A stretch of DNA of 64,000 bases. Origin: Lactobacillus isalae (GTDB taxonomy: Bacteria; Bacillota; Bacilli; Lactobacillales; Lactobacillaceae). This document shows positions 1-64,000 of the stretch, in pieces. How positions within the stretch are numbered: position 1 is the first letter of the stretch; every line of letters starts with the position of its first letter. The notes under the pieces were generated by a model. The model was not told the origin of the DNA. It saw only the letters and a list, made by a program, of their open reading frames with translations, and did not search any database. The stretch covers positions 744,001 through 808,000 of the forward strand of contig NZ_OX443569.1 of the NCBI RefSeq assembly GCF_947539375.1, given 5' to 3'. The position numbers and the translations under genes were made by a program.

Positions 1-319
1 TGATTATCCGATTATTTCTTCTGGACAAAGCTTAGTTAATGACAAATTCAGAAACTGGTGGGGTAATCTATACGATAAAGTTAATAATGTAGCAAATTCC
101 AATTTAGCTTATACCGCTTCACTTTTAGCCAGTGAAGGACACAGCGTTCAAATCACCTACAATAATTTATATGACAAAAACTTAGAGAGGTTAACTGCTC
201 GTCCCCTGTCACCTAAAATTACTGATCCTAATATTGTGATTTGGAAAAAGAATCGTCGATTTTCTAACTTGGGTAATTTATTCTTAGAGAAACTTAGAAA
301 TTCCTTGAATGACTTTTAG
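1..319 (+). CDS. LysR-family regulator, C-terminal fragment (5' end outside window)
   Basis: An open frame enters from the left edge (first full codon at base 2) and stops with TAG at 317-319, giving 105 residues. The end resembles the close of a LysR effector-binding domain: a segment reading LTARPLSPKITDPNIVIWKK, then a final amphipathic helix (NLFLEKLRNSLNDF). The LARPL-x(n)-W pattern is usual in the last strand and helix of LysR co-inducer domains. It is not close to the three LysR paralogs further right, whose C-termini read differently. The effector and the DNA-binding part cannot be judged here. A hairpin terminator follows at 437-470. Confidence 0.7.
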   Translation, partial: DYPIISSGQSLVNDKFRNWWGNLYDKVNNVANSNLAYTASLLASEGHSVQITYNNLYDKNLERLTARPLSPKITDPNIVIWKKNRRFSNLGNLFLEKLRNSLNDF

Positions 320-436
320 ACATCTTAATATAACAATGTTGCACTTATCTCTGCTGATAAATCAGTATTTAGAAAATTAAATAGAATTTTAACATTGCTG
401 TTTTGACTGTTATTCAAAGTGACTCTTTTAATATAT

Positions 437-470
437 AAAAAAAGCATGAACTAAACGCTCATGCTTTTTT
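437..470. terminator. Rho-independent terminator
   Basis: The stem pairs AAAAAAAGCATGA (437-449) with TCATGCTTTTTT (459-470) around a short loop. A-run and T-run make it usable in both directions. It ends the LysR fragment and could also stop bsh transcripts 130 bp away. The rest of 320-599 shows no gene. Confidence 0.8.
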
Positions 471-599
471 GAACCCCGAAATTCGAATAAAAACTTCAAG
501 ATTTTTATTAATTATTCAGATTTTTCCTTCTTACAGCAAACTTCATGCTGGAATGAAAAGTTCTCTAATTGTTCGTCTGATTAAATACAATAGTTTTGA

Positions 600-1577
600 T
601 TAATTTATAAAACTAATATCTTGATTCTTAAACAGATCATATACAATTAAATCTGATGAATCCAAATCTTCCTTGTTCATATCAACAGCACTAATTCTGC
701 TGTTATCATAACAATTAAAGTATAAAATACCCTTTTCAAGATTCATACAACTAGTATACATAGTATATTCAAAACTATTAGGACCAACTTGATCCATTCC
801 TTTTGCTTGTTCAACAGACTGCAAAATATGGAAGAAATTAGTAACGTTTTTTACTTCATCATTATCTTTTGGTGCATGATTCAATGCAAAGCATACTTTT
901 ACAAAACGTGATTCTGAATCCATTCCACCTGGTAAATGATGAGTACCTAAACTACGACTATATAATTTGAGGTCAACACCTGGAAGAAAATTATTCTCTG
1001 GTTCACCTGGGATAACTCCTGCATAATTTGCTAAATTAGTTAATTGTTCTGGGAATAATGGAGCATTAGTCATTGCATTGACTGGATTATCATAAATATG
1101 TAACCCTTCTTCATTTGTTTCAACTACAATACTCTTACCAGTTTTATCTCCAACAATCCAGTGTAATTCAGCAGCGGGCATCTCTTTTGAAAAACTTACA
1201 TTAGAAATATTTGCGTTAGCTAAACCTTCCTTGACTTGATCAACTGTTTCATAAGTTGCAAGTAAATAAGCAATAAATTCAAATGAAGCAATATTCTTCT
1301 TATCTTTTGCCACTGGGAAATATTTTCCTGAACCAGCAAAACTTAAACCTGCGACTCCTAAACCTTTTTCATTAATAGCATCGCAATATAATGGAGTATT
1401 ATCTGCAACAGCTGATACCCCAATCATTGCATAATGTGATTTTTGAGCAGGTAATTCTGTAAACTTAAATTCATAATTTCTTGGCGTAATAACTACTTTT
1501 TGACCATAAGCAATTTCATAATCTAAATTTCTGCCAAAATAGTGATCTTTTGGACTATACAAAATTGATGTACACAT
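600..1577 (-). CDS. bsh: Bile salt hydrolase (choloylglycine hydrolase)
   Basis: This 325-residue N-terminal nucleophile hydrolase of the choloylglycine hydrolase family cleaves the glycine or taurine amide of conjugated bile salts in the cytoplasm. The protein starts Met-Cys, so removal of Met1 exposes the catalytic Cys2. The family Arg/Asp pair lies in GRNLDYE (about residues 15-21). The Asn in AMTNAP and the Arg in SESRFVKVCF match the other conserved active-site positions. Length is normal for lactobacilli. A ribosome site (AAAGGAGA) lies just before the ATG. The gene is monocistronic, with the cupin gene 211 bp upstream on the same strand. Substrate preference (glyco or tauro) cannot be read from the sequence. 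Confidence 0.95.
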   Translation of the reverse strand: MCTSILYSPKDHYFGRNLDYEIAYGQKVVITPRNYEFKFTELPAQKSHYAMIGVSAVADNTPLYCDAINEKGLGVAGLSFAGSGKYFPVAKDKKNIASFEFIAYLLATYETVDQVKEGLANANISNVSFSKEMPAAELHWIVGDKTGKSIVVETNEEGLHIYDNPVNAMTNAPLFPEQLTNLANYAGVIPGEPENNFLPGVDLKLYSRSLGTHHLPGGMDSESRFVKVCFALNHAPKDNDEVKNVTNFFHILQSVEQAKGMDQVGPNSFEYTMYTSCMNLEKGILYFNCYDNSRISAVDMNKEDLDSSDLIVYDLFKNQDISFIN

Positions 1578-1788
1578 ATTTTAAATATCTCCTTTAATTT
1601 AACATCTTTCACCTTGTATCTTACTCCTTATTTAAAAGATATTAAATTATTTTAATTTTAAATAGATTACGTTATTGCATAATAAGAAAAAACTATGAAT
1701 TACAACTTAATTGGTAAGTTTAATTTTGTATTAATCAACTTAATCTTTCGAAAACAAATAAAAAAGTTTAACGTAAAATCAAATCTCT

Positions 1789-2202
1789 TTATTTCAATTT
1801 GTCATATTCTTCATCAGAAACTGGTTCAAGCCAGATATTTTTACTGTCGCCAACCATTACGGCAATATGAGCAAACCACGAATCCTTTGTAGCTCCATGC
1901 CAATGTTTAGTATTCGGATTTACAATAACAACATCACCTGGAAGCATTTTTTGTGCAGGCTTGCCTTCTTCTTGATACCATCCTTCACCTGCTACAGCGA
2001 TCAAAATTTGAGGAACTGTATGCATATGCCAATTATTACGACATCCTGGTTCAAAACTTACATTTGAAACAGATGTTTTAGCTTCTTTGCTGCTTGCCAG
2101 ACCTTTGAGGTAACTTGTACCTTTAAAGAATTTAGCATATGCCTCATTAGAATCACCAAAACCAAAAATACTATTTTTTACTTCTTCTTCATTTTTCACC
2201 AT
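1789..2202 (-). CDS. Cupin-domain protein
   Basis: A 137-residue single-domain cupin. The metal-binding cupin motif 1 is present as WHMHTVPQILIAVAGEG (His, His, then Gln in place of the usual Glu). Motif 2 is PGDVVIVNPNTKHWHGA, with the last His ligand. Proteins of this size next to oxidoreductases are often annotated as carboxymuconolactone-decarboxylase-associated cupins, but the reaction is unknown. A degenerate form of the local LysR promoter module lies upstream (2282-2300), so it may belong to the same regulon as the reductases further right. No terminator is obvious between this gene and bsh. Confidence 0.8.
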   Translation of the reverse strand: MVKNEEEVKNSIFGFGDSNEAYAKFFKGTSYLKGLASSKEAKTSVSNVSFEPGCRNNWHMHTVPQILIAVAGEGWYQEEGKPAQKMLPGDVVIVNPNTKHWHGATKDSWFAHIAVMVGDSKNIWLEPVSDEEYDKLK

Positions 2203-2281
2203 ATTATTACCCCATTTCTAAATTCAATTTTATTTTAAAGCAGAAACATCATGATGCAAAATATTTATTTGTAATATTGTA

Positions 2282-2300
2282 TTATACGTTAAAGGTATGG
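2282..2300 (-). promoter_or_regulatory. Degenerate LysR-type dyad upstream of cupin gene
   Basis: On the coding strand this reads CCATACCTTTAACGTATAA. After exactly 14 bp comes TAAATATTT in the AGTAATTTT position, and 19 bp later a weak -10 (TTTAAA). Spacing matches the module found at 17 other promoters, but both half-sites are mutated. Confidence 0.4.
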
Positions 2301-2398
2301 AACAGATTTAATTTATACGTGCTAACTGAGCTTAATATTTAAATTATTAACTAAAATTTGCTATATTTGTACTAACTATTGATAGAAAGTGTGATCTT

Positions 2399-2893
2399 AT
2401 GAAAGTTACTTTTAAGGGCAATGAAGTTAAATTAATTAGCACACCACCTAAAGTCGGCAACGAAATGCCTAATTTCACAGTTTTAGATCAAACAAATCAA
2501 AATATTACTAAAAATGATTTACTAGGCAAAGTTAATTTGATCAGCGTTGTACCAGATATTAACACTCCTGTTTGCAGTATCCAAACTAAGATGTTTAATA
2601 AGAAAATGGATCAATTTCCAGAAGTTAACTTTTTAACTATTTCAACAAACACTGTCCAAGATCAACAAAAATGGTGTGCAGCTGAAGATGTTAAAAATAT
2701 GCAGCTAATGTCTGATAAAGACCTATCTTTTGGTAAATCAACTGGCTTGTTAATCCCTGCATCAGGAATTCTAGCACGCTCAGTTTGGATTATTAATTCA
2801 AAAGGTGAAATTTTATATCGTGAAATTGTTGATGAAATTACGCATGAGCCAAACTATGATGATGCTTTAAGAGAATTAAAGAAGTTAGTATAA
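2399..2893 (+). CDS. tpx: Thiol peroxidase
   Basis: A 164-residue atypical 2-Cys peroxiredoxin of the Tpx family, which reduces H2O2 and organic hydroperoxides using thioredoxin in the cytoplasm. The peroxidatic Cys59 lies in PDINTPVCSIQT, the Tpx form of the PxxxTxxC motif. The resolving Cys93 is in KWCAAEDVKN, 34 residues later as in Tpx enzymes. The protein starts directly with the usual beta-strand region and has no signal peptide. It is divergent from the cupin gene. The gene appears monocistronic. Confidence 0.93.
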   Translation: MKVTFKGNEVKLISTPPKVGNEMPNFTVLDQTNQNITKNDLLGKVNLISVVPDINTPVCSIQTKMFNKKMDQFPEVNFLTISTNTVQDQQKWCAAEDVKNMQLMSDKDLSFGKSTGLLIPASGILARSVWIINSKGEILYREIVDEITHEPNYDDALRELKKLV

Positions 2894-3032
2894 ATTTTTA
2901 AAATCATATTGAACAAATCATGAGTCCGCACAATTAATTAAAATTTCAACTACCATTGCATATTCATTTTTAATAATCAATTGGAGGTTGAAAAGCAATT
3001 TTTCTTTTGCTAGAATTTGCGTAGATGAATAA

Positions 3033-3113
3033 TTCCCACCGGGGAAAGAACAATTAAGAGTAGAACATATCTCGTTAGGTCTTAGAAGAGATGTGTTACT
3101 GCTCTTTTATTTT
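3033..3113 (+). promoter_or_regulatory. Probable guanidine-IV (mepA-type) riboswitch with terminator
   Basis: Two hairpins precede the SMR exporter. Hairpin 1 is UUCCC (3033-3037), loop ACCG, GGGAA (3042-3046). Hairpin 2 pairs AAGAGUAG (3056-3063) and ACAUAUCUC (3065-3073) with GAGAUGUGU (3088-3096) and CUGCUCUU (3099-3106), and is followed by a U-rich tail, so it is a full intrinsic terminator. Its loop GUUAGGUCUUAGAA contains GGU, complementary to the ACC of loop 1, allowing a kissing-loop interaction. This two-hairpin, kissing-loop, terminator-embedded layout fits what I recall of guanidine-IV riboswitches, and the downstream gene is a guanidinium-exporter type. Class assignment is from memory of the consensus. 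Confidence 0.62.
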
Positions 3114-3125
3114 GGAGGAAAAATT

Positions 3126-3446
3126 ATGACATGGATTTCTCTAATTCTTGCTGGATTATTTGAAGTTTTTTGGGCTACTACAATGAAACTTAGCCAGGGA
3201 TTCTCGCATCTAGGTTGGTCGATTGCAACCGTTATTGGTATGATTGCTAGTTTCACTGGTTTAATTGCTGCAACAAGACATTTACCAATTGGAATTGCCT
3301 ATCCAGTTTGGACAGGAATTGGTGCCGTTGGTTCTGTAATTGTCGGTGTTATCGTCTTTCATGACCAAATGAATACTCTAACCTGGATTTTTGTAGGTTT
3401 ACTGATAAATGCAATTATCGGGATTAAAATTACATCTGGACATTAA
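3126..3446 (+). CDS. SMR-family exporter (guanidinium/quaternary ammonium type)
   Basis: A small multidrug resistance protein of 106 residues with four predicted membrane helices that works as a dual-topology dimer and exchanges a cation for protons. Helix 1 contains LILAGLFEVFWATTMKLSQG, with the essential Glu of the family and the W/K pattern typical of the SugE/Gdx branch. I chose the ATG at 3126 because GGAGG (3114-3118) precedes it by 7 bp. The in-frame ATG at 3093 lies inside the terminator stem. The single-gene arrangement fits a Gdx homodimer rather than paired EbrA/B pumps. The leader RNA supports guanidinium as substrate. Confidence 0.85.
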   Translation: MTWISLILAGLFEVFWATTMKLSQGFSHLGWSIATVIGMIASFTGLIAATRHLPIGIAYPVWTGIGAVGSVIVGVIVFHDQMNTLTWIFVGLLINAIIGIKITSGH

Positions 3447-3478
3447 AAAAGGAGCTTCTCTGCTGAAGCTCCTTTTTT
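3445..3478 (+). terminator. Terminator of the SMR gene
   Basis: AAAAAAGGAGCTT(C) pairs with (G)AAGCTCCTTTTTT right after the stop codon. It abuts the hydrolase fossil on the other strand. Confidence 0.85.
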
Positions 3479-3560
3479 AATCTAAAATATATCGTTTAAT
3501 TAAATCTACAATCTGTTCATTAATTGTTGTAAAACTTTTAACAACACCTTGATAAAGATG
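3477..3560 (-). pseudogene. C-terminal fossil of a DUF915-type alpha/beta hydrolase
   Basis: The minus strand encodes HLYQGVVKSFTTINEQIVDL then IKRYIL and a stop. This aligns with the end of the intact hydrolase at 12226-13059 (YIYQGVVKHYTQIT, later EVLDLIQRYILR). About 15 residues in the middle (the TGRLAQHSALPQN region) are missing. The upstream part of the gene is gone: the frame runs into a stop and then into permease sequence on the opposite strand. It is a fragment with no likely product. Confidence 0.65.
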
Positions 3561-3998
3561 TGCCAATCAGATTTTCCCATCTTTCTAAAAACAAAGTTCC
3601 AAGTACTGCTGTTATTGCCATTACTCTAGGAATATTAATTGGATTTATTTTAGATGTAATCGCAACGTCAATTAATAAATTGATCGGTAGTTTCTTTATT
3701 GTGGTATATAGTTCTAGTGTCTTACCTGGCATAGTACCATGGTTTGTAATTTTAATTTTTAATTTCTGAATTAAAGTTTAGAAAAAATAATCCAAACTTG
3801 TTACATGATCGTCCCTTCAAAATGCCAATCTTTCCCTTCAGCAATTACTTTTTATTATTTATACTACTTCTACTTCTTATCTTTATATTTATTAATCCTG
3901 ATACAAGAGTATCGGTTTCAATTGGAGTAGTATTTTACTTATTATCACTTCAATGTATTTCTTCAAGAAAAGAAAACACGGTCATACAAAATAAATAA
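3560..3998 (+). pseudogene. Remnant of an APC-family amino acid permease (3' part, frameshifted)
   Basis: Two overlapping frames make up the last few membrane helices of an amino acid permease. The first (3560-3769) contains SHLSKNKVPSTAVIAITLG and a hydrophobic helix ending PGIVPWFVIL. The second picks up as SELKFRKNNPNLLHDRPFKM (from about 3766) and runs through two more helices to 3998. One frameshift near 3760 separates them. The KxVPxxA and RPFKxP elements are typical of the C-terminal half of such permeases, which normally have about 12 helices and 450 residues. The first two thirds are missing and the left edge abuts the hydrolase fossil. Confidence 0.7.
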
Positions 3999-4013
3999 TC
4001 ATCATATATCATA

Positions 4014-4058
4014 AAACCCACGCCAATCTTATTTCCAAAATTAGCGTGGGGTTCTTTT
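4014..4058. terminator. Terminator between permease and DHFR-like fossils
   Basis: AACCCACGC pairs with GCGTGGGGTT, followed by a T-rich stretch on the plus strand. Confidence 0.7.
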
Positions 4059-4070
4059 TCTTAATTAAAT

Positions 4071-4583
4071 TTATTTCTTACTAAAAATCAAATGCAAGCC
4101 GCCATCCTTTAGCTTCTTCACATCTTTGATTTCAAAGTTATCATCTACATAATCACCCAGAGTATCAAAAGCCGCTTTTTTACTTGCATCACCGCTAACA
4201 ATATATGGAATACCCATTGACCGTAAAAATGCTAAATATTCTTTCTTAGCTTGCCTTGTCACTACCTAAATGGCATGCATTTTGTGACCATTGTATTCAA
4301 AGTAATTTACTGGCCAACCATCTTTTCCCTTACGATTAAAAGCAACTGACCAAGTTTCTGCTTCAACTTTTGGAAGCCAATCTTCATATCCAACATTTGA
4401 AGTATCATATTGACTTAAATCAACGTCAGCAGGTGCAGCATACATTTGAATTGTCTCTCGGTCATTTCCATCTGCATCACTTAAATGAAATAGTTCATCA
4501 AAATAATATTGACCTGAATAGTCACTACCGTAAGGTCCGTCAATTGAGACGTACATATGAACAATTACTTTACTTCTCTTCAT
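4071..4583 (-). pseudogene. Broken dihydrofolate-reductase-family (RibD C-terminal-like) gene
   Basis: One frame of 171 codons starts with MKRSKVIVHMYVSIDG, the opening strand of RibD_C/YwjB-type reductases. It is interrupted by an in-frame TAG at 4266-4268 after NGHKMHAI. The same frame then continues VVTRQAKKEYLAFLRSMGIP and ends with DGGLHLIFSKK. The second half is also shorter than the family norm: the region after YIVSGDA, where the Gly-rich cofactor segment is expected, jumps straight to KKAAFDTLG. One nonsense change plus an internal deletion make it a pseudogene. It follows the alpha/beta hydrolase gene on the same strand with an 18-bp gap. Confidence 0.75.
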
Positions 4584-4601
4584 TCATATCCTCTACTTTT
4601 A

Positions 4602-5561
4602 TTATTTTAAATTCTTTTTAAAGAAATCTTCTACCTTGTCAAATGGGATTTTTTCTACATTGTCATAAAGATCAATATGCTCTGCATCGTCAACAATGTA
4701 TTTTTCTTTTGGTTCATTTGCTAAATCGTATGCTCTTTCAGAAAAGGCGTGTGAATGAGCATGATCACCAAAGATAAATAAAATTGGTCTTGGTGTAATT
4801 TCATCAATATGTGCTAAAGCATCAAATTGCAACATTGATAAATCAGACGTCGTAGTAAATCCACCACGCGCATTTGCATGAAATCCACGTGGTACAGCAT
4901 AGAATCTCATCCATTCATTAGTAATTGGATCAGTTTCTGGCAATGAATCGATATCAGGATATGGACGATCTGGGAAAAATGGTTTGTATTCTGATTCGTC
5001 ATTAGCATAATCGACCCAACGTTGACGAGTTAACTTGTCCTTTAATTCATCAAGTTGATCTTTAGACAAATTCTGCATTCCGCGAATATCGGTAATATCA
5101 TAAAGAGAGGCCGTTGCAATTGCCTTAATTCTAGTATCTACACTAGCAGCTGATAAACTAAAACCACCTGAACCACAAATGCCGATTACTCCAATCTTTT
5201 CACGATCAACAAATGGTACTTGAATGCCCAAATAATCAACTGCTGCTGAGAAGCTTTCTGCAAATAAATCTGGTGAAGAAACATGGCGAGGATCGCCTTC
5301 TGATTCGCCCATATATACTTGATCAAAAGTTAAAACTACAAATCCTCTTTGTGCTAATTCATTTGCCCAAACTGATGGACCTTGCTCCTTAGTTCCACCA
5401 TAAGGTGCTCCAATAATTAAAGCTGGCAACTTATCTTTTAATTGATCTAAGTCTTTTGAATAGTATAAGTCACCTGCTAATTTTAAGCTGTACCGATTAT
5501 AAAAGTTAATATGATCTCTTTCTACATTTTCATTAAGTTTTTGAATATAGCCGTATGCCAT
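4602..5561 (-). CDS. Alpha/beta hydrolase (YcjY/dienelactone-hydrolase-like)
   Basis: A 319-residue cytoplasmic alpha/beta hydrolase. The nucleophile elbow is GVIGICGSGGFSLSAA, where either the Cys or the Ser of CGSGG may be the nucleophile, as in YcjY-like proteins. The acid lies near PRPILFIFGDHAHS and the catalytic His is in DDAEHIDLYD near the end. The substrate is unknown. It is divergent from the merR gene and is driven from a promoter (-35 TTGACC, -10 TATGAT, 19-bp spacer) whose spacer carries the MerR palindrome, so it is almost certainly the target of that regulator. The DHFR-like pseudogene lies downstream on the same strand. Confidence 0.85.
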   Translation of the reverse strand: MAYGYIQKLNENVERDHINFYNRYSLKLAGDLYYSKDLDQLKDKLPALIIGAPYGGTKEQGPSVWANELAQRGFVVLTFDQVYMGESEGDPRHVSSPDLFAESFSAAVDYLGIQVPFVDREKIGVIGICGSGGFSLSAASVDTRIKAIATASLYDITDIRGMQNLSKDQLDELKDKLTRQRWVDYANDESEYKPFFPDRPYPDIDSLPETDPITNEWMRFYAVPRGFHANARGGFTTTSDLSMLQFDALAHIDEITPRPILFIFGDHAHSHAFSERAYDLANEPKEKYIVDDAEHIDLYDNVEKIPFDKVEDFFKKNLK

Positions 5562-5604
5562 TTAAATTTCCTCTTTCCTGTTGTTTTTATAAGTTTGTAG
5601 TTTT

Positions 5605-5635
5605 ATCATAGTACCTAAAGTCGACTTTAGGTCAA
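5605..5635 (-). promoter_or_regulatory. MerR-type promoter with 20-bp palindrome in a 19-bp spacer
   Basis: Reading the minus strand: -35 TTGACC (5630-5635), 19 bp, -10 TATGAT (5605-5610). A perfect palindrome ACCTAAAGTCGACTTTAGGT (5613-5632) fills the spacer. Overlong 19-bp spacers with a central dyad are the mark of MerR-activated promoters. Confidence 0.85.
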
Positions 5636-5665
5636 GAACTTTTTTATTTAGAAAGGAAAAATTGA

Positions 5666-6118
5666 ATGGCTACTTTAACTAGAGAAAAAACATACTCAAT
5701 TGGGCAAGTTGCTCAAATGTTTAATTTATCAGTACCTGCTATCCGTTATTATGATCAACAAAAATTGATCCCTAATTTAAAGAAGAACAAGTCTGGTATA
5801 CGGCAATTTACTAATGAAAACATTGCTACATTAAAGATGATTGAATGTCTTAAAAACGCTGGCATGCCAATTAAAGATATTCAAGAATTTATGAAAATGG
5901 TTCAAAAAGGCGATGAAACTTTATCTGATCGATTAAAGATGTTTTTAAGTTTAAAACAAAAAGTTGAAAAACAAATGGAAGAAATTCAAAACACTTTAGA
6001 CATGATCAATTTCAAGTGTGATTACTATGGTCAAGCTGTGGAAGATGGCACTGAAGACAGGGTTAAAAAGGAAATGCCTTTATCAAATATTATTAAATTA
6101 GATATGGAGGAAAAATAA
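5666..6118 (+). CDS. MerR-family transcriptional regulator
   Basis: A 150-residue MerR regulator. The N-terminal winged helix is clear: YSIGQVAQMFNLSVPAIRYY then DQQKLIP and the wing segment with SGIRQFTNENI (about residues 10-55). A dimerisation coiled coil follows (about 85-120, LKQKVEKQMEEIQNTLDMI). No metal-binding Cys pattern of the MerR/ZntR type is seen, since the only late Cys is in INFKCDYYG, so it is closer to the AdhR/NmlR style of stress regulators. It binds, by inference, the palindrome in the divergent promoter. The downstream ltrA gene starts 2 bp after its stop. Confidence 0.9.
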   Translation: MATLTREKTYSIGQVAQMFNLSVPAIRYYDQQKLIPNLKKNKSGIRQFTNENIATLKMIECLKNAGMPIKDIQEFMKMVQKGDETLSDRLKMFLSLKQKVEKQMEEIQNTLDMINFKCDYYGQAVEDGTEDRVKKEMPLSNIIKLDMEEK

Positions 6119-6120
6119 AG

Positions 6121-7224
6121 TTGAATATTCCTTTAACTAAACGCGTTTCGATGATTGAATTGTTCTATGACTTAGTTTTTGCTTATATGATTTCACAAGC
6201 AACTTCCTTAATTCACCACTTAAGTCATGGAGTTATTTCAATTACTTCTCTATTTACCTTCTTTATTGTGGTTATCGTTTTTATTAATTCGTGGATGATT
6301 CAGTCAGTCTTTACCAATCGATATGGTGAAAGTACCTGGACAGATATAGCTTTTTATTTTATCGACATGATGGTATTGCTCTACATGACTAATTCTTTTT
6401 CAGCAACTAGTTTTCGTGATATGCGTATTTTCTTCACTGCTGCTGGAATTTTATCGTTTACACTAATGCTTCAGTATTTAATCGTATATTTCAAAACTTC
6501 TGAAATTGTTGATAAAAAGATCGCTCAATCTTACGTTTTAATTTTGCTTTTTAGAACCGTTACATTATTGATCGGTGGTTTAATTAACACTTATATTGGA
6601 AATGTAATTGCAATTGCTGGAGTAATTATCTCCTGGATGATGCCAATGTTAACTGGTAAATATGCTAAAGAACATCCGATTATTTTTTCACACTTGCTTG
6701 AAAGACTTACTTTGTTAATCATTATCACTTTTGGTGAAACTATTATTGGTATTGCTGATTACTTTAAGCCAACTATATTCTCAGTTTATTCAATTCTTAT
6801 CTTCTTAATTGTAGCAGCTCTTTTCTTTACTTACATTAACGAATTCGATCACCAAATCGAAGAAAAGAGAACTGGTCAAACTGGATTTCTATTAATATAC
6901 TTACACTACTTAATTTTATTTGGCTTGAGTCTAATTACCGTTTCGCTGAAGTTCATTAACGAAAGAGAAGCTAATACCGTTTTTGCAATTAGTGCCTTAT
7001 ATGGCGGGATCTTTCTTTTCTATCTAGGAATTGCAGCAGCCTTACACTATAATTTAGAAAAATTCAGAAATCAAAAGACACTTACCTTGCTTACCCTTCT
7101 TATAACTGTAGTTGGATATATTCTTTGCCTCTTCTTCCCTTCTTTTGGCTTAATTACAGTTATCACAATGATAATAACGTTATTTAGTGCAGCATTAAAA
7201 GTTAGTCTATTTTATACAAGATAA
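6121..7224 (+). CDS. LtrA-family membrane protein (low temperature requirement A)
   Basis: A 367-residue integral membrane protein with about ten hydrophobic helices. The N-terminal family motif is present as VSMIELFYDLVFAYMIS, and a later helix carries the typical ERLTLLIIITFGETIIG. The LtrA family is linked to cold growth in Listeria by genetics, but its biochemical role is unknown. The start is TTG at 6121, 2 bp after the merR stop, with GGAGG inside the end of merR, so the two genes are translationally coupled. It is probably co-regulated by MerR. A hairpin terminator follows at 7231-7271. Confidence 0.88.
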   Translation: MNIPLTKRVSMIELFYDLVFAYMISQATSLIHHLSHGVISITSLFTFFIVVIVFINSWMIQSVFTNRYGESTWTDIAFYFIDMMVLLYMTNSFSATSFRDMRIFFTAAGILSFTLMLQYLIVYFKTSEIVDKKIAQSYVLILLFRTVTLLIGGLINTYIGNVIAIAGVIISWMMPMLTGKYAKEHPIIFSHLLERLTLLIIITFGETIIGIADYFKPTIFSVYSILIFLIVAALFFTYINEFDHQIEEKRTGQTGFLLIYLHYLILFGLSLITVSLKFINEREANTVFAISALYGGIFLFYLGIAAALHYNLEKFRNQKTLTLLTLLITVVGYILCLFFPSFGLITVITMIITLFSAALKVSLFYTR

Positions 7225-7230
7225 GAAAAA

Positions 7231-7271
7231 CGTATTCTACTTTGAAAGTTAAATGTAGAATACCTTTTTTT
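7231..7271 (+). terminator. Terminator of merR-ltrA
   Basis: GTATTCTAC (7232-7240) pairs with GTAGAATAC (7255-7263), followed by a T-run. Confidence 0.85.
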
Positions 7272-7322
7272 TGAACCTTTTATTCAATACTATTACTAGC
7301 CTTTTGTAATATTAATATGCTA

Positions 7323-7341
7323 CTATACGTTTAGTGAATAG
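7323..7341. promoter_or_regulatory. LysR-type 19-bp dyad at the LysR gene start (no divergent target)
   Basis: CTATACGTTTAGTGAATAG, 16 bp before the LysR ATG. The position just ahead of the start codon suggests negative autoregulation. On the minus strand the AGTAATTTT block is not conserved and no divergent gene exists. Confidence 0.7.
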
Positions 7342-7357
7342 CAAGGAAGTGTAAAAT

Positions 7358-8245
7358 ATGGCTGATCTAGAATTATTAAAAGAGCTAGTTGCTTTCGAGC
7401 AATATGGAACTTTAAGTGCAACAGCTGAACATTTAATGATAACTCAACCTAGCGTTACTCGTGGGATGAAAAAACTAGAACAAGAACTAGGTGTACCCTT
7501 ATTTAATCGTGAAGTTAATCGAATCACTTTAAATGAAACAGGAAAATTAGCTGCCAAAAAGGCGAAGGAATTACTCCAAGCTGAGCAAGACTTTACTGAG
7601 GCAGTAATTAATTTTGGACACATGCAAGAATATATCAATATTGGCAGTGTTATTCCTGGTCCTCTACTTTACCTTGAAGATATTAAAGATGAATTCAATC
7701 AAACTTTAAAATTTAATCATCAACTAGTTAAGCCAGAAAATGTTGTTTCTGATTTAATTAATTACAAAGAACGTTTGATTTTTACAGATCAAGAAATTTT
7801 GGACAATGATGAGGTTGAATCGATGTTTCTTGGAATTGAAAAATTAGCAGTTAAGATAAGTGAATTCAATCCTCTATCTGCACGTGAAAGTATTACATAT
7901 AAAGATTTAGCTGGTCAAAGTTTCTTGGTAGTCAATGATATTGGCTCTTGGAAGAAAATTATTGAAGGCCATATTCTTGATGCTAAATTTTTATTCCAAG
8001 AAGACTTAAATTCATTAGATGAACTAACCCAATATTCTAATTTTCCTGTTTTTAGATCGAATTTGACGCAGAGTCTTGAGAATCACAATACCGATAGTGG
8101 ACGCATTTTAGTGCCTATCGAAGATGACAATAATTATATTGAAGTCTATGGGACATACTTAGCCAGTCAACGCAGCATTGTGCAACCTCTGTTAAAAGAA
8201 GTTGCCAAAAACTGGCCCCAAAATTTTGAAAACGAAAAAAAGTAG
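7358..8245 (+). CDS. LysR-family regulator (paralog A of the island)
   Basis: A 295-residue LysR regulator. The winged helix-turn-helix covers residues 1-60 (TLSATAEHLMITQPSVTRGM then KKLEQELGVPLF). The rest is a co-inducer domain that is close to paralogs B (23683) and C (26471) but poorly matched to the common LysR effector fold by eye. Shared landmarks are a QSFLVVNDIGSWKK segment and YSNFPVFRSNLTQS near the C-terminus. It lies at the left border of the island, whose promoters share a LysR-type dyad, one copy of which is next to its own start. The inducer is unknown. The stop codon is inside a terminator stem. Confidence 0.92.
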   Translation: MADLELLKELVAFEQYGTLSATAEHLMITQPSVTRGMKKLEQELGVPLFNREVNRITLNETGKLAAKKAKELLQAEQDFTEAVINFGHMQEYINIGSVIPGPLLYLEDIKDEFNQTLKFNHQLVKPENVVSDLINYKERLIFTDQEILDNDEVESMFLGIEKLAVKISEFNPLSARESITYKDLAGQSFLVVNDIGSWKKIIEGHILDAKFLFQEDLNSLDELTQYSNFPVFRSNLTQSLENHNTDSGRILVPIEDDNNYIEVYGTYLASQRSIVQPLLKEVAKNWPQNFENEKK

Positions 8246-8266
8246 GACTCATGTCCTACTTTTTTA
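8235..8266. terminator. Bidirectional terminator after LysR A
   Basis: AAAAAAAGTAGGA pairs with TCCTACTTTTTT across a short loop. It overlaps the stop codon of the LysR gene. Confidence 0.85.
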
Positions 8267-8332
8267 ATGCTGTCAAAGAATAATTATTTTAAGGTCTATT
8301 GTGTAGTTGTTTAAAAATCAAAATATTAGCTT

Positions 8333-8995
8333 TTAATATACTGGCTTATCTGAGCCTTGAGTTGCAGGATCTGCAAAGCCAATACTTTCATCGCTATATT
8401 TAGAAGGATCGTTGATGATTGATACTACAACATCTGCAACGCTCTTTCTTGAAACAGATACACCAACATATTCTTCACCTTTTTGGGTAACAGTATAGTT
8501 AGTATCGTTGCGGTCATTAAGCCATGCTAAACGCATAACAGTCCAGTCAAGATCGGAATTTTCAATTGCTTCATCAGATAAAACCATTGGATTATCTGGT
8601 TCAACCTTACCATTAAAGCAGACATCACGGTTGTAATCACCAAACTTGCCAGGAACTTCATCATAGATTCCAAGAATATTAGAAGAAATCAAACGCTTAA
8701 CTCCTTCTTCATCCATAATCTTGATAATGTCCTTAGTAACAGTGGCACCAGCACCATGATCAACAAATGAAACATAAACAATGTCTTGACCCTTAATTGC
8801 TTTTCTAAGGTCTTCAGGCTTATTAGCATCCCCATCAATAATAGTTACTTGATCGTTGTTTGCTAAATCAGAAAGACGGCTTGCATTTCTAAGAAACAAG
8901 GTTAAATGTACATCTTTATCTTCATTTAGAAGACGATCTTCAACTAAACGTGCGATTTGTCCATTTGCACCAATAATTGCTACATTTTTTGTCAT
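8333..8995 (-). CDS. NAD(P)-binding atypical short-chain dehydrogenase (NmrA/SDR_a5-like)
   Basis: A 220-residue Rossmann protein. The N-terminal dinucleotide motif is VAIIGANGQIARLV (GxxGxxA form). There is no YxxxK catalytic pair in the usual place, as in NmrA-like and SDR_a5 proteins that bind NAD(P)H as redox sensors or act as simple reductases. The C-terminal segment VGVSVSRKSVADVVVSIIND is typical of this group. It is transcribed from its own LysR-type module (dyad 9082-9100, -10 at 9034-9039), so it belongs to the local regulon. The substrate is unknown. Confidence 0.85.
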   Translation of the reverse strand: MTKNVAIIGANGQIARLVEDRLLNEDKDVHLTLFLRNASRLSDLANNDQVTIIDGDANKPEDLRKAIKGQDIVYVSFVDHGAGATVTKDIIKIMDEEGVKRLISSNILGIYDEVPGKFGDYNRDVCFNGKVEPDNPMVLSDEAIENSDLDWTVMRLAWLNDRNDTNYTVTQKGEEYVGVSVSRKSVADVVVSIINDPSKYSDESIGFADPATQGSDKPVY

Positions 8996-9081
8996 AATAT
9001 TTTTCTTCCTCTCTTAAATTCTTTACAAGTAAAAGTATATTGCGTATGCCCTATTATGAAAATTACTACTTAACTATAGGG

Positions 9082-9100
9082 CTATGCAGCTTCTGTATAG
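9082..9100 (-). promoter_or_regulatory. LysR-type dyad, promoter of the 8333-8995 dehydrogenase
   Basis: Coding strand CTATACAGAAGCTGCATAG, then 14 bp, AGTAATTTT, 19 bp, and TATACT at 9034-9039. All elements match the consensus. Confidence 0.85.
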
Positions 9101-9104
9101 TAAA

Positions 9105-9965
9105 TTAGATTTTTAAACTTCTAATACTATTGCCAAAGATACTCTCGATTGCTAACGGATCTCGATGATCAAAGAACTGACTTTGCCCTTTATCAAGCTT
9201 TGCAATAGTTTCCATATCTTCTTTAGATAATTCAAAGTCAAAAACATCGAAGTTTTCGGCCATTCGAACTTTATGAATTGTCTTTGGAATTACCACTAAT
9301 CCGCGTTGAATTAACCAACGTAAAATAACCTGTGCGTTTGAGCGATGATACTTTTCACCAATTTTAGCAATAATTTCATTAGTGAAAATATCATTTTTTC
9401 CTTCTGCTAGTGGAGCCCAAGCTTCAATAGTAATATTTTGATTTTGATAATAATCAAGTTCCTCTGTACGTTGATACCAAGGCGAGACTTCAATTTGATT
9501 AATTGCAGGCTTTACGTTACTCATTAATTCAAGATTTTTAACTTGATCAGGATAAAAATTAGATACACCAATTGACCTAATCTTTCCCTCTTGTTGAGCT
9601 TCTTCTAAAGCTTTCCAAGCACCAGCAATGTCGCCATAAGGTTGGTGGAGCAAGTATAGATCAAGATAGTTTGTTTTCAATCGTTTTAAGCTCTCATCAA
9701 TTGCTTCTTTTGCATCTTCATATTTGTATTGATTAATCCAGAGTTTAGATGTTATAAAAAAATCTTCCCTGTCAATACCACTATCACGAATTGCACTTCC
9801 CACTGCTTCTTCATTGTTATAAGCCACAGCTGTATCAAATAAACGATAACCAACATCAATGGCATCTTTTACAGCTTGATTGGCCTTAGCTGAATCAGAA
9901 ATTTGAAAAAGTCCAAAACCTAACTGTGGCATTTTATTACCATCATTTAAAGTAATGTACTTCAT
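9105..9965 (-). CDS. Aldo/keto reductase (AKR5-like, 286 aa)
   Basis: An NADPH-dependent aldo/keto reductase of the prostaglandin-F/2,5-diketogluconate reductase type, cytoplasmic (beta/alpha)8 barrel. The catalytic tetrad is complete: Asp44 and Tyr49 (FDTAVAY), Lys74 (TSKLW) and His107 (LLHQP). The late segment VVIPKTIHKVRMAENFDVFD holds the cofactor-binding Lys and Arg. I chose the ATG at 9965 because GGAGG lies 6 bp before it and the paralog at 25482 starts at the same residue. It is about 70 percent similar by eye to that paralog. The gene has its own regulon dyad (10057-10075). The physiological carbonyl substrate is not known. Confidence 0.93.
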   Translation of the reverse strand: MKYITLNDGNKMPQLGFGLFQISDSAKANQAVKDAIDVGYRLFDTAVAYNNEEAVGSAIRDSGIDREDFFITSKLWINQYKYEDAKEAIDESLKRLKTNYLDLYLLHQPYGDIAGAWKALEEAQQEGKIRSIGVSNFYPDQVKNLELMSNVKPAINQIEVSPWYQRTEELDYYQNQNITIEAWAPLAEGKNDIFTNEIIAKIGEKYHRSNAQVILRWLIQRGLVVIPKTIHKVRMAENFDVFDFELSKEDMETIAKLDKGQSQFFDHRDPLAIESIFGNSIRSLKI

Positions 9966-10056
9966 TGTTTCCTCCATAAAACTTTATTTTCTTAAATGTT
10001 TATGCTTTAAGTATACTGAGGATCGAATAAATTAAAATTACTAGTATCTTATGGTG

Positions 10057-10075
10057 CTATACGCTTATTGCATAC
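10057..10075 (-). promoter_or_regulatory. LysR-type dyad, promoter of the 9105-9965 aldo/keto reductase
   Basis: Coding strand GTATGCAATAAGCGTATAG, 14 bp, AGTAATTTT, 18 bp (one less than elsewhere), TATACT at 10010-10015. Confidence 0.82.
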
Positions 10076-10106
10076 AAAAATAGCTTTCCAAATGGAGAAC
10101 TATTTT
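10075..10106 (-). terminator. Terminator of the reductase-flavodoxin operon
   Basis: On the minus strand AAAAAATAGTTCTCCA pairs imperfectly with TGGAAAGCTATTTTT. It abuts the regulon dyad of the next gene. Confidence 0.7.
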
Positions 10107-11381
10107 TTACATAGTTAAATGTTCATCATGAAGTTGACTATCTTTAATACCTAGCTTTTTCAGATTTTCTCTAACTTTTAACACGATAGGAGCTGAGCCG
10201 ACAATGTAGAACTGACCAAACCTTTTTTCAGGAATTGTAAGTATCTTATTCAATTCATCATCACTAAAACGATGCTCTTTAACATTTATTTCAACATTAT
10301 TTTCTGCTAATTTTTCAATTTTATCTACAAAATAGTCTTTTTTACTATTTGTAGACCAAATCAGACGTATTTTTTTCTTTCCAGCATATTCCTTCGCTAA
10401 GCTTAAGAGTGGTGCAATCCCAGTTCCAAGTCCATAAAGAATAATCGGATCTTCTGAAGCCTTTATTTCTATATCAAATAAGCCATATGGACCATCAAGA
10501 TGTACTTTTGTGCCAATTTTTACTTGATCAATCTTTTTTGTAAAGTCACCGACTCTATGAATAATAAAAGAAACTGAATCTTTATTAGGTTTAGAAAGCA
10601 CAGAAAAGGGATGCGCTTCGCTAGAGATGCCTTTTCCTCTAAAAGAAACAAAGTAAAAATCACCAGCATGATAATTTTTTGCTTTCTTATTTAGCTTAAT
10701 AGTTAATTGCTGAATTTGTGGTGTTATGGCTACACTCTTGCTAACTATGCCACTATTCCTCATATCTGCATCTACGATAAACTTTTGATATGCATAAAGT
10801 CCAATAAAAATTAAAGTGTAAATATCAAATATTAAAACAAAATACGGGACATTAGCAATTCTTGGAATTACATTAACATGTATCCAAATTAAAACGATTA
10901 CAACAAAATTCAAACGGTGAATCCAAACAGAAAGCTGATGATTAAAAACTTTCTCTAGTCTATTCTTTATTTTTCTAAATGCTGCACTTCGGTCGCTAAT
11001 CCAGCCAGATAAGAATATAATCGCATAAATAATTAAAAATAATTCTAAGTACCACGCAATATTACCTGTATTGCGAATAATTGCATGAAAAGTTGTTGAT
11101 GAAAATTTATGAATAGTTGCAGCTAGAATAGCAAAAATTGCTAACATTCCATGCATCATGTAAGTTGATGGAACTCCAATTTTGCTAGTAATCCACTTTG
11201 GGCGAGTACTTAAATAAACGATAGCTAGCCACCAAACATAAGCTAAAATACCAAAATCATAGGCAATTAAATGATTATTACTATCTACTAAGCCAACATT
11301 TAATAAAATAATTAGCGGCATTGGCAAAATGGCCGCTAAAAGCAGCCAGATAATACCAAGATAAATACGATGTAATTTCAT
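10107..11381 (-). CDS. NOX/ferric-reductase-like transmembrane electron-transfer protein
   Basis: A 424-residue fusion of a ferric-reductase-like membrane domain (about residues 1-205) and a cytoplasmic FNR-like FAD/NAD(P)H domain (about 210-424). The membrane part keeps two His pairs: YMMHGMLAIFAILAATIHKF (13 residues between) and WIHRLNFVVIVLIWIHVNV (12 between), the same spacing as the bis-haem ligands of NOX and ferric reductases. FAD binding is seen in HPFSVLSKP and nucleotide binding in YGLGTGIAPLLSL. It should move electrons from NAD(P)H across the membrane. Lactobacilli do not make haem, so it would need scavenged haem. It is 18 bp downstream of, and surely in operon with, the anchored flavodoxin 11400-12083. 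Confidence 0.88.
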   Translation of the reverse strand: MKLHRIYLGIIWLLLAAILPMPLIILLNVGLVDSNNHLIAYDFGILAYVWWLAIVYLSTRPKWITSKIGVPSTYMMHGMLAIFAILAATIHKFSSTTFHAIIRNTGNIAWYLELFLIIYAIIFLSGWISDRSAAFRKIKNRLEKVFNHQLSVWIHRLNFVVIVLIWIHVNVIPRIANVPYFVLIFDIYTLIFIGLYAYQKFIVDADMRNSGIVSKSVAITPQIQQLTIKLNKKAKNYHAGDFYFVSFRGKGISSEAHPFSVLSKPNKDSVSFIIHRVGDFTKKIDQVKIGTKVHLDGPYGLFDIEIKASEDPIILYGLGTGIAPLLSLAKEYAGKKKIRLIWSTNSKKDYFVDKIEKLAENNVEINVKEHRFSDDELNKILTIPEKRFGQFYIVGSAPIVLKVRENLKKLGIKDSQLHDEHLTM

Positions 11382-11399
11382 GATTTTACCTATTTCATA

Positions 11400-12083
11400 T
11401 TAGTAGCCTAAGCCATCAAGCCAAGAATTAACATCGCTTCTCACACTGGAAGGATCATTCTTAACATTGTTGCCTTCGGTGGTAAAACCTTTACGAACCT
11501 TTGCCTTTGGATAAGCCTTACGTAAAGTTTCGGCAGTATTTCCTAAGCCAGAACCTTCAGCAGTAGTAAATGGAATTACTGTTTTTCCATTCAAATCCAC
11601 ATTATCAATGAAAGTTCTTACAATCATGGGATACTCACCCCACCAAATTGGTGCACCAATGAAAACGGTTGAATATTTTTTAACATTCGGTAATGCGTTT
11701 TTAATTGCTGGACGAGCATTTTGATCTTGCTCGCGTTGAGCTACACGAGTAGTAGCATCATAGCCATTTGGATAAGCCTTTTGAGGAACAATCTCGTAGC
11801 TATCGCCCTTTGTCTTTTCTTGGATAAAGTCCGCAACCCTTGCAGTATTACCACGACTTAAGTTTCCGCCATAAACTCCTTTAGTTCTTGAAAAGTAAAC
11901 AACTAATACTTTGCCATTCTTACCTTTAGTCGTAACTTTACCGTTCTTTTTAACTGAAGTTTTAGTCGCAGTGTTGCTGTTTTGAGCTGAATTATTTTGA
12001 CTACTTCGATAAACATTAAAACCGACAATTGCTGCTATAACTACAACAATTACACTTACAAAAGCAATGATTCTTTTCTTCAT
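11400..12083 (-). CDS. Membrane-anchored extracytoplasmic flavodoxin
   Basis: A 227-residue protein with one N-terminal membrane helix (MKKRIIAFVSVIVVVIAAIV) behind a positive N-terminus, an Asn/Ser/Thr/Lys-rich linker, and a flavodoxin fold from about residue 58 (KVLVVYFSRT, then GNTARVADFI as the FMN phosphate loop). Orientation by the positive-inside rule puts the flavodoxin outside the cell. I chose the ATG at 12083, preceded by GAGGG; the upstream in-frame start at 12107 lacks a ribosome site. First gene of an operon with the NOX-like reductase, which could be its electron donor. It is driven by the LysR-type module at 12169-12187. Confidence 0.88.
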   Translation of the reverse strand: MKKRIIAFVSVIVVVIAAIVGFNVYRSSQNNSAQNSNTATKTSVKKNGKVTTKGKNGKVLVVYFSRTKGVYGGNLSRGNTARVADFIQEKTKGDSYEIVPQKAYPNGYDATTRVAQREQDQNARPAIKNALPNVKKYSTVFIGAPIWWGEYPMIVRTFIDNVDLNGKTVIPFTTAEGSGLGNTAETLRKAYPKAKVRKGFTTEGNNVKNDPSSVRSDVNSWLDGLGY

Positions 12084-12168
12084 CTTAATCCCTCTATTCT
12101 TTACCAATTGATTTACATCAAGTATAGCGAGAAATTATTCATTAGAAAATTACTGTTTTTTTATACTA

Positions 12169-12187
12169 GTATTCATTTCATTTATAG
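12169..12187 (-). promoter_or_regulatory. LysR-type dyad, promoter of the flavodoxin-reductase operon
   Basis: Coding strand CTATAAATGAAATGAATAC, 14 bp, AGTAATTTT, 19 bp, TATACT at 12121-12126. Confidence 0.85.
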
Positions 12188-12189
12188 TA

Positions 12190-12217
12190 AAAAAGATGCT
12201 CTTTTGAGCATCTTTTA
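12190..12217 (-). terminator. Terminator of the DUF915 hydrolase gene
   Basis: AAAAGATGCTC pairs with GAGCATCTTTT around a short TTT loop. Confidence 0.85.
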
Positions 12218-12225
12218 ATTTCAAT

Positions 12226-13059
12226 TTATCGTTCAGGACGTAAAATATAACGTTGAATCAAGTCAAGCACCTCACTATTTTGGGGCAATGCTGAATGTTG
12301 TGCAAGTCTCCCTGTTACTGTGATTTGAGTATAATGTTTAACTACGCCTTGATAAATATATTTACCTGCTTCCACACTAGAAACAGGTACAAGACCATCT
12401 TCAACATAATTCTCAGTTCCGGCAACAGAATACATAATTAAATTTTTAGGTAAACGATTGCGATTAACCCGGAAATCATGAAGCATTTGAGTTTCACGAT
12501 TTGCAGTTTCCGCAAAGTTGTAAGGCGAACCAATTGTCATTAAGCGATTAATTCTAACATTTCTACCAGAATAGTAATTTTCTAAAAACTCAGTATATAT
12601 TAATCCTCCATTCGAGTGACCAATCCCGCTAAAATGATTAAAGTTATATCGTCTTACTAAAGCTTTGAATGCTTGGTTAAACATTCTTCCCTGTTTTTTA
12701 ATATTGCTATAGCCATCATGATTATTTTCAAAGCCAACTACAATAAATGGTTGATTATCATTGGGTCTAATCGAACCTGCAAATGTCATATGTCCATCAT
12801 TAAAAACTTTAACTTTCAATAAACTATGATTTTGATGATCATCACGATTTATTCGATCGACTAATCGATCAAATCGGTTTACCGTAGCACTTGATCCGGG
12901 AATCATAATTATTGGTGCTAAAGGAGAATTTTTCTGATCTTGCAATCTTTTGGCATTTTTTTGAGCCCAAATTGCACCAGGAAAGGCAAAGCAAAAAATG
13001 ATAATAAAAATAGCAACTATACAAAAAAGTCTATTATATTTCTTCATTTTATTTTTCAC
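12226..13059 (-). CDS. Secreted DUF915-type alpha/beta hydrolase
   Basis: A 277-residue alpha/beta hydrolase with a long N-terminal hydrophobic segment (YNRLFCIVAIFIIIFCFAFP) that acts as a signal or anchor, so the enzyme faces outward. The nucleophile elbow is GIGHSNGGLIYTEF; the entry strand is PIIMIPGSSATVNRF. The catalytic His should be in GRLAQHSALPQN near the end. DUF915 proteins are lipase-like with unknown substrates. Its start overlaps the end of the EIIC gene by 11 bp, so the two are coupled. GGAAGGTG precedes the first ATG; a second ATG 12 bp later is also possible. A C-terminal fossil of a close relative is at 3477-3560. Confidence 0.85.
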   Translation of the reverse strand: MKNKMKKYNRLFCIVAIFIIIFCFAFPGAIWAQKNAKRLQDQKNSPLAPIIMIPGSSATVNRFDRLVDRINRDDHQNHSLLKVKVFNDGHMTFAGSIRPNDNQPFIVVGFENNHDGYSNIKKQGRMFNQAFKALVRRYNFNHFSGIGHSNGGLIYTEFLENYYSGRNVRINRLMTIGSPYNFAETANRETQMLHDFRVNRNRLPKNLIMYSVAGTENYVEDGLVPVSSVEAGKYIYQGVVKHYTQITVTGRLAQHSALPQNSEVLDLIQRYILRPER

Positions 13060-14308
13060 CTTCCTGTATTTCTATTTGCTCCATCTTTTGAATGAAAGGT
13101 ATGTAAATTAAAACGTCTATTACTAGTAGTAGCAGCATTACTAAAAGTGATATCCAATTACCACCACTTGCAATTAATGGTCGTAAAATTCCAGGAGTTC
13201 CTACAGGAGTTGGAAAAACTAAAGGTGGAAACATACCAATTGCGATTGCAAGAGATCCTAAAAGCATATTAACTATCGGAGTTAATACAAATGGAATCAG
13301 TAACAAAGGATTTAAAATTACTGGAATACCTAAAGCCAAAGGAAGATTTGCATTAAAAATTACAGGTATGGCACTCCAAATAGCAATATTTTTATTTCTT
13401 TTCTTTTTACTTATTATCAAAATTGCAATTAATAATGCTAATGTACATCCTATTCCACCTATTTGAGCGAAGGCATCAAAGAAACCAGCTGGAGTAAACG
13501 GATATGGTATTTTTTGATAACTCTTATTTAATAAATAATGATTTAGGTTAGCTGCTGCTTCATTATTAAAAACACTACTATTAAATTCAAGGCTTCCAGC
13601 AAAGCCGAGCCACATTAAGAGTGTTGAAATAATAGATACTAAAATAGACATCCAATAACTACTATGTCCTGAAAAGAAAGAAGTAATATTTTGAAAAGCA
13701 ATTTGATCAAGATTATAAGTTCTAACCAAAGCAAATAAAATATGTAGCAATAATGCCAGAATTACACTAATTACAATTGGACGAGAACTGTTTCTTGCAA
13801 GATCAACCAATTCTTCGTCATTGTCTTTTTTAGAAATAGTAAATTTAGCAAAAATCAAGCCAACTACGTATCCTATAATAATTCCCATAATCAACCAATA
13901 TGCTGAATAATATCTCATCTCAATTGCATTTTGATTACCACGAAGACTATGATGAAAAATAAGTAAATAACTAATTACGGAAAATAATTCCGCAAACAAT
14001 GGCTTTATTTTATATAAAATAGCCGTCTCCCTAGCACTAATTAAAGCACCGTAAAGGGCTAAAGTTCCCGATGTAACAGTAAAGAGATCTCCTAATATCG
14101 CTCTTAAAAACCAAGCTTGAGGGAACCAACTATTTAAAGAAACTATTCTTCCAAACAAACTTACTGGATTGGCAAAACAATATGATAAAGTCCAACTAAA
14201 CGCACCAATAAGAATAACTGGAAATAGAGTTATCATTGTTTTATTTGCCACTCTGATAAAACTAAAATTTTGATACTTAGTAATTGCCTTTAAAAATTTT
14301 GCATTCAT
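13049..14308 (-). CDS. Orphan PTS EIIC component, lactose/cellobiose family
   Basis: A 419-residue membrane protein with about ten helices. It resembles EIIC of the Lac (cellobiose/chitobiose) family: the N-terminal block FIRVANKTMITLFPVILIGA, a central PYPFTPAGFFDAFAQIGGIG, and the C-terminal VFPTPVGTPGILRPLIASGG that marks this family. No EIIA or EIIB gene is nearby, so it would need partners encoded elsewhere or works alone. It lies between two surface hydrolases, overlapping the downstream one. A terminator hairpin (14327-14359) separates it from the upstream esterase, so transcription probably depends on read-through. The substrate may be a product of the neighbouring esterases, but this is a guess. 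Confidence 0.82.
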   Translation of the reverse strand: MNAKFLKAITKYQNFSFIRVANKTMITLFPVILIGAFSWTLSYCFANPVSLFGRIVSLNSWFPQAWFLRAILGDLFTVTSGTLALYGALISARETAILYKIKPLFAELFSVISYLLIFHHSLRGNQNAIEMRYYSAYWLIMGIIIGYVVGLIFAKFTISKKDNDEELVDLARNSSRPIVISVILALLLHILFALVRTYNLDQIAFQNITSFFSGHSSYWMSILVSIISTLLMWLGFAGSLEFNSSVFNNEAAANLNHYLLNKSYQKIPYPFTPAGFFDAFAQIGGIGCTLALLIAILIISKKKRNKNIAIWSAIPVIFNANLPLALGIPVILNPLLLIPFVLTPIVNMLLGSLAIAIGMFPPLVFPTPVGTPGILRPLIASGGNWISLLVMLLLLVIDVLIYIPFIQKMEQIEIQEGEK

Positions 14309-14326
14309 TTTTTACTCCATTACCAT

Positions 14327-14359
14327 AAAAAACTGTCATTAGTAAATAACGACAGTTTT
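14327..14359 (-). terminator. Terminator between esterase and EIIC genes
   Basis: AAAACTGTC (14329-14337) pairs with GACAGTTTT (14351-14359). On the minus strand it ends in a T-run, so it would limit EIIC expression relative to the genes before it. Confidence 0.78.
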
Positions 14360-14366
14360 ATTATAT

Positions 14367-15266
14367 TTAATTAAATAGCTGATTACCATAATGATTAATT
14401 ATTTTACCCATAGTTGGTGCATCATGATCTCCACCTGGTTGAGTATAATATTCTAAGTTTTTTCTATCAAATTCAGGCAAACGCCACATGGCTCTAATTT
14501 GAGGCTCCATTGATCCACTTGTACCATCTTCTGAACCAACACCTGCTAAAATCTTAAATTTTAATTTTGGATGTTGCTGAGCAGCTTTTGCTAAAGCACG
14601 AGCAGTCCTTCTTGGAACACTAGAACCACCATCAGAAGTAACAGTCCAAGAGTCTCCAGCCATTGGTACAAAATATTTGAAGTATGGTAAATCATATTGG
14701 AAAACGTACCAAGTTGTGATTGATCCCATTGAGAAACCACCAAAAGCACGATGATTTCTAGATTTTCTTAAAGCTGAGTCAGAGGTATTTTTTGCATAAG
14801 TTTTATACTTACTTTCAACTGCAGGAACTAAATCTTTCATTAATTCTTTTTTAGCAAAACGTCTGTTAAGTGGATCATCATTATAATAATTACTTGATAC
14901 TTGCTTAGAGCTTGGATAATAAGTAGGAAATACTACAATCGTGTTCTCCATTTTTCCAGCCCGGTTTAAGCTATCAAGTGTTCTTTTAAAGTTTCCATCC
15001 TGATATAAAGTAGATCTGCCTTTTTTTACTTCTGTTGAACCATGCAATAAATATAAAACATTATGTTTTTGATTTTTATTATAGTTCGGCGGTAAGTAAA
15101 CAATTGCTTCTTTCTCATAAGTTCGATTATGATAACTAGTCTTATAAGAAATGGTTTCTGTTTGACTTTGACTAGAAGCCTGCACCTGATTAGTTTTAAT
15201 AAAAAACATCACAAACGATAATAGCAGTAAAAATAGAGGTTTTGATCTAAATAGCAAACCATTCAT
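14367..15266 (-). CDS. Secreted esterase of the esterase-D/feruloyl-esterase type (PF00756-like)
   Basis: A 299-residue protein with a signal peptide (hydrophobic LFLLLLSFVMFFIKT, likely cleavage after QVQA). The mature part is a putative esterase: strand YLPPNYNKNQKHNVLYLLHG with the oxyanion Gly, nucleophile elbow GGFSMGSITTW, and a terminal His in GGDHDAPTMGK. Family members hydrolyse feruloyl, acetyl or other esters. It is second in the operon begun by the lipoprotein-like flavodoxin (16-bp gap) and so under the LysR-type module at 15987-16005. A cytoplasmic paralog lies at 21240-22127. Confidence 0.86.
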   Translation of the reverse strand: MNGLLFRSKPLFLLLLSFVMFFIKTNQVQASSQSQTETISYKTSYHNRTYEKEAIVYLPPNYNKNQKHNVLYLLHGSTEVKKGRSTLYQDGNFKRTLDSLNRAGKMENTIVVFPTYYPSSKQVSSNYYNDDPLNRRFAKKELMKDLVPAVESKYKTYAKNTSDSALRKSRNHRAFGGFSMGSITTWYVFQYDLPYFKYFVPMAGDSWTVTSDGGSSVPRRTARALAKAAQQHPKLKFKILAGVGSEDGTSGSMEPQIRAMWRLPEFDRKNLEYYTQPGGDHDAPTMGKIINHYGNQLFN

Positions 15267-15281
15267 TATTAGCCTCTTTCT

Positions 15282-15905
15282 TTATTTAGCAAGTAAATTT
15301 AATTTTCTTAACCAAGTTCTAACTTGAGATTTGTTATTATCATAGCGAATTCCATCTTTAAAAGTAGCGCCATCTTTTTCAGCTAATTGACGAATAACTT
15401 TTTCAGATGGACCGATTGGTGTACTCATGCTAGTAGTAAATGGTACAACTGTTTTCCCACTAAAATCATACTTATCAAATAATGTATGAATGATCATCGG
15501 TGGTCTGCTCCACCAAGTTGGATAACCAATGAGAACAGTTTGATACTTAGAAAAGTTAGGAATATTGGTTGCTAGTGCGGGATGAATGTTGTTCCGACGT
15601 TCACGGTCTCCTCTTCGAGCTGCACTATCGTAATCTCCATAAGCCTTTACTGGACGTAATCTAATGATATCTGCTCCAGTTTCTTTTTTTATATATTGAG
15701 CCGCATCCTTAGTTGTTCCAGTCAGTGAAAAATATACTATTAATGTTTTATTATTTTTTTTAGTTGTATTTTTACTTGTTTTGGTGACTGAACTTTTTGA
15801 ACTAGAGGATTGTGAGGAATTATTACCTCTTGCACAAGCCGTAAATAGCACTACTGTAAATAGTCCTAATCCTAGCAATAAAATTATTTTCTTTAACCTT
15901 TTCAT
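15282..15905 (-). CDS. Flavodoxin with lipoprotein-type signal
   Basis: A 207-residue protein. The N-terminus KKIILLLGLGLFTVVLFTAC is a lipoprotein-like signal with Cys25, though Phe at -3 is atypical for a lipobox. A Ser/Thr/Lys/Asn-rich tether follows, then a flavodoxin domain from about residue 53 (TLIVYFSLTGTTKDAAQYI, FMN phosphate loop). The aromatic FMN-stacking loop is probably YPTWWSRPP. The protein is expected on the outer face of the membrane. First gene of the unit flavodoxin-esterase(-EIIC-hydrolase), transcribed from the LysR-type module upstream. Confidence 0.86.
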   Translation of the reverse strand: MKRLKKIILLLGLGLFTVVLFTACARGNNSSQSSSSKSSVTKTSKNTTKKNNKTLIVYFSLTGTTKDAAQYIKKETGADIIRLRPVKAYGDYDSAARRGDRERRNNIHPALATNIPNFSKYQTVLIGYPTWWSRPPMIIHTLFDKYDFSGKTVVPFTTSMSTPIGPSEKVIRQLAEKDGATFKDGIRYDNNKSQVRTWLRKLNLLAK

Positions 15906-15986
15906 GATTATCCTTCTTTCTTATTTAACTTTAACTTAAGTATAGATTCATGATAAAAATAAAAAAATTACTTCTGTTCTATATCT

Positions 15987-16005
15987 CTATACGTAAAGTG
16001 TATAG
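15987..16005 (-). promoter_or_regulatory. LysR-type dyad, promoter of the flavodoxin-esterase operon
   Basis: Coding strand CTATACACTTTACGTATAG, a near-perfect inverted repeat, then 14 bp, AGTAATTTT, 19 bp, TATACT at 15939-15944. Confidence 0.88.
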
Positions 16006-16127
16006 TACTTTCTTTACCACTTGCTAATAAAAGATTAAACTTCGCTAACAATATCTAAAATTTTCGTCATCAATTATTCACATCTTAAAAATAAACTTGT
16101 TCTCAATGGAGATGATAACTAATATAA

Positions 16128-16868
16128 ATGAAAATATTTCGAAAATTATTTAAATTAGCTCTTCCATTAAGTCTTATTTATCTTGGTTTTCATGCCTATT
16201 CCACTGTCCCTACAGTCAGAATGGCAACTAACGATTCAATTAGTACATTAAAAAGAAAAGTATCAACTCTCACAGCTGATGATATAAATCCGCTGAAATT
16301 GATTATTCCAGCTCCTGACACTTCTAATAGAATTCCTTCCTCGAAGAACTCTAATCAACAACCCAATCAACAAATAACTGATTCAACAGAAGAAAGTCAG
16401 GAATCATCTGGTAATCAAACATGGTCAAAGGCCAGTGCAAATGTTTTTATTAACATTTCAAACAATGATGAATTAAAAAATGCCACAAGAGATGCAATGG
16501 ATAATTGGAATAAGACTGGTGCTTTTACTTTTAATGAAACAAATGATCGTAAACAAGCAAATATTACTGTTGAAGCAATTCAAGACGATACAACAAGTGC
16601 AGCTGGTGTGACAAACACTAGTTATAATCCACTAAACAATCATCTTTTGAATGCTCAAGTGAAATTGAATACATACTATTTACAAAATAGTGATTATAAC
16701 TATAGCTATCAACGAGTTGTAAATACTGCTGAACATGAGTTAGGCCACGCAATTGGATTACAGCATGTAAATAATCAATCAGTCATGTATCCAGCAGGAT
16801 CGTATTATTCAATTCAGCAACAAGACATTAATGCAGTAAGAGCTTTATATAAATCTGAATATGCATAA
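16128..16868 (+). CDS. Secreted matrixin-like zinc metalloprotease
   Basis: A 246-residue protein with an N-terminal hydrophobic signal or anchor (LFKLALPLSLIYLGFHAYST), a Ser/Gln/Asn-rich linker (about 60-105), and a metzincin domain. The zinc site is HELGHAIGLQH (His, His, His with catalytic Glu), followed by the Met-turn SVMYP, as in matrixins. The enzyme is expected to act at the cell surface on unknown proteins. It is the only non-LysR gene on the plus strand inside the island and is divergent from the flavodoxin operon. Its ribosome site is weak (GGAG about 16 bp before the ATG). No regulon dyad lies in the correct direction for it. Confidence 0.9.
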   Translation: MKIFRKLFKLALPLSLIYLGFHAYSTVPTVRMATNDSISTLKRKVSTLTADDINPLKLIIPAPDTSNRIPSSKNSNQQPNQQITDSTEESQESSGNQTWSKASANVFINISNNDELKNATRDAMDNWNKTGAFTFNETNDRKQANITVEAIQDDTTSAAGVTNTSYNPLNNHLLNAQVKLNTYYLQNSDYNYSYQRVVNTAEHELGHAIGLQHVNNQSVMYPAGSYYSIQQQDINAVRALYKSEYA

Positions 16869-16901
16869 AAAAAGAGCAGGTCGTTTGACCTACTCTTTTT
16901 G
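16865..16901. terminator. Bidirectional terminator between metalloprotease and glcU-like gene
   Basis: AAAAAGAGCAGGTC pairs with GACCTACTCTTTTT (one mismatch) around GTTT. Confidence 0.88.
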
Positions 16902-16913
16902 ATTTAACTATAT

Positions 16914-17759
16914 TTATAGGATTGCGCCAACCACAATCAGTGCTAAACCGACTAATGTTGAAACTAATTCCTTACCATACTTGTGCTCACCTAAGATTGT
17001 CATTCCCCCAACAGTTGAAATGATTACACTTAATTGACTGTAAATAAATGCACTAGTAATACCATTCATTTGAGCTGAAATGATGTAAGAATAAGCACCA
17101 ATTCCAAACGCTAAACCAGCTAAGACATCTAACCAGGTTGCACGTTGCTTAATCGTAGTGACCAAACGCTTAGTAAATGCAATATAGATTACAGCTCCTA
17201 ATAGGATCCCAATAGTTTGTGGTAAGAATAAGGCCTGTGCATCAGCTTTTACTGCGTTAGGAAAGGCTGAATATACCCAATAACCAATACTAGTAAATAT
17301 TAGCAACATAATATCTTTTGAAGAAATTTTCTTAGAATCGCCATTCTTAGTTACAGTAGTAAGTGAAACTCCAATAACAATTAGAATTAAAGCTAAGATA
17401 CCTAAAACATATTGGTTTACTGTCTTCCAATCACCAAAAATTAGGACTCCAATAATTGTATTACCAATTAATTGAAAGCCAGTTGAAATTGGCATTGTTT
17501 TACTTACGCCAATTCTAGTAAAAGATAAGAACTGACCAACCTGTCCCATTGTCCAAAAAGCTCCAGAAACAATAGCTAATAATGAGATCTGAAGGTTCAT
17601 GGAAGGTCTTTGAATCAAAGTAACAATTAATCCAACAAGAACTGCACCAATTCCAACTCCTAAAATTTGATTGACAGGTTTGCTTTTAGGAACCTTATTT
17701 ACAATTAAAGGAATTAATCCCCAACCAATAGCTGGTAATAATGCAATTAAAATATTCAT
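16914..17759 (-). CDS. GRP-family sugar (glucose/ribose) uptake transporter
   Basis: A 281-residue membrane protein with about ten helices of the glucose/ribose porter (GRP, GlcU/RbsU) family in the drug/metabolite superfamily. Diagnostic stretches are the N-terminal ILIALLPAIGWGLIPLIVNK, the PISTGFQLIGNTIIGVLIFG helix, and the C-terminal SQLSVIISTVGGMTILGEHK. It would import glucose or a related sugar by proton symport. The promoter is the weakest of the seventeen accepted regulon modules (17857-17875). It ends at a shared terminator with the metalloprotease gene. Confidence 0.88.
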   Translation of the reverse strand: MNILIALLPAIGWGLIPLIVNKVPKSKPVNQILGVGIGAVLVGLIVTLIQRPSMNLQISLLAIVSGAFWTMGQVGQFLSFTRIGVSKTMPISTGFQLIGNTIIGVLIFGDWKTVNQYVLGILALILIVIGVSLTTVTKNGDSKKISSKDIMLLIFTSIGYWVYSAFPNAVKADAQALFLPQTIGILLGAVIYIAFTKRLVTTIKQRATWLDVLAGLAFGIGAYSYIISAQMNGITSAFIYSQLSVIISTVGGMTILGEHKYGKELVSTLVGLALIVVGAIL

Positions 17760-17856
17760 TTTCTTTTATCTCCTCATACTTAATACTTGTAATCTTTTAA
17801 TTGATTTTAGTTTACTAGGATATCAATAAAGAAAAAAATGCCTATTTCTCATGCTA

Positions 17857-17875
17857 CTATGCACTATGCGTATCA
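17857..17875 (-). promoter_or_regulatory. LysR-type dyad (imperfect), promoter of the GRP transporter
   Basis: Coding strand TGATACGCATAGTGCATAG (left half mutated), 14 bp, GGCATTTTT, 19 bp, TAAACT at 17809-17814. Spacing is intact. Confidence 0.65.
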
Positions 17876-17906
17876 TAAATAAATGTCCTTTTTAAACTAT
17901 TCTATT

Positions 17907-17940
17907 AAAAAATACGCCTCCTAAAAGAGACGTATTTTTT
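17907..17940 (-). terminator. Terminator downstream of the 18002-18796 reductase
   Basis: AAAAAATACG (17907-17916) and CGTATTTTTT (17931-17940), extended by an inner CTC/GAG pair. Confidence 0.82.
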
Positions 17941-18001
17941 ATCGTGAACTAAATATATTCGCTAGCTTATATTTTAGATACTTTGGTAACGTAGCTAAAT
18001 T

Positions 18002-18796
18002 TCAGTAGTAACGACGATTCTTATTAACTTTTGCAATCTCAGTCATTTCTTCATCAGTCAATTTGAAGTCAAAGATATCATGGTTATCGTGAATATGTTC
18101 TGGATTAGTTGAACCTGGAATTACAATAAAGCCCATTTGGGTGTGCCAACGCAAGATAATTTGAACATTGCTCTTGTTATACTTCTTAGCAAGCTTAGTA
18201 AAAATTGGTTCATTAATCAAAGAACTATCGCCCGAGCCAAGTGGATACCAAGCCATTAACCGAGTACCATATGGCTTTAAAATTTCTCTTGCTTCAGTTT
18301 GTGGGAAATATGGATGTGCTTCAGCTTGTAATACTTGTGGCTTAACTTCAGCAAAATCTAATACGTTCTTTAAAGTTGCACTAGAACGTTCAAAGTTTGA
18401 AATACCAATTGCTCTGATTTTACCCTCTTGATATGCCTTTTCTAAAGTTCTGTATGCAGTTTTCCAATCACCTGATGGTTGGTGCAAGAACAATAAGTCA
18501 ATATAGTCAAGACCTAAGCGGTCTAAAGCTTTATCTACTGCATTAGGATCATTATATGAAGAAGTCCAAAGTTTTGTACTAATAAATAAATCTTCACGGT
18601 CCATGCCTGAATTCTTAATTGCACGGCCCACGCCATCTTCATTATAGTAAGCCTCAGCAGTATCAATTAAGTGATAACCATCTTTTAAAGCAGCTTCAAC
18701 TGCTCTTTGCGCAGTTGCTGGTTGCATTCTAAATGTACCAATACCAAGCTTAGGAATTTTTACACCATTATTTAATTCAAAGTATTCTTCTGTCAT
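18002..18796 (-). CDS. Aldo/keto reductase (264 aa, short C-terminus)
   Basis: A cytoplasmic NADPH-dependent aldo/keto reductase. The tetrad is intact: Asp45 and Tyr50 (IDTAEAY), Lys75 (STKLW), His105 (FLHQP). The late cofactor segment FIVIPGSTNPEHIHDNHDIF is present. It stops at NKNRRYY, whereas its paralog 29972-30817 continues about 20 residues past the same point (KRYYIPSDSLEES), so this copy has lost its tail. The tail in this family closes over the active site, so substrate range may differ. It has its own regulon dyad at 18885-18903. A good ribosome site precedes the ATG. Confidence 0.9.
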   Translation of the reverse strand: MTEEYFELNNGVKIPKLGIGTFRMQPATAQRAVEAALKDGYHLIDTAEAYYNEDGVGRAIKNSGMDREDLFISTKLWTSSYNDPNAVDKALDRLGLDYIDLLFLHQPSGDWKTAYRTLEKAYQEGKIRAIGISNFERSSATLKNVLDFAEVKPQVLQAEAHPYFPQTEAREILKPYGTRLMAWYPLGSGDSSLINEPIFTKLAKKYNKSNVQIILRWHTQMGFIVIPGSTNPEHIHDNHDIFDFKLTDEEMTEIAKVNKNRRYY

Positions 18797-18884
18797 TTTT
18801 AATCCTCTCTTCTGTGTTTCATCGATTACATAAATTAGTATAAAATCACAAAGTTATATTTAAAATTGTTATTTAATTATAGGG

Positions 18885-18903
18885 CTATACGTAAAACGAA
18901 TAG
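18885..18903 (-). promoter_or_regulatory. LysR-type dyad, promoter of the 18002-18796 reductase
   Basis: Coding strand CTATTCGTTTTACGTATAG, 14 bp, AACAATTTT, 19 bp, TATACT at 18837-18842. Confidence 0.84.
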
Positions 18904-18908
18904 CTTTT

Positions 18909-19790
18909 TTATCTTTTATTCATATTTAACTGCCAAAATTTAATTGCATCATTAATCCACCCCTCGGCCACAGTTCCTTCGCCAAGTCCAAAACCGTGTC
19001 CTAAGCCATGATATACATGAAACTCTGTGGGAATTCCCATTTTCTTTAAGTAAAATAGACGCATTTTCATTGTTTCCCAATTTGCAATCCAATCATTATC
19101 CCCAACGCAAACATAAGTGGGTGCATCAAATCTAGAAACTCTACTAAAACCGGTATATTGCATAATGACGCTATCAGCTTGTGGTAGATCAGTTCTCTGC
19201 GTTAATTGATGTAAAACTTCTAAATTACCAAGTTCAGCTGCCATTCTTGCACCGGCTGATCCACCCCAGAGCGAGTAATGATTTTTGTCAATTTCTAGTT
19301 GCTCTGCATGATCGTAAATATAAGTTATTGCTCGTGCTAAATCTTCGTAGGGATGAGATGGACGATAAATTAAAGCAAAAGCATTGTATCCCCTTCTGCT
19401 TAAATATAAAGCATGAGGGAAACTATCTTGCATCCCTGCCACATAAGCAAAGCCACCACCTGCATTATTAATTGCAAATGGCGCATCTTTCTTTCCCTTG
19501 AAGAAGTAAAGACCAGTGCCGGCTTTACTTGGATCTTGTCTAATCTCATCATCTGAATAAATCGAATAAAAGATTTTTCTTTTTGCTTGTTCTTCAGCCA
19601 AATAGTTAATAATATCAACAGTAGTATTAGGATTAATGTGGCTGTACCAAATATAGTGACTACTATTACTAATTTCGTTTAAAGTTTCTTCATTTTCAAA
19701 AAAGCGATCTACAGGAAATAATAGTTCTCCATCTTTTCCGAAATACTTCTTTACCTCACCAACTGTTGAATTTAAATTGAATTTTTTCAT
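18909..19790 (-). CDS. Alpha/beta hydrolase (acetyl-esterase-like), 293 aa
   Basis: A cytoplasmic alpha/beta hydrolase. The nucleophile elbow is LWGGSAGARMAAELG, the acid is probably in YVCVGDNDWIANW, and the catalytic His lies in YHGLGHGFGLGEG. The first 60 residues form a cap-like region. It resembles esterases of the acetyl xylan/BD-FAE type by layout; the substrate is not known. It follows a 34-residue membrane peptide gene (19801-19905) by 10 bp and is probably translated from the same transcript, which begins at the regulon promoter 19954-20020. No terminator is evident before the next dyad. Confidence 0.86.
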   Translation of the reverse strand: MKKFNLNSTVGEVKKYFGKDGELLFPVDRFFENEETLNEISNSSHYIWYSHINPNTTVDIINYLAEEQAKRKIFYSIYSDDEIRQDPSKAGTGLYFFKGKKDAPFAINNAGGGFAYVAGMQDSFPHALYLSRRGYNAFALIYRPSHPYEDLARAITYIYDHAEQLEIDKNHYSLWGGSAGARMAAELGNLEVLHQLTQRTDLPQADSVIMQYTGFSRVSRFDAPTYVCVGDNDWIANWETMKMRLFYLKKMGIPTEFHVYHGLGHGFGLGEGTVAEGWINDAIKFWQLNMNKR

Positions 19791-19800
19791 TTAAATCATC

Positions 19801-19905
19801 CTATCTTCCACGACGATCAATTTTCTGAGGTTGAACTCTTCGACTCGGTCTAACTGATAAAAATAATAAACCTAATAAAATTCCAATTCCGATCATTTGT
19901 GACAT
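19801..19905 (-). CDS. 34-residue single-helix membrane peptide
   Basis: A complete small gene. AAGGAGAT lies 9 bp before the ATG (19903-19905) and the frame ends with TAG at 19801-19803. The peptide has a short N-terminus, a Gly/Leu-rich hydrophobic helix (MIGIGILLGLLFLSV, about residues 4-18), and a strongly basic tail with six Arg and one Lys. By the positive-inside rule the tail should face the cytoplasm. It is the first gene after a full regulon promoter and is followed 10 bp later by the hydrolase 18909-19790. It could be a regulatory membrane peptide or a partner of the hydrolase. I do not recognise a family. Confidence 0.65.
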   Translation of the reverse strand: MSQMIGIGILLGLLFLSVRPSRRVQPQKIDRRGR

Positions 19906-20001
19906 AGTTTTTATCTCCTTACTATTTTTATTTGTCTTAACTTGATGTTTATTAGTATAGAAGGAAAAACGATTGAAAAAAATTGCTATTTTTTTATGCT
20001 A

Positions 20002-20020
20002 GTATTCGACTTATTTATAG
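20002..20020 (-). promoter_or_regulatory. LysR-type dyad, promoter of the small peptide-hydrolase operon
   Basis: Coding strand CTATAAATAAGTCGAATAC, 14 bp, AGCAATTTT, 19 bp, TATACT at 19954-19959. Confidence 0.84.
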
Positions 20021-20042
20021 TAAAAATAAAAAAATATACAAC

Positions 20043-20089
20043 AAAAAGATCGTTAAGAACCAACTAAATATGATTCAAAACGATCTTTA
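20043..20089 (-). terminator. Terminator of the 20094-21089 reductase
   Basis: AAAAGATCGTT pairs with AACGATCTTT across a loop of about 25 bases, with a T-run on the minus strand. Confidence 0.72.
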
Positions 20090-20093
20090 TATA

Positions 20094-21089
20094 CTATTTA
20101 ACTTTTGAGCCACCAAAAACTTCTGACATTGGAATTTTATCTAAAGTTTTATCGATTTCAGAGACTTCTTCTGGCGTCATTTTAATTTCACCAGCAGCCA
20201 AATTATCTTCAATTCGATTTAAATGTCGACTTCCTGGGATTGGAACAATATATGGCTTTTTATTAATCATCCAAGCCAAGGAAATTTGAGCAGGTGTTGC
20301 ATTATGATTTTTAGCAATTCGATCAACTAGAGCAATTAACTTCTCATTTTGCTTAATTGCTTCATCAGTAAATTGAGGCATTCCATTACGTAAATCACCT
20401 TCTGGAAACTTGCTTTGTGTAAATTGTCCAGTAAGTAAGCCATTAGCTAACGGTGAAAAAGCAACCAAACCAACATTTAATTCTTCCAAAAGTGGAAATA
20501 GTTTTTCATATTCACGATACATCATTGAATAGCGATTCTGAATTGCCGTTACCTTGCATACCTTATCTGCACGACGTAAATAATCCGCATTTGCTTCAGA
20601 AATTCCCCAATGTGTAATTTTACCTTCCTTAATTAGGTCAGCCATTACAGTAGCCACTTCTTCTGGTTCTACCTTAGGGTCAATACGATGTTGATAGTAC
20701 AAATCAATATGATCAGTATTAAGTCGCTTTAAAGAACCTTCAATTGCTGCCCTAATTGCCGCAGGACTAGAATCGACTGCTAATTCTTGGGTACTACTTT
20801 TTCCTTCAACATTACTAATTCCAAATTTGGTTGCAATAACTACTTCATCGCGAACATCATGCAATGCTTTACCAACTAATTCTTCATTGTAGTTAATAGA
20901 TCCATCTTCGTTAACACCACGATAAATTTCTGCAGTATCAAAAAATCTTTCACCAGCATCATAGGCTGCTCTAATTGTTTTAATAGCTTCTTGTTCTGGC
21001 ATTGGTGAGCCATAAGCATGTGAAAAGCCCATGCATCCCAATCCAATAGCTGAAACTTTTAGATCTTTTCCTAAAATTCTAGTTTCCAT
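20094..21089 (-). CDS. Aldo/keto reductase (AKR13/YakC-like, 331 aa)
   Basis: A longer aldo/keto reductase of the AKR13/Tas-like group, distinct from the four short ones nearby. The tetrad is Asp51 and Tyr56 (FDTAEIY), Lys88 (IATKFG) and His134 (YYQHRID). The C-terminal cofactor segment is YIVPIPGSRHLNRIEDNLAA. Such enzymes reduce aldehydes, ketones or quinones with NADPH in the cytoplasm. It is monocistronic between a regulon promoter (21130-21196) and a terminator. Confidence 0.92.
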   Translation of the reverse strand: METRILGKDLKVSAIGLGCMGFSHAYGSPMPEQEAIKTIRAAYDAGERFFDTAEIYRGVNEDGSINYNEELVGKALHDVRDEVVIATKFGISNVEGKSSTQELAVDSSPAAIRAAIEGSLKRLNTDHIDLYYQHRIDPKVEPEEVATVMADLIKEGKITHWGISEANADYLRRADKVCKVTAIQNRYSMMYREYEKLFPLLEELNVGLVAFSPLANGLLTGQFTQSKFPEGDLRNGMPQFTDEAIKQNEKLIALVDRIAKNHNATPAQISLAWMINKKPYIVPIPGSRHLNRIEDNLAAGEIKMTPEEVSEIDKTLDKIPMSEVFGGSKVK

Positions 21090-21177
21090 AAAATCATCTC
21101 TCTTTTAAAGTTTTCGATCACAAAGAAATAGTATACGAGCTGTTACTATATAAAAAAATTACTTGTTAAGTATAGGG

Positions 21178-21196
21178 CTATTCACTTTTCGTATAT
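21178..21196 (-). promoter_or_regulatory. LysR-type dyad, promoter of the 20094-21089 reductase
   Basis: Coding strand ATATACGAAAAGTGAATAG, 14 bp, AGTAATTTT, 19 bp, TATACT at 21130-21135. Confidence 0.85.
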
Positions 21197-21201
21197 TAAA
21201 A

Positions 21202-21230
21202 AAGTGTAGCAATGATTGCTACACTTAATG
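21202..21230 (-). terminator. Terminator of the 21240-22127 esterase
   Basis: GTGTAGCAA pairs perfectly with TTGCTACAC around a 3-base loop. The minus-strand tail is only partly T-rich. Confidence 0.75.
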
Positions 21231-21239
21231 ATTTTTAAT

Positions 21240-22127
21240 TTAATTTTTCCATAAGCAAATCAAACCGTTATAGAAATATTGCATTGCAGCAGACAAGTCG
21301 TGTTCATTTCCCTCTTGTACTAAATAATACAAGTTTCCGTCTTTACTGTTGTTAGCATATTTAAAAATACCGCTTATGTCATTTTTCATTGCTTCGATTT
21401 GATTAGTAAAACTTGGATAAGCGAAATCTCTTGTCCCCGATGCTGAAAAAATAAAAAAATCTTGCCAGTTATGATTTTGTTTTCTAACCATTTCGGCTAA
21501 AACGTGACCATTATTTGAGATAGAACCACTAGAAGGCATGAAATATCTAAAGTAGTCTAAACAATATTGGAAAGTTCTCCATGTTGTAACTGAACCCATC
21601 GATAGACCGACAAAAGCTCGGTGATCTCTACTAGCTTTTAGACTCTCCTTGCTTCCATTTTCACTATATGTATGAAATGCTCTAGCCACCGCTGGCATCA
21701 AATCATTAACTAATTCGTGATGATAATTATTTGTTAATCGGATTGCTAATTCATAATCGCTACTATCATCCTGACTTAAATTGTTATAAGTCGGACAAAC
21801 CACAATCATCGGCGTCATTTTCTTGTCAGCAATCGCATGATCTAAAACATATTTAAAGGGATGTAGATTTACCGGTGTCCCTAAATAAGTTGTTTCATTG
21901 CTCCATCCCCCATGCATTAAGTAGACAACATTGTAAGGTGTATTTTTATCATAATTATATGGAAGATAAACAACGGCTCGCTTATGTAAAATTTCTTCTT
22001 TATCCTGATATGTAAAAGATTCATAAGTTGAATAATCTAAGTTAACTAAAGTACCGGCTTGATTTGACGGCTTAAAATACTCTTGTGGAATCTGTACTAA
22101 CTTATTTTGAAAAACAATTTGCGTCAA
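21240..22127 (-). CDS. Esterase of the esterase-D/feruloyl-esterase type, cytoplasmic
   Basis: A 295-residue paralog of the secreted esterase at 14367-15266 but without a signal peptide. The strand VVYLPYNYDKNTPYNVVYLM is followed by HGGW, the elbow is GLSMGSVTTWRTF, and the C-terminal His is in EGNEHDLSAAM. It starts with TTG at 22127, placed 8 bp after AAGGAG; no ATG is available in that position. Its substrate is probably a small ester, otherwise unknown. The promoter is a regulon module (22163-22229). Confidence 0.85.
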   Translation of the reverse strand: MTQIVFQNKLVQIPQEYFKPSNQAGTLVNLDYSTYESFTYQDKEEILHKRAVVYLPYNYDKNTPYNVVYLMHGGWSNETTYLGTPVNLHPFKYVLDHAIADKKMTPMIVVCPTYNNLSQDDSSDYELAIRLTNNYHHELVNDLMPAVARAFHTYSENGSKESLKASRDHRAFVGLSMGSVTTWRTFQYCLDYFRYFMPSSGSISNNGHVLAEMVRKQNHNWQDFFIFSASGTRDFAYPSFTNQIEAMKNDISGIFKYANNSKDGNLYYLVQEGNEHDLSAAMQYFYNGLICLWKN

Positions 22128-22210
22128 TTTTAAAACTCCTTTTCATTAATACTTTCAAAAAAAGTATATGTCCGAAAAGTTCAACATAAAATTGTTTAAT
22201 TCTTATAGCT

Positions 22211-22229
22211 GTATATAGATAATAAATAG
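22211..22229 (-). promoter_or_regulatory. LysR-type dyad, promoter of the 21240-22127 esterase
   Basis: Coding strand CTATTTATTATCTATATAC, 14 bp, AACAATTTT, 19 bp, TATACT at 22163-22168. Confidence 0.8.
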
Positions 22230-22234
22230 TATTT

Positions 22235-23575
22235 TTATTCGTGCTTTCCTCTTAAAATATTTAAACCTGCAACAAGCATAATCACAGCTAGAATAACCAT
22301 TACCCATTGAGCGCGATCAATAGAGATACTAGGAGAAGAAATGGTTGCAACAGATTCAGACACAATTGCCAAACCAACGGCCCCTCCAATTTGGTGAACA
22401 GTATTCACAACACCAGAAGCAGCTCCGGCAATATCATCAGGAATTCGAGCTACTCCAGCTACGGTTAAAGGACTCATAATAAGCCCCTGACCAATTCCGA
22501 TAAAAATCATCGGTAAAGCTACTCCAATAAGATATCCCTTTTCAATCCCAAGACTAGCACCTAGTACTAATCCAAAAGTATCTACGACCGCTCCAGCAAT
22601 TAGAACCTTGGTATTAGAAAACTTAAATGTTAATTTTGCGACACCAAGAGAAACAAAGAATTGTAAAAGTGTTAAAGGCAAAAAAGCAATTGCTGCCATT
22701 AAAGGGGTTAGCCCAAATACTTTTTGTAAGGCTTGTGGCATCAAAAAGAAGTATGACATACTTGCTCCAAGCATAAAGAATCTTGAAACAAGTGCACTTG
22801 ATCGCTCATTATCTTTAAAGATTGTTAGTGGCATTAAAGGATTTTTTGCTTTTCTTTCAATTAAAATAAACATAATTAAAGCAATCACTGTGATAATAAT
22901 TGCTACATTTTTAAAAGCAGTACCATTGATACTATAAATAAGACCACTAAAACCGATAATTGATGTTAAAGTACCCCAGTAATCGATGTTTCGATTTTGA
23001 TCTAAGGTATTATGTGGATGAATATATTTAACAGACATAGCTAAAAGTACTAGTCCAACAATCATATCAATGAAAAAACCAACTCTCCAGCTAGAATAAC
23101 TAGCAATAACTCCACCAATAATTAAACCCAAACTTGTTCCAATACCAGCAGTTGCGCCGTAATAAGCAATTGATCTAGTAAGCATTTTTCCTTGATAATA
23201 ATCCATCAAAAGGGCCAAAGTTGCTGGAGCTAAGAATGCTCCACCTAATCCTTGAATTGCTCTCATCCCAATAAGCATTGCTTGAGAATTTGCAATTCCA
23301 ACAAATAATGAAGCAACACTAAAAATAATCAGTCCAATTAAAAGGACTTTTCTTCTGCCCATTATATCTCCTAGTCTTGCACCCAGTGCTAAGAACCCTC
23401 CAAATGTTAGTGCATAAGCGTTGCTAACCCAGGCAATCATAATACTGTTCATGTGCATATCACGACTAATTTGAACAGTACTAGTAAAAATTAATGAATT
23501 ATTCAGCAATATTAAAAAATATGAAATTAAAACAATTGGTAAAACAATTCCAAATCTTTCTTTACTTTTCATCAT
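22235..23575 (-). CDS. MFS drug transporter (DHA2/EmrB-like)
   Basis: A 446-residue major facilitator protein, about 13-14 helices. Early elements NSLIFTSTVQISRDMHM and WVSNAYALTFGGFLALGARL then GDIMGRR (motif A) fit the drug:H+ antiporter-2 group, and GATAGIGTSLGLIIGGVIA fits motif C of exporters. It is likely a multidrug or toxic-compound pump. It is divergent from LysR paralog B with a 107-bp gap containing a changed dyad (GTTT-N11-AAAC), so B is the expected regulator of this pump in particular. Confidence 0.88.
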   Translation of the reverse strand: MMKSKERFGIVLPIVLISYFLILLNNSLIFTSTVQISRDMHMNSIMIAWVSNAYALTFGGFLALGARLGDIMGRRKVLLIGLIIFSVASLFVGIANSQAMLIGMRAIQGLGGAFLAPATLALLMDYYQGKMLTRSIAYYGATAGIGTSLGLIIGGVIASYSSWRVGFFIDMIVGLVLLAMSVKYIHPHNTLDQNRNIDYWGTLTSIIGFSGLIYSINGTAFKNVAIIITVIALIMFILIERKAKNPLMPLTIFKDNERSSALVSRFFMLGASMSYFFLMPQALQKVFGLTPLMAAIAFLPLTLLQFFVSLGVAKLTFKFSNTKVLIAGAVVDTFGLVLGASLGIEKGYLIGVALPMIFIGIGQGLIMSPLTVAGVARIPDDIAGAASGVVNTVHQIGGAVGLAIVSESVATISSPSISIDRAQWVMVILAVIMLVAGLNILRGKHE

Positions 23576-23651
23576 GATTCTCCCTTCAAGAATTGATAGA
23601 ACAATTCTAACGACAAAATGAAGCCTTGAAAATTACTTCTCTTGTATGTTA

Positions 23652-23670
23652 GTTTACGTATAGCGCAAAC
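23652..23670. promoter_or_regulatory. Variant LysR dyad between MFS pump and LysR B
   Basis: GTTTACGTATAGCGCAAAC: half-sites GTTT/AAAC replace CTAT/ATAG with the same N11 spacing. Toward the MFS gene come 14 bp, AGTAATTTT, 19 bp, TAGAAT (23604-23609), the same frame as in the other modules. It lies 12 bp before the LysR B start codon. Confidence 0.75.
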
Positions 23671-23682
23671 TAGGAGATAAAA

Positions 23683-24540
23683 ATGATTGAAAATTATTTA
23701 TTGGAATATTTAGTTTCTTTTGAAGAAAATAAAACCCTGTCAAAAACTGCTAGCAAACTTAATGTATCCACTGCAACAATTAGTCGCGGACTTCAAAAAT
23801 TAGAAAAGCAAGTAGGTGTTAAGCTTTTTATTCGCAAACCACAACGCATACTTTTCACGCCTGCGGGTGAAAATGCTGTTAAGTTAGCAAAAAAGATCTT
23901 GAAGGACCAGAATGACTTTATTCCAGCTATTCAAAATTTTGCTCAAAAAGAAATAATTGTCGCTTCAACAATCCCTTCGCCTTTACTTTTACTCAAAAAT
24001 AAATTTAGAAATAATTCTGAATATATTTTTACTTCTACTCCACTAAAAAAAGGTAAAGCATTATCTAGCTTATTAAGTCACCAAGCAGATGTCATTTTCA
24101 CAACAACCAAGGTAAATAATGAGCAAGTAAAGTCTCTTCCAATAGCTCAAGAAAAACTTTTCATTAAAATAACCAAATATAATCCTCTCTATAATCAGAA
24201 AACAGTCAATTTTTCTGACTTAAATACACATGAATTTATCGTCTTTAATGACATCGGAATTTGGAAAGAAATTATTAATGATAAGATTCCTCATGCTACT
24301 TTCTTATATCAAAATGATCCTGAAACATTTAATGAACTTGTTAAAAAATCTAATTTTCCAATTTTTAGGACGAATTTATCGCTTAAACTTGAGCAGACAA
24401 AAAAGCTTCAAGATCATAAAAGAAAATTAATTCCTATTAATGATCCTGAAGCTAAACAAACTATATATGCAGTTTTTCGTGTAGAAGATAGTTATAAGTT
24501 AAATACCTTTCTCTCTATTGCAAAAGAAGTATTGCATTAA
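23683..24540 (+). CDS. LysR-family regulator (paralog B)
   Basis: A 285-residue LysR regulator of the same subgroup as A and C. The helix-turn-helix is NKTLSKTASKLNVSTATISR then GLQKLEKQVGVKLF; its recognition helix (TATISRGL) differs from that of A and C (PSVTRGM, PTVTRGM), matching its different dyad. The effector domain keeps the subgroup landmarks HEFIVFNDIGIWKE and KSNFPIFRTNLS. It is divergent from the MFS drug pump. The dyad next to its start suggests that it represses itself and activates the pump. The effector is unknown. Confidence 0.9.
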   Translation: MIENYLLEYLVSFEENKTLSKTASKLNVSTATISRGLQKLEKQVGVKLFIRKPQRILFTPAGENAVKLAKKILKDQNDFIPAIQNFAQKEIIVASTIPSPLLLLKNKFRNNSEYIFTSTPLKKGKALSSLLSHQADVIFTTTKVNNEQVKSLPIAQEKLFIKITKYNPLYNQKTVNFSDLNTHEFIVFNDIGIWKEIINDKIPHATFLYQNDPETFNELVKKSNFPIFRTNLSLKLEQTKKLQDHKRKLIPINDPEAKQTIYAVFRVEDSYKLNTFLSIAKEVLH

Positions 24541-24548
24541 TAAATCAT

Positions 24549-25331
24549 TTATCTGTCGACTTGTTTTACCCACTTTGTTACTTGCTTGTTTGCTTTGTCA
24601 ACTTTATTACCATCAACAACTACAGTTTTGGTGAACCGATTATTCTTTCCACCTTCATCTCTAATTAGTCGTTTCATTACGGCAACTGAATCCCCTTTGC
24701 CGTAGCCACCTTCTGTTTCAAAGGGAGAAATTGTTTTATTATTAAATTGATTACCATACTGACGTAAAAATCCTTGCATTGGTTGGCTTAAAGTCATTGC
24801 CCATGTTTGATAACCAAGATAGATGTGATCATATTGACTTAAATCAGGCAGATCTTGAACTACCTTTGGTGGTTGATTATTTTCTCTTTCTCTATTAGCG
24901 CGAGCAAGAGTTTTCTTATAGTTAGCTGGATAAGGATTTTGTAATTGAATCTCAAAAATATCAGCATCAGTTCTTTGGGCAATTTTACTTGCTAATAATT
25001 CAGTTGACCCTGAACGAGACCAATAAATAATTATACTTTTAGAATCCTTAGTTATTCTTCTAACTGGTCCATTATCTTTATTAGTGTCTTTTCCATCAGA
25101 TGGAGTACCATACCCACCATTCCAATTTGAATCACGCAATAATTGGTTAGCTCGAATTGGTTTACCATCAATCTTGCCAACAACAGGTCCTACCTTGTTC
25201 TTAGTTTTTTTAACTATACTAGCTTGAACTATATTAGTCTCATTATTAAATTGAATATTGTTTGAATATCCACCTAGCGCAACCCCAACACCAGTAAGTC
25301 CTAAAATAGTTAACATTTTTTTCTTTTTCAT
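24549..25331 (-). CDS. Exported flavodoxin, 260 aa
   Basis: A flavodoxin-like protein with an N-terminal signal (KKKKMLTILGLTGVGVALGG). The segment reads like a lipoprotein signal in which the expected Cys is a Tyr (LGGYSNN), so it may be secreted or uncleaved instead of lipidated. The flavodoxin fold begins near residue 97: SIIIYWSRSGSTELLASKI (phosphate loop), with QTWAMTLSQP as the FMN loop. It is longer than its paralogs because of a 60-residue region before the domain. It has its own regulon promoter (25367-25433). It converges on LysR B with only 8 bp between stops and no visible terminator. Confidence 0.84.
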   Translation of the reverse strand: MKKKKMLTILGLTGVGVALGGYSNNIQFNNETNIVQASIVKKTKNKVGPVVGKIDGKPIRANQLLRDSNWNGGYGTPSDGKDTNKDNGPVRRITKDSKSIIIYWSRSGSTELLASKIAQRTDADIFEIQLQNPYPANYKKTLARANRERENNQPPKVVQDLPDLSQYDHIYLGYQTWAMTLSQPMQGFLRQYGNQFNNKTISPFETEGGYGKGDSVAVMKRLIRDEGGKNNRFTKTVVVDGNKVDKANKQVTKWVKQVDR

Positions 25332-25414
25332 TTGTATTCACCTGCTCTTTTATTTTCTTATTCAGTAGTATACCTACTTGTTTTCAACTAAAAAATTACT
25401 AATTAAATATATGA

Positions 25415-25433
25415 GTATTCAAAATCTGTATAG
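25415..25433 (-). promoter_or_regulatory. LysR-type dyad, promoter of the exported flavodoxin
   Basis: Coding strand CTATACAGATTTTGAATAC, 14 bp, AGTAATTTT, 19 bp, TATACT at 25367-25372. Confidence 0.86.
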
Positions 25434-25436
25434 TAA

Positions 25437-25477
25437 AAAAGTACCGACCCTAAATAATTTGAGAGTCAATACTTTTA
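25437..25477 (-). terminator. Terminator of the 25482-26342 reductase
   Basis: AAAAGTA and GAC on the left pair with GTC and TACTTTT on the right, with internal mismatches. The minus strand ends in a T-run next to the flavodoxin dyad. Confidence 0.65.
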
Positions 25478-25481
25478 ATTT

Positions 25482-26342
25482 CTAATTACGTAAAGCTTTT
25501 AAACTAGCTCCAAAGATGCTTTCGATTGCTGCTGGATCTCGATGGTCGAAAAATTGGCTTTCATGTTTATCTAAGCTATTCATCGTCTTCATATCATCGC
25601 TACTTAGCTCGAAATCAAAAACGTCAAAGTTTTCTTCTATTCTACTCTTGTGTACAGACTTAGGAATAACTACAATTCCTCTTTGAATTAACCAGCGTAA
25701 AATTACTTGGCCATTTGACTTACCATATTTTTTACCGATATTAGCAATAGTCTCATTTGTAAAAATATTATGCTTACCTTCTGCAAATGGTGCCCATGCT
25801 TCAGTCTGAACGTCTTGTTGTTCATTAAAAGCAACCTCATTATGTTCTTGATACCATGGTGAAACTTCGATTTGGTTAACAGCTGGTTTTACATTGCTCA
25901 TTAATTCTAAGTTCATTAATTGATCTGGAGCAAAGTTAGAAACACCAATTGACTTAATCTTTCCTTCTTTTTGGGCTTCTTCTAATGCTCTCCAAGCACC
26001 TGCTACATCCCCATATGGTTGATGCAATAAATATAAATCCATATAGTCCAAGCCTAACTTTTTTAACGAATCATCAATTCCTTGCTTTGCTTTTTCATAT
26101 GTAAAATGATCTACCCAAAGTTTAGAAGTAACAAAAATTTCATCTCGATTAATACCACTGTTTTTAATAGCATTGCCAACAGCCTCTTCATTTCCATAGG
26201 CAGCTGCAGTATCAATTAAACGATATCCAACATCTAATGCATCACTTACAGCCTGCTCAGCTTGGCTAAGATCTGAAACCTGAAATACACCAAAACCCAA
26301 TTGTGGCATTTTATTTCCATCGTTTAAATTTACATATTGCAT
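25482..26342 (-). CDS. Aldo/keto reductase (286 aa)
   Basis: The nearest paralog of the reductase at 9105-9965 and of identical length. Tetrad: Asp44, Tyr49 (IDTAAAY), Lys74 (TSKLW), His107 (LLHQP). The cofactor segment is VVIPKSVHKSRIEENFDVFD. The cytoplasmic NADPH-dependent enzyme reduces an unknown carbonyl. It is divergent from LysR C, an arrangement usual for a regulator and its main target. The dyad between them (26435-26453) overlaps the beginning of the LysR transcript region. Confidence 0.93.
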   Translation of the reverse strand: MQYVNLNDGNKMPQLGFGVFQVSDLSQAEQAVSDALDVGYRLIDTAAAYGNEEAVGNAIKNSGINRDEIFVTSKLWVDHFTYEKAKQGIDDSLKKLGLDYMDLYLLHQPYGDVAGAWRALEEAQKEGKIKSIGVSNFAPDQLMNLELMSNVKPAVNQIEVSPWYQEHNEVAFNEQQDVQTEAWAPFAEGKHNIFTNETIANIGKKYGKSNGQVILRWLIQRGIVVIPKSVHKSRIEENFDVFDFELSSDDMKTMNSLDKHESQFFDHRDPAAIESIFGASLKALRN

Positions 26343-26434
26343 AATTATAATCTCCTTTTATCTATCTTTTATTCTTAACAATTATTAGTATAGGAGCTGA
26401 CTTAAAATAAGAAAATTACCGGATTAGTATGTTA

Positions 26435-26453
26435 CTATACATTATATGAATGA
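26435..26453. promoter_or_regulatory. LysR-type dyad between reductase and LysR C
   Basis: Toward the reductase it reads TCATTCATATAATGTATAG, then 14 bp, GGTAATTTT, 19 bp, TATACT at 26387-26392. The half-site nearer LysR C is degenerate. Confidence 0.75.
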
Positions 26454-26470
26454 TGAAAGGTTGTTATCCT

Positions 26471-27346
26471 ATGCTTAATCTTGAATTACTTGAAGAGTTA
26501 GTTGCATTTCAAGAATTTGGAACTTTAAGTGCAACAGCTGAACATTTGATGTTAACGCAGCCAACTGTAACACGTGGTATGAAAAAATTAGAACAAGAAT
26601 TAGGGGTTACCTTATTTGACCGTTCTAAAAGCAATAGAATTGTCTTAAATGATACAGGTATTTTAGCAGCTAATGAAGCTAAGAAACTATTACAAGCAGA
26701 AAATGATTTTACGGAAAAAATATTAAATTATGATCGACTAAAGCACGAAATTACAGTTGCTTCAGTTGCTCCAGGTCCATTAATGCTTCTTGAAGCTATC
26801 AAAGATAAATTGAACTCCAAATTGAGTATTAATCATTCTTTACTTAAATCTGCTAAGATAGTCGCAGATTTGACTACCTTTAAAGAAAAGATAATCTTTA
26901 CTGATCAAGAGCTTGAAACTGATGAAGTTGAATCTATGTATTTAGGAAAAGAATATTTAGCAGTTGAAATTGATCAATTCAACCCTCTTGCCGCTAAAAA
27001 GAAAGTATCTTTTAAAGACTTGGCTGGATTAAGCTTTATTGTGGTGGCAGATATTGGACCTTGGCGCAAAATTGTTGAAGCTAATATTCCTGAAGCTAAA
27101 TTCTTATATCAAGATGATTTAGATGCACTGAGTGAATTAAGTAAATACTCTAATTTTCCTTTTTTCTACACTAATTTAACACAAGCTTCTTCTGTAAATA
27201 CAGATCGCTTTGATAATGGAAATCGCGTACACTTAACAATAGATGATCCAAATAATGAATTAGAAATTTATGGAACTTATCTAAAATCAAACAGAAAACT
27301 AATTCAACCTCTACTTAAAGAAATTAGTAAAAATTGGCCAAAATAA
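26471..27346 (+). CDS. LysR-family regulator (paralog C)
   Basis: A 291-residue LysR regulator very similar to paralog A (both begin LELLxELVAFxxxGTLSATA). The helix-turn-helix is TLSATAEHLMLTQPTVTRGM then KKLEQELGVTLF. The effector domain contains LSFIVVADIGPWRK and YSNFPFFYTNLTQAS. I chose the ATG at 26471 because AAAGG lies 10 bp before it and the protein then aligns with A; the upstream in-frame ATG at 26450 overlaps the dyad. A and C have nearly the same recognition helix and so probably bind the same CTAT-N11-ATAG sites. It is divergent from an aldo/keto reductase. Confidence 0.92.
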   Translation: MLNLELLEELVAFQEFGTLSATAEHLMLTQPTVTRGMKKLEQELGVTLFDRSKSNRIVLNDTGILAANEAKKLLQAENDFTEKILNYDRLKHEITVASVAPGPLMLLEAIKDKLNSKLSINHSLLKSAKIVADLTTFKEKIIFTDQELETDEVESMYLGKEYLAVEIDQFNPLAAKKKVSFKDLAGLSFIVVADIGPWRKIVEANIPEAKFLYQDDLDALSELSKYSNFPFFYTNLTQASSVNTDRFDNGNRVHLTIDDPNNELEIYGTYLKSNRKLIQPLLKEISKNWPK

Positions 27347-27391
27347 AAGAGTTAAGACTGCAATTAGTAAAGTCTTAACTCTTTTATTTTT
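27342..27391. terminator. Bidirectional terminator between LysR C and TMEM175-like gene
   Basis: An 18-bp perfect stem: AATAAAAGAGTTAAGACT (27342-27359) with AGTCTTAACTCTTTTATT (27371-27388). It includes the LysR stop codon. Confidence 0.92.
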
Positions 27392-27395
27392 TAAC

Positions 27396-27977
27396 CTAAG
27401 CTTCTTGTCTTTTCTTTTTTGACTCTATCAAATCTACAATAACTAACATTGCGGAAGCAACAAAAATTGAATACATCACTGCTGGTGGAAAAACAACTAA
27501 TGCAAGTATTAATCCAATTGCCTTAATCGCTAGATCGGCGATTACAAGTTCAGCTGACATATCAAACAACATCTTAAATTTGTATTTATTTACCTTATCT
27601 AAAGAATAAGATATTCCAATGTTACTTAAAGATACTAAGATAATATCAATACCGTAAAATACTTGTGCTGTAGAGTTATCAAAGTTTGCAGCCACTAGAT
27701 TAGTTGAATATGGGAAGAATGATGCAAAAAATAGCATAATTAAAGTCCAAGTAACAGTAGCATTAGATACTTTCTTTATCTTGTGAAACGCACGATGGTT
27801 ATCAGCCCACATAAATCCTAACCAAAAGAACGAAACAGCATAGGCAAAAAAGCTAGTTCTAATATCCCATAAACCTGCCCAACTAACTACTTTTGGCTTT
27901 TCAAGTTCCAAAACCAAAACGGTCATAATAATTGCTAAAACTGCATCAGTAAAAGCGGCTAATCTTTCCTTATTCAT
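27396..27977 (-). CDS. TMEM175-like (DUF1211) membrane protein
   Basis: A 193-residue protein with about five or six helices. Helix 1 is the family signature: ERLAAFTDAVLAIIMTVLVL then ELEKP (compare R/F-S-D motif of TMEM175 channels). Bacterial TMEM175 proteins form tetrameric potassium channels. The start is the ATG at 27977, preceded by GAGGGG; an in-frame upstream start at 27995 lacks a ribosome site and falls in a terminator. It sits at the end of a run of reductase genes with no regulon dyad of its own. A second family member is at 47131-47814. Confidence 0.85.
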   Translation of the reverse strand: MNKERLAAFTDAVLAIIMTVLVLELEKPKVVSWAGLWDIRTSFFAYAVSFFWLGFMWADNHRAFHKIKKVSNATVTWTLIMLFFASFFPYSTNLVAANFDNSTAQVFYGIDIILVSLSNIGISYSLDKVNKYKFKMLFDMSAELVIADLAIKAIGLILALVVFPPAVMYSIFVASAMLVIVDLIESKKKRQEA

Positions 27978-27993
27978 TTTATCCCCTCTAAAC

Positions 27994-28037
27994 AAAAAAT
28001 TACGTAAATTATTATACTCTAAATTTACGTAATTTTT
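27994..28037. terminator. Terminator of the 28046-28804 dehydrogenase
   Basis: AAAAATTACGTAAATT pairs with AATTTACGTAATTTTT around an 11-base loop. The loop contains TATAAT on the minus strand, which may serve the TMEM175-like gene. Confidence 0.78.
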
Positions 28038-28045
28038 ATTAATTA

Positions 28046-28804
28046 TTAAGCTCCCATTCCACCATCAATTGCATAAATTGATCCATCTACATAATCAGCT
28101 TCATCAGATGCAAGAAAAGCAGCAACATTTGCGACTTCTCTTGGATCTCCCATTCTTTTTTCAGGGATTCCTTCTTCAATTCTAGCTAAGTGTGCATCTG
28201 CCTGATCCTTTGGCAAATCAGTAACGTTCCAAATATTAGTCTTAAAAGCACCCGGAGCAATTGCATTAACTCGAACATGATCTTTTGCTAAATCTATAGC
28301 CCAACCACGCGTAAAGTTTTCAATTGCAGCTTTGGCACCAACATATAATGAAAGATTAGGACCAACATGAGTTGCACCTACACTCGACATATTAATAATA
28401 TTTCCATGAGATTTAATTAGCATTGGTAAAGCCTGAATAGTCAAGTTAACAACCGAACGTACATCCAAATTAAATGCCCGATCATAATCAGTCATCGTAG
28501 CTTTTTGAATTGGCTGAACAGGACACCAACCAGCATTGTTAACTAAAATGTTAAGCTTTCCGTAATTTTCTTTGACATAATCAACTAATTTAGTTACGTC
28601 TTCATCTTTAGTTAAATCACCAACTACGTAAGAAATATTTTTATTAGCCTTGGCAGTTTCTTTTAAAGTTTCTTCATTGCGTCCAGTAATTACAACTTTA
28701 GCACCTTCGTCAGCGAATCTTTCAGTAATTGCCCGTCCTAATCCTGATCCACCACCAGTAACAATTGCAACTTGACCAACAAATCTTTTCTTATCTTCTG
28801 ACAT
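28046..28804 (-). CDS. Short-chain dehydrogenase/reductase (252 aa)
   Basis: A classical SDR. The cofactor motif is VTGGGSGLGRAITERF, the NNAG motif is LVNNAGWCPV, the catalytic Ser is in NMSSVGATH and the Tyr/Lys pair in YVGAKAA. The C-terminal YVDGSIYAIDGGMGA is usual. Arg in ITGRNEET after strand 2 suggests NADP(H). I chose the ATG at 28804; a GTG three codons upstream is also in frame. The substrate is unknown; the family includes 3-oxoacyl and sugar/alcohol dehydrogenases. It has a full regulon promoter (28840-28906). Confidence 0.9.
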   Translation of the reverse strand: MSEDKKRFVGQVAIVTGGGSGLGRAITERFADEGAKVVITGRNEETLKETAKANKNISYVVGDLTKDEDVTKLVDYVKENYGKLNILVNNAGWCPVQPIQKATMTDYDRAFNLDVRSVVNLTIQALPMLIKSHGNIINMSSVGATHVGPNLSLYVGAKAAIENFTRGWAIDLAKDHVRVNAIAPGAFKTNIWNVTDLPKDQADAHLARIEEGIPEKRMGDPREVANVAAFLASDEADYVDGSIYAIDGGMGA

Positions 28805-28887
28805 ATCAAACACTCTTTCTAAAACTTGATTACAAGATTAGTATAAGAAGTTTATTTGATAGAGAAAATTACCTAATTTTTATACCA

Positions 28888-28906
28888 CTATGCAATTTCA
28901 GCATAG
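28888..28906 (-). promoter_or_regulatory. LysR-type dyad, promoter of the 28046-28804 dehydrogenase
   Basis: Coding strand CTATGCTGAAATTGCATAG, a near-perfect repeat, then 14 bp, GGTAATTTT, 19 bp, TATACT at 28840-28845. Confidence 0.87.
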
Positions 28907-28913
28907 TTTTTAT

Positions 28914-29825
28914 TTACTTTTCGATAATCATTCCTTGTGAATTTCTATAAAAGTGTCTCAAGAAATTCCATGAATAACTAGCTTCAGATCTATGAGGAAC
29001 ATGTTCAGCACCATCAATCAAGATAAATTGTACAAACGGATAACGATAGCCATCTTTCTTATAATTATTTATTGTCCACCGCCTACTATCAACTTTTCTA
29101 GAAAAGTTTTGGTCGGGTTGATAACCCCAATACGGTACTTTGGCATAGTTTGCTTTAGTAGAAGGAGAAATCATTTTATTCATAATCAGTAATTCTCTAA
29201 TTGCACGTCGTTCATCAATGCGAACCATTGGATTATTATTTGAATCATATTCTGTTGCCTCACGCGAACCAGCAACTACTTGAAATGGCATTTGGTAGCC
29301 TTTATTTTTTTCAAGATCTACCATCCAACCATATGCTGCAATTCCTGCAAAAGTTTTAGGGTGTGTACTCGTCAATGCTACAGCTGATGCTCCACCATTT
29401 GAAAATCCTAAAACATAAACACGACGATTATCAATGTTATAACGTTTTTTAGCTGCTTTAACTATTTTCATAAAAAATGGCACTTCACTGTAAGTAGCAG
29501 CATTATCATAGTCAGGACTTACAACGATAAAATTCTTCTCTTTAGCTAGCTTAGCCCATCCTGTTGAAATAGGCTCTTTTCTAGGATCACCGCCAGTAGA
29601 ATTTAAGTATAAAACTAAAGGTATTTTTCTTTTTGAATGCAAATTCTTTTTCTGAGCATATACATACACTGTTCGACCAGATTCTGTAAAACGCTGAGCT
29701 GTTTTAGTGGCAGCTACAGCATTAGTATTTAAAAAACTCTTTTTTACCCGGCTCAAAGGAAATGCTGTTACTATAGTTAAAATTGCTATTAAACTACTAG
29801 CTGCAATAAATAGTTTTTTTCTCAT
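28914..29825 (-). CDS. Secreted alpha/beta hydrolase (PHB-depolymerase/LpqC-like esterase)
   Basis: A 303-residue protein with a signal peptide (KKLFIAASSLIAILTIVTAF). The hydrolase domain starts with VYVYAQKKN...PLVLYLNSTGG; the elbow is YVLGFSNGGASAVAL and the terminal His is in IDGAEHVPHRSEASYSW. Layout resembles extracellular esterases of the LpqC/PHB depolymerase group. The ATG at 29825 is preferred to the one at 29837, which directly abuts the GAAAG sequence. The upstream region has no convincing regulon dyad, unlike most neighbours. It is probably a surface or secreted esterase of unknown substrate. Confidence 0.84.
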   Translation of the reverse strand: MRKKLFIAASSLIAILTIVTAFPLSRVKKSFLNTNAVAATKTAQRFTESGRTVYVYAQKKNLHSKRKIPLVLYLNSTGGDPRKEPISTGWAKLAKEKNFIVVSPDYDNAATYSEVPFFMKIVKAAKKRYNIDNRRVYVLGFSNGGASAVALTSTHPKTFAGIAAYGWMVDLEKNKGYQMPFQVVAGSREATEYDSNNNPMVRIDERRAIRELLIMNKMISPSTKANYAKVPYWGYQPDQNFSRKVDSRRWTINNYKKDGYRYPFVQFILIDGAEHVPHRSEASYSWNFLRHFYRNSQGMIIEK

Positions 29826-29936
29826 ATTAATTACCATCTTTCAAAATAAAGACTTTTTTACAAAATTGGTCTGAAAATAACCTCTACTAGTAACAAATAA
29901 ACTTACTAAATTTTTTCTTTATAGCAAGTATAAAAA

Positions 29937-29959
29937 AAACTGAGTCTCAAACTCAGTTT
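29937..29959 (-). terminator. Terminator of the 29972-30817 reductase
   Basis: AAACTGAGT (29937-29945) pairs with ACTCAGTTT (29951-29959); the minus strand continues in a T-run. Confidence 0.85.
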
Positions 29960-29971
29960 CAAAATATAAAA

Positions 29972-30817
29972 TTATTTTTGAGAATTGAAATCCATCTTCA
30001 TATTAGCGTAGCTTTCTTCCAAGCTATCTGAAGGAATATAATATCTCTTATTCTTGTTAATCTTAGCAATTTCTGCCATATCTTCATCGCTCAAGCTAAA
30101 ATCAAAAATATCAGCATTTGACTTGATATGTGCAGGATTAGTTGAACCTGGAATTACAATATTGCCTTCTTGAATATGCCAACGCAAGATAATTTGAACA
30201 TTAGACTTGTTATACTTCTTAGCTAGTTCAGTAAATACAGGCTCATTAATTAAACTTGCATCCCCGTGGCCTAATGGATACCATGCCATAATTCTAGTAC
30301 CGTATGGTTTCAAGAATTCTTTTAATTCAGTTTCTAGAAAGTATGGATGTGCTTCAACTTGCATTACTTGTGGCTTAATTTCAGCTATCTCAAATAATTT
30401 ACGTAACTTTTCATCATGGAAGTTAGAAATACCGATAGCCTTAACTTTTCCTTCTTTATAGGCTTTTTCAATTTGCTTATAACCTGCTTCCCAGTTACCT
30501 GCTGGTTGGTGAAGGAAAAGTAAGTCAATGTAATCGATACCTAAACGGTTTAAAGTATCATCAATTGCCTTTTCATCTTCATACACAGTTGGCCATAATT
30601 TTGAACTTATGAAAATATCTTCACGCTTAATGCCACTTTCTTTAATACCGCGTCCAACTGCTCTTTCATTCATATAACCGTTAGCAGTATCAATCAAATG
30701 ATATCCATCTTTCAAGGCTTCAACTACTGCTTTTTCAGCAGCATCGGGTTCCATTTGAAATGTACCAATACCCATCTTTGGAATTTCAACATCATTATTT
30801 AATTTAAAAGTTTCCAT
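29972..30817 (-). CDS. Aldo/keto reductase (281 aa)
   Basis: A paralog of the 18002-18796 reductase with a complete C-terminal tail (YYIPSDSLEESYANMKM). Tetrad: Asp43, Tyr48 (IDTANGY), Lys73 (SSKLW), His103 (FLHQP). The cofactor segment is NIVIPGSTNPAHIKSNADIF. GGAGATC precedes the ATG. It has a regulon promoter (30871-30937). Like the others it is expected to reduce small aldehydes or ketones with NADPH, but the true substrate is unknown. Confidence 0.92.
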   Translation of the reverse strand: METFKLNNDVEIPKMGIGTFQMEPDAAEKAVVEALKDGYHLIDTANGYMNERAVGRGIKESGIKREDIFISSKLWPTVYEDEKAIDDTLNRLGIDYIDLLFLHQPAGNWEAGYKQIEKAYKEGKVKAIGISNFHDEKLRKLFEIAEIKPQVMQVEAHPYFLETELKEFLKPYGTRIMAWYPLGHGDASLINEPVFTELAKKYNKSNVQIILRWHIQEGNIVIPGSTNPAHIKSNADIFDFSLSDEDMAEIAKINKNKRYYIPSDSLEESYANMKMDFNSQK

Positions 30818-30918
30818 AAAAAAGATCTCCTTATTTTTCTTACTTGATTTATGATTTAATTTTCAAATATATTTTATTAAGTTTTACTATAGAAAAAAAT
30901 TACTATAATTTTATAGTT

Positions 30919-30937
30919 CTATACACTTTTTGAATAG
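30919..30937 (-). promoter_or_regulatory. LysR-type dyad, promoter of the 29972-30817 reductase
   Basis: Coding strand CTATTCAAAAAGTGTATAG, 14 bp, AGTAATTTT, 19 bp, TAAAAT at 30871-30876. Confidence 0.85.
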
Positions 30938-30955
30938 TGATTCTTAATCACAAAT

Positions 30956-32131
30956 CTAATGTTGATTGATAGCATTATTCAACTTAGTTTTATTTTTCAA
31001 ATATAGAACCACAATAATTGGAATAATTACTAACATTATTGGGTAATACAATTTCAAGGATAGGTAATTAGCAATTAAGCCGCCTAAGATTGGTCCAACT
31101 GCCATACCAATATCCAATCCTAAATAAAATGTTGAACTAGCTAGTCCCTGCTGACTCATTGGTGCCAATAATAAGGCTGTCGATTGAGAAACAGAAAACA
31201 TAATGCCATATCCAATTGCCAGTCCCGCTGCAGCTAATCCCATTAACCAATTATTATCCATGATTGTTAAAAAGATTAAATATATTACTGTTGCTAAACT
31301 ACATACCCAAAACCATTTACCATATGGAACCGTATCAAAAAGATTTTTCAAAGCAATTCGAACAATAAATAGAACAATCGCATAAATTAAGAAGAATGAA
31401 CCAACGGAAATATTCAGATGACGTTCACTAGCATAGCTAACTATATCTGCTTGAGTTGCGAAATATGGAATTGAAAGTAAGGAAATAATAACAGCAACCG
31501 GAAGAACATCCTTTTGAATTATTTTAAAACCTGGTCTATCTTTTATTTCACTATTTTTAGGACGAACGTGATTACCAATAAATTGAATCAGAATAATCAT
31601 CATTAAATTAGCAAGTGCTGATAAGCCGATTGTCAATCGATAACCAATAACTTGATAAATGTTAATTGAAACAAAAGGTGCTAATGCCATTGAAGTAGCA
31701 TTAAGTAAACCATAATATCCCATCGCTTGACCAACATGATCCCGCGGTACTAAAAAAGAAAGCCATGTTGCTAAGCATACGGTACATAACACCATTCCAA
31801 TTCCGTTAATCAATCTAAAAATTAATAATAAGCCTGCACTCGGTGTAAAAATATAACCTAGAATACCTACCAAGCTCAGAATTCCACCAATAAGAGTTAA
31901 CGAAAATTTCGAAAATTAATCGGATAGATTTCCTGCGATTGGTCGAAGAAACATTGAGGTAATACTCATTACACTAACTATTACGCCGGCAAAGGCACTA
32001 CTTGCACCTAAATTTTGAGCATATCCATTAATTAAGGGATTAAGTGACATTACACTAAATTGAAATAAAAAGGTAACAATCATTACTAGAATTGTATCTT
32101 TTGTAAAAATCTTTTCTTCTTTTTTATCCAT
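30956..32131 (-). pseudogene. MFS transporter gene with one in-frame stop
   Basis: A 391-codon frame for a 12-helix MFS transporter is interrupted only by TAA at 31913-31915, right after the motif-A region SMFLRPIAGNLSD. The same frame continues FSKFSLTLIGGILSLVGILG and runs unbroken to 30956. A single base change (for example from AAA) would explain it. Everything else, including exporter-type GLASSTFYLGLDIGMAVGPI, is intact, so the loss is recent, or read-through or a sequencing error is possible. It follows an SDR gene on the same strand behind a weak terminator. Confidence 0.8.
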
Positions 32132-32167
32132 AATAGTTCTTTCTTAAAAAGAATGTAGTAAAAAAAT

Positions 32168-32203
32168 AGAAACTAAAGGATGTTAATTTATCTTTTAGTT
32201 CCT
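32168..32203 (-). terminator. Terminator of the 32233-33021 dehydrogenase
   Basis: AGAAACTAAAGG pairs imperfectly with CTTTTAGTTCCT; the minus strand then has a T-run. Confidence 0.65.
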
Positions 32204-32232
32204 ACTTAATAGAATGTAAGTGATTTTAATTT

Positions 32233-33036
<804 letters not shown>

Positions 33037-33111
33037 TTACTTACTTTTTCAATGTTTGATTTAATTATATAATCTTATTTTTCTTAATAAAAATAATTAG
33101 TTTGTATAGCG

Positions 33112-33130
33112 CTATTCAGCTCGTGCATAG
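33112..33130 (-). promoter_or_regulatory. LysR-type dyad, promoter of the 32233-33021 dehydrogenase
   Basis: Coding strand CTATGCACGAGCTGAATAG, 14 bp, ATTATTTTT, 19 bp, TATAAT at 33064-33069. Confidence 0.82.
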
Positions 33131-33138
33131 CATCAAGA

Positions 33139-33585
33139 TTAGTTGAGATAGTTGATTACTTCATCAAGATTATTATTCATTGTTGCTACCACATTTAAAC
33201 CTTTAGCTTGTTCTCTAAAGTCTTCGTTATATTGATCATCATTTTGACCAACACTAGTATTCAGTGAAATAACCTTGCCTTTAAAGGCTTGAACTTCTTG
33301 TAAAAAACTAATTACCGGCGTTGCCACTGCTGCACTCCAGTTAGGACCAGCAACAACAAGAGTGTCATACTGATCTAAATTTGGAATTTTTGATGTTAAA
33401 GTTGGAAAGTTCTTATCCTTTCTTTGCTTTTTAGCAACATCTGCAGTTTCAAACATATCATTTGGAAACGTATCGGCTGGAACTGTAATTTCAAAAATAT
33501 CACTATTAGTTTTCTCAGCTAGCTCTTGTACTAAATTCTTAGTTGAGCCACTTTGAGAGTAATATGCAATTAATGTTTTGCTCAT
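33139..33585 (-). CDS. Cytoplasmic flavodoxin, 148 aa
   Basis: The only one of the four flavodoxins in the island without a signal or anchor. The phosphate loop is TLIAYYSQSGSTKNLVQELA (residues 4-23) and the FMN-contacting loop is VVAGPNWSAAVATP. Length suits a single domain. It may serve cytoplasmic electron transfer or quinone-type reduction, the counterpart of the three extracytoplasmic paralogs. It has its own regulon promoter (33641-33707) and is the rightmost target in the main cluster. Confidence 0.9.
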   Translation of the reverse strand: MSKTLIAYYSQSGSTKNLVQELAEKTNSDIFEITVPADTFPNDMFETADVAKKQRKDKNFPTLTSKIPNLDQYDTLVVAGPNWSAAVATPVISFLQEVQAFKGKVISLNTSVGQNDDQYNEDFREQAKGLNVVATMNNNLDEVINYLN

Positions 33586-33688
33586 TATTTTTGTTCCTCG
33601 TTTTATCTTTAAAATAATATCAATTCAATTTACAAAAATAATATTACCCGCGATTGAAGATAATTAAAATTATCATCTTTTTATAGTA

Positions 33689-33707
33689 GTATTCATTTCA
33701 TCTATAG
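33689..33707 (-). promoter_or_regulatory. LysR-type dyad, promoter of the cytoplasmic flavodoxin
   Basis: Coding strand CTATAGATGAAATGAATAC, 14 bp, GATAATTTT, 19 bp, TAATAT at 33641-33646. Very like the dyad at 12169-12187. Confidence 0.84.
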
Positions 33708-33708
33708 T

Positions 33709-33753
33709 AAAAAAGTTCTGAGAAACTCTTAAGTGAGTAACTCAGAACTTTTT
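33709..33753 (-). terminator. Terminator of the 33752-34492 methyltransferase
   Basis: AAAAAAGTTCTGAG pairs with CTCAGAACTTTTT; it abuts the flavodoxin dyad. Confidence 0.85.
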
Positions 33754-34492
33754 ATTTTTTACATTTAAAGAACCACCGGGTAGGCTGTTCTTCTTTCATT
33801 TCTAAACTAAAGTCAGAGCCAACTTCAATCGAATTAAAGCCAGCTTCTTTCAATAATTGCTTAATAGTATCCAATTCATAAGCACGTTCATAATGTGTTT
33901 CAGACAAACGATTATACTCACCATTTGGCAAACGATTGAAAAACGTTAAATCATGAATTACGCCATGTTCAACGTCATCATCGGCATAGCTTTGCCACAT
34001 AAATGCCCGACTATGATCTTCATCCTGATAGTTATACATAAATCCTGGGTAAATATCATCCGTTTGATGTGGTGTAATCACATCAAATAAAAACACACCG
34101 TCATCCTTTAAGTGTTTAACTATTTCAGAAAATGTTTGCAATAAATCCTGTTCATCATCTAAATAGCAGAAAGAATCCGCATAGCATGTAATTGCATCAT
34201 ACTTTTCAAGAACACTTAAATCACGCATATCGACTTGAACTAATTGCAAGTCCACATTACTTTCATTTTGATGTTGATCTGCCAAGCTAAGCATTTCATC
34301 TGAAAAGTCGGCTACCGTAACATTCACTCCGTCTTTTGCAAGAAGGACAGCTAATCTTCCGCTCCCTCCTGCTAAGTCGAGTAATTTGCAATCTTGCTTT
34401 TCAAGATTAGCTAAGGTAAATTTTTCCCAACTTTTATACATATCAGAGTCAAATAATTGATCATACAATTGGGCAAAGGTTTGATAAATCAT
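33752..34492 (-). CDS. SAM-dependent class I methyltransferase (copy 1)
   Basis: A 246-residue methyltransferase. Motif I is CKLLDLAGGSGRLAVLLAKD (SAM binding), with VTVADFSDEMLSLA as motif II and YDAITCYADSFCYLDDE as motif IV. The protein begins MIYQTFAQLYDQLFDSDMYK, as does copy 2 at 49612-50352. The substrate is unknown. Family relatives in Firmicutes often sit near the ribosome-silencing genes, but not here. It is followed by the island on one side and by mntH-suf on the other, so it marks the right border of the island. Confidence 0.88.
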   Translation of the reverse strand: MIYQTFAQLYDQLFDSDMYKSWEKFTLANLEKQDCKLLDLAGGSGRLAVLLAKDGVNVTVADFSDEMLSLADQHQNESNVDLQLVQVDMRDLSVLEKYDAITCYADSFCYLDDEQDLLQTFSEIVKHLKDDGVFLFDVITPHQTDDIYPGFMYNYQDEDHSRAFMWQSYADDDVEHGVIHDLTFFNRLPNGEYNRLSETHYERAYELDTIKQLLKEAGFNSIEVGSDFSLEMKEEQPTRWFFKCKK

Positions 34493-34560
34493 ATTTCATA
34501 ATCCGATCTATTATTATTTTTATTCTCTTAATCTTAACCTAATTACCCAAAATATTAAAA

Positions 34561-36072
34561 CTATTTATTAGTACTTCTAATTTTTTTCATATCCCAACAA
34601 GTCCAAGCCATTAATAAAATAATTAATGCAATCACTATATATGCCAAGATAATCGCGTCTTGCTTAGGCATCATCTCAAATGAAACAAACGTTGCTGGTA
34701 AATTGTACAAGTTCAAGAAAATTAAAATAATTGAACTAATCCAGCCTAAAATAGACCATATTCTTCTATTTTTAAATTGCCCCATCATTCTTTTGTCATC
34801 AGTCATAATTAATAATGGAACAATTGAAAAAGGTACAGCAAAAGCTAAGAATACTTGTGAATTTTCTAACAGCATATTAAGTGCAAAGTGTTGCTGAGAA
34901 ATTGTGTCATTTGCTGTCATAACAACGCAAATGATAACTGGAATTACAGACAATAACCGCGTAAACAATCGTCTGGCCCAAAGTGGCATCTTCAAATGAA
35001 TAAAGCCCTCCATGACAATTTGACCAGTCAATGTTCCAGTAATTGTCGAATTCTGTCCTGATGCAAGAAGAGCAATTGCAAATAAAACAGATAAAATTCC
35101 AGTTTTAGCAACTGAGATTAGAATTGGATTACTCAACATTGCAGTATTGCTCAAGGCATCGTATAGGCCAAAAAATGAACTATCTTTAACTGCTCCGCTT
35201 TTAAAAACAGCAGCTCCCATTATTAATAAAAGCACGTTAACAAAGAATGCCAGAATGAGTTGAATATTTGAATCCCAAGTAGTAAAACAAACTGCATTTT
35301 GAACATCATTTATATCATCATGATTAATTTTTCTTGTTTGACAAATTGATGAATGCAGATAAAAATTGTGTGGCATAACTGTTGCCCCCATAATCCCTAA
35401 ACTACCTGTTAATGGTGAAAGTCCATTAACTACTGGATGTTGCGCAACTAGTTTAGGACTTGGAAAAATGGATAAAAAAATCTGATTCCAATTAGGCTCT
35501 GCTAACATAACTTGATAAGCAAAAAAAAGCAAGATCACCATTATTAGACAAGAAATTAAGGCCTCTATCTTTCTAAATCCAACTTTTGACAATAATAATA
35601 GTAGAAACACGTCTAAAATAGTGATAAATGTAGCCACAACTAGCGGAATTTTAAATAAAAGATTCAAAGCAATTGCGGCTCCAATAACTTCTGCAACGTC
35701 TGTCGCCATAATCGCCAATTCAATTACAATCCAAAGAATAAAACTTAATCTTTTACTGGTTCTAGCACGAATCGCTTGTGCTAAATCCATTTGCGTAACA
35801 ATTCCCAATTTTGCTGACATATATTGCAAAAGCATTGCCATTAAACTAGAGATTAAAATAGTGGAAATCAATAAAAAATTAAAGCTTTGTCCACCATTAA
35901 TTGAAGCAGCCCAGTTCCCTGGATCCATATAGCCAACAGCAACTAATGCACCAGGACCAGTATAGGCGAAAAGCATTCTAAAAAAATTCTTAGTCTTAGG
36001 GACTGCAATTGTACTGTTAATTTCAGCTAGCGATTTACCATTTGCGTATGAAATAAAACTATGATTTTCCAT
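34561..36072 (-). CDS. mntH: NRAMP-family Mn2+/Fe2+ importer
   Basis: A 503-residue divalent metal:proton symporter with 11-12 helices. The helix-1 metal site is MDPGNWAASINGG (DPGN motif) and the helix-6 motif is TVMPHNFYLHSS (MPH). These residues coordinate Mn2+ or Fe2+ in NRAMP structures. It starts 9 bp after the sufT stop with its own AGGAG, so it is cotranscribed as the last gene of the suf operon. This links metal import to Fe-S assembly. No Mn-responsive element is needed or seen directly in front of it. Confidence 0.93.
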   Translation of the reverse strand: MENHSFISYANGKSLAEINSTIAVPKTKNFFRMLFAYTGPGALVAVGYMDPGNWAASINGGQSFNFLLISTILISSLMAMLLQYMSAKLGIVTQMDLAQAIRARTSKRLSFILWIVIELAIMATDVAEVIGAAIALNLLFKIPLVVATFITILDVFLLLLLSKVGFRKIEALISCLIMVILLFFAYQVMLAEPNWNQIFLSIFPSPKLVAQHPVVNGLSPLTGSLGIMGATVMPHNFYLHSSICQTRKINHDDINDVQNAVCFTTWDSNIQLILAFFVNVLLLIMGAAVFKSGAVKDSSFFGLYDALSNTAMLSNPILISVAKTGILSVLFAIALLASGQNSTITGTLTGQIVMEGFIHLKMPLWARRLFTRLLSVIPVIICVVMTANDTISQQHFALNMLLENSQVFLAFAVPFSIVPLLIMTDDKRMMGQFKNRRIWSILGWISSIILIFLNLYNLPATFVSFEMMPKQDAIILAYIVIALIILLMAWTCWDMKKIRSTNK

Positions 36073-36081
36073 CAGTAACTC

Positions 36082-36405
36082 CTATCCATGAATTCCAAGT
36101 GTCATCCGAGCAATTCGTGACATCATACTTGGATTCCATTGCGGATACCAGACGACTTTAATCTGACAGTCATTTATATTTGCTACGCTTTTTGCTGCTT
36201 TAGTAATTGTATTATTAAGCCACTCACTTAGAGGACAGCCCATAATAGTAAGAGTCATTGTGATCTTACAAGTTTTATCAATTACTTCAATTCCATAAAT
36301 TAATCCCAAATCAACAATATCAACTTGCAATTCTGGATCAATCACATCTTTTAAAGCATCATAGACGGCTTTTTCTTGATCAGATAAATTTTCTACTTCT
36401 AACAT
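36082..36405 (-). CDS. sufT: SufT-like DUF59 (MIP18) Fe-S assembly factor
   Basis: A 107-residue DUF59 protein. The typical VIDPELQVDIVDLGLIYG and TLTIMGCPLSEWL motifs are both present, the latter with the conserved Cys. SufT proteins help Fe-S cluster maturation or delivery. Its ATG overlaps the sufB stop (TAATG), so translation is coupled. The C-terminus MSRIARMTLGIHG is also usual. Confidence 0.9.
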   Translation of the reverse strand: MLEVENLSDQEKAVYDALKDVIDPELQVDIVDLGLIYGIEVIDKTCKITMTLTIMGCPLSEWLNNTITKAAKSVANINDCQIKVVWYPQWNPSMMSRIARMTLGIHG

Positions 36406-37808
36406 TATCCAATTGACCCTTCCATTTGAAAGCTAATTAGCCGATTAAGCTCAACCGCATATTCCATCGGTAATTGCTTAGTGAAGGGTTCAACGAATCC
36501 CATAATAATCATCTCTGTTGCTTTTCTTTCAGGGATACCGCGACTTTCAAGATAGTACAATTGATCCTCAGAAATTTTGGAAACAGTAGCTTCGTGTTCC
36601 ATTGCTACATTCGAATTTTCAATTGCGTTAGTTGGAATCGTATCTGAAGATGACTGATCGTCCATGATAATTGTGTCACATTCAACATGAGCTTTTGATC
36701 CATCCGACTTTTTCGAAAACTTAACACTACCGCGATAATCTGTTGAGCCTCCGCCTTTAGCAATTGACTTTGAAACAATTGAACTAGAAGTATTCGGTGC
36801 ATTATGAAACATCCCTGCTCCCGAGTCCTGATGAATTCCATGATGTGCAACGGCAATTGAAAGCATAGTTCCACGTGCTCCCTCGCCGTTTAGGTATACA
36901 CTCGGATATTTCATGGTGACTTTAGCTCCTAAATTTCCGTCGACCCATTCCATCGTTGCATGTTTTTTAGCAACAGCTCTCTTAGTCTCTAGACTATAAA
37001 CATTATCAGACCAGTTTTGAATCGTAGTGTAGCGACAATATGCATTATCGAGGACATTTACCTCAACAACGGCCGCATGAAGAGAATCCGATAAATATTG
37101 CGGAGCCGTGCATCCTTCAACGTAGTCAAGATGTGCTCCTTCATCAACGATGATCAAAGTTCGTTCAAATTGACCTGAATTTTCTGCATTTAATCTAAAA
37201 TAAGCTTGAACTGGAGTCGGAACTTGAACACCCTTTGGTACGTAAATAAACGTACCGCCTGACCATACAGCACAATTTAAAGCAGAGAATTTATTTGAAT
37301 CAATTGGAACTAATTTACCAAAGTATTTCTTAAACAAGTCAGGATATTTCTGCAAAGCAGTGTCAGTATCAGTGAAAATAATCCCTAATTTATCAAATTG
37401 CTCTTTCATTTTGTGATAAACCATTTCTGACTCATATTGAGCAGCTGATCCAGCTAAATATTTACGTTCTGCTTGCGGAACTCCCAGCCTTTCAAATGTA
37501 TCTTTAATATCTTGCGGTACGTCTTTCCAGTCACGGTATTTTTTATCAGTCATTTTTTGATAATAAAGCATATCATCTAAATCAAGACCTGAAAGATCAG
37601 GACCAAAGCTTGGCATTGGCATTTTTTTGTAAATATTAAAGGCTTTTAACCGGTAATCTAGCATCCATTTCGGCTCGTGTTTTTCAGCCGAAATTTGCCG
37701 AACTACTTCTTCAGTTAGTCCACGGCCTGTTGAAAATTTTGGTTTTACATCATCATGAAAGCCAAACTGATAATCTTCGTCTTTAACTATATCCTCTGCT
37801 TTAGTCAT
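36405..37808 (-). CDS. sufB: Fe-S scaffold protein SufB
   Basis: A 467-residue SufB, the scaffold core of the SUF complex that builds Fe-S clusters together with SufC and SufD. It contains the family stretch [20 protein letters not shown] and, near the end, [20 protein letters not shown] then FVEPF. The ATG at 37808 follows AAGGAAG; an in-frame start at 37832 lies within sufU and lacks such a site. It overlaps the end of sufU by 8 bp. Confidence 0.95.
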
Positions 37809-38259
37809 TTTCTTCTTCCTTTTCTTTACCAAGTAATGCTCGGTCCAATCCCCACCAAGCTAAGGTAGCGCACTTAATTCTTGCAGGAAATTCCATAATA
37901 TTTACTAATACCTGAGCATCTCCTAACGATTGCAAATCTTGCTCTTTGTGCTGCTTTCCAGCTGCTAGATCAGAAAATATTTTTGAAAATTCAAGCGCTT
38001 CTTCAATATTTTTCCTCTTCACTAATTGAGTCATCATACTAGCAGAAGCCTTACTAATGGTGCATCCTTCTCCATCAAAAGCAATCTCTTTGATTTGATC
38101 ATTTTCAACGAAAATCGTTAAATGAATTCTATCGCCGCAAGTAGGATTATAAACTGTAGTCTCATTAGTAAGAACTGCCAATTTACCAAAGTTGCGTGGC
38201 ATTTGTGCATGATCTAAAATTACAGCCTTGTATAAACTTCTTAACTTATCTAAACTCAC
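37801..38259 (-). CDS. sufU: SufU Fe-S assembly sulfurtransferase
   Basis: A 152-residue SufU. In Firmicutes it is a zinc protein that takes sulfur from SufS. The metal ligands are visible: Cys41 ([10 protein letters not shown]), Cys66 ([14 protein letters not shown]) and Cys130 ([12 protein letters not shown]), plus the Asp of GD at 43. Its start overlaps sufS by 14 bp and its end overlaps sufB. It acts in the cytoplasm as SufS partner. Confidence 0.94.
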
Positions 38260-39484
38260 TGAAAAACTCCTTTACTTCTTGAAGCGAGCTCACTAATTTA
38301 TTAATATCATCTTTGCTATTGTAAATAGACAAGCTAGCGCGTACAGTTGATTCAGTTTGTAGACTCTCCATTAAAGGTTGGGCACAATGATGCCCCGCCC
38401 TAACTTCGATTCCATCTAAGTCCAGAGCTGTTGCCAAATCATGAGGATGAATGTCCTTCAAATTAAAAGACAAGACGCCAGTTCGATTACGATTCTCCTT
38501 TGGACCATAGAGTGTTAAGCCAGAAATTTTTGATAATTTTTCTAAAGCATAAGTAGTTAGCTCTGTCTCATGTTTTTGAATGAACTTTAAATCTAATGAA
38601 TTTAAATAATTAATTGCAGCTGCTAACCCAATTGCTCCAGAAATATTTGGTGTTCCAGCTTCAAATTTTTGTGGTATTTCTGCCCAGCTTGCTCCTTTTC
38701 TAGTTACATTGGCAATCATTTCTCCGCCAAAGCGATAAGGTAGCATCTCATTTAAAAGACTTTTTTTGCCATATAAAACTCCAATTCCTGTTGGAGCAAA
38801 CATTTTATGACCCGAAAATGCATAAAAATCTGCATCTAAATCATTCACATTAACCGAAAAATGACCAACTGCTTGTGCACCATCAATTACGACAACTGCG
38901 CCTTTTTCATGGGCTAGTTTTATTACTTTTTTAACTGGATTAATTGTTCCTAAAACATTACTCACATGAGTTAAAGCTACAATTTTAGTTTTCGAGCTAA
39001 TTTTAGTTTCTAAATCCTCAAGATCTAAATGACCATTCTTAGTTATTTCAATAAACTTTAGCTGTGCTCCTTTTCTTTTGGCTAATTGCTGCCAAGGCAA
39101 TAAATTACTATGATGCTCCATAATTGAAACAACTATTTCGTCTCCTGCACTAATGTTCTGTTCACCAAAACTTGTAGCAATTAAGTTCAAACTATCAGTA
39201 CATCCACTGGTAAAAATCACTTCTTTATCGCTATTTGCTCCAATAAAGTCAGCTACTTTTTGCCGACTTTTTTCATAAAGATCAGTTGCTCTTAAGCCTA
39301 AAGTATGAACACCGCGATGAACATTGGCTCGATTCATTTCAGTAAAGTTTCTTATCTTTTCTTCAACAGATATTGGCATTTGACTAGTTGCAGCATTATC
39401 CAAATAAACTATTTGTTCATCATTGATCTTTTTATTAATAACTGGAAAATCAGCTTTAATTTTCTTTACGTTTAGTTTGTCCAT
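38246..39484 (-). CDS. sufS: Cysteine desulfurase SufS
   Basis: A 412-residue PLP enzyme that removes sulfur from cysteine for Fe-S assembly. The PLP Lys is in YAFSGHKMFAPTGIGVLYG, the cofactor His in IMEHHSNLLPWQ, the cofactor Asp in VIDGAQAVGH, and the persulfide Cys in VRAGHHCAQPLM. Group II desulfurase by length and loop. Start overlaps sufD by 29 bp. Confidence 0.95.
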   Translation of the reverse strand: MDKLNVKKIKADFPVINKKINDEQIVYLDNAATSQMPISVEEKIRNFTEMNRANVHRGVHTLGLRATDLYEKSRQKVADFIGANSDKEVIFTSGCTDSLNLIATSFGEQNISAGDEIVVSIMEHHSNLLPWQQLAKRKGAQLKFIEITKNGHLDLEDLETKISSKTKIVALTHVSNVLGTINPVKKVIKLAHEKGAVVVIDGAQAVGHFSVNVNDLDADFYAFSGHKMFAPTGIGVLYGKKSLLNEMLPYRFGGEMIANVTRKGASWAEIPQKFEAGTPNISGAIGLAAAINYLNSLDLKFIQKHETELTTYALEKLSKISGLTLYGPKENRNRTGVLSFNLKDIHPHDLATALDLDGIEVRAGHHCAQPLMESLQTESTVRASLSIYNSKDDINKLVSSLQEVKEFFSEFR

Positions 39485-40670
39485 CGATTAACTTTCTCTC
39501 TAAGATATCAATCATTTTTTGTCGAACGTCTTTATCTGGAATTGCATCTAAAACTGCGCCGAGAAAGCCGCGAATAACTAATCTTTGAGCTTGATTATAA
39601 GGAATTCCGCGACTCATCAAATAGTTCATTTGAATCTTATCAACCGGGCCAACACTAGCCGCATGAGCAGCGATAACATCATTTTCATCAATTAAAAGCA
39701 GTGGATTTGCATCCCCGTGCGCTTCATCAGACATCATCAATACACGATTTTGTTGATCCGCTTTTGAGCCATGTGCCCCGTGAACGATTTGACCAATTCC
39801 ATTAAAAATTAAGCGAGAATTTTCTAATAAAACTCCTCGTTGATTAATTAAGCCGATTGAATGAGGTCCTCGATTAGTCACACGATTGTTGATACCAACT
39901 TTTTGATCACCAGTTGTAACAGCTATCGCCTTTGAATCAGCAAAACTACCTTCTCCAATTAACTCTGAATCGAGATCACCAATTGTGTTTGAATCATTCA
40001 TGAATGCAATCGCCCATTCAACATGCGCATCCTTTTCAATTTTTGCCCGACGATTAAAGTAAAGGTGCGTTTTTTGACCAAGTTCATCAAGCGAAGAAAA
40101 TTCAACATGGCTACCAGGACGAGCAAGAATTTCAACCATTAAGTTAGCTGATTGGACTTGCTGTCCTTTATTCTGAATTTCTTCTAAGAATTTCACCTTG
40201 CTGTTATTATCAGCCACAATTAAGATATGTGAAATATACGGATCTTGAGTTGGGCTTAAGGAAATAGTAATCGGTTCATCTAAAGTAGTATTTTTAGGAA
40301 TATAAAGAAATAGACCAGAATTTAAGTAGGCATAATGATAAGCAGTTAACTTATCTTCACCTTGTTCAATTACAGAAGCTAATGACAGTTGAACTAGATC
40401 AGGATAGTTCTGACTTGCAGTAAAAAGATCTGTTAGAATTATGCCCTTCTTTTCTAAATCTTTTTGAGCTGACTTTAAAGTAAAATCAGCCTGATTACGC
40501 CAAGAGAAATCTTCTTTTTTAATTAGTGGCCAATCTTGATAAGAAAAACGTTGCATTTTAGGATATCGCAAGTCATTTATTTTTTTGAAAGCCTCAACCC
40601 GTAAATTAGTTAACCACGAAGGTTCATTATTTTTATAAGAGAAATTAAGTAAATTTTCTTTACTTAGCAT
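39456..40670 (-). CDS. sufD: SufD component of the SUF Fe-S complex
   Basis: A 404-residue SufD, paralog of SufB, with the beta-helix core (GQKTHLYFNRRAKIEKDAHV) and the conserved C-terminal YLMSRGIPYNQAQRLVIRGF. It forms the SufBC2D complex. The start has GGAGG 5 bp upstream, 9 bp after the sufC stop. It overlaps sufS, so all five genes form one tight operon. Confidence 0.94.
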   Translation of the reverse strand: MLSKENLLNFSYKNNEPSWLTNLRVEAFKKINDLRYPKMQRFSYQDWPLIKKEDFSWRNQADFTLKSAQKDLEKKGIILTDLFTASQNYPDLVQLSLASVIEQGEDKLTAYHYAYLNSGLFLYIPKNTTLDEPITISLSPTQDPYISHILIVADNNSKVKFLEEIQNKGQQVQSANLMVEILARPGSHVEFSSLDELGQKTHLYFNRRAKIEKDAHVEWAIAFMNDSNTIGDLDSELIGEGSFADSKAIAVTTGDQKVGINNRVTNRGPHSIGLINQRGVLLENSRLIFNGIGQIVHGAHGSKADQQNRVLMMSDEAHGDANPLLLIDENDVIAAHAASVGPVDKIQMNYLMSRGIPYNQAQRLVIRGFLGAVLDAIPDKDVRQKMIDILERKLIDGQTKRKEN

Positions 40671-40679
40671 ATGAGCCTC

Positions 40680-41474
40680 CTAATTTTCATCAACTAGTTT
40701 AATATCTAAGCCAAGCTCATCTCGTAAGCCAGCATAACCTTCTTTTTCAAGCTTCTTAGCTAGATCAGGACCGCCGTCTTTTACAACCCGTCCATCCATC
40801 ATTACATGAACTACATCTGGAACAATATAATCAAGCAAGCGTTGATAGTGCGTAATCATTAAGGCTCCAAAACTGTCTCCTCTCATGGCATTAACTCCAC
40901 GTGATACTACTCTTAAAGCATCAATATCAAGGCCTGAATCAATTTCATCCAAAATACCAAAGCTTGGCTTAATCATTAACATCTGCAAGATCTCATTGCG
41001 CTTCTTTTCTCCACCCGAAAAGCCTTCATTTAGATAGCGCTCAGTCATTGCTTCTTTCATATCCAATAGATCAAGATTTTTATCTAGTTCATTTAAGAAA
41101 ATCATTACTGGAATTGGGTTATCTTTTGGACGACGTGCATTAATTGCAGCTCGTAAAAACTCAGCATTGGTTACCCCTGGAACTTCAGCTGGATACTGCA
41201 TTGCTAGAAACAGCCCTTTTCTAGCCCGCTCATCAACTGGCATATCAATAATGCTTTCATCATTTAATAAAATGTCCCCTTGAGTTATGTGGTAACGCGG
41301 ATTTCCCATAATTGTTTCAGACAAGGTAGATTTACCTGTTCCATTTGGTCCCATAATTGCATGAATTTCACCAGTCTTAAGAGTTAAATTCACACCTTTC
41401 AAAATCTTTTTTCTAGCTTTTCTATCCTTATCTTCAACTTCAACATGTAAATCTTTAATTTCTAGAGTAGCCAT
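40680..41474 (-). CDS. sufC: SufC ATPase of the SUF Fe-S complex
   Basis: A 264-residue ABC-type ATPase, first gene of the operon. Walker A is GPNGTGKSTL, the signature is LNEGFSGGEKKRNEIL, Walker B ends PSFGILDEIDSGLD and the switch His is in LMITHYQRLLDY. It powers conformational change in SufB/SufD. The upstream gap (41475-41675) holds the operon promoter region. Confidence 0.96.
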   Translation of the reverse strand: MATLEIKDLHVEVEDKDRKARKKILKGVNLTLKTGEIHAIMGPNGTGKSTLSETIMGNPRYHITQGDILLNDESIIDMPVDERARKGLFLAMQYPAEVPGVTNAEFLRAAINARRPKDNPIPVMIFLNELDKNLDLLDMKEAMTERYLNEGFSGGEKKRNEILQMLMIKPSFGILDEIDSGLDIDALRVVSRGVNAMRGDSFGALMITHYQRLLDYIVPDVVHVMMDGRVVKDGGPDLAKKLEKEGYAGLRDELGLDIKLVDEN

Positions 41475-41512
41475 TTAGATCCTCACTTTTATTCGTTATT
41501 CTATATTTAGTG

Positions 41513-41543
41513 CTATATATCATTGTCTATACACAATATATAG
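41513..41543. promoter_or_regulatory. Imperfect dyad upstream of sufC
   Basis: CTATATAT-catTGT and ACA-ATATATAG arms form a 31-bp imperfect palindrome (right arm lacks three bases), 39 bp before the sufC start. It may be an operator or just AT-rich promoter sequence. I cannot assign a regulator. Confidence 0.3.
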
Positions 41544-41642
41544 ATAATATAAACCTATTAAAACTATAATTTCAGTCTTGACTTTTAATAATCAATTTTA
41601 AGTCTTACTACAATAGGCCTAATCGTTATTTATTTTTAACAA

Positions 41643-41672
41643 AAAAGTCTGCTGATTAATCAGCAGACTTTT
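41643..41672. terminator. Terminator of brnQ
   Basis: AAAAGTCTGCTGATT pairs perfectly with AATCAGCAGACTTTT; a 30-bp palindrome, usable in both directions. Confidence 0.9.
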
Positions 41673-41675
41673 ATA

Positions 41676-43055
41676 TTAATCTTCTTCTAATGAGGAAGTT
41701 ACTTTTTTATTTTTTACAAAATGTACCATCAATCCAATTGCTAAACCAAGTAGAGCTGGAACAAGCCAAGATAATCCCATATTAGCTAGGGGCAAATGAT
41801 TTCTTAATGAAGCAACTGCTAAACCAAATGAACTCTGACTAACAACATTTGGAAAGGCTACTACCATGTCTCCTAAAGCTGGAACAACTGTAAAGACAAT
41901 TACAAATAAGTAAACAACGCCATCCGTCTTAAACAATGGTGAGCAAACAGATAATACGATTAATACCATTGATAAAGGATATAAGAACATTAGCATTGGT
42001 GTTGACCAAGCAATGATCGTATCTAATCCAAAGTTAGCAGCTAAGAACGAAGCTAAGCAACTAAGTGCTAACCAAGCATGATAGCTAACTTGTGGGAAGT
42101 GCTTATGGAAGTCTTGCGCAAAGGCAGCAACTAAACCAACAGCAGTGGTTAAACAAGTAACAGTTAACAAGAATGCAAGCAATGCTTGACCAAACACACC
42201 ACCGTAAACATTAACAATTTGATTAAATGCAACCCCACCGTTATCTGAAACTTTAAAACGACCTAAGGACATTGCACCCATTAAGATCAATAATAAATAG
42301 ATAAAACCGATAGCTAATACAGCTAATAAGCCAGATTTAGCAACAACTTTTGAAACACTTTTTGCACTCTTTTGTCCCATACCACGAACTGCTGTAACAA
42401 CAGTCACCCCAAAAGCTAATCCGGCCAAGGCATCCATTGTGTTGTAGCCTTCTAAGAAACCGTTAACTAAAGCGCCATGCTTGTAAGCTGAAGTAACAGC
42501 CGCAGTTTGAGGATTACCTAAAGGACGAGCAAATGCCACAACGAAGACTAAGAACAATAGAGCTAAAAATAGTGGATTTAATACTTTACCAACATTAGAC
42601 AAGATATTGTTTTGATGGTAAGAAAAAGCAAAAGCTGCTAAGAAGAACAAGGCAGAAAAGATTAGTAATGCTGGTCCTTGCACGTTTTTAGGAACAAATG
42701 GCGCAATTCCAACTGTAAATGAAACTGTTGCTGTTCTTGGTGTACCAAATAAAGGACCGATTGTTGCATGGATCAAAACCATAAAGACTACTGCAAAGGT
42801 GGCACCTAAAGGTTTTCCAATATCGTAAACACCATCAGCGTGAGTAATTGCTACAGCTAAAACTGATAGTAAAGGCAGTAACACACCTGTAATTAAAAAT
42901 CCAACTGCTGCTGTTCCCCAATTTGATCCAGCTAATTGCCCCAAATGTAATGGAAAAATTAAGTTACCGGCTCCAAAGAATAAACCAAATAGCAAAGAAG
43001 CAACTACTAAATAATCCTTCCATGTTAATTTACGCGATGTATGTTCTGTCATCAT
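41676..43055 (-). CDS. brnQ: Branched-chain amino acid:cation symporter BrnQ
   Basis: A 459-residue LIVCS-family transporter with about 12 helices, importing Ile, Leu and Val. The N-terminal family stretch LLFGLFFGAGNLIFPLHLGQ is clear, as is FLEGYNTMDALAGLAFGVTV. I chose the ATG at 43055, 8 bp after GGAGG (43064-43068); an in-frame start at 43070 has none. It is controlled by the T-box leader directly upstream, which has an Ile specifier by my reading. The gene is monocistronic. Confidence 0.94.
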   Translation of the reverse strand: MMTEHTSRKLTWKDYLVVASLLFGLFFGAGNLIFPLHLGQLAGSNWGTAAVGFLITGVLLPLLSVLAVAITHADGVYDIGKPLGATFAVVFMVLIHATIGPLFGTPRTATVSFTVGIAPFVPKNVQGPALLIFSALFFLAAFAFSYHQNNILSNVGKVLNPLFLALLFLVFVVAFARPLGNPQTAAVTSAYKHGALVNGFLEGYNTMDALAGLAFGVTVVTAVRGMGQKSAKSVSKVVAKSGLLAVLAIGFIYLLLILMGAMSLGRFKVSDNGGVAFNQIVNVYGGVFGQALLAFLLTVTCLTTAVGLVAAFAQDFHKHFPQVSYHAWLALSCLASFLAANFGLDTIIAWSTPMLMFLYPLSMVLIVLSVCSPLFKTDGVVYLFVIVFTVVPALGDMVVAFPNVVSQSSFGLAVASLRNHLPLANMGLSWLVPALLGLAIGLMVHFVKNKKVTSSLEED

Positions 43056-43084
43056 ATTCTTTCCCTCCAAAAAAATATCCCTGA

Positions 43085-43358
43085 ATACAAAAAAAGTCCC
43101 TCAACCAAATTACTTTGATTGAGGGACGCTTCAGCGTGGTACCACCCTTTATTTATATTGCTATTGCTAACAATACCTTTCACGTGCGGCCAATTACTTG
43201 GCGATACGTTGGCACTATAACGGGTGCTCCCACTTCTTCTTACTTAAAATTAAGAATTAGAACTCGAAAGTGATTTTCATCTAGCCTTAGAATTTATCTC
43301 CTCACACCTAACGAGACTCGCTGCAAATTAAGATTAAACTACTCTTCTTTCTCTTTGT
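43085..43358 (-). promoter_or_regulatory. T-box riboswitch (probable Ile specifier) of brnQ
   Basis: The antiterminator sequence GGGTGGTACCACG (complement of 43135-43147) is a textbook T-box. The terminator pairs GTCCCTCAA with TTGAGGGAC (about 43095-43128), followed by a T-run. In Stem I the 5' side of the specifier loop holds AGTA and the 3' side reads GAAAATCA followed by CTTT, which pairs with AAAG below the loop. The codon one base before this lower helix is ATC (complement of 43272-43274), Ile. Uncharged tRNA-Ile would let transcription continue into brnQ. Confidence 0.85.
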
Positions 43359-43387
43359 TTTCAGATTAATTAAATTTGTTAATTATT

Positions 43388-43415
43388 ATTTTAATATAAG
43401 TATCATAAATGTCAA
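43388..43415 (-). promoter_or_regulatory. Promoter of the T-box-brnQ transcript
   Basis: Minus-strand TTGACA (43410-43415), 16 bp, TAAAAT (43388-43393), about 30 bp before Stem I. Confidence 0.7.
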
Positions 43416-43549
43416 TGTTTTTTTATAAATTTTTGTCTATTTAATATTATGCTAGTTTAACTCAAGTATTTTCATACGATGCTTTGGTGCTTCTTCCGTA
43501 TACCTACCAATTAAATCTTCAATACTCACCTAACTTCTTTTAAACAAAA

Positions 43550-44296
43550 TTACTTGACCGTATTGTCACCTGATAAAGTGCTCAAAATAATAGTGCCATC
43601 ATTATTTGTACTATTTACTTTTGCCACTGTTCCGTTTTTCCCAAAAAGTGAATTGTCTCCGCTTAAGGTACTCAATTGATATTGCTGAGCTTTTACATCT
43701 TCAACAATATTATCGCCAGAAGAAGTTGAAACCTGAAGTTTACCAGAAACTTCGCCATTTTTCATTGTAAAGTCACCACTGGTTAACTTAACTTTCCCTT
43801 GCTTTACTTTTACCCTCTTAAAATCAATATCGCCTGAAGTTGCAGTCAATTTAACTTCATCTACTTGCGTCTCTTTCAAACTTACATCTCCACTCACTAC
43901 AAATAAAGATAGAGAATCTAGTTTTAAATTCTTAATATCTGTATCTCCGCTAATTGTTGAAACACGTCCTGCACTTAAATGGATATCTTCAGGAACTGTA
44001 ATTATCAAATTTCCACCATCGTTATAACTAACTATATTTACTTCAAAGATTCCTTTTTTCCATAATTTACTATCTTTGTGATCTATCTTTGGCTCCTTAA
44101 TTTCAATAGTATCATTAGTCAATTCTACGCTTGGTTCTTCATCTGATAGTCCTTTATAGTGAACTTCAAACTTATCGCCGGTTTCAATTTTGAGGTCAAG
44201 ATCAATCAAATCAATATTTAGGTTAGTAAAACTGTCGTTACTTAGAACCTTGTCAATAACTTTATCTTTCGTATCATCACTCTTATTAAAAAACAT
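43550..44296 (-). CDS. DUF4097-type beta-strand repeat protein
   Basis: A 248-residue cytoplasmic-looking protein. From residue 20 on it is a series of short beta repeats with recurring TxSGD elements (VSTISGDTDIKN, VVSGDVSLKE, TATSGDIDFKR, LTSGDFTMKN, STSSGDNIVED, TLSGDN). This is typical of DUF4097/DUF4098 proteins, thought to form a right-handed beta helix like bactofilins. Function is not known; such genes are often near envelope stress regulators, but none is here. No signal peptide is visible. Confidence 0.83.
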   Translation of the reverse strand: MFFNKSDDTKDKVIDKVLSNDSFTNLNIDLIDLDLKIETGDKFEVHYKGLSDEEPSVELTNDTIEIKEPKIDHKDSKLWKKGIFEVNIVSYNDGGNLIITVPEDIHLSAGRVSTISGDTDIKNLKLDSLSLFVVSGDVSLKETQVDEVKLTATSGDIDFKRVKVKQGKVKLTSGDFTMKNGEVSGKLQVSTSSGDNIVEDVKAQQYQLSTLSGDNSLFGKNGTVAKVNSTNNDGTIILSTLSGDNTVK

Positions 44297-44405
44297 TTTA
44301 TGTACCTCTTTTTATCATTCATTCACTAATCTTATTTAAATTTACTATCATAGAGATACTTTTCAATGAAAGTTAACTAAGTGGTTAAAAATTATACCTA
44401 ACATG

Positions 44406-44434
44406 AAAAAAAGACAGCATGAGCTGTCTTTTTA
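44406..44434 (-). terminator. Terminator of the alcohol dehydrogenase gene
   Basis: AAAAAAAGACAGC pairs with GCTGTCTTTTT around ATGA. Confidence 0.87.
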
Positions 44435-44451
44435 TTGATTCTATTTAAAAA

Positions 44452-45495
44452 TTACTTTTCATTAACAATAATTAATGATTTGATTGCTTCACGATTACTC
44501 ATTGCTTCATAAGCTTCTTGAATATGATCTAAATCAAAGCTCTTAGTAAAGACTTTTCCTGGATTAATCTTATCATCAAGAACTGCTTTTAATAATACTT
44601 CTTTATCAGGCTTAGTTACTGAGGCAATACCACCGCGAAGACCAACATTTTTCCAGAATAGTTGGTTTGATTTTGGTTCTGCATGTGGTACACCTACTCT
44701 ACCAATTACAGCACCTGGGCGAGCAATTTGTCCAGCTTGTTCAATTGCACTTTCGGCACCAACGCACTCTAAAACCGCATCCGCACCAGCATTTTCCTTG
44801 GTTAAAGCAAGTACATCTTTAACTGCTTGTTCATCTCGGCTAGATACAATATCAGTCGCACCGAATTCTTTACCTAATTGTGCACGATCATCGTGGTGTG
44901 ATAAAAGAATAATCTTTTCTGCCCCCAATAACTTAGCGCCAATAACACCGGCAAGACCAACTGCCCCATCTCCAATTACAGCTACAGTATCACCAGGTTT
45001 TACTTCAGCATTTAAGGCAGCGTGGTAACCAGTTGCCATTACATCTGACAAAGTTTGAAGAGATGCTAATTGATCATCAGTATAATCTTCGGGCTTACCA
45101 GGAATTTTAACTAAGCCAGAATTTGCTGGTTCATATTTCATGTACTCTGCTTGATAACCGCCATTAGTTCCTGGTTTTTGATTTAAGCAATTACCTTCAA
45201 AACCATTGATACATGCCACACAGTGACCGCATCCATGAGTAAATGGGACAATGACAAAATCATTTACTTTAATATCTTTTACATCATCGCTTACTGCTTC
45301 AACAACACCAATTGCCTCGTGGCCAATTAATGACCCACTTTCACGATCAGCAATACCTCTAAACCACCATAAGTCTGAACCACAAACACTAGCTCTAATT
45401 ACTCGAATAATAGCTTGATTTTCTCCATCAATCTTAGGCTTTTCTACTTCTTTTACTTCTACTTTACCAGGTTCTACAAAAATTGCCGCTTTCAT
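44452..45495 (-). CDS. Zinc-dependent medium-chain alcohol dehydrogenase
   Basis: A 347-residue MDR enzyme. Catalytic zinc ligands: Cys in SVCGSDLWWF and the His-Glu pair in LIGHEAIGVVE. Structural zinc ligands: GCGHCVACINGFEGNC. The Rossmann motif is VAVIGDGAVGLAGVIGA. It oxidises alcohols or reduces aldehydes; the ASVCGSDLW pattern resembles the Tdh-like or AdhC-like group used on varied substrates. It is far from the main island, yet its promoter carries the same LysR module (45532-45598), so it is the outlying regulon member. NAD or NADP preference is not clear. Confidence 0.92.
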   Translation of the reverse strand: MKAAIFVEPGKVEVKEVEKPKIDGENQAIIRVIRASVCGSDLWWFRGIADRESGSLIGHEAIGVVEAVSDDVKDIKVNDFVIVPFTHGCGHCVACINGFEGNCLNQKPGTNGGYQAEYMKYEPANSGLVKIPGKPEDYTDDQLASLQTLSDVMATGYHAALNAEVKPGDTVAVIGDGAVGLAGVIGAKLLGAEKIILLSHHDDRAQLGKEFGATDIVSSRDEQAVKDVLALTKENAGADAVLECVGAESAIEQAGQIARPGAVIGRVGVPHAEPKSNQLFWKNVGLRGGIASVTKPDKEVLLKAVLDDKINPGKVFTKSFDLDHIQEAYEAMSNREAIKSLIIVNEK

Positions 45496-45579
45496 ACTCT
45501 ATATCCTTTCATTCCATTAACTTACATGTTTAGTTTAAATGAAAGTATTAGTTCATAAAATTACTAAAAAAACATACTA

Positions 45580-45598
45580 CTATACGTAATTTAAATAG
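45580..45598 (-). promoter_or_regulatory. LysR-type dyad, promoter of the alcohol dehydrogenase
   Basis: Coding strand CTATTTAAATTACGTATAG, 14 bp, AGTAATTTT, 19 bp, TAAACT at 45532-45537. It shows that the regulon reaches 12 kb beyond the island. Confidence 0.83.
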
Positions 45599-45626
45599 CA
45601 ATAATTACATATAGTCAAAATATCCT

Positions 45627-46250
45627 TTATTCAAATTTAGTATCCCAGTCAGGATCATTATTTGCATCAAAACACATTGCAATTTGTTCTTTAGTATTTC
45701 GATCAAGTGATAATTTCGGTAAATCATCTAAGGCAAAATATTCACAAGCATCTGTTTCATCATTTGGTGTAAATTCTCCATCTAATTCTTTACACAAGAA
45801 AAAGATTTTAGTGACATTCGTTGCTAAAATTGGTTTATTATGATGATTCCGATCTTGCACAGCAATAATTTTTACTGGTTTTACCCTTCGACCTGATTCT
45901 TCAAATGCTTCTTTAATGCAATTATCAGCAACTGTTTGATCATAGTCATTCCATCCTCCTGGCAACGACCATTCCTGAGACATCTTTTCCCGAACTAATA
46001 AGATTTTGTTATCTTTGAAAATCGCAGCCCTAGTTTCAATTTTGGGAGTTTGATACCCTTCATCCCCTAAGAAAAGCGTTTTAAGTTTCTCTTCTGGAAT
46101 TCCAGTTCTAGCCGACATCATTTCACCAGCAATTCTACGAATTTCTTCATAGCGTTCAAGATCAAAAACATCATGTCCGTATTTTAATCCAGCTTGAGCT
46201 AAACTTTGTAAATCCATCGCCCAATTTGCAATTTTATCATTTGTCTTCAT
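45627..46250 (-). CDS. NUDIX hydrolase with N-terminal extension
   Basis: A 207-residue protein. Residues 1-60 are the helical N-terminal region of the NUDIX_N-type ADP-ribose pyrophosphatase group; the NUDIX domain begins at TRAAIFKDNKILLVREKM. The NUDIX box reads GGWNDYDQTVADNCIKEAFEESG: the first Glu is Gln and the Arg is Lys compared with GX5EX7REUXEEXG, but the metal-binding EAFEE is intact. It probably hydrolyses a nucleoside diphosphate derivative. It starts 30 bp after the HAD gene stop and may be cotranscribed with it. Confidence 0.85.
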   Translation of the reverse strand: MKTNDKIANWAMDLQSLAQAGLKYGHDVFDLERYEEIRRIAGEMMSARTGIPEEKLKTLFLGDEGYQTPKIETRAAIFKDNKILLVREKMSQEWSLPGGWNDYDQTVADNCIKEAFEESGRRVKPVKIIAVQDRNHHNKPILATNVTKIFFLCKELDGEFTPNDETDACEYFALDDLPKLSLDRNTKEQIAMCFDANNDPDWDTKFE

Positions 46251-46282
46251 TTTTTAATCACCTGAAAAATTTTATAATTAAA

Positions 46283-46882
46283 TTAATGACTAGCAATGTA
46301 GTCTTGTAACTCGCCTAGCCTATCAATTTTAAAAGTAAAAGCTCGCATGCCTAATTTCTTTGCAGCATCAGTATTTACCTTCAAGTCATCAATGAATAAA
46401 CTTTCTTCTGGTTTCAACATATAACGAGCAAATAATTTTTCATAGATTCTTTTATCTGGTTTCATTAATTTCTCTTGTGCTGAAAAAACGTATCCATCGA
46501 AATAATTACCCATTTCAGAATCTTTAACAAAGTTTGCAAATTGCATTCCCGTATTAGACAAACCATAAATTTTGTAGCCTTTTTGGTGCAATTTTTCCAT
46601 ATAATTAAAAACTGGTTCATAAAAATCAACATTTTCGGGCCAAGTTACCATAATTTGTTTAACCTTGCTCTTTAAATTATCTGGAACACGATCCACAAAT
46701 ATTTCAGTTGCTTCTTTTTCCGTAATCTTTCCAGCATCAATCTCGGTCCACTCTTTAGATTCAAAAATTATTTTTCTTAATAAATCATGATCTGCTGGAC
46801 TTAATTCATAATGATTCAAAATTTCACCGGGGTTATAATTCATAATTACGTTGCCAAAATCAAAGACAATATTTTTTAGCAT
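46283..46882 (-). CDS. HAD-family phosphatase (subfamily IA, YihX-like)
   Basis: A 199-residue HAD hydrolase. Motif I is IVFDFGNVIMNYNP (nucleophile Asp, with Gly in the DxG form seen in YihX-like proteins), motif II is YGLSNTGMQF, the Lys is in KLMKPDKRIYEK and motif IV is LFIDDLKVNTDAAK. The start is the ATG at 46882, 8 bp after GGAGG. YihX-like proteins dephosphorylate sugar phosphates such as glucose 1-phosphate; the substrate here is unknown. Confidence 0.88.
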   Translation of the reverse strand: MLKNIVFDFGNVIMNYNPGEILNHYELSPADHDLLRKIIFESKEWTEIDAGKITEKEATEIFVDRVPDNLKSKVKQIMVTWPENVDFYEPVFNYMEKLHQKGYKIYGLSNTGMQFANFVKDSEMGNYFDGYVFSAQEKLMKPDKRIYEKLFARYMLKPEESLFIDDLKVNTDAAKKLGMRAFTFKIDRLGELQDYIASH

Positions 46883-47055
46883 TCGACTATCCTCCATCAT
46901 TCATAATCTATAACTAAAATATGCGCTTTTAATAAAAATCTTGCAAGAAAATATCTAACTTGTATATAACATTTCATCTTAGCACTTTACTTTTACTGTA
47001 ATTATTACTTCATTAATGATGATTGGTCTATTAATAAATCAATGCAGATAAAGTT

Positions 47056-47117
47056 TTGCTATAATTATTAAAGCTAGCTTATTTATTGCTATAATTATTA
47101 AAGCTAGCTTATTTATT
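47056..47117 (+). repeat. 30-bp tandem duplication carrying two -10 elements
   Basis: Two copies of a 30-bp unit (period measured from GCTATAATT at 47058 to 47088). Each has TATAAT (47060-47065 and 47090-47095) and the palindrome AAGCTAGCTT. It lies directly before the TMEM175-like gene and seems to double its promoter. Confidence 0.85.
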
Positions 47118-47130
47118 ATAGGAGTAACTC

Positions 47131-47814
47131 ATGCCAAGAAATTCCAGAAAACACAATTTTGATCAATTTTCAGATCAAGAAAAAGAAAAATTAAACAACG
47201 TTAAAAAAGAATTAATTGAAGCTCAAAAAAATGAGCCTGAAAGTCTACATGAACACTTGCAAGCTTTTAATGATGGTGTAATGGCAATCATCATTACAAT
47301 TATTGTTTTAGAAATTCAGCCTGCACTGCATGAAGTTCATTATCAACAGTTCATCAATAATATTATCGTCTTTCTAATCACTTTTTTTATTGTGGCAGAC
47401 TTTTGGTATGATCTGCACTTAGCATTTTCTTACTACATTTTTAAGCCATCAAAAACAATTGCTATTTTAGACTTCTTTTTCTTAGCTGACTTGTCGCTTT
47501 TACCAGTCATGACAAAATGGATTATGGCAGAAACTTCCACTTTTGCTGTAGCAAACTTTGGAATTGTATTTTTAATTGCTAAGATTTTAGAATATTTAAT
47601 TCAATATTTTGGAGCTAGAAAAACAGCTAAATATTCTCAAATAATGAACATTATTATCAGTCGTTCTTTCATTAGAAAAATGACCGTAACTTTATTTTTG
47701 AACGTTATATTAATTATCTTATCATTGTTTAATGCTAAATTAGCGATGATATTATATCTAGTTATTCCAGTTATTTCATTCCTGTTTCCAGTCAAACGCA
47801 CTAAAATAATATAG
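47131..47814 (+). CDS. TMEM175-like (DUF1211) channel protein
   Basis: A 227-residue membrane protein with a charged 40-residue N-terminus and about six helices. Helix 1 contains the family motif HLQAFNDGVMAIIITIIVLE (FSD variant with Asn). Bacterial TMEM175 forms potassium channels. It is a distant paralog of 27396-27977. GGAG precedes the ATG, and the 30-bp promoter duplication lies just upstream. Confidence 0.85.
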   Translation: MPRNSRKHNFDQFSDQEKEKLNNVKKELIEAQKNEPESLHEHLQAFNDGVMAIIITIIVLEIQPALHEVHYQQFINNIIVFLITFFIVADFWYDLHLAFSYYIFKPSKTIAILDFFFLADLSLLPVMTKWIMAETSTFAVANFGIVFLIAKILEYLIQYFGARKTAKYSQIMNIIISRSFIRKMTVTLFLNVILIILSLFNAKLAMILYLVIPVISFLFPVKRTKII

Positions 47815-47823
47815 TCAAAAAGG

Positions 47824-47866
47824 CACTAATAGATTTATCTTTTACAAAAATCTATTAGTGTTTTTT
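47824..47866 (+). terminator. Terminator of the TMEM175-like gene
   Basis: CACTAATAGATTT (47824-47836) pairs with AAATCTATTAGTG (47848-47860), followed by a T-run. Confidence 0.88.
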
Positions 47867-47867
47867 T

Positions 47868-48011
47868 CTAGTTCTTATCTTGTTCCTTGCAATGACTCTT
47901 GCACGCACATTCCTTGTCATTCACCATTTTGCAATGACAAATACCATCTTTTCCAGCGCAAGGACAACCTTTCTGACATTTCATTCCTTTGTGACAATAT
48001 CCATTTTTCAT
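47868..48011 (-). CDS. Cys-rich metallothionein-like peptide (47 aa)
   Basis: A short gene rich in cysteine. From the ATG at 48011 the peptide has 47 residues with 9 Cys, arranged CxHxxxxC...CxC...CxC...CxC...C (C6, C12, C16, C18, C25, C27, C35, C37, C41) plus three His; Lys makes up about a fifth. The pattern GCPCAGKDGICHCK and CACKSHC looks like bacterial metallothionein (SmtA/BmtA), which binds Zn, Cu or Cd. AGAGG lies 8 bp before the 48011 ATG; an ATG two codons upstream (48017) is too close to it. It is convergent with the TMEM175-like gene. Metal binding is inferred, not shown. Confidence 0.78.
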   Translation of the reverse strand: MKNGYCHKGMKCQKGCPCAGKDGICHCKMVNDKECACKSHCKEQDKN

Positions 48012-48080
48012 TTTCATCGCCTCTGCAATATATTATGTTCGCAGTATTCTGCTTTAGCAAATTTTCTATACTAATAATAA

Positions 48081-49016
48081 CTAATCATATTGCTTCACTA
48101 TCTCTTTTAATTGTTTAAGATAGCTTTCTTTTAATTCATCAGGATAAATAATTTTCACATTACTACCTAATGAAATTAAATAATTAATCAAATAATGTAG
48201 TTCCTCTCTATTATATTTGCCATCCAAATAAATTTTTCCTTTATCATGAATAATATTCATAATTGGATAAGAATTATACTGGACTTTTTGTTCTCCTTCT
48301 TTTGTCAAAATGCAACGATATGAAATTTGATAATATTCTGTTTCATATTGCTTAAAACTAGCTACTAACTCTTTTCTATTAATTAAACTATCTTGATTAA
48401 TAGCTATTTCAACTTTTTGAAATTTATCTAGTCTTAAAATCTTCCAAACTGCTGATTTTTCATTATAAGCATGACAGAACCAATTTCCTGCTTGAAAAAA
48501 TAGATCCAATAATTGGAAATTTTGCTCTTTATTTGAAAGTTGTGAACTTTGCACATTAATTCGCCTATTATTAATACAAGCATCAATTAAAGTTTCAAAG
48601 TACTTTACTTGATTTAAACTCGGTTGACTATTAAAATGAATCACCTTATCTTGAAGTTTAATCTGTTCTTGTAGTTTATACGATAAACTTTTAAGTAATT
48701 TCTGCTTAATTTGATCATATTCATTACTGTAAGGCGTAGTAGAAATCTTTTTAATTGCTTCTAAGGCAAAGAAAATTGCATTTATTTCTTGCGTATTAAA
48801 TCTAATTGGCGTTAGAAGTTTATTATTAGTTAAGTGATAACCGCCTTGACGACCTGCTTGCGTATAAAATGACAACCCCAATTGTTCTAAATCTGTAATA
48901 TCACGCAATGCTGTTCTTTCTGAAATTGAAAAGCGATCTTCTAACTCCTTTAAATGAAATATTTTCTTGTCACTTAAATAAATTAATTCTTGATTTAGTC
49001 TTTCTGATTTTTTCAT
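48081..49016 (-). CDS. WYL-domain transcriptional regulator (YafY-like)
   Basis: A 311-residue regulator with an N-terminal HTH_11/DeoR-like winged helix (KELEDRFSISERTALRDITD then LEQLGLSFYTQAGRQGG) and a C-terminal WYL domain (VWKILRLDKFQKVEIAI, YNREELHYLINYLISLGSNV). WYL domains sense small ligands or nucleic acid. It is divergent from the broken flavin-oxidase gene at 49102, which was probably its target. Confidence 0.88.
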   Translation of the reverse strand: MKKSERLNQELIYLSDKKIFHLKELEDRFSISERTALRDITDLEQLGLSFYTQAGRQGGYHLTNNKLLTPIRFNTQEINAIFFALEAIKKISTTPYSNEYDQIKQKLLKSLSYKLQEQIKLQDKVIHFNSQPSLNQVKYFETLIDACINNRRINVQSSQLSNKEQNFQLLDLFFQAGNWFCHAYNEKSAVWKILRLDKFQKVEIAINQDSLINRKELVASFKQYETEYYQISYRCILTKEGEQKVQYNSYPIMNIIHDKGKIYLDGKYNREELHYLINYLISLGSNVKIIYPDELKESYLKQLKEIVKQYD

Positions 49017-49101
49017 AATTTCAATTTATTCCGTCAAAAAATGTCAGTATTTTCTTATATAATAATTCTACTGGATAAAAACGACAAGAAAGGATTTAAT
49101 T

Positions 49102-49558
49102 ATGGTAGACATTTTAAATAATCATACAAGTAATCAGGAGTTTTTAGATTTTGCAGTAAATCAAATCCATAATGTTGATGTAGCAACAACTCATCATGGC
49201 GAACCAAGTGCACAAGTATGCGATTTATTGCTTAATAAAAACGGCAAATTATATATTGCTACTTCTAGCCAAAATCCATTCTTTCGAGATTTAATACCAA
49301 CCAAAAGTTATTGTAAATGGCTACAAAGGAAATGGAACAATGGACTCTTGTGGTTTTTCAATTAAAGGCATTATCAAGAATGTAGACCATCAATACATTG
49401 ATGAAATTTTTGAAAAGAATGCTTATCTTAATGAAATTTATGCAGATAATATCGAAGTTGCAAAAGAAGATTTAAGAGTACTAGAAATCACACCACAAAG
49501 CGCAGGTTATCTTGATCATCGCACCACTCCTATTTTTATGAGAAAATTTAAATTTTAA
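49102..49558 (+). pseudogene. Frameshifted pyridoxamine-5'-phosphate-oxidase-like gene
   Basis: Two frames together make a split-barrel flavin protein. The first (49102 on) reads VDILNNHTSNQEFLDFAVNQ then ATTHHGEPSAQVCDLLLNKN and IATSSQNPFFRDL. The second continues PKVIVNGYKGNGTMDSCGFS from about 49302 and ends LDHRTTPIFMRKFKF. The frameshift is near 49300, with a probable short deletion. Such proteins bind FMN and act on small redox substrates. It is divergent from an intact WYL regulator. Confidence 0.8.
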
Positions 49559-49563
49559 ACATA

Positions 49564-49608
49564 TCCAAAAATGTCGATAGACCATTATATGAATCTATCG
49601 ACATTTTT
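49564..49608. terminator. Bidirectional terminator
   Basis: AAAAATGTCGATAGA pairs with TCTATCGACATTTTT around 12 bases. It serves both the broken oxidase and methyltransferase copy 2. Confidence 0.9.
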
Positions 49609-49611
49609 ATA

Positions 49612-50352
49612 TTATTTTTCACATTTAAAAAACCAACGAGTGGCATTTTTATCTTTCATCTCTAAGCTAAAATCAGAACCTACTTCAATAGAAGCAAAAC
49701 CTGCTTGCGTTAGCAATGATTTAATAACTGGCAATTCATACGCTCTTTCATAATGAGTTTCAGACAAACGATTGTACTTCCCATTTTCCATTCTATTAAA
49801 GAAAGTCAGGTCGTGAATTACCCCATGCTCAACATCATCATCTGCATAACTTTGCCACATAAAGGCTCTTGAATAATCTTCATCCTGATAATTATACATA
49901 AAGCCGGGATACACATCATCAGTTTGATGCGGAGTAATTACATCAAAAAGAAAAACACCATCCCTCTCTAAATGATTAGCGACTTCTGAAAATACCTGGA
50001 ACAAATCATTTTCATCATCTAAATAACAAAGCGAATCTGCATAACAGGTAATCACATCATACTTTTCAAGGCCACTCAAATCTCGCATATCAGTTTCAAT
50101 TAACTGCATGGAAACATTGTTTTCAACGCTATGTTGACTAGCCAAACTGAGCATTTCATCGGAAAAGTCTGCCACTGTGACATTGATTTCATCTTTTGCT
50201 AATAAAACAGCTAATCGTCCACTACCACCAGCCAAATCAAGCAAATTACAATCTGCCTTTTTAATATTAGCCAAAGTGAATTTTTCCCAATTTTTATACA
50301 TATCTGAATCAAATAATTGATCATATAATTGAGCGAAAGTTTGATATATCAT
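49612..50352 (-). CDS. SAM-dependent class I methyltransferase (copy 2)
   Basis: A close paralog of 33752-34492 and of the same length (246 residues) when the start is taken at 50352 (MIYQTFAQLYDQLFDSDMYK, shared with copy 1). The longer open frame to 50409 has no ribosome site. Motif I is CNLLDLAGGSGRLAVLLAKD. Most differences are spread evenly, so the copies are not recent. The substrate is unknown. Confidence 0.88.
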   Translation of the reverse strand: MIYQTFAQLYDQLFDSDMYKNWEKFTLANIKKADCNLLDLAGGSGRLAVLLAKDEINVTVADFSDEMLSLASQHSVENNVSMQLIETDMRDLSGLEKYDVITCYADSLCYLDDENDLFQVFSEVANHLERDGVFLFDVITPHQTDDVYPGFMYNYQDEDYSRAFMWQSYADDDVEHGVIHDLTFFNRMENGKYNRLSETHYERAYELPVIKSLLTQAGFASIEVGSDFSLEMKDKNATRWFFKCEK

Positions 50353-50620
50353 TTTATAAATCCAATCTTTACAGAAGTTATCTATAATTCTCTCATTAAT
50401 TTGGAACAATGGCGATAAAATTTTGGCTTTATTATGTATAATTTTATGCTCTTATTCACTTTAAAACTAAAAATTTTAGTATTTTCTTTACATCATAAAT
50501 AAAGGATTGAAAATCTCCTGACACTTGTGACATCTTTTAGTTCCAACCATTTAATTGATATGGTAAACGTAAACCTACTCCATAATTTTGATAATCTAAA
50601 ACTTGAAATTTAACAAATCA

Positions 50621-50689
50621 CGCTCATTTTGACAGCGAGCGGTAAATAAAAACTGGAATTGGTACTTTGATACCTTTTCCAGTTTTTTT
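50621..50689 (+). promoter_or_regulatory. Structured leader with attenuator upstream of the MFS pseudogene
   Basis: A small hairpin (CGCTC 50621-50625 with GAGCG 50637-50641) is followed by a strong terminator: AAAAACTGGAA (50648-50658) with TTCCAGTTTTT (50677-50687) and an inner GGTA/TACC pair. It ends 24 bp before the MFS start codon, so it can only be a premature terminator for that gene. Any ligand is unknown. The stretch 50410-50620 has no gene; it is AT-rich. Confidence 0.6.
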
Positions 50690-50713
50690 CTTTAAGAAAG
50701 GATAATTTTATTT

Positions 50714-51484
50714 ATGATCCTAAGCAAACATCAAAAAATATGGATGGTGATTACTCTTTTATGTGGTAGTTTTACGACAGCTTTTTCAGAAACATTAATG
50801 AACAATGGATTACCAACAATTATGAAAGAAGTGCACGTCGACGAAATGACTGTGCAATTGTTAAGTACCGGATACATGCTAGTTGCTGGAATGTCGATGC
50901 CATTAACTCCATTTTTAGTGAAAAGATTTTCCTTAAATAAACTCTTCACAACTACAATGTCTATCTTTTTAGTTGGGACCCTTATTGCTACATTTGCGCC
51001 AAATTTTTCAATCTTATTAATCGGTCATCTAATTGAAGCAATTGCTGTAGGAATTAATATGCCACTGGTTTCTAGTGTCTTATCACTCTTATTTCCACCA
51101 AACCAAAGAGGAACAGTTATGGGATTAGCTGGAATTATTATAAATTTAGGACCCGCAATTGGCGATTTCAGGAATTATCGTTGAATATTTCTCTGGGCGC
51201 ATGCTTTTTATTATTTTAATCCCAATAAGTATTCTCGTAATTCTAGCTACACACCTCTTCGTTAAAAATATTCTTACAAAACAGTCGGATCATTTAGGCT
51301 TTTACTGTGTTATTTCATCAATTCTAGGCACAGGTGCTCTTTTATACAGTCTGGGACGAATCGGACAAACTGGAAAATTAGGATTAGAAACAATTCTTTT
51401 ATTAATCTTGGGTATTTTAGTAATTATTTATTTTATAAGGCGCCAATTAAAGTTAGAACATCCTCTATTAGAGATACGTGTTTA
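50714..51484 (+). pseudogene. MFS drug transporter, frameshifted and cut by IS66
   Basis: The first frame (50714-51184) covers the N-terminal helices with ITLLCGSFTTAFSETLMNNG and the DHA2-like motif-C region ending NLGPAIG. A small deletion near 51165 shifts the frame; the next frame continues AISGIIVEYFSGRMLFIILI and ends LEHPLLEIRV at a stop formed by the first bases of the IS66 inverted repeat. So the gene has a frameshift and has lost its C-terminal half. It had an attenuator leader. Confidence 0.82.
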
Positions 51485-51559
51485 GTAAGCGTCAAATAAA
51501 ATAGTGTACTTAAAAACCGTCCCAGTTACTATTATACTGAGGAGGTTATTTAAGTTCTC

Positions 51560-51693
51560 TTATTTACAATTTATTTGGAGGTTTTCTTGCCATGGTAAAT
51601 AAGCTTCAAGGGTTTTCGAATTTAAAATCTCTTCATTCGGTAGTTTTTGAAGTAAGTAATTCAAGTCTTTTTCAGGGGTCAAGTCCATTTCTT
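51560..51693 (-). pseudogene. tnpC C-terminal remnant (IS66)
   Basis: The minus strand encodes DLTPEKDLNYLLQKLPNEEI, then SKTLEAYLPWQENLQ and a stop at 51560-51562. It resembles the C-terminal end of IS66 transposases. It is out of frame with the N-terminal piece beside it. Confidence 0.6.
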
Positions 51694-51924
51694 TTATAAG
51701 TAATAGTCTGAACGGCGGTGTCGGGGACGTTCTCCGTCATCTTGAGCATCAGGTTCATCAAAGAGACTTGTTTGTCCATTTAAAAGCATTTGTTCTGAAG
51801 ACTTGCCAAAGCGTTTTTGCGTTAGGTAAGCTACTTGTTCACGGAGGAGCTTAATCTCATCAGTAAGGTTTTGAATAGTAGTTGCCTGTTGAGCAATAAT
51901 CTTTTCTAGATCTGTTTTGGCCAT
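51694..51924 (-). pseudogene. tnpC N-terminal remnant (IS66 transposase)
   Basis: 76 residues with the leucine-zipper-like start of IS66 transposase: IIAQQATTIQNLTDEIKLLR then EQVAYLTQKRFGKSSEQM. The DDE catalytic region is deleted, so it cannot transpose by itself. Confidence 0.8.
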
Positions 51925-51988
51925 GATGTTAACTTCTCCCCTAAATTTGTTAGTTAAAAGAATATCAAAAAGCGCGCGATGTTAAGTG

Positions 51989-52337
51989 TTAGTAAAATTC
52001 GCGCGCTTTCGTGTTCTTTATTTTTGGACTAATTGCGAAGCCCTTCATTAACCAATCAACTTGTGCAGAAGATAAAGCTTGAACTTCATTTTGATTTCGG
52101 AGCCAGTTCATTTTTCCATTTTCAAATCTTTTATAGAGCAGCCAGAAGCCTTCGCCGTCCCAATAAAAGCCTTTGAAACGATCTTTTCTGCCGTCGCAGA
52201 AGAGAAAAACTTTACGACTAAAGGGGGTCAAGCTCAAACTGTTCTTTGATTAAGATTGCTAGGCCATCAATGCCTTTACGCAAGTCAGTCTTACCACAAA
52301 CGATATAGACTTGGCCCAAGTCACTAAGCTTAATCAT
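51989..52337 (-). pseudogene. IS66 tnpB with one-base frameshift
   Basis: The frame starts at 52337 (MIKLSDLGQVYIVCGKTDLR then KGIDGLAILIKEQFELDP). A run of five G on the plus strand (52223-52227) has one base too many; with four, the frame would read on as PFSRKVFLFCDGRKDRFKGF to 51989. TnpB (Orf2) is an accessory protein of IS66. Otherwise intact. Confidence 0.82.
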
Positions 52338-52510
52338 GACAAAATCTTTTCTAAAAGCTTATTCATAATTTCAGGATCTAAACTACTATAGAAGCTTAGT
52401 TCTAAGTCATTTTTCTTCAAGCTAAGCAATAGATTATTACGTGGTAGACGAGTCTTTTTCGGTCTCACTGGATGGTTGAATGCCACAATTAGCTGTTGTT
52501 TTTCAATCAT
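52334..52510 (-). CDS. IS66 accessory protein TnpA-like (58 aa)
   Basis: A short first gene of the IS66 element. The ATG at 52510 lies 8 bp after GGAGG. The peptide reads MIEKQQLIVAFNHPVRPKKT then RLPRNNLLLSLKKNDLELSF, and it overlaps the start of tnpB. Function in transposition is unclear. IS66 TnpA proteins are usually longer, so it may be a reduced form. Confidence 0.65.
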   Translation of the reverse strand: MIEKQQLIVAFNHPVRPKKTRLPRNNLLLSLKKNDLELSFYSSLDPEIMNKLLEKILS

Positions 52511-52623
52511 ATTCTTAACCTCCATCAATTTGATGAGATTAGAATACCGGAAAAATAAGGACTAAAAAAGATACTCGGTTATATGACGCTTACATTTATT
52601 CTAATTAATAAATATATAGAAAA

Positions 52624-52655
52624 AGGCGATATTTCCTCCCAGAAATATCGCTCTT
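52624..52655 (-). terminator. Terminator of the giant adhesin gene
   Basis: GCGATATTTC (52626-52635) pairs with GAAATATCGC (52642-52651); T-run on the minus strand. Confidence 0.88.
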
Positions 52656-52675
52656 TTCGTATCAACTATTTATGA

Positions 52676-55600
52676 TTAGTTATTCTTTTTTCTCTTGTCT
52701 CCTAATCCAAATAATGAAAGTACACCAGCTAATCCAAGTAGTACTGCACCAGCAAGAGTTAAGCTAGAATTCTTCTTACCTGTTTGTGGTAAAGTAGCCT
52801 TCTTACTTACGACACGACGATTATGATGTGCAGCAGTATTACTCTTAGCATGAACTGAGTTAGTAATTACAGTATCAACATGCCTACTGTTTTCTTTCTT
52901 AGTATTAGTTTCTCCATGGTTAGTAGTTGGTTTAGTGTTATCTTCATCATTATGACTTAGTGTTAGGTCAGTTGATGAACCATTATTTTCGTGATTGCCA
53001 TTGTTGTCAGTATTATTCTTAGCTGGAATCGTAATAGACTCAATAGCCTTGATACCAGCTTCAACTAGTGCATCAACGTCTGCATTAGTTATGGCGTTAA
53101 ATACCTTATTCTTAGTATCAGTAGCAATCTTAGTAATTTGACTAATTAAATCATCCTTCTGCTTTTGATCAAGATCAGCAGCATTAATTTCTTCAGTCTT
53201 CTGCTTCAAAGCATCGTCAATTGCTTTAATAGCCTTATCTTTACTTTCAACTAAACTTGGAACTTGAATACTGTTGATGTCTTCTAAGCCCTTAGTTTCT
53301 GCTTCCTTAACTGCATCATTTGTTTGTGCTTCATTAATTGCCTTAGTAGCATCATCAGCTGCCTTAGTTACTTGGTCAATTAAATCTTGCTTAGTCTGAG
53401 GGGTTAAGTTCGTAGCATTAGTGATTTCTTCAATCTTGGCTTCTTTAGCAGAGGTGATTGCTTCAGTAGCATCCTTTTGTGCACCATCTAAAGTTGGAAT
53501 GAATAAGTTAGTAATTTGATCAATTGCTTGATCACGAATTTCAGTAACAGCATCGTTTGTAGTTATTGCGGGATCATTGATCTTATCAATTGCTTCTTGT
53601 GCAATCTTGTTAACTTGATCAATTAAACTCTTTTGTTCATCGGCACTTAAATTCTTAGCTGCTTTAATTTGACTATTCTTAGCACTTTGAACTTGCTTAA
53701 TAGCATCAACTCCTGATTGCTTGGTTTCATTTAAACTTGGAACATTGACATTAGCAATATCTTCAATACCCTTGTTTTCAGCCTTATTAACTGCGTCATT
53801 GGTAGTTGCTCCATTAATTGCATCATGAGCTTTTTCTGCAATTTCAGTTGCATTGTTAATTAGATCAGCTTTTTCTGAATCACTTAGGTTTGAAGCATTG
53901 TTAATTTCGTTCTTCTTAGCATCTAAAGCATTGTCGATTGCTTGGTTTGCTGCTTTCTTAGAATCGTCTAAGTTAGTGAAGTTAATATCATTGATATCAG
54001 CAACTCCCTTATCTTCTGCTGCCTTTACGTCAGTATTAATAGTTGCTTTATTGATATTATCTTTAGCAGTATTAGCGATATCTGTTACTTTATTAATTAA
54101 ATCAGTCTTTTCTGAATCAGTTAAGTTTGTAGCATTATTGATTTCGTTCTTCTTAGAATTTAATGCATCGTCAATTGCTTGGTTTGCATTCTTCTTAGCA
54201 TTATCAAGACTTGGAATTGAAATATTTTCAATGTTCTTAACACCAGTATCTGCAGCTTCCTTAGCTTCATCATTAGTCTTAGCTTGATTAATGTTATCGA
54301 TTGCTTCAGTGGCTGCATTAGTTGCTTGATCAATAAGATCTTGCTTTTCATCTTGACTCAAGTTAGAAGAGTTATTGATTTCAGCTTGCTTTTCGTTTAA
54401 GGCTTTGTTGATGAGATCAATACTTTCCTTCTTGATGTCGGATAAACCAGGTACAGTCACATCAGCGATAGCTTTTTCACCATTAACTTGAGCAGTTTCA
54501 ACAGCTGCATTAGTGGTTGCATTGTTAATATTGCTCTTAGCGGTATTAGCTGCTTCAGTTGCTTGATTGATTAAAGCTTGTTTTTCTTCAGAAGAGATAT
54601 TAGTTGCGCTGTTAATTTCATCTTCCTTGTTCTTCAAAGCCTGATCAATTGCAGCGTTTGCTGCGTCTTTAGCTGGAGAAGTAGTTGGAACGTTAATGTT
54701 ATTAATTTCCTTAACTCCTTCTTCTTGAGCACGAGTTACTTCTTCAGGGGTAGTTGAGTCTGCAATCTTTTGTTTTGCATTATCTGCTTCATTATTGATT
54801 AGATCAGTGTAAGCTTGTTTTTCTTCATCAGTTAATGAATCGCTGATTTCCTTAAGCTTACCAGCAGCTGCATCGTCGATAGCTGTATTAGCAACATCTT
54901 TATCAATTGCTAATTTTCCATCATCGACTGCCTTCTTAACGTCGTCGTTACTCTTAGCATTATCAATTGCTTCTTGTGCTTTCTTAGCAGCAGAGTCAAT
55001 TTGATCTTTAGCTGCTTGTTTTTGCTCATCAGTCAAGTTGTTATCTTGATCAATTGCCTTCTTAGCTTCATCAACTTCGTTGTTAAGATCAGTAGTTGCT
55101 TGTTCCTTAGCTGCTGATTTAGCTGAGATTTCAATACTATTGATCTTGTCAATACCGTTGTTTTGAGCTTCTGCTACTGCAGCGTTGGTAGTTGCGTTAT
55201 CAATTGCAGTATTAGCAGCGTTTTGTGCGTCAGTAACTTCTTGCTTCAATACAGCCTTTTCTTCGTCTGTTAAGTTTGAAGAATCAATTGCATTGTTCTT
55301 AGCTTCGGCAGCTTCTGCTACTGCCTTCTTAGCTGTTTCTTTGGCTGCTGATTCAGCTGGTACTTCAGTATCATTAATATTCTTAATGCCACTTTCTTGA
55401 GCACTAATTACAGCTTCTGGAGTAGTTGCATTATTGATTGATTCTTTAGCAGTATTTGCCTTTTCATCTACTTCATTGTTTAAAGCAGTCTTTTCTTCTG
55501 CTGTTAATGATGACTCAGAAATTTCTTTCTTCTTACCAGCAACTGCATTATCGATTGCTGCATTAGCAATGTCTTTATCAATCGCTAATTTACCATCATT

Positions 55601-58600
55601 AATTGCTTTCTTAACATCATCATTGGTCTTAGCATTGTTGATGGCATCTTGAGCGTTCTTAGCATCAGAGTCAATTTGATCCTTAGCAGCTTGCTTCTCT
55701 TCATCAGTCAAATTGCTATCTTGATCGATTGCCTTCTTAGCATCGTCAACTTCGCTGTTAAGATCAGTTGTTGCTTGATCTTTAGTAGTGGATTTAGTTG
55801 GTACTTCAATAGAGTTAATTGCTTTAATACCATTTTCTTCTGCTTCGGTTACTGCAGCATTGTTAGTTGCGTTATCAATTGCAGTATTTGCAGCGTTTTG
55901 TGCGTCAGTAACTTCTTGCTTCAAAGCAGCTTTTTCCTCATCAGTTAAGTTTGAAGAATCAATTGCAGAATTCTTTTCCTCAGCTACTTTAGCTACAGCT
56001 TCTTTGGCTGCTTGTTTTGCTGTTGATTCAGCAGGTACTTCAGTATCATTGATATTCTTAATGCCATTTTCTTGAGCACTAATTACAGCTTCTAAAGTAG
56101 TTGCAGCATTGATTGCTTCTTTAGCATCTTGAGCCTTTTGATCTACTTCATTGTTTAACGTAGTCTTTTCTTCGTCTGTTAATGGTGATCTAGAAATTTC
56201 GGCCTTCTTGCCAGCAACCGCATTATCGATTGCTGCATTAGCTACATCCTTATCAATGGTTAATGTACCAGCGTCAACGGCCTTCTTGACATCATCATTG
56301 GTCTTAGCATTGTTGATGGCATCTTGAGCGTTCTTAGCATCAGAATCAATTTGATCTTTAGCTGCTTGCTTCTCTTCATCAGTCAAATTGCTATCTTGAT
56401 CGATTGCCTTCTTAGCCTCATTGACTGCAGTATTAAGGTCAGTTGTTGCTTGTTCCTTAGTAGTTGATTTAGTTGGTACTTCAATGCCATTAATTGCCTT
56501 AACACCCTTGTCTTGAGCTTCAGTTACTGCTGCGTTAGTAGTTGCATTATCAATGGCTTGATCGGCAGCACTTTGAGCATCAGTTACTTCTTGCTCCAAA
56601 GCAGTTTTTTCTTCAGCTGTTAAGTTTGAAGAATCAATTGCACTATTCTTTTCATCAGCTGCCTTAGCTATAGCTTCCTTAGCTGCTTGTTTTGCAGCTG
56701 ATTCAGTTGGCACCGAAGTCTCATTGATATTCTTAATACCATTGTCTTGAGCAGTGGTTACAGCTTCTGGAGTAGTGGCATTGTTGATTGCTTCTTTAGC
56801 ATCTTGAGCCTTTTGATCTACTTCATTGTTTAACGAAGTCTTTTCTTCGTCTGTTAATGGTGTCTTAGAAATTTCTGCTTTTTTACCAGCAACTGCATTG
56901 TCGATAGCTGCATTAGCTACATCCTTATCAATGGTTAATGTACCAGCGTCAACGGTCTTCTTAACATCATCATTGGTCTTGGCAGTGTTGATGGCATCTT
57001 GAGCGTTCTTAGCATCAGAATCAATTTGATCCTTAGCTGCTTGCTTTTCTTCCTCAGTCAAGTTGTTGTCTTGATCAATTGCCTTCTTAGCTTCATCAAC
57101 TGCTTTATTAAGGTCAGTCGTTGCTTGTTCCTTAGTAGTGGATTTAGTTGGTACTTCAATACCGTTAATTGCCTTAACACCATTGTCTTGAGCTTCAGTT
57201 ACTGCAGCATTGTTAGTTGCGTTATCAATTGCAGTATTTGCAGCATTTTGTGCGTCAGTAACTTCTTGCTTCAATGTAGCTTTTTCTTCATCAGTTAAGT
57301 TTGAAGAATCAATTGCATTGTTTTTAGCTTCCGCAGCTTCTGCCACTGCTTTCTTAGCTGCTTCTTTAGCTGCTGATTCAGTTGGCACTTCAGTATTATT
57401 AATATTCTTAATGCCACTTTCTTGTGCAGTACTTACAGCTTCCAGAGTAGTTGCGTTATTAATTGCTTCTTTAGCAGCTTGAGCTTTTTGATCGACTTCA
57501 TTGTTTAAAGCAGTCTTTTCTTCATCAGTTAATGGCGATTTAGAAATTTTTTCCTTCTTACCAGCAACTGCATTGTCGATTGCTGCATTAGCAACATCTT
57601 TATCAATGGCAAGTTTACCATTATTAACAGCACTATTAACCTCATCATTAGTAGTAGCATTATCAATTGCTTCTTGGGCCTTCTTAGCATCAGAGTCAAT
57701 TTGATCCTTAGCTGCTTGCTTTTCTTCATCAGTCAAGTTGTTGTCTTGATCGATTGCCTTCTTAGCCTCGTCAACTGCAGTATTAAGGTCAGTTGTTGCT
57801 TGTTCCTTAGCAGCTGACTTAGTTGGAATTTCAATGTCTTTAATTGCAGCGATTCCGTTTTCTTTAGCAGTTGTTACTGCTTCATCAGTTGTTGCACTGG
57901 TTATATTTGATACTGCGTTACTGTATTCTGCTTGAACTTTATCTTTCAAAGTGTTCTTTTCATCAGTAGTTAGATCAATAGCATCATCAATTGCACTATT
58001 CTTAGCATCACGTGCTGCATTCAATTCTTCAATAGCTTTGTGTTGCTTCTGAACTAAAGTTGGAATAGTAATGTTATTAATGTTATCTAAGCCAGTTGTT
58101 TCCGCACTCTTGACTGTATCATTAGTTTGAGCAGTCTTAATTTCCTTAGTTGCATCATCAGCAGCTTTATTGGTTTGATCAACCAAAGCTTGCTTTTCTT
58201 GATCTGTTAAGTGAGTAGCGTTGTTAATATCATTCAGCTTAGCATTCTTAGCACTTTCAATTGCATTAATTGCATCTGTTTGCGCACCGTCTAGAGTTGG
58301 AATAAATAGATCAGTAATTTGCTTGATTGCATCATCACGGGTTGCAGTAACTGCATCATTGGTAGTAGTTGATGAATCATTAATCTGAGCAATTGCATCG
58401 CTAGCAATTTTATCTACTTGATCGCTTAACTCTTTTCGCTCTTCAGCGCTTAAGTTAGATGCAGCAGAGATTTGCTTATTTTTAGCATCTTGAACTTGCT
58501 TAATTGCATTGATTGCATCTTGTTTAACTTGATCTAAACTTGGCACAGTCACATTAGCAATATCTGCCATACCCTTATTTTGTGCTTCAGTTACAGCATC

Positions 58601-61600
58601 ATTGGTAGTGGCATTCTTGATATTGTCTTTTGCATTTTTAGCTACTTCTGTTGCTTGATTGATTAAGTCTTGCTTTTCATCAGTACTTAAGTTAGATGCA
58701 TTATTAATTTCATCTGTCTTAACTTGCAAAGCATTGTCAATTGCAGTGTTAGCTGCCTTCTTAGCATCTTCTAGTGAAGTAAAGGTAATACCTTTAATAT
58801 TATCAATTCCAGCATTAGCTGCATCGCGAGCATCATCATTGGTAGTGGCATTTTCAACATTGGCCTTAGCAGTAGCTGCTGCTTCAGTTGCCTGATCAAC
58901 TAATTTTTGCTTTTCAGTGTCATTCAAGTTAGAAGCATTCTTAATCTCAGTTACTTTAGAGTTCAATGCATCATCAATAGCTTGGTTAGCGTTCTTCTTA
59001 GCCTCATCAAGACTTGGAATAGTAACATTTTCGATGTTCTGAACACCAGTAGTTGCTGCAGCCTTAGCATCATCATTTGTTTGAGATTGGTTGACGTTGT
59101 TAATTGCTTCAGTTGCGGCATTAGTTGCATCATTGATCAAGCCTTGTTTTTCATCTTGAGAAAGGTTAGATGCATTGTTAATTTCGTCAGTCTTGGCATC
59201 TAAAGCCTTGTTAATTAAATCAATACTCTCTTTCTTAACATCAGACAAGTTTGGAACTGTTACATCAGCAATTGCTTTTTCACCATTTGTTTGGGCAGTA
59301 TCAACATCGGCATTAGTAGTGGCGTTGTTGATATTGTTCTTAGCAGCATTTGCTGCTTCAGTTGCCTGATTAATTAAATCAGTCTTTTCTTGAGGATTGA
59401 TGTTAGATGCGTTGTTGATTTCATCAGTCTTCTTTTGAAGAGCATCATTGATAGCAGAAATTGCATTATTTTTAGCTGAAGAAGTAGTTGGAATATTGGT
59501 ATTAGTAATCTCATTTACACCATTTGTTTGTGCATTGGTTACTTCTTCAACAGTAGTTGCATTAGCAATATTTTGTTTTGCATTATTTGCTTCAGAATTA
59601 ATTAAATCAGTGTAAGCTTGTTTTTCGTCAGTAGTTAGTGGATCTTGAATTTCCTTAAGCTTACCTGCAACTGCATTATCGATTGCTGCGTTAGCAACAT
59701 CTTTATCAATTGAAACCTTACCGCTGTTAACGGCATTGTTTACCTCATTGTCAGTCTTAGCACTGTTGATCGCATCTTGAGCAGTCTTAGCCTCAGTATC
59801 GATTTGGGACTTTACAGCTTGCTTTTCTTCATCAGTCAAGTTGCTGTCTTGATCAATTGCTTGCTTAGCTTTTTCAACTTCATTATTAAGGTCGGTGATT
59901 GCTTTTTCCTTATTTGCTGATGTTGCTGGAACTTCAATATTCTCAATTGTCTTAACACCATTGTCTTGAGCTTCAGTTACTGCTGCGTTAGTAGTTGCAT
60001 TATCAATGGCTTGATCGGCAGCATTTTGAGCATCAGTTACTTCTTGCTTCAAAGCAGCTTTTTCTTCATCAGTTAAGTTTGAAGAATCAATTGCACTATT
60101 CTTTTCATCAGCTGCCTTAGCTATAGCTTCCTTAGCTGCTTGTTTTGCAGCTGATTCAGTTGGCACCGAAGTCTCATTGATACCCTTAATACCATTTTCT
60201 TGAGCAGTGGTTACAGCTTCTGGAGTAGTTGCATTATTGATTGATTCTTTAGCATCTTGAGCCTTTTGATCTACTTCATTGTTTAACGTAGTCTTTTCTT
60301 CATCAGTTAATGGTGATTTAGAAATTTCTGCTTTTTTACCAGCAACTGCATTGTCGATAGCTGCATTAGCTACATCCTTATCAATGGTTAATGTACCAGC
60401 GTCAACAGCCTTCTTGACATCATCATTGGTCTTAGCATTGTTGATGGCATCTTGAGCGTTCTTAGCATCAGAATCAATTTGATCTTTAACGGTTTGCTTT
60501 TCTTCATCAGTCAAGTTGTTATCTTGATCAATTGCTTTCTTAGCTTCATCAACTGCTTTATTAAGGTCAGTTATTGCTTGTTCCTTAGTAGTTGAGGCAC
60601 TTGGTACGTTAATACCATTAATTGCATTCACGCCATTATTTTGTGCTTCAGTTACAGCAGCATTTGTTGTTGCATTATCAATGACTTGATCGGCAGCATT
60701 TTGAGCATCAGTTACTTCTTGCTTCAAGGCAGTCTTTTCTTCCGCTGTTAAGTTTGAAGAATCAATGACAGCATTCTTTTCATCAGCTGCCTTAGCTACA
60801 GCTTCCTTGGCCGCTTGTTTTGCAGCTGATTCAGCTGGTACTTCAGTATTAGTGATGTTCTTAATACCATTTTCTTGAGCAGTGGTTACAGCTTCTGGAG
60901 TAGCGGCATTATTGATTGCTTCCTTAGCAGTAGTTGCCTTTTCATCTACTTCATTATTTAACGTAGCCTTTTCTTCATCAGTTAATGATGTGTTGGAAAT
61001 TTCTTCTTTCTTACCTGCAACTGCATTGTCAATGGCTGCATTAGCGACATCCTTATCAATTGCTAATGTACCAGCATCGGCAGCTTTCTTAACATCATCA
61101 TTTGTCTTTGCATTGTTGATGGTATCTTGTGCATTCTTAGCATCAGAATCAATTTGATCTTTAGCTGCTTGCCTTTGCTCATCAGTTAAGTTGCTGTCTT
61201 GATCAATTGCTTTCTTAGCTTCATCAACTGCTTTATTAAGGTCAGTTATTGCTTGTTCCTTAGTAGTTGATGTAGTTGGTACTTTAATACCGTCAATTGC
61301 ATTCACGCCATTGGTTTGAGCTTCAGTTACTGCTGCGTTAGTAGTTGCATTATCAATGGCTTGATCGGCAGCACTTTGAGCATCAGTTACTTCTTGCTTC
61401 AAGGCAGTCTTTTCTTCCGCTGTTAAGTTTGAAGCGTCGATTGCATTGTTCTTTGCAGTTGCTGCTTCGGCTACCGCCTTCTTCGCTGCTTCTTTAGCAG
61501 TTGACGTAGTTACTTCAATACTATCAATTGCATTAATACCAGTATTTTGTGCTTCAGTTACAGCAGTATTTGTTGTTGCATCATCAATGGCTTGATCGGC

Positions 61601-62940
61601 AGCATTTTGAGCATCAGTTACTTTTTGCTTCAATGCAGTTTTTTCTTCATCAGTTAAGTTTGAAGAATCAATTGCATTGTTCTTTGCAGTTGCTGCGTCA
61701 GCTACCGCCTTTTTAGCTGCTTCTTTGACTGTTGATTCAGTTGGAACTTTGATGTCATTAATTACAGTAACGCCAGTATTTTGTGCTTCAATTACAGCAT
61801 CATTAGTCGTTGCCTTAGTAATTTCTTCCTTTGCCTTATCCGCAGCCGTATTAGCTTCTTGTATTAACGCAGTCTTTTCATCAGTAGTTAGATCACTAGC
61901 TGAATTAATTTCTTCTAATTTCTTAGTTAAAGCATCGTCAATTGCTTTATTTGCATCCGACTTCACAGTATCTAAGCTTGTTGGAACAATCTTCTTAATT
62001 GCATCAACACCATCTTGGCCTGCTTGAGCTGCTTCGTTGTTTGTCGTAGCCGTTTCAATATTGTCTTTAGCCTTATTGGCTTCAGTAGTTGCTTGATCAA
62101 TTAGATCTTTCTTTTCTGCATCACTAAGATTATCAGCTTTATTAATTACTTCAGTTTGAGCAGTAAGAGCATCATCTACTGCTTTAGTTGCTGCCTTCTT
62201 GGCATCTTCTAAGCTTGGAACAGTAACATTATTAATATTAGTTGTTCCTTGATCTTGTGCAGTCTTAATTGCATCAGCTGTGATTGCTTTATCAATAGCT
62301 TCCTTAGCAGTATTAGCTGCATCGGTTGCTTCTTTGATTAATTGATCTTTAGTTGTTTGATCAATATTATTAGCATCGTTGATTTCCTTAGTCTTAGCGT
62401 TAAGGGCATCATCAATTACATCTTTTGCAGCATTTTGACTATCAGTAACGCTTGGTACCTTTACATTGTTAATTGCATCTACACCAGCTTGGCCTGCTTT
62501 AGTTGCTTCGTCATTAGTTGTAGATTTTTCAATAGCATCCTTTGCTGTATTAGCTGCATCAGTTGCTTCTTTAATTAACTGATCTTTAGTTGTTTGATCA
62601 ATATTTTCTGCGTTATTGATTTCCTTGGTCTTATCAGTTAATGCTTGATCAATTTCTTTGGCTGCGTTAGTTTTAGCATCATCTAAACTTGGAACAGTTA
62701 CATTGTTAATGTTCGTAATTCCTTCAGTCTTAGCAGTATTAACTGCATCGGCATCAGTTGCTTGATTAATCGCAGTATTAGCATCATCTGCTGCCTTCTT
62801 AGCATCAGCAATTAATTGATCCTTAGTAGCTTGATCGATATTAGTAGCGTCAATGATTTCGGTAGTCTTAGTATCTAAAGCCTTTTGAATATCTTCAGTA
62901 GCAGTATTCTTAGCATTTGCAAGGTTAGCATCACCATTCA
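52676..62940 (-). repeat. DUF1542 coding repeats in a triplet and block hierarchy
   Basis: The basic unit is about 225 bp. Many units are arranged as triplets A-B-C (about 675 bp) with distinct signatures: A ends EVPTKST, B ends LxIDKDVA, C begins AAIDNAVAGKK and ends VPTES. A separate block of about eight mixed units (starting AGKLKEI and ending with LFIPTLDG and a following unit) occurs twice, near 59.66-57.8 kb and 54.86-53.0 kb, about 4.8 kb apart. Confidence 0.8.
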
Positions 62941-64000
62941 AGCCAGTAATTGCATCGGTAATAGCCTTTGCTGCACTGTCTACTTGTGCCTGAGTTGCAT
63001 TAGTATTCTTTAAGATCTTTTGACCAGCAGTAATCGCATTATTAAGAGCTTCTTGGTTTGCTTTATCAGCATTAGTGTAATTACCAGTTTGCTTAGCATT
63101 ATTTGCATTGGTTAAAGCTGTTTCCAAGGCTTCAATATTAGTAGCCTCACCTTTAAGGTTATCTTTTGCTGCATTAATTGCATCTAAAGCATTCTTTACT
63201 TCACTTGCTGATGGATTTGCTTGATCCAAGACTGCTTGACCTGCGTTAATTGCATTATTATATGCTGTTTGAGCTTCGATAGTACCGTTGTAGAATGCAG
63301 GCGTATCTCTTACGTTTGGTGCATCTTTGACAGCAGCTTCTAAGGCAGCCTTGTTTGCAGCTTCAGTCTTCGCATCCCCATTTAGGTTATTATTCGCAGT
63401 TTCAAGATCTTGAAGAGCTTGGTTTACTTCTGCTTGAGTTGCATTAGTTTTATCTAAAACTGCTTGTGCATCAATAACTGCATTATCATACGCAGTCTTT
63501 TGTGCTTCGTCGGCATTAGTGTAATTATTGCTTGCCTTTACAGTATCAGAATTTTTTACTGCTGCTTCAAGAGCATCTTTATCAGTCTCCGTACCATTTA
63601 ACTTACTTTCTGTAGTTGTAATGGCTGTTAAAGCATTTTGAAGATCTGCTAAAGTTGGATTCTTCTCACTAAGAATATTATTTCCTGCAACAATTGTATC
63701 TTTATATGCATTTTGCAAATCTTCAGTTGCATTGTAGTACTTAAAAGAATTTTCAACATTTGTAGCATTATCAACCGCTTTTTGTAATGCATCTTTTGCA
63801 GCAGAAATATTACTATCACCGTTTAAAGCTGCTTTAGCATCAGTAATTTGCTTAATTGCTGCTTCTAGTTGAGGTGAAGTTGCACTAGTATTTTGAAGAA
63901 GGGTATTTCCTTCACTAATTGCACTTGTGTAAGCTGTCTTAAGATTTGGATCTGCTTGAGTATAGTTAGTAGTCTCTTCAATAGTCGGAGCCTCAGTAAC
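52676..64000 (-). CDS. Giant LPXTG surface adhesin with FIVAR and about 43 DUF1542 repeats (5' end outside window)
   Basis: The open frame runs off the right edge, giving 3774 visible residues. The first part in view has FIVAR-like repeats (about 80 residues each, with motifs such as QAVLDKTNATQAEVNQALQD). From about 62900 downward come roughly 43 DUF1542-like repeats of about 75 residues, each with a helix pattern containing LTDEEK and ending near VPT/IPS. The C-terminus is a Ser/Asn/His-rich wall-spanning stretch, then LPQTG (complement of 52778-52792), a hydrophobic helix and KRKKN, so sortase anchors it to peptidoglycan. Such proteins form long stalks for adhesion or aggregation. The start at 63718 is only an internal TTG, not a real start. 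Confidence 0.95.
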   Translation of the reverse strand, partial: VTEAPTIEETTNYTQADPNLKTAYTSAISEGNTLLQNTSATSPQLEAAIKQITDAKAALNGDSNISAAKDALQKAVDNATNVENSFKYYNATEDLQNAYKDTIVAGNNILSEKNPTLADLQNALTAITTTESKLNGTETDKDALEAAVKNSDTVKASNNYTNADEAQKTAYDNAVIDAQAVLDKTNATQAEVNQALQDLETANNNLNGDAKTEAANKAALEAAVKDAPNVRDTPAFYNGTIEAQTAYNNAINAGQAVLDQANPSASEVKNALDAINAAKDNLKGEATNIEALETALTNANNAKQTGNYTNADKANQEALNNAITAGQKILKNTNATQAQVDSAAKAITDAITGLNGDANLANAKNTATEDIQKALDTKTTEIIDATNIDQATKDQLIADAKKAADDANTAINQATDADAVNTAKTEGITNINNVTVPSLDDAKTNAAKEIDQALTDKTKEINNAENIDQTTKDQLIKEATDAANTAKDAIEKSTTNDEATKAGQAGVDAINNVKVPSVTDSQNAAKDVIDDALNAKTKEINDANNIDQTTKDQLIKEATDAANTAKEAIDKAITADAIKTAQDQGTTNINNVTVPSLEDAKKAATKAVDDALTAQTEVINKADNLSDAEKKDLIDQATTEANKAKDNIETATTNNEAAQAGQDGVDAIKKIVPTSLDTVKSDANKAIDDALTKKLEEINSASDLTTDEKTALIQEANTAADKAKEEITKATTNDAVIEAQNTGVTVINDIKVPTESTVKEAAKKAVADAATAKNNAIDSSNLTDEEKTALKQKVTDAQNAADQAIDDATTNTAVTEAQNTGINAIDSIEVTTSTAKEAAKKAVAEAATAKNNAIDASNLTAEEKTALKQEVTDAQSAADQAIDNATTNAAVTEAQTNGVNAIDGIKVPTTSTTKEQAITDLNKAVDEAKKAIDQDSNLTDEQRQAAKDQIDSDAKNAQDTINNAKTNDDVKKAADAGTLAIDKDVANAAIDNAVAGKKEEISNTSLTDEEKATLNNEVDEKATTAKEAINNAATPEAVTTAQENGIKNITNTEVPAESAAKQAAKEAVAKAADEKNAVIDSSNLTAEEKTALKQEVTDAQNAADQVIDNATTNAAVTEAQNNGVNAINGINVPSASTTKEQAITDLNKAVDEAKKAIDQDNNLTDEEKQTVKDQIDSDAKNAQDAINNAKTNDDVKKAVDAGTLTIDKDVANAAIDNAVAGKKAEISKSPLTDEEKTTLNNEVDQKAQDAKESINNATTPEAVTTAQENGIKGINETSVPTESAAKQAAKEAIAKAADEKNSAIDSSNLTDEEKAALKQEVTDAQNAADQAIDNATTNAAVTEAQDNGVKTIENIEVPATSANKEKAITDLNNEVEKAKQAIDQDSNLTDEEKQAVKSQIDTEAKTAQDAINSAKTDNEVNNAVNSGKVSIDKDVANAAIDNAVAGKLKEIQDPLTTDEKQAYTDLINSEANNAKQNIANATTVEEVTNAQTNGVNEITNTNIPTTSSAKNNAISAINDALQKKTDEINNASNINPQEKTDLINQATEAANAAKNNINNATTNADVDTAQTNGEKAIADVTVPNLSDVKKESIDLINKALDAKTDEINNASNLSQDEKQGLINDATNAATEAINNVNQSQTNDDAKAAATTGVQNIENVTIPSLDEAKKNANQAIDDALNSKVTEIKNASNLNDTEKQKLVDQATEAAATAKANVENATTNDDARDAANAGIDNIKGITFTSLEDAKKAANTAIDNALQVKTDEINNASNLSTDEKQDLINQATEVAKNAKDNIKNATTNDAVTEAQNKGMADIANVTVPSLDQVKQDAINAIKQVQDAKNKQISAASNLSAEERKELSDQVDKIASDAIAQINDSSTTTNDAVTATRDDAIKQITDLFIPTLDGAQTDAINAIESAKNAKLNDINNATHLTDQEKQALVDQTNKAADDATKEIKTAQTNDTVKSAETTGLDNINNITIPTLVQKQHKAIEELNAARDAKNSAIDDAIDLTTDEKNTLKDKVQAEYSNAVSNITSATTDEAVTTAKENGIAAIKDIEIPTKSAAKEQATTDLNTAVDEAKKAIDQDNNLTDEEKQAAKDQIDSDAKKAQEAIDNATTNDEVNSAVNNGKLAIDKDVANAAIDNAVAGKKEKISKSPLTDEEKTALNNEVDQKAQAAKEAINNATTLEAVSTAQESGIKNINNTEVPTESAAKEAAKKAVAEAAEAKNNAIDSSNLTDEEKATLKQEVTDAQNAANTAIDNATNNAAVTEAQDNGVKAINGIEVPTKSTTKEQATTDLNKAVDEAKKAIDQDNNLTEEEKQAAKDQIDSDAKNAQDAINTAKTNDDVKKTVDAGTLTIDKDVANAAIDNAVAGKKAEISKTPLTDEEKTSLNNEVDQKAQDAKEAINNATTPEAVTTAQDNGIKNINETSVPTESAAKQAAKEAIAKAADEKNSAIDSSNLTAEEKTALEQEVTDAQSAADQAIDNATTNAAVTEAQDKGVKAINGIEVPTKSTTKEQATTDLNTAVNEAKKAIDQDSNLTDEEKQAAKDQIDSDAKNAQDAINNAKTNDDVKKAVDAGTLTIDKDVANAAIDNAVAGKKAEISRSPLTDEEKTTLNNEVDQKAQDAKEAINAATTLEAVISAQENGIKNINDTEVPAESTAKQAAKEAVAKVAEEKNSAIDSSNLTDEEKAALKQEVTDAQNAANTAIDNATNNAAVTEAEENGIKAINSIEVPTKSTTKDQATTDLNSEVDDAKKAIDQDSNLTDEEKQAAKDQIDSDAKNAQDAINNAKTNDDVKKAINDGKLAIDKDIANAAIDNAVAGKKKEISESSLTAEEKTALNNEVDEKANTAKESINNATTPEAVISAQESGIKNINDTEVPAESAAKETAKKAVAEAAEAKNNAIDSSNLTDEEKAVLKQEVTDAQNAANTAIDNATTNAAVAEAQNNGIDKINSIEISAKSAAKEQATTDLNNEVDEAKKAIDQDNNLTDEQKQAAKDQIDSAAKKAQEAIDNAKSNDDVKKAVDDGKLAIDKDVANTAIDDAAAGKLKEISDSLTDEEKQAYTDLINNEADNAKQKIADSTTPEEVTRAQEEGVKEINNINVPTTSPAKDAANAAIDQALKNKEDEINSATNISSEEKQALINQATEAANTAKSNINNATTNAAVETAQVNGEKAIADVTVPGLSDIKKESIDLINKALNEKQAEINNSSNLSQDEKQDLIDQATNAATEAIDNINQAKTNDEAKEAADTGVKNIENISIPSLDNAKKNANQAIDDALNSKKNEINNATNLTDSEKTDLINKVTDIANTAKDNINKATINTDVKAAEDKGVADINDINFTNLDDSKKAANQAIDNALDAKKNEINNASNLSDSEKADLINNATEIAEKAHDAINGATTNDAVNKAENKGIEDIANVNVPSLNETKQSGVDAIKQVQSAKNSQIKAAKNLSADEQKSLIDQVNKIAQEAIDKINDPAITTNDAVTEIRDQAIDQITNLFIPTLDGAQKDATEAITSAKEAKIEEITNATNLTPQTKQDLIDQVTKAADDATKAINEAQTNDAVKEAETKGLEDINSIQVPSLVESKDKAIKAIDDALKQKTEEINAADLDQKQKDDLISQITKIATDTKNKVFNAITNADVDALVEAGIKAIESITIPAKNNTDNNGNHENNGSSTDLTLSHNDEDNTKPTTNHGETNTKKENSRHVDTVITNSVHAKSNTAAHHNRRVVSKKATLPQTGKKNSSLTLAGAVLLGLAGVLSLFGLGDKRKKNN

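What the first reader, a model, noticed from the sequence alone, without database searches (positions are those of the whole stretch)
9034..45598. A local LysR regulon: seventeen promoters with one rigid architecture
Each target promoter has, in coding direction, a 19-bp dyad close to CTATnC-N7-GnATAG, 14 bp, a 9-bp block close to AGTAATTTT, 19 bp (18 once), and a -10 close to TATACT. Dyads (plus coordinates) are at 9082, 10057, 12169, 15987, 17857, 18885, 20002, 21178, 22211, 23652 (variant), 25415, 26435, 28888, 30919, 33112, 33689 and 45580. The dyad centre is about 64 bp before the expected transcription start, which is where LysR activators bind, and there is no good -35, as expected for activator-dependent promoters. 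Targets are aldo/keto reductases (5), short-chain dehydrogenases (3), flavodoxins (4 units), an alcohol dehydrogenase, esterases, a GRP transporter and an MFS pump. Three paralogous LysR genes sit among them. So many identical copies in one 26-kb island, plus one 12 kb away, suggest one redox or carbonyl-stress response built by promoter reuse.
Basis: partly seen in the sequence, partly recalled or inferred. Interest (0 to 1): 0.88.

Follow-up and report, generated by a model that had tools for sequence, protein, structure and literature searches.

The report
Lactobacillus LysR regulon, seventeen clustered promoters
In this Lactobacillus, seventeen neighbouring promoters share one rigid switch that relatives carry right beside a LysR-type regulator gene, mostly in one to six copies, so the stretch is most likely a locally enlarged gene-control network for enzymes that reduce carbonyls and quinones; what switches it on is untested.

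Summary
Confirmed: all 17 modules are at the stated places and a matrix scan of the window returns exactly those 17, above shuffled sequence. The whole genome adds a relic 6.5 kb to the left, LysR_A's own half-module and two weak variant-operator sites. The regulator is assigned by comparison: in 301 Lactobacillaceae genomes 85 have the module, 82 this LysR family, 78 both; 82 of 96 LysR hits have the module upstream and divergent, 80 of them within 36 bp. In relatives 75 of 80 modules precede genes of the same families and 5 have no ORF in range; two in later loci precede unassigned genes. The "14 bp + AGTAATTTT" reads better as a second, imperfect T-N11-A box 21 bp after the first, the known LysR IR1/IR2 layout. 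One promoter (MFS, 23652) has a variant operator that tracks LysR_B. Carbonyl/redox function is inferred from gene content; inducer unknown. New member of a known kind; the expansion (17, also 17 in L. agrestimuris, 9 in G047, otherwise 1-6 in the samples) is unusual.

The parts
7323..7341 (-). dyad + YATA before LysR_A, no second box or -10 left; likely autoregulatory site
   Evidence: (E 5.1e-5)
7358..8245 (+). LysR_A, 295 aa
   Evidence: Pfam HTH_1 1.6e-14; AlphaFold model pLDDT 92.2
8333..8995 (-). NmrA-like NAD(P)H-binding protein, target
9034..9100 (-). module 9082 (IR1, IR2, -10) for NmrA-like gene
9105..9977 (-). aldo/keto reductase AKR1 (DkgA-like, below cut-off), target
10010..10075 (-). 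module 10057 for AKR1 (18-bp spacer)
10107..12107 (-). flavodoxin (11400-12107) and FAD-binding oxidoreductase (10107-11381), targets
12121..12187 (-). module 12169 for flavodoxin/FAD oxidoreductase unit
12226..15905 (-). flavodoxin, esterase, PTS EIIC, DUF915 hydrolase unit, targets
15939..16005 (-). module 15987 for that unit
16914..17759 (-). sugar-transport protein (PF06800; nearest NCBIfam RhaT/GlcU, below cut-off), target
17809..17875 (-). module 17857 for the sugar transporter
18002..18796 (-). AKR2, target
18837..18903 (-). module 18885 for AKR2
18909..19790 (-). alpha/beta hydrolase (BD-FAE-like), target
19954..20020 (-). module 20002 for the hydrolase
20094..21089 (-). AKR3, target
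21130..21196 (-). module 21178 for AKR3
21240..22127 (-). esterase, target
22163..22229 (-). module 22211 for the esterase
22235..23575 (-). MFS transporter (nearest NCBIfam an efflux family, below cut-off), probable LysR_B target
23604..23670 (-). module 23652, variant operator GTTTGC-N7-GTAAAC, for MFS; 12 bp before LysR_B
23683..24540 (+). LysR_B, 285 aa
   Evidence: tree
24549..25331 (-). flavodoxin, target
25367..25433 (-). module 25415 for that flavodoxin
25482..26342 (-). AKR4 (DkgA-like, below cut-off); AKRs are the commonest first gene in relatives
26387..26453 (-). module 26435 for AKR4; dyad 17 bp before the likely LysR_C start
26471..27346 (+). LysR_C (likely start 26471; listed ORF starts 26450)
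27396..28813 (-). SDR (28046-28813) and TMEM175-like protein (27396-27995), targets
28840..28906 (-). module 28888 for the SDR unit
28914..30817 (-). AKR5 (29972-30817) and hydrolase (28914-29837), targets
30871..30937 (-). module 30919 for the AKR5 unit
30956..33027 (-). glucose-1-dehydrogenase-like SDR (32233-33027) and MFS protein (30956-31873), targets
33064..33130 (-). module 33112 for the glucose-dehydrogenase-like unit
33139..33585 (-). flavodoxin, target
33641..33707 (-). module 33689 for that flavodoxin
44452..45495 (-). zinc alcohol dehydrogenase, target
45532..45598 (-). module 45580 for the alcohol dehydrogenase

Best explanation
The 17 modules are LysR-type activator promoters. 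A LysR dimer sits on the strong dyad (IR1, CTATnC-N7-GnATAG, centre about -64); with inducer a second dimer fills the weaker box 21 bp downstream (IR2, YATAn...AGTAAT, centre about -43) and helps RNA polymerase on a promoter with a degenerate -35 and a TATACT -10. The regulators are the island's own LysR proteins: A and C for 16 promoters, B with its variant operator for the MFS pump. The dyad lies 12-17 bp before the start of each of the three regulators, so they should also repress themselves; LysR_A keeps only that site. Targets are NAD(P)H-dependent carbonyl reductases, flavodoxins, dehydrogenases, esterases and transporters, with a glucose-dehydrogenase-like enzyme and a sugar transporter that could supply NADPH. 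SHOWN by sequence: anatomy, rigidity, genome-wide confinement, co-occurrence and adjacency with the LysR family, operator change in the LysR_B clade. INFERRED: binding, direction of control, inducer, carbonyl/quinone role, NADPH supply, and which LysR serves which promoter.
For: 17-of-17 scan. Own-genome scans: all strong hits lie at the island. Two T-N11-A boxes: T3, A15, T24 and A36 each 63 of 63 in the selected alignment A3, and offset 21 is the best non-zero self-match of the dyad in per-sequence scans, matching published IR1/IR2 centres of OxyR (-66/-44), CynR (-66/-44) and MetR (-63/-41) (PMC5002191 passages). Co-occurrence: 78 genomes with both, 7 module only, 4 LysR only, 212 neither; 82 of 96 LysR hits have the divergent module within 200 bp, 80 of them at 7-36 bp. 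75 of 80 modules in relatives precede the same gene families. The LysR_B clade (4 rows, 100/99) all carry NNTTRC-N7-GTAANN operators. LysR_A is modelled with an N-terminal helical domain, a long helix and a C-terminal alpha/beta region.
Against: No binding or expression data. The Fisher value (2e-58) ignores shared ancestry. IR2 is imperfect: only 5 of 17 window modules and 6 of 47 relatives have offset 21 as their single best non-zero match, and a cruder column-frequency test did not single it out (offsets 37, 38, 40, 42, 43 and 45, which run into the unconserved spacer, scored higher). Pfam LysR_substrate matches only LysR_B. Of the four LysR_B-clade proteins, the Limosilactobacillus balticus one keeps an A/C-like TQP start of the recognition helix, so the residues behind the operator change are unclear. 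Seven of 85 module genomes lack the LysR at the threshold used; of the six inspected, in four the module precedes an AKR or flavodoxin (one AKR broken), in one (G136) an unassigned gene, and G036 has modules without a target gene. A and C cannot be told apart by operator. Esterases, a PTS component and a sugar transporter do not obviously fit a carbonyl response.
Confidence: 0.87

Rival explanations
1. The modules are bound by another regulator (for example of the MarR or TetR type) encoded elsewhere, and the LysR genes are bystanders.
For: Binding is not shown; 7 of 85 module genomes have no LysR of this family at the threshold used.
Against: 78 of 85 module genomes carry the LysR; the dyad abuts the LysR start (7-36 bp) in 80 of 96 hits; operator variants follow LysR clades; among the 30 window proteins scanned the only regulator-type matches are the three LysR proteins.
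Confidence: 0.05
2. A LysR regulon, but for use of a plant- or host-derived substrate (sugar esters, keto-sugar acids, phenolic esters) rather than stress: esterases release, the transporter imports, dehydrogenases and DkgA-like reductases convert.
For: Five hydrolases, a sugar transporter, a PTS EIIC, SDRs 32233 and 28046 above NCBIfam cut-offs of glucose-1-dehydrogenase subfamily models, and DkgA-like AKRs below cut-off.
Against: Flavodoxins, the alcohol dehydrogenase and an efflux-like MFS fit reductive detoxification better (judgement); in relatives the first gene is most often an AKR (47 of 80) and never an esterase.
Confidence: 0.3
3. The 17 copies are one mobile or recently multiplied promoter element rather than sites kept by selection.
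For: Three modules (12169, 20002, 33689) are alike beyond the consensus (top pair 0.82 in 17 variable columns, p = 0.02); a promoter in L. agrestimuris is a chimera of window modules 10057 and 9082.
Against: The number of similar pairs is not above chance (4 against a mean of 2.2, p = 0.165), and the 19-bp spacers of the 12 most similar pairs are only 0.11-0.53 identical; modules stand before genes of the same families across species.
Confidence: 0.08

Closest known systems
LysR-type activator promoters with IR1/IR2 (OxyR-oxyS, CynR-cynTSX, MetR-metE; PMC5002191, passages read)
   Same: Divergent regulator and target, strong T-N11-A dyad near -64, weaker dyad about two turns downstream next to the -35; the published extended consensus CTATA-n9-TATAG is nearly this dyad.
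   Different: Their targets are few or scattered over the genome (recalled); here one island holds 17 promoters and three regulator paralogues. No cysteine in LysR_A or LysR_B and none after the likely start of LysR_C, so not OxyR's thiol switch.
NodD and nod boxes (PMC4990936, passages read: 19 functional nod boxes on the NGR234 symbiotic plasmid, 15 in HH103)
   Same: LysR-type activator, many copies of one promoter element on one replicon, nodD1/nodD2 paralogues.
   Different: Spread over a symbiotic plasmid (HH103: 588,797 bp); here 17 in 36.6 kb of a single-contig genome, with an operator variant for one paralogue.
E. coli YqhC and yqhD-dkgA (PMC6115493, abstract start seen in the search listing only)
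   Same: Aldehyde-responsive control of a DkgA-type reductase; a functional analogy only.
   Different: YqhC is an AraC-family regulator (recalled); promoter not compared here.
Regulons reconstructed in lactic acid bacteria (PMC3616900, passages read)
   Same: LysR-family regulons in Lactobacillales.
   Different: The passages seen list three LysR regulons for cysteine/methionine and MleR; this one is not among them (supplements not read).

Membership tests
LysR-type transcriptional regulators (protein) | N-terminal LysR winged helix-turn-helix | tested here: met
   HTH_1 above gathering score in A, B and C
LysR-type transcriptional regulators (protein) | C-terminal effector-binding domain | tested here: inconclusive
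LysR-type activator promoter | T-N11-A dyad | tested here: met
   T at 3 and A at 15 in 17 of 17 and 63 of 63
LysR-type activator promoter | Regulatory site near -65 of the start | tested here: inconclusive
   -64 from the predicted -10; no mapped transcription start
LysR-type activator promoter | Second activation site near -43/-35, about two turns from the first | tested here: met
   YATA...AGTAAT 21 bp on, best non-zero offset in per-sequence scans; imperfect, and not singled out by a cruder column test
LysR-type activator promoter | Regulator divergent from target with shared site | tested here: met
   LysR_B/MFS and LysR_C/AKR4 in the window; 82 of 96 hits in 301 genomes. Not met for LysR_A, which has no promoter half left
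LysR-type activator promoter | Inducer-dependent activation and autorepression | not testable with these tools
   needs bench work
OxyR | Redox-active cysteine pair | tested here: not met
   No cysteine in LysR_A or B; in C only at residue 5 of the long ORF, before the likely start

The most novel reading that the evidence does not exclude
A Lactobacillaceae-wide LysR regulon for electrophile or carbonyl reduction, not found described in searches, in which the promoter scaffold stays fixed while regulator and operator change together (LysR_A/C, B and D classes), giving insulated circuits on one scaffold, and in which the modules themselves serve as recombination joints for adding and losing genes, as in the chimeric L. 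agrestimuris promoter.
Probability: 0.3. Interest if true: 0.72.

Novelty: new member of a known kind. Interest (0 to 1): 0.55.

Why it matters
It adds a regulon, assigned by comparison to one LysR family, found in 85 of 301 Lactobacillaceae genomes sampled. It offers over 100 promoters of one architecture with both LysR sites visible, where one paper seen here states that no conserved motif has been identified for the activation site (PMC5603801, passages); that makes IR2 testable by mutation. It shows a regulator-operator split (LysR_B) and a size series from 1 to 17 promoters, useful for asking how regulons grow.

Tried and rejected
Rejected: chance AT-rich matches (no hit above 24 in 20 shuffled windows); a genome-wide regulon; simple copying of promoters as the source of all 17; an OxyR-like thiol switch; a plasmid-borne island here (the genome is one 2.12-Mb contig). 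Plasmid relatives of LysR_C: 3 of 72,556 records, two lactobacilli and one Subdoligranulum at 31%. An IR3 at -35 as in OxyR was considered by eye and not seen. The sigma-70 scan of 8300-27400 gave no more matches than shuffles (74 against 87). Searches for this regulon (open-licence PMC only) listed no title or abstract start that describes it; most subscription papers are not held.

Limits: A1 left out module 10057. A3 took 63 of 67 unique modules that scored above 20 with a 19-bp spacer in 28 listed sources; four near-duplicates or relics were left out, so A3 leans towards the window's consensus and 19 bp; redid the spacing freely. One search used 43 loci: the window, L. agrestimuris, duplicates, L063, the LysR_D loci and later loci were left out, and the loci had been fetched because they hold a module or LysR. 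One search uses stricter filters, so LysR_A's and LysR_D's own sites, which one search finds, count there as misses. The Fisher test takes genomes as independent, which they are not. That G025 is L. agrestimuris rests on equal contig length.
Full report
THE OBSERVATION. A position matrix from 16 of them (10057 left out for its 18-bp spacer) gives only the 17 above 9 bits in both strands of the window, lowest 34.4; leave-one-out scores run from 21.7 (23652) to 47.4; the best of 30 shuffled windows reaches 15.7. Spacing is as described. When linker and spacer are left free (9 x 9 combinations), 112 of 121 modules above score 24 in the window and fetched loci choose 14 and 19 bp, and 20 shuffled windows give none.

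HOW LOCAL IT IS. A 75-column sequence model searched over the whole 2.12-Mb genome (one contig) gives the 17, one more at C1:737429-737496, 6.5 kb left of the window (E 5.5e-6), and the LysR_A dyad (E 9.8e-4); the next hit is E 0.010. A broader model adds a site before a fourth LysR, LysR_D, at C1:815604 (E 2.6e-4), 7.6 kb right of the window, and one at C1:1050678 (E 1.2e-3) before a DUF3737 gene. These two have an ATAAAT/ATTTAT core. The 737429 module is followed by decayed pieces of the 18909 hydrolase (40 aa, 50%) and AKR1 (21 aa, 90%), so it looks like a relic.

ANATOMY. In the 63 aligned modules T3, A15, T24 and A36 never vary, so there are two T-N11-A boxes 21 bp apart. Scoring the dyad matrix along each module, offset 21 has the best non-zero mean in the window and in 47 relatives (-7.0 against -16.7, sd 3.3), though it is the single best offset in only 5 of 17 and 6 of 47. 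A cruder test on column frequencies did not single it out: offsets 37, 38, 40, 42, 43 and 45, which run into the unconserved spacer, scored higher. Centres are about -64 and -43 from the expected start. Published centres are -66/-44 for OxyR and CynR and -63/-41 for MetR, and the extended LysR consensus is CTATA-n9-TATAG (PMC5002191, passages). So the 9-bp block is probably half of the second box plus a degenerate -35 (TTTTnn, 17 bp from the -10).

WHO BINDS. In 301 Lactobacillaceae genomes 85 have the module (19 of 40 genera) and 82 the LysR family; 78 have both, 7 only the module, 4 only the LysR, 212 neither. Of 96 LysR hits, fragments included, 82 have a divergent module within 200 bp upstream, 80 of them at 7-36 bp. 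In order-wide sampling 20 of 295 match, 3 of them outside the family; one of these (G541) has modules before an AKR, an SDR and an unassigned gene with a LysR relative (31%) near, while in the other two no module passed the threshold in the fetched stretch. In the window the dyads lie 16, 12 and 17 bp before the starts of LysR_A, B and C; LysR_A's has YATA but no second box or -10. The MFS promoter's dyad (GTTTGC-N7-GTAAAC) is shared in kind by all four members of the LysR_B clade (100/99 support): GATTAC/GTAATC and GCTTGC/GTAACC in relatives. The recognition helix differs from A/C in three of these four; the Limosilactobacillus balticus protein keeps TQP. LysR_C groups with Limosilactobacillus balticus and two others (100/99), and its AKR4 is 85-88% identical to theirs, against 77-85% for the best-matching AKRs of congeners (85% in G020). 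That hints, no more, that the pair moved together between genera.

WHAT IT CONTROLS. The 17 promoters lead into five AKRs, four flavodoxin units, two SDRs, an NmrA-like protein, a zinc alcohol dehydrogenase, five hydrolases, two MFS proteins, a sugar transporter, an FAD oxidoreductase, a PTS EIIC and a TMEM175-like protein. The SDRs 32233 and 28046 pass NCBIfam cut-offs of glucose-1-dehydrogenase subfamily models; the AKRs are DkgA-like, the transporter RhaT/GlcU-like and the 22235 MFS efflux-like, all below cut-off. In relatives the first gene after 80 modules is an AKR 47 times, sugar transporter 6, flavodoxin 6, SDR 5, ADH 4, NmrA-like 4, MFS 3, and no ORF in range 5 times; two modules in loci fetched later precede unassigned genes. 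A carbonyl/quinone-reducing response with its own NADPH supply is my favoured function, by inference only; substrate use is the main rival.

HOW IT GREW. A LysR with a divergent AKR is the common arrangement among the loci examined. Module counts in the family sample are 1 to 6 per positive genome, with 16 for this genome at that stricter setting; in the genus sample L. agrestimuris (G025) has 17, 16 of them on one contig, and G047 has 9. L. agrestimuris keeps the run from the MFS gene to the NmrA-like gene in the same order. There the NmrA-like gene's promoter is a chimera: dyad and linker match window module 10057 (0.95, 1.00), the spacer after the block matches module 9082 (1.00), and AKR1, which lies between them here, is missing; the shared AGTAATTTT is the likely joint. 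Whether this was a loss there or a gain here cannot be told.

VERDICT. Real, well assigned by comparison, and mechanistically a standard LysR activator promoter; unusual in number and density. Interest 0.55.

Noticed in passing
G000:C1:815692-816546 (L074:7692-8561), 7.7 kb right of the window: A fourth LysR paralogue (D) with an ATAAAT/ATTTAT operator and a divergent unit with an alcohol dehydrogenase; a second D-like site lies at C1:1050678 before DUF3737 and an aminotransferase-like gene.
   Followed up: partly
G000:C1:737429-737496 (L046:9427-9501): Probable relic promoter module followed by fragments of the 18909 hydrolase and AKR1.
   Followed up: yes
window 34561-41474: Nramp transporter and a suf iron-sulfur assembly cluster lie between the flavodoxin and alcohol dehydrogenase promoters and carry no module.
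   Followed up: no
L054 (G047:C1:720001-738000): A relative in which several regulon genes look broken (split AKR3, shortened ADH and esterase) while modules remain; the LysR found lies over 60 kb away.
   Followed up: no
L101:5661-8242 (G104): LysR gene in two pieces with two ORFs between them; its module and the AKR beside it are present.
   Followed up: no
L056 and L057 (G012, G036): Two modules 168 bp apart without an intact target gene next to them; in L056 AKR1 fragments and the start of an NmrA-like gene follow.
   Followed up: partly
window 16128-16868: Matrixin-like metalloprotease gene on the plus strand inside the island, without a module.
   Followed up: no
window 52676-63718: Very large ORF of 3680 aa on the minus strand.
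   Followed up: no
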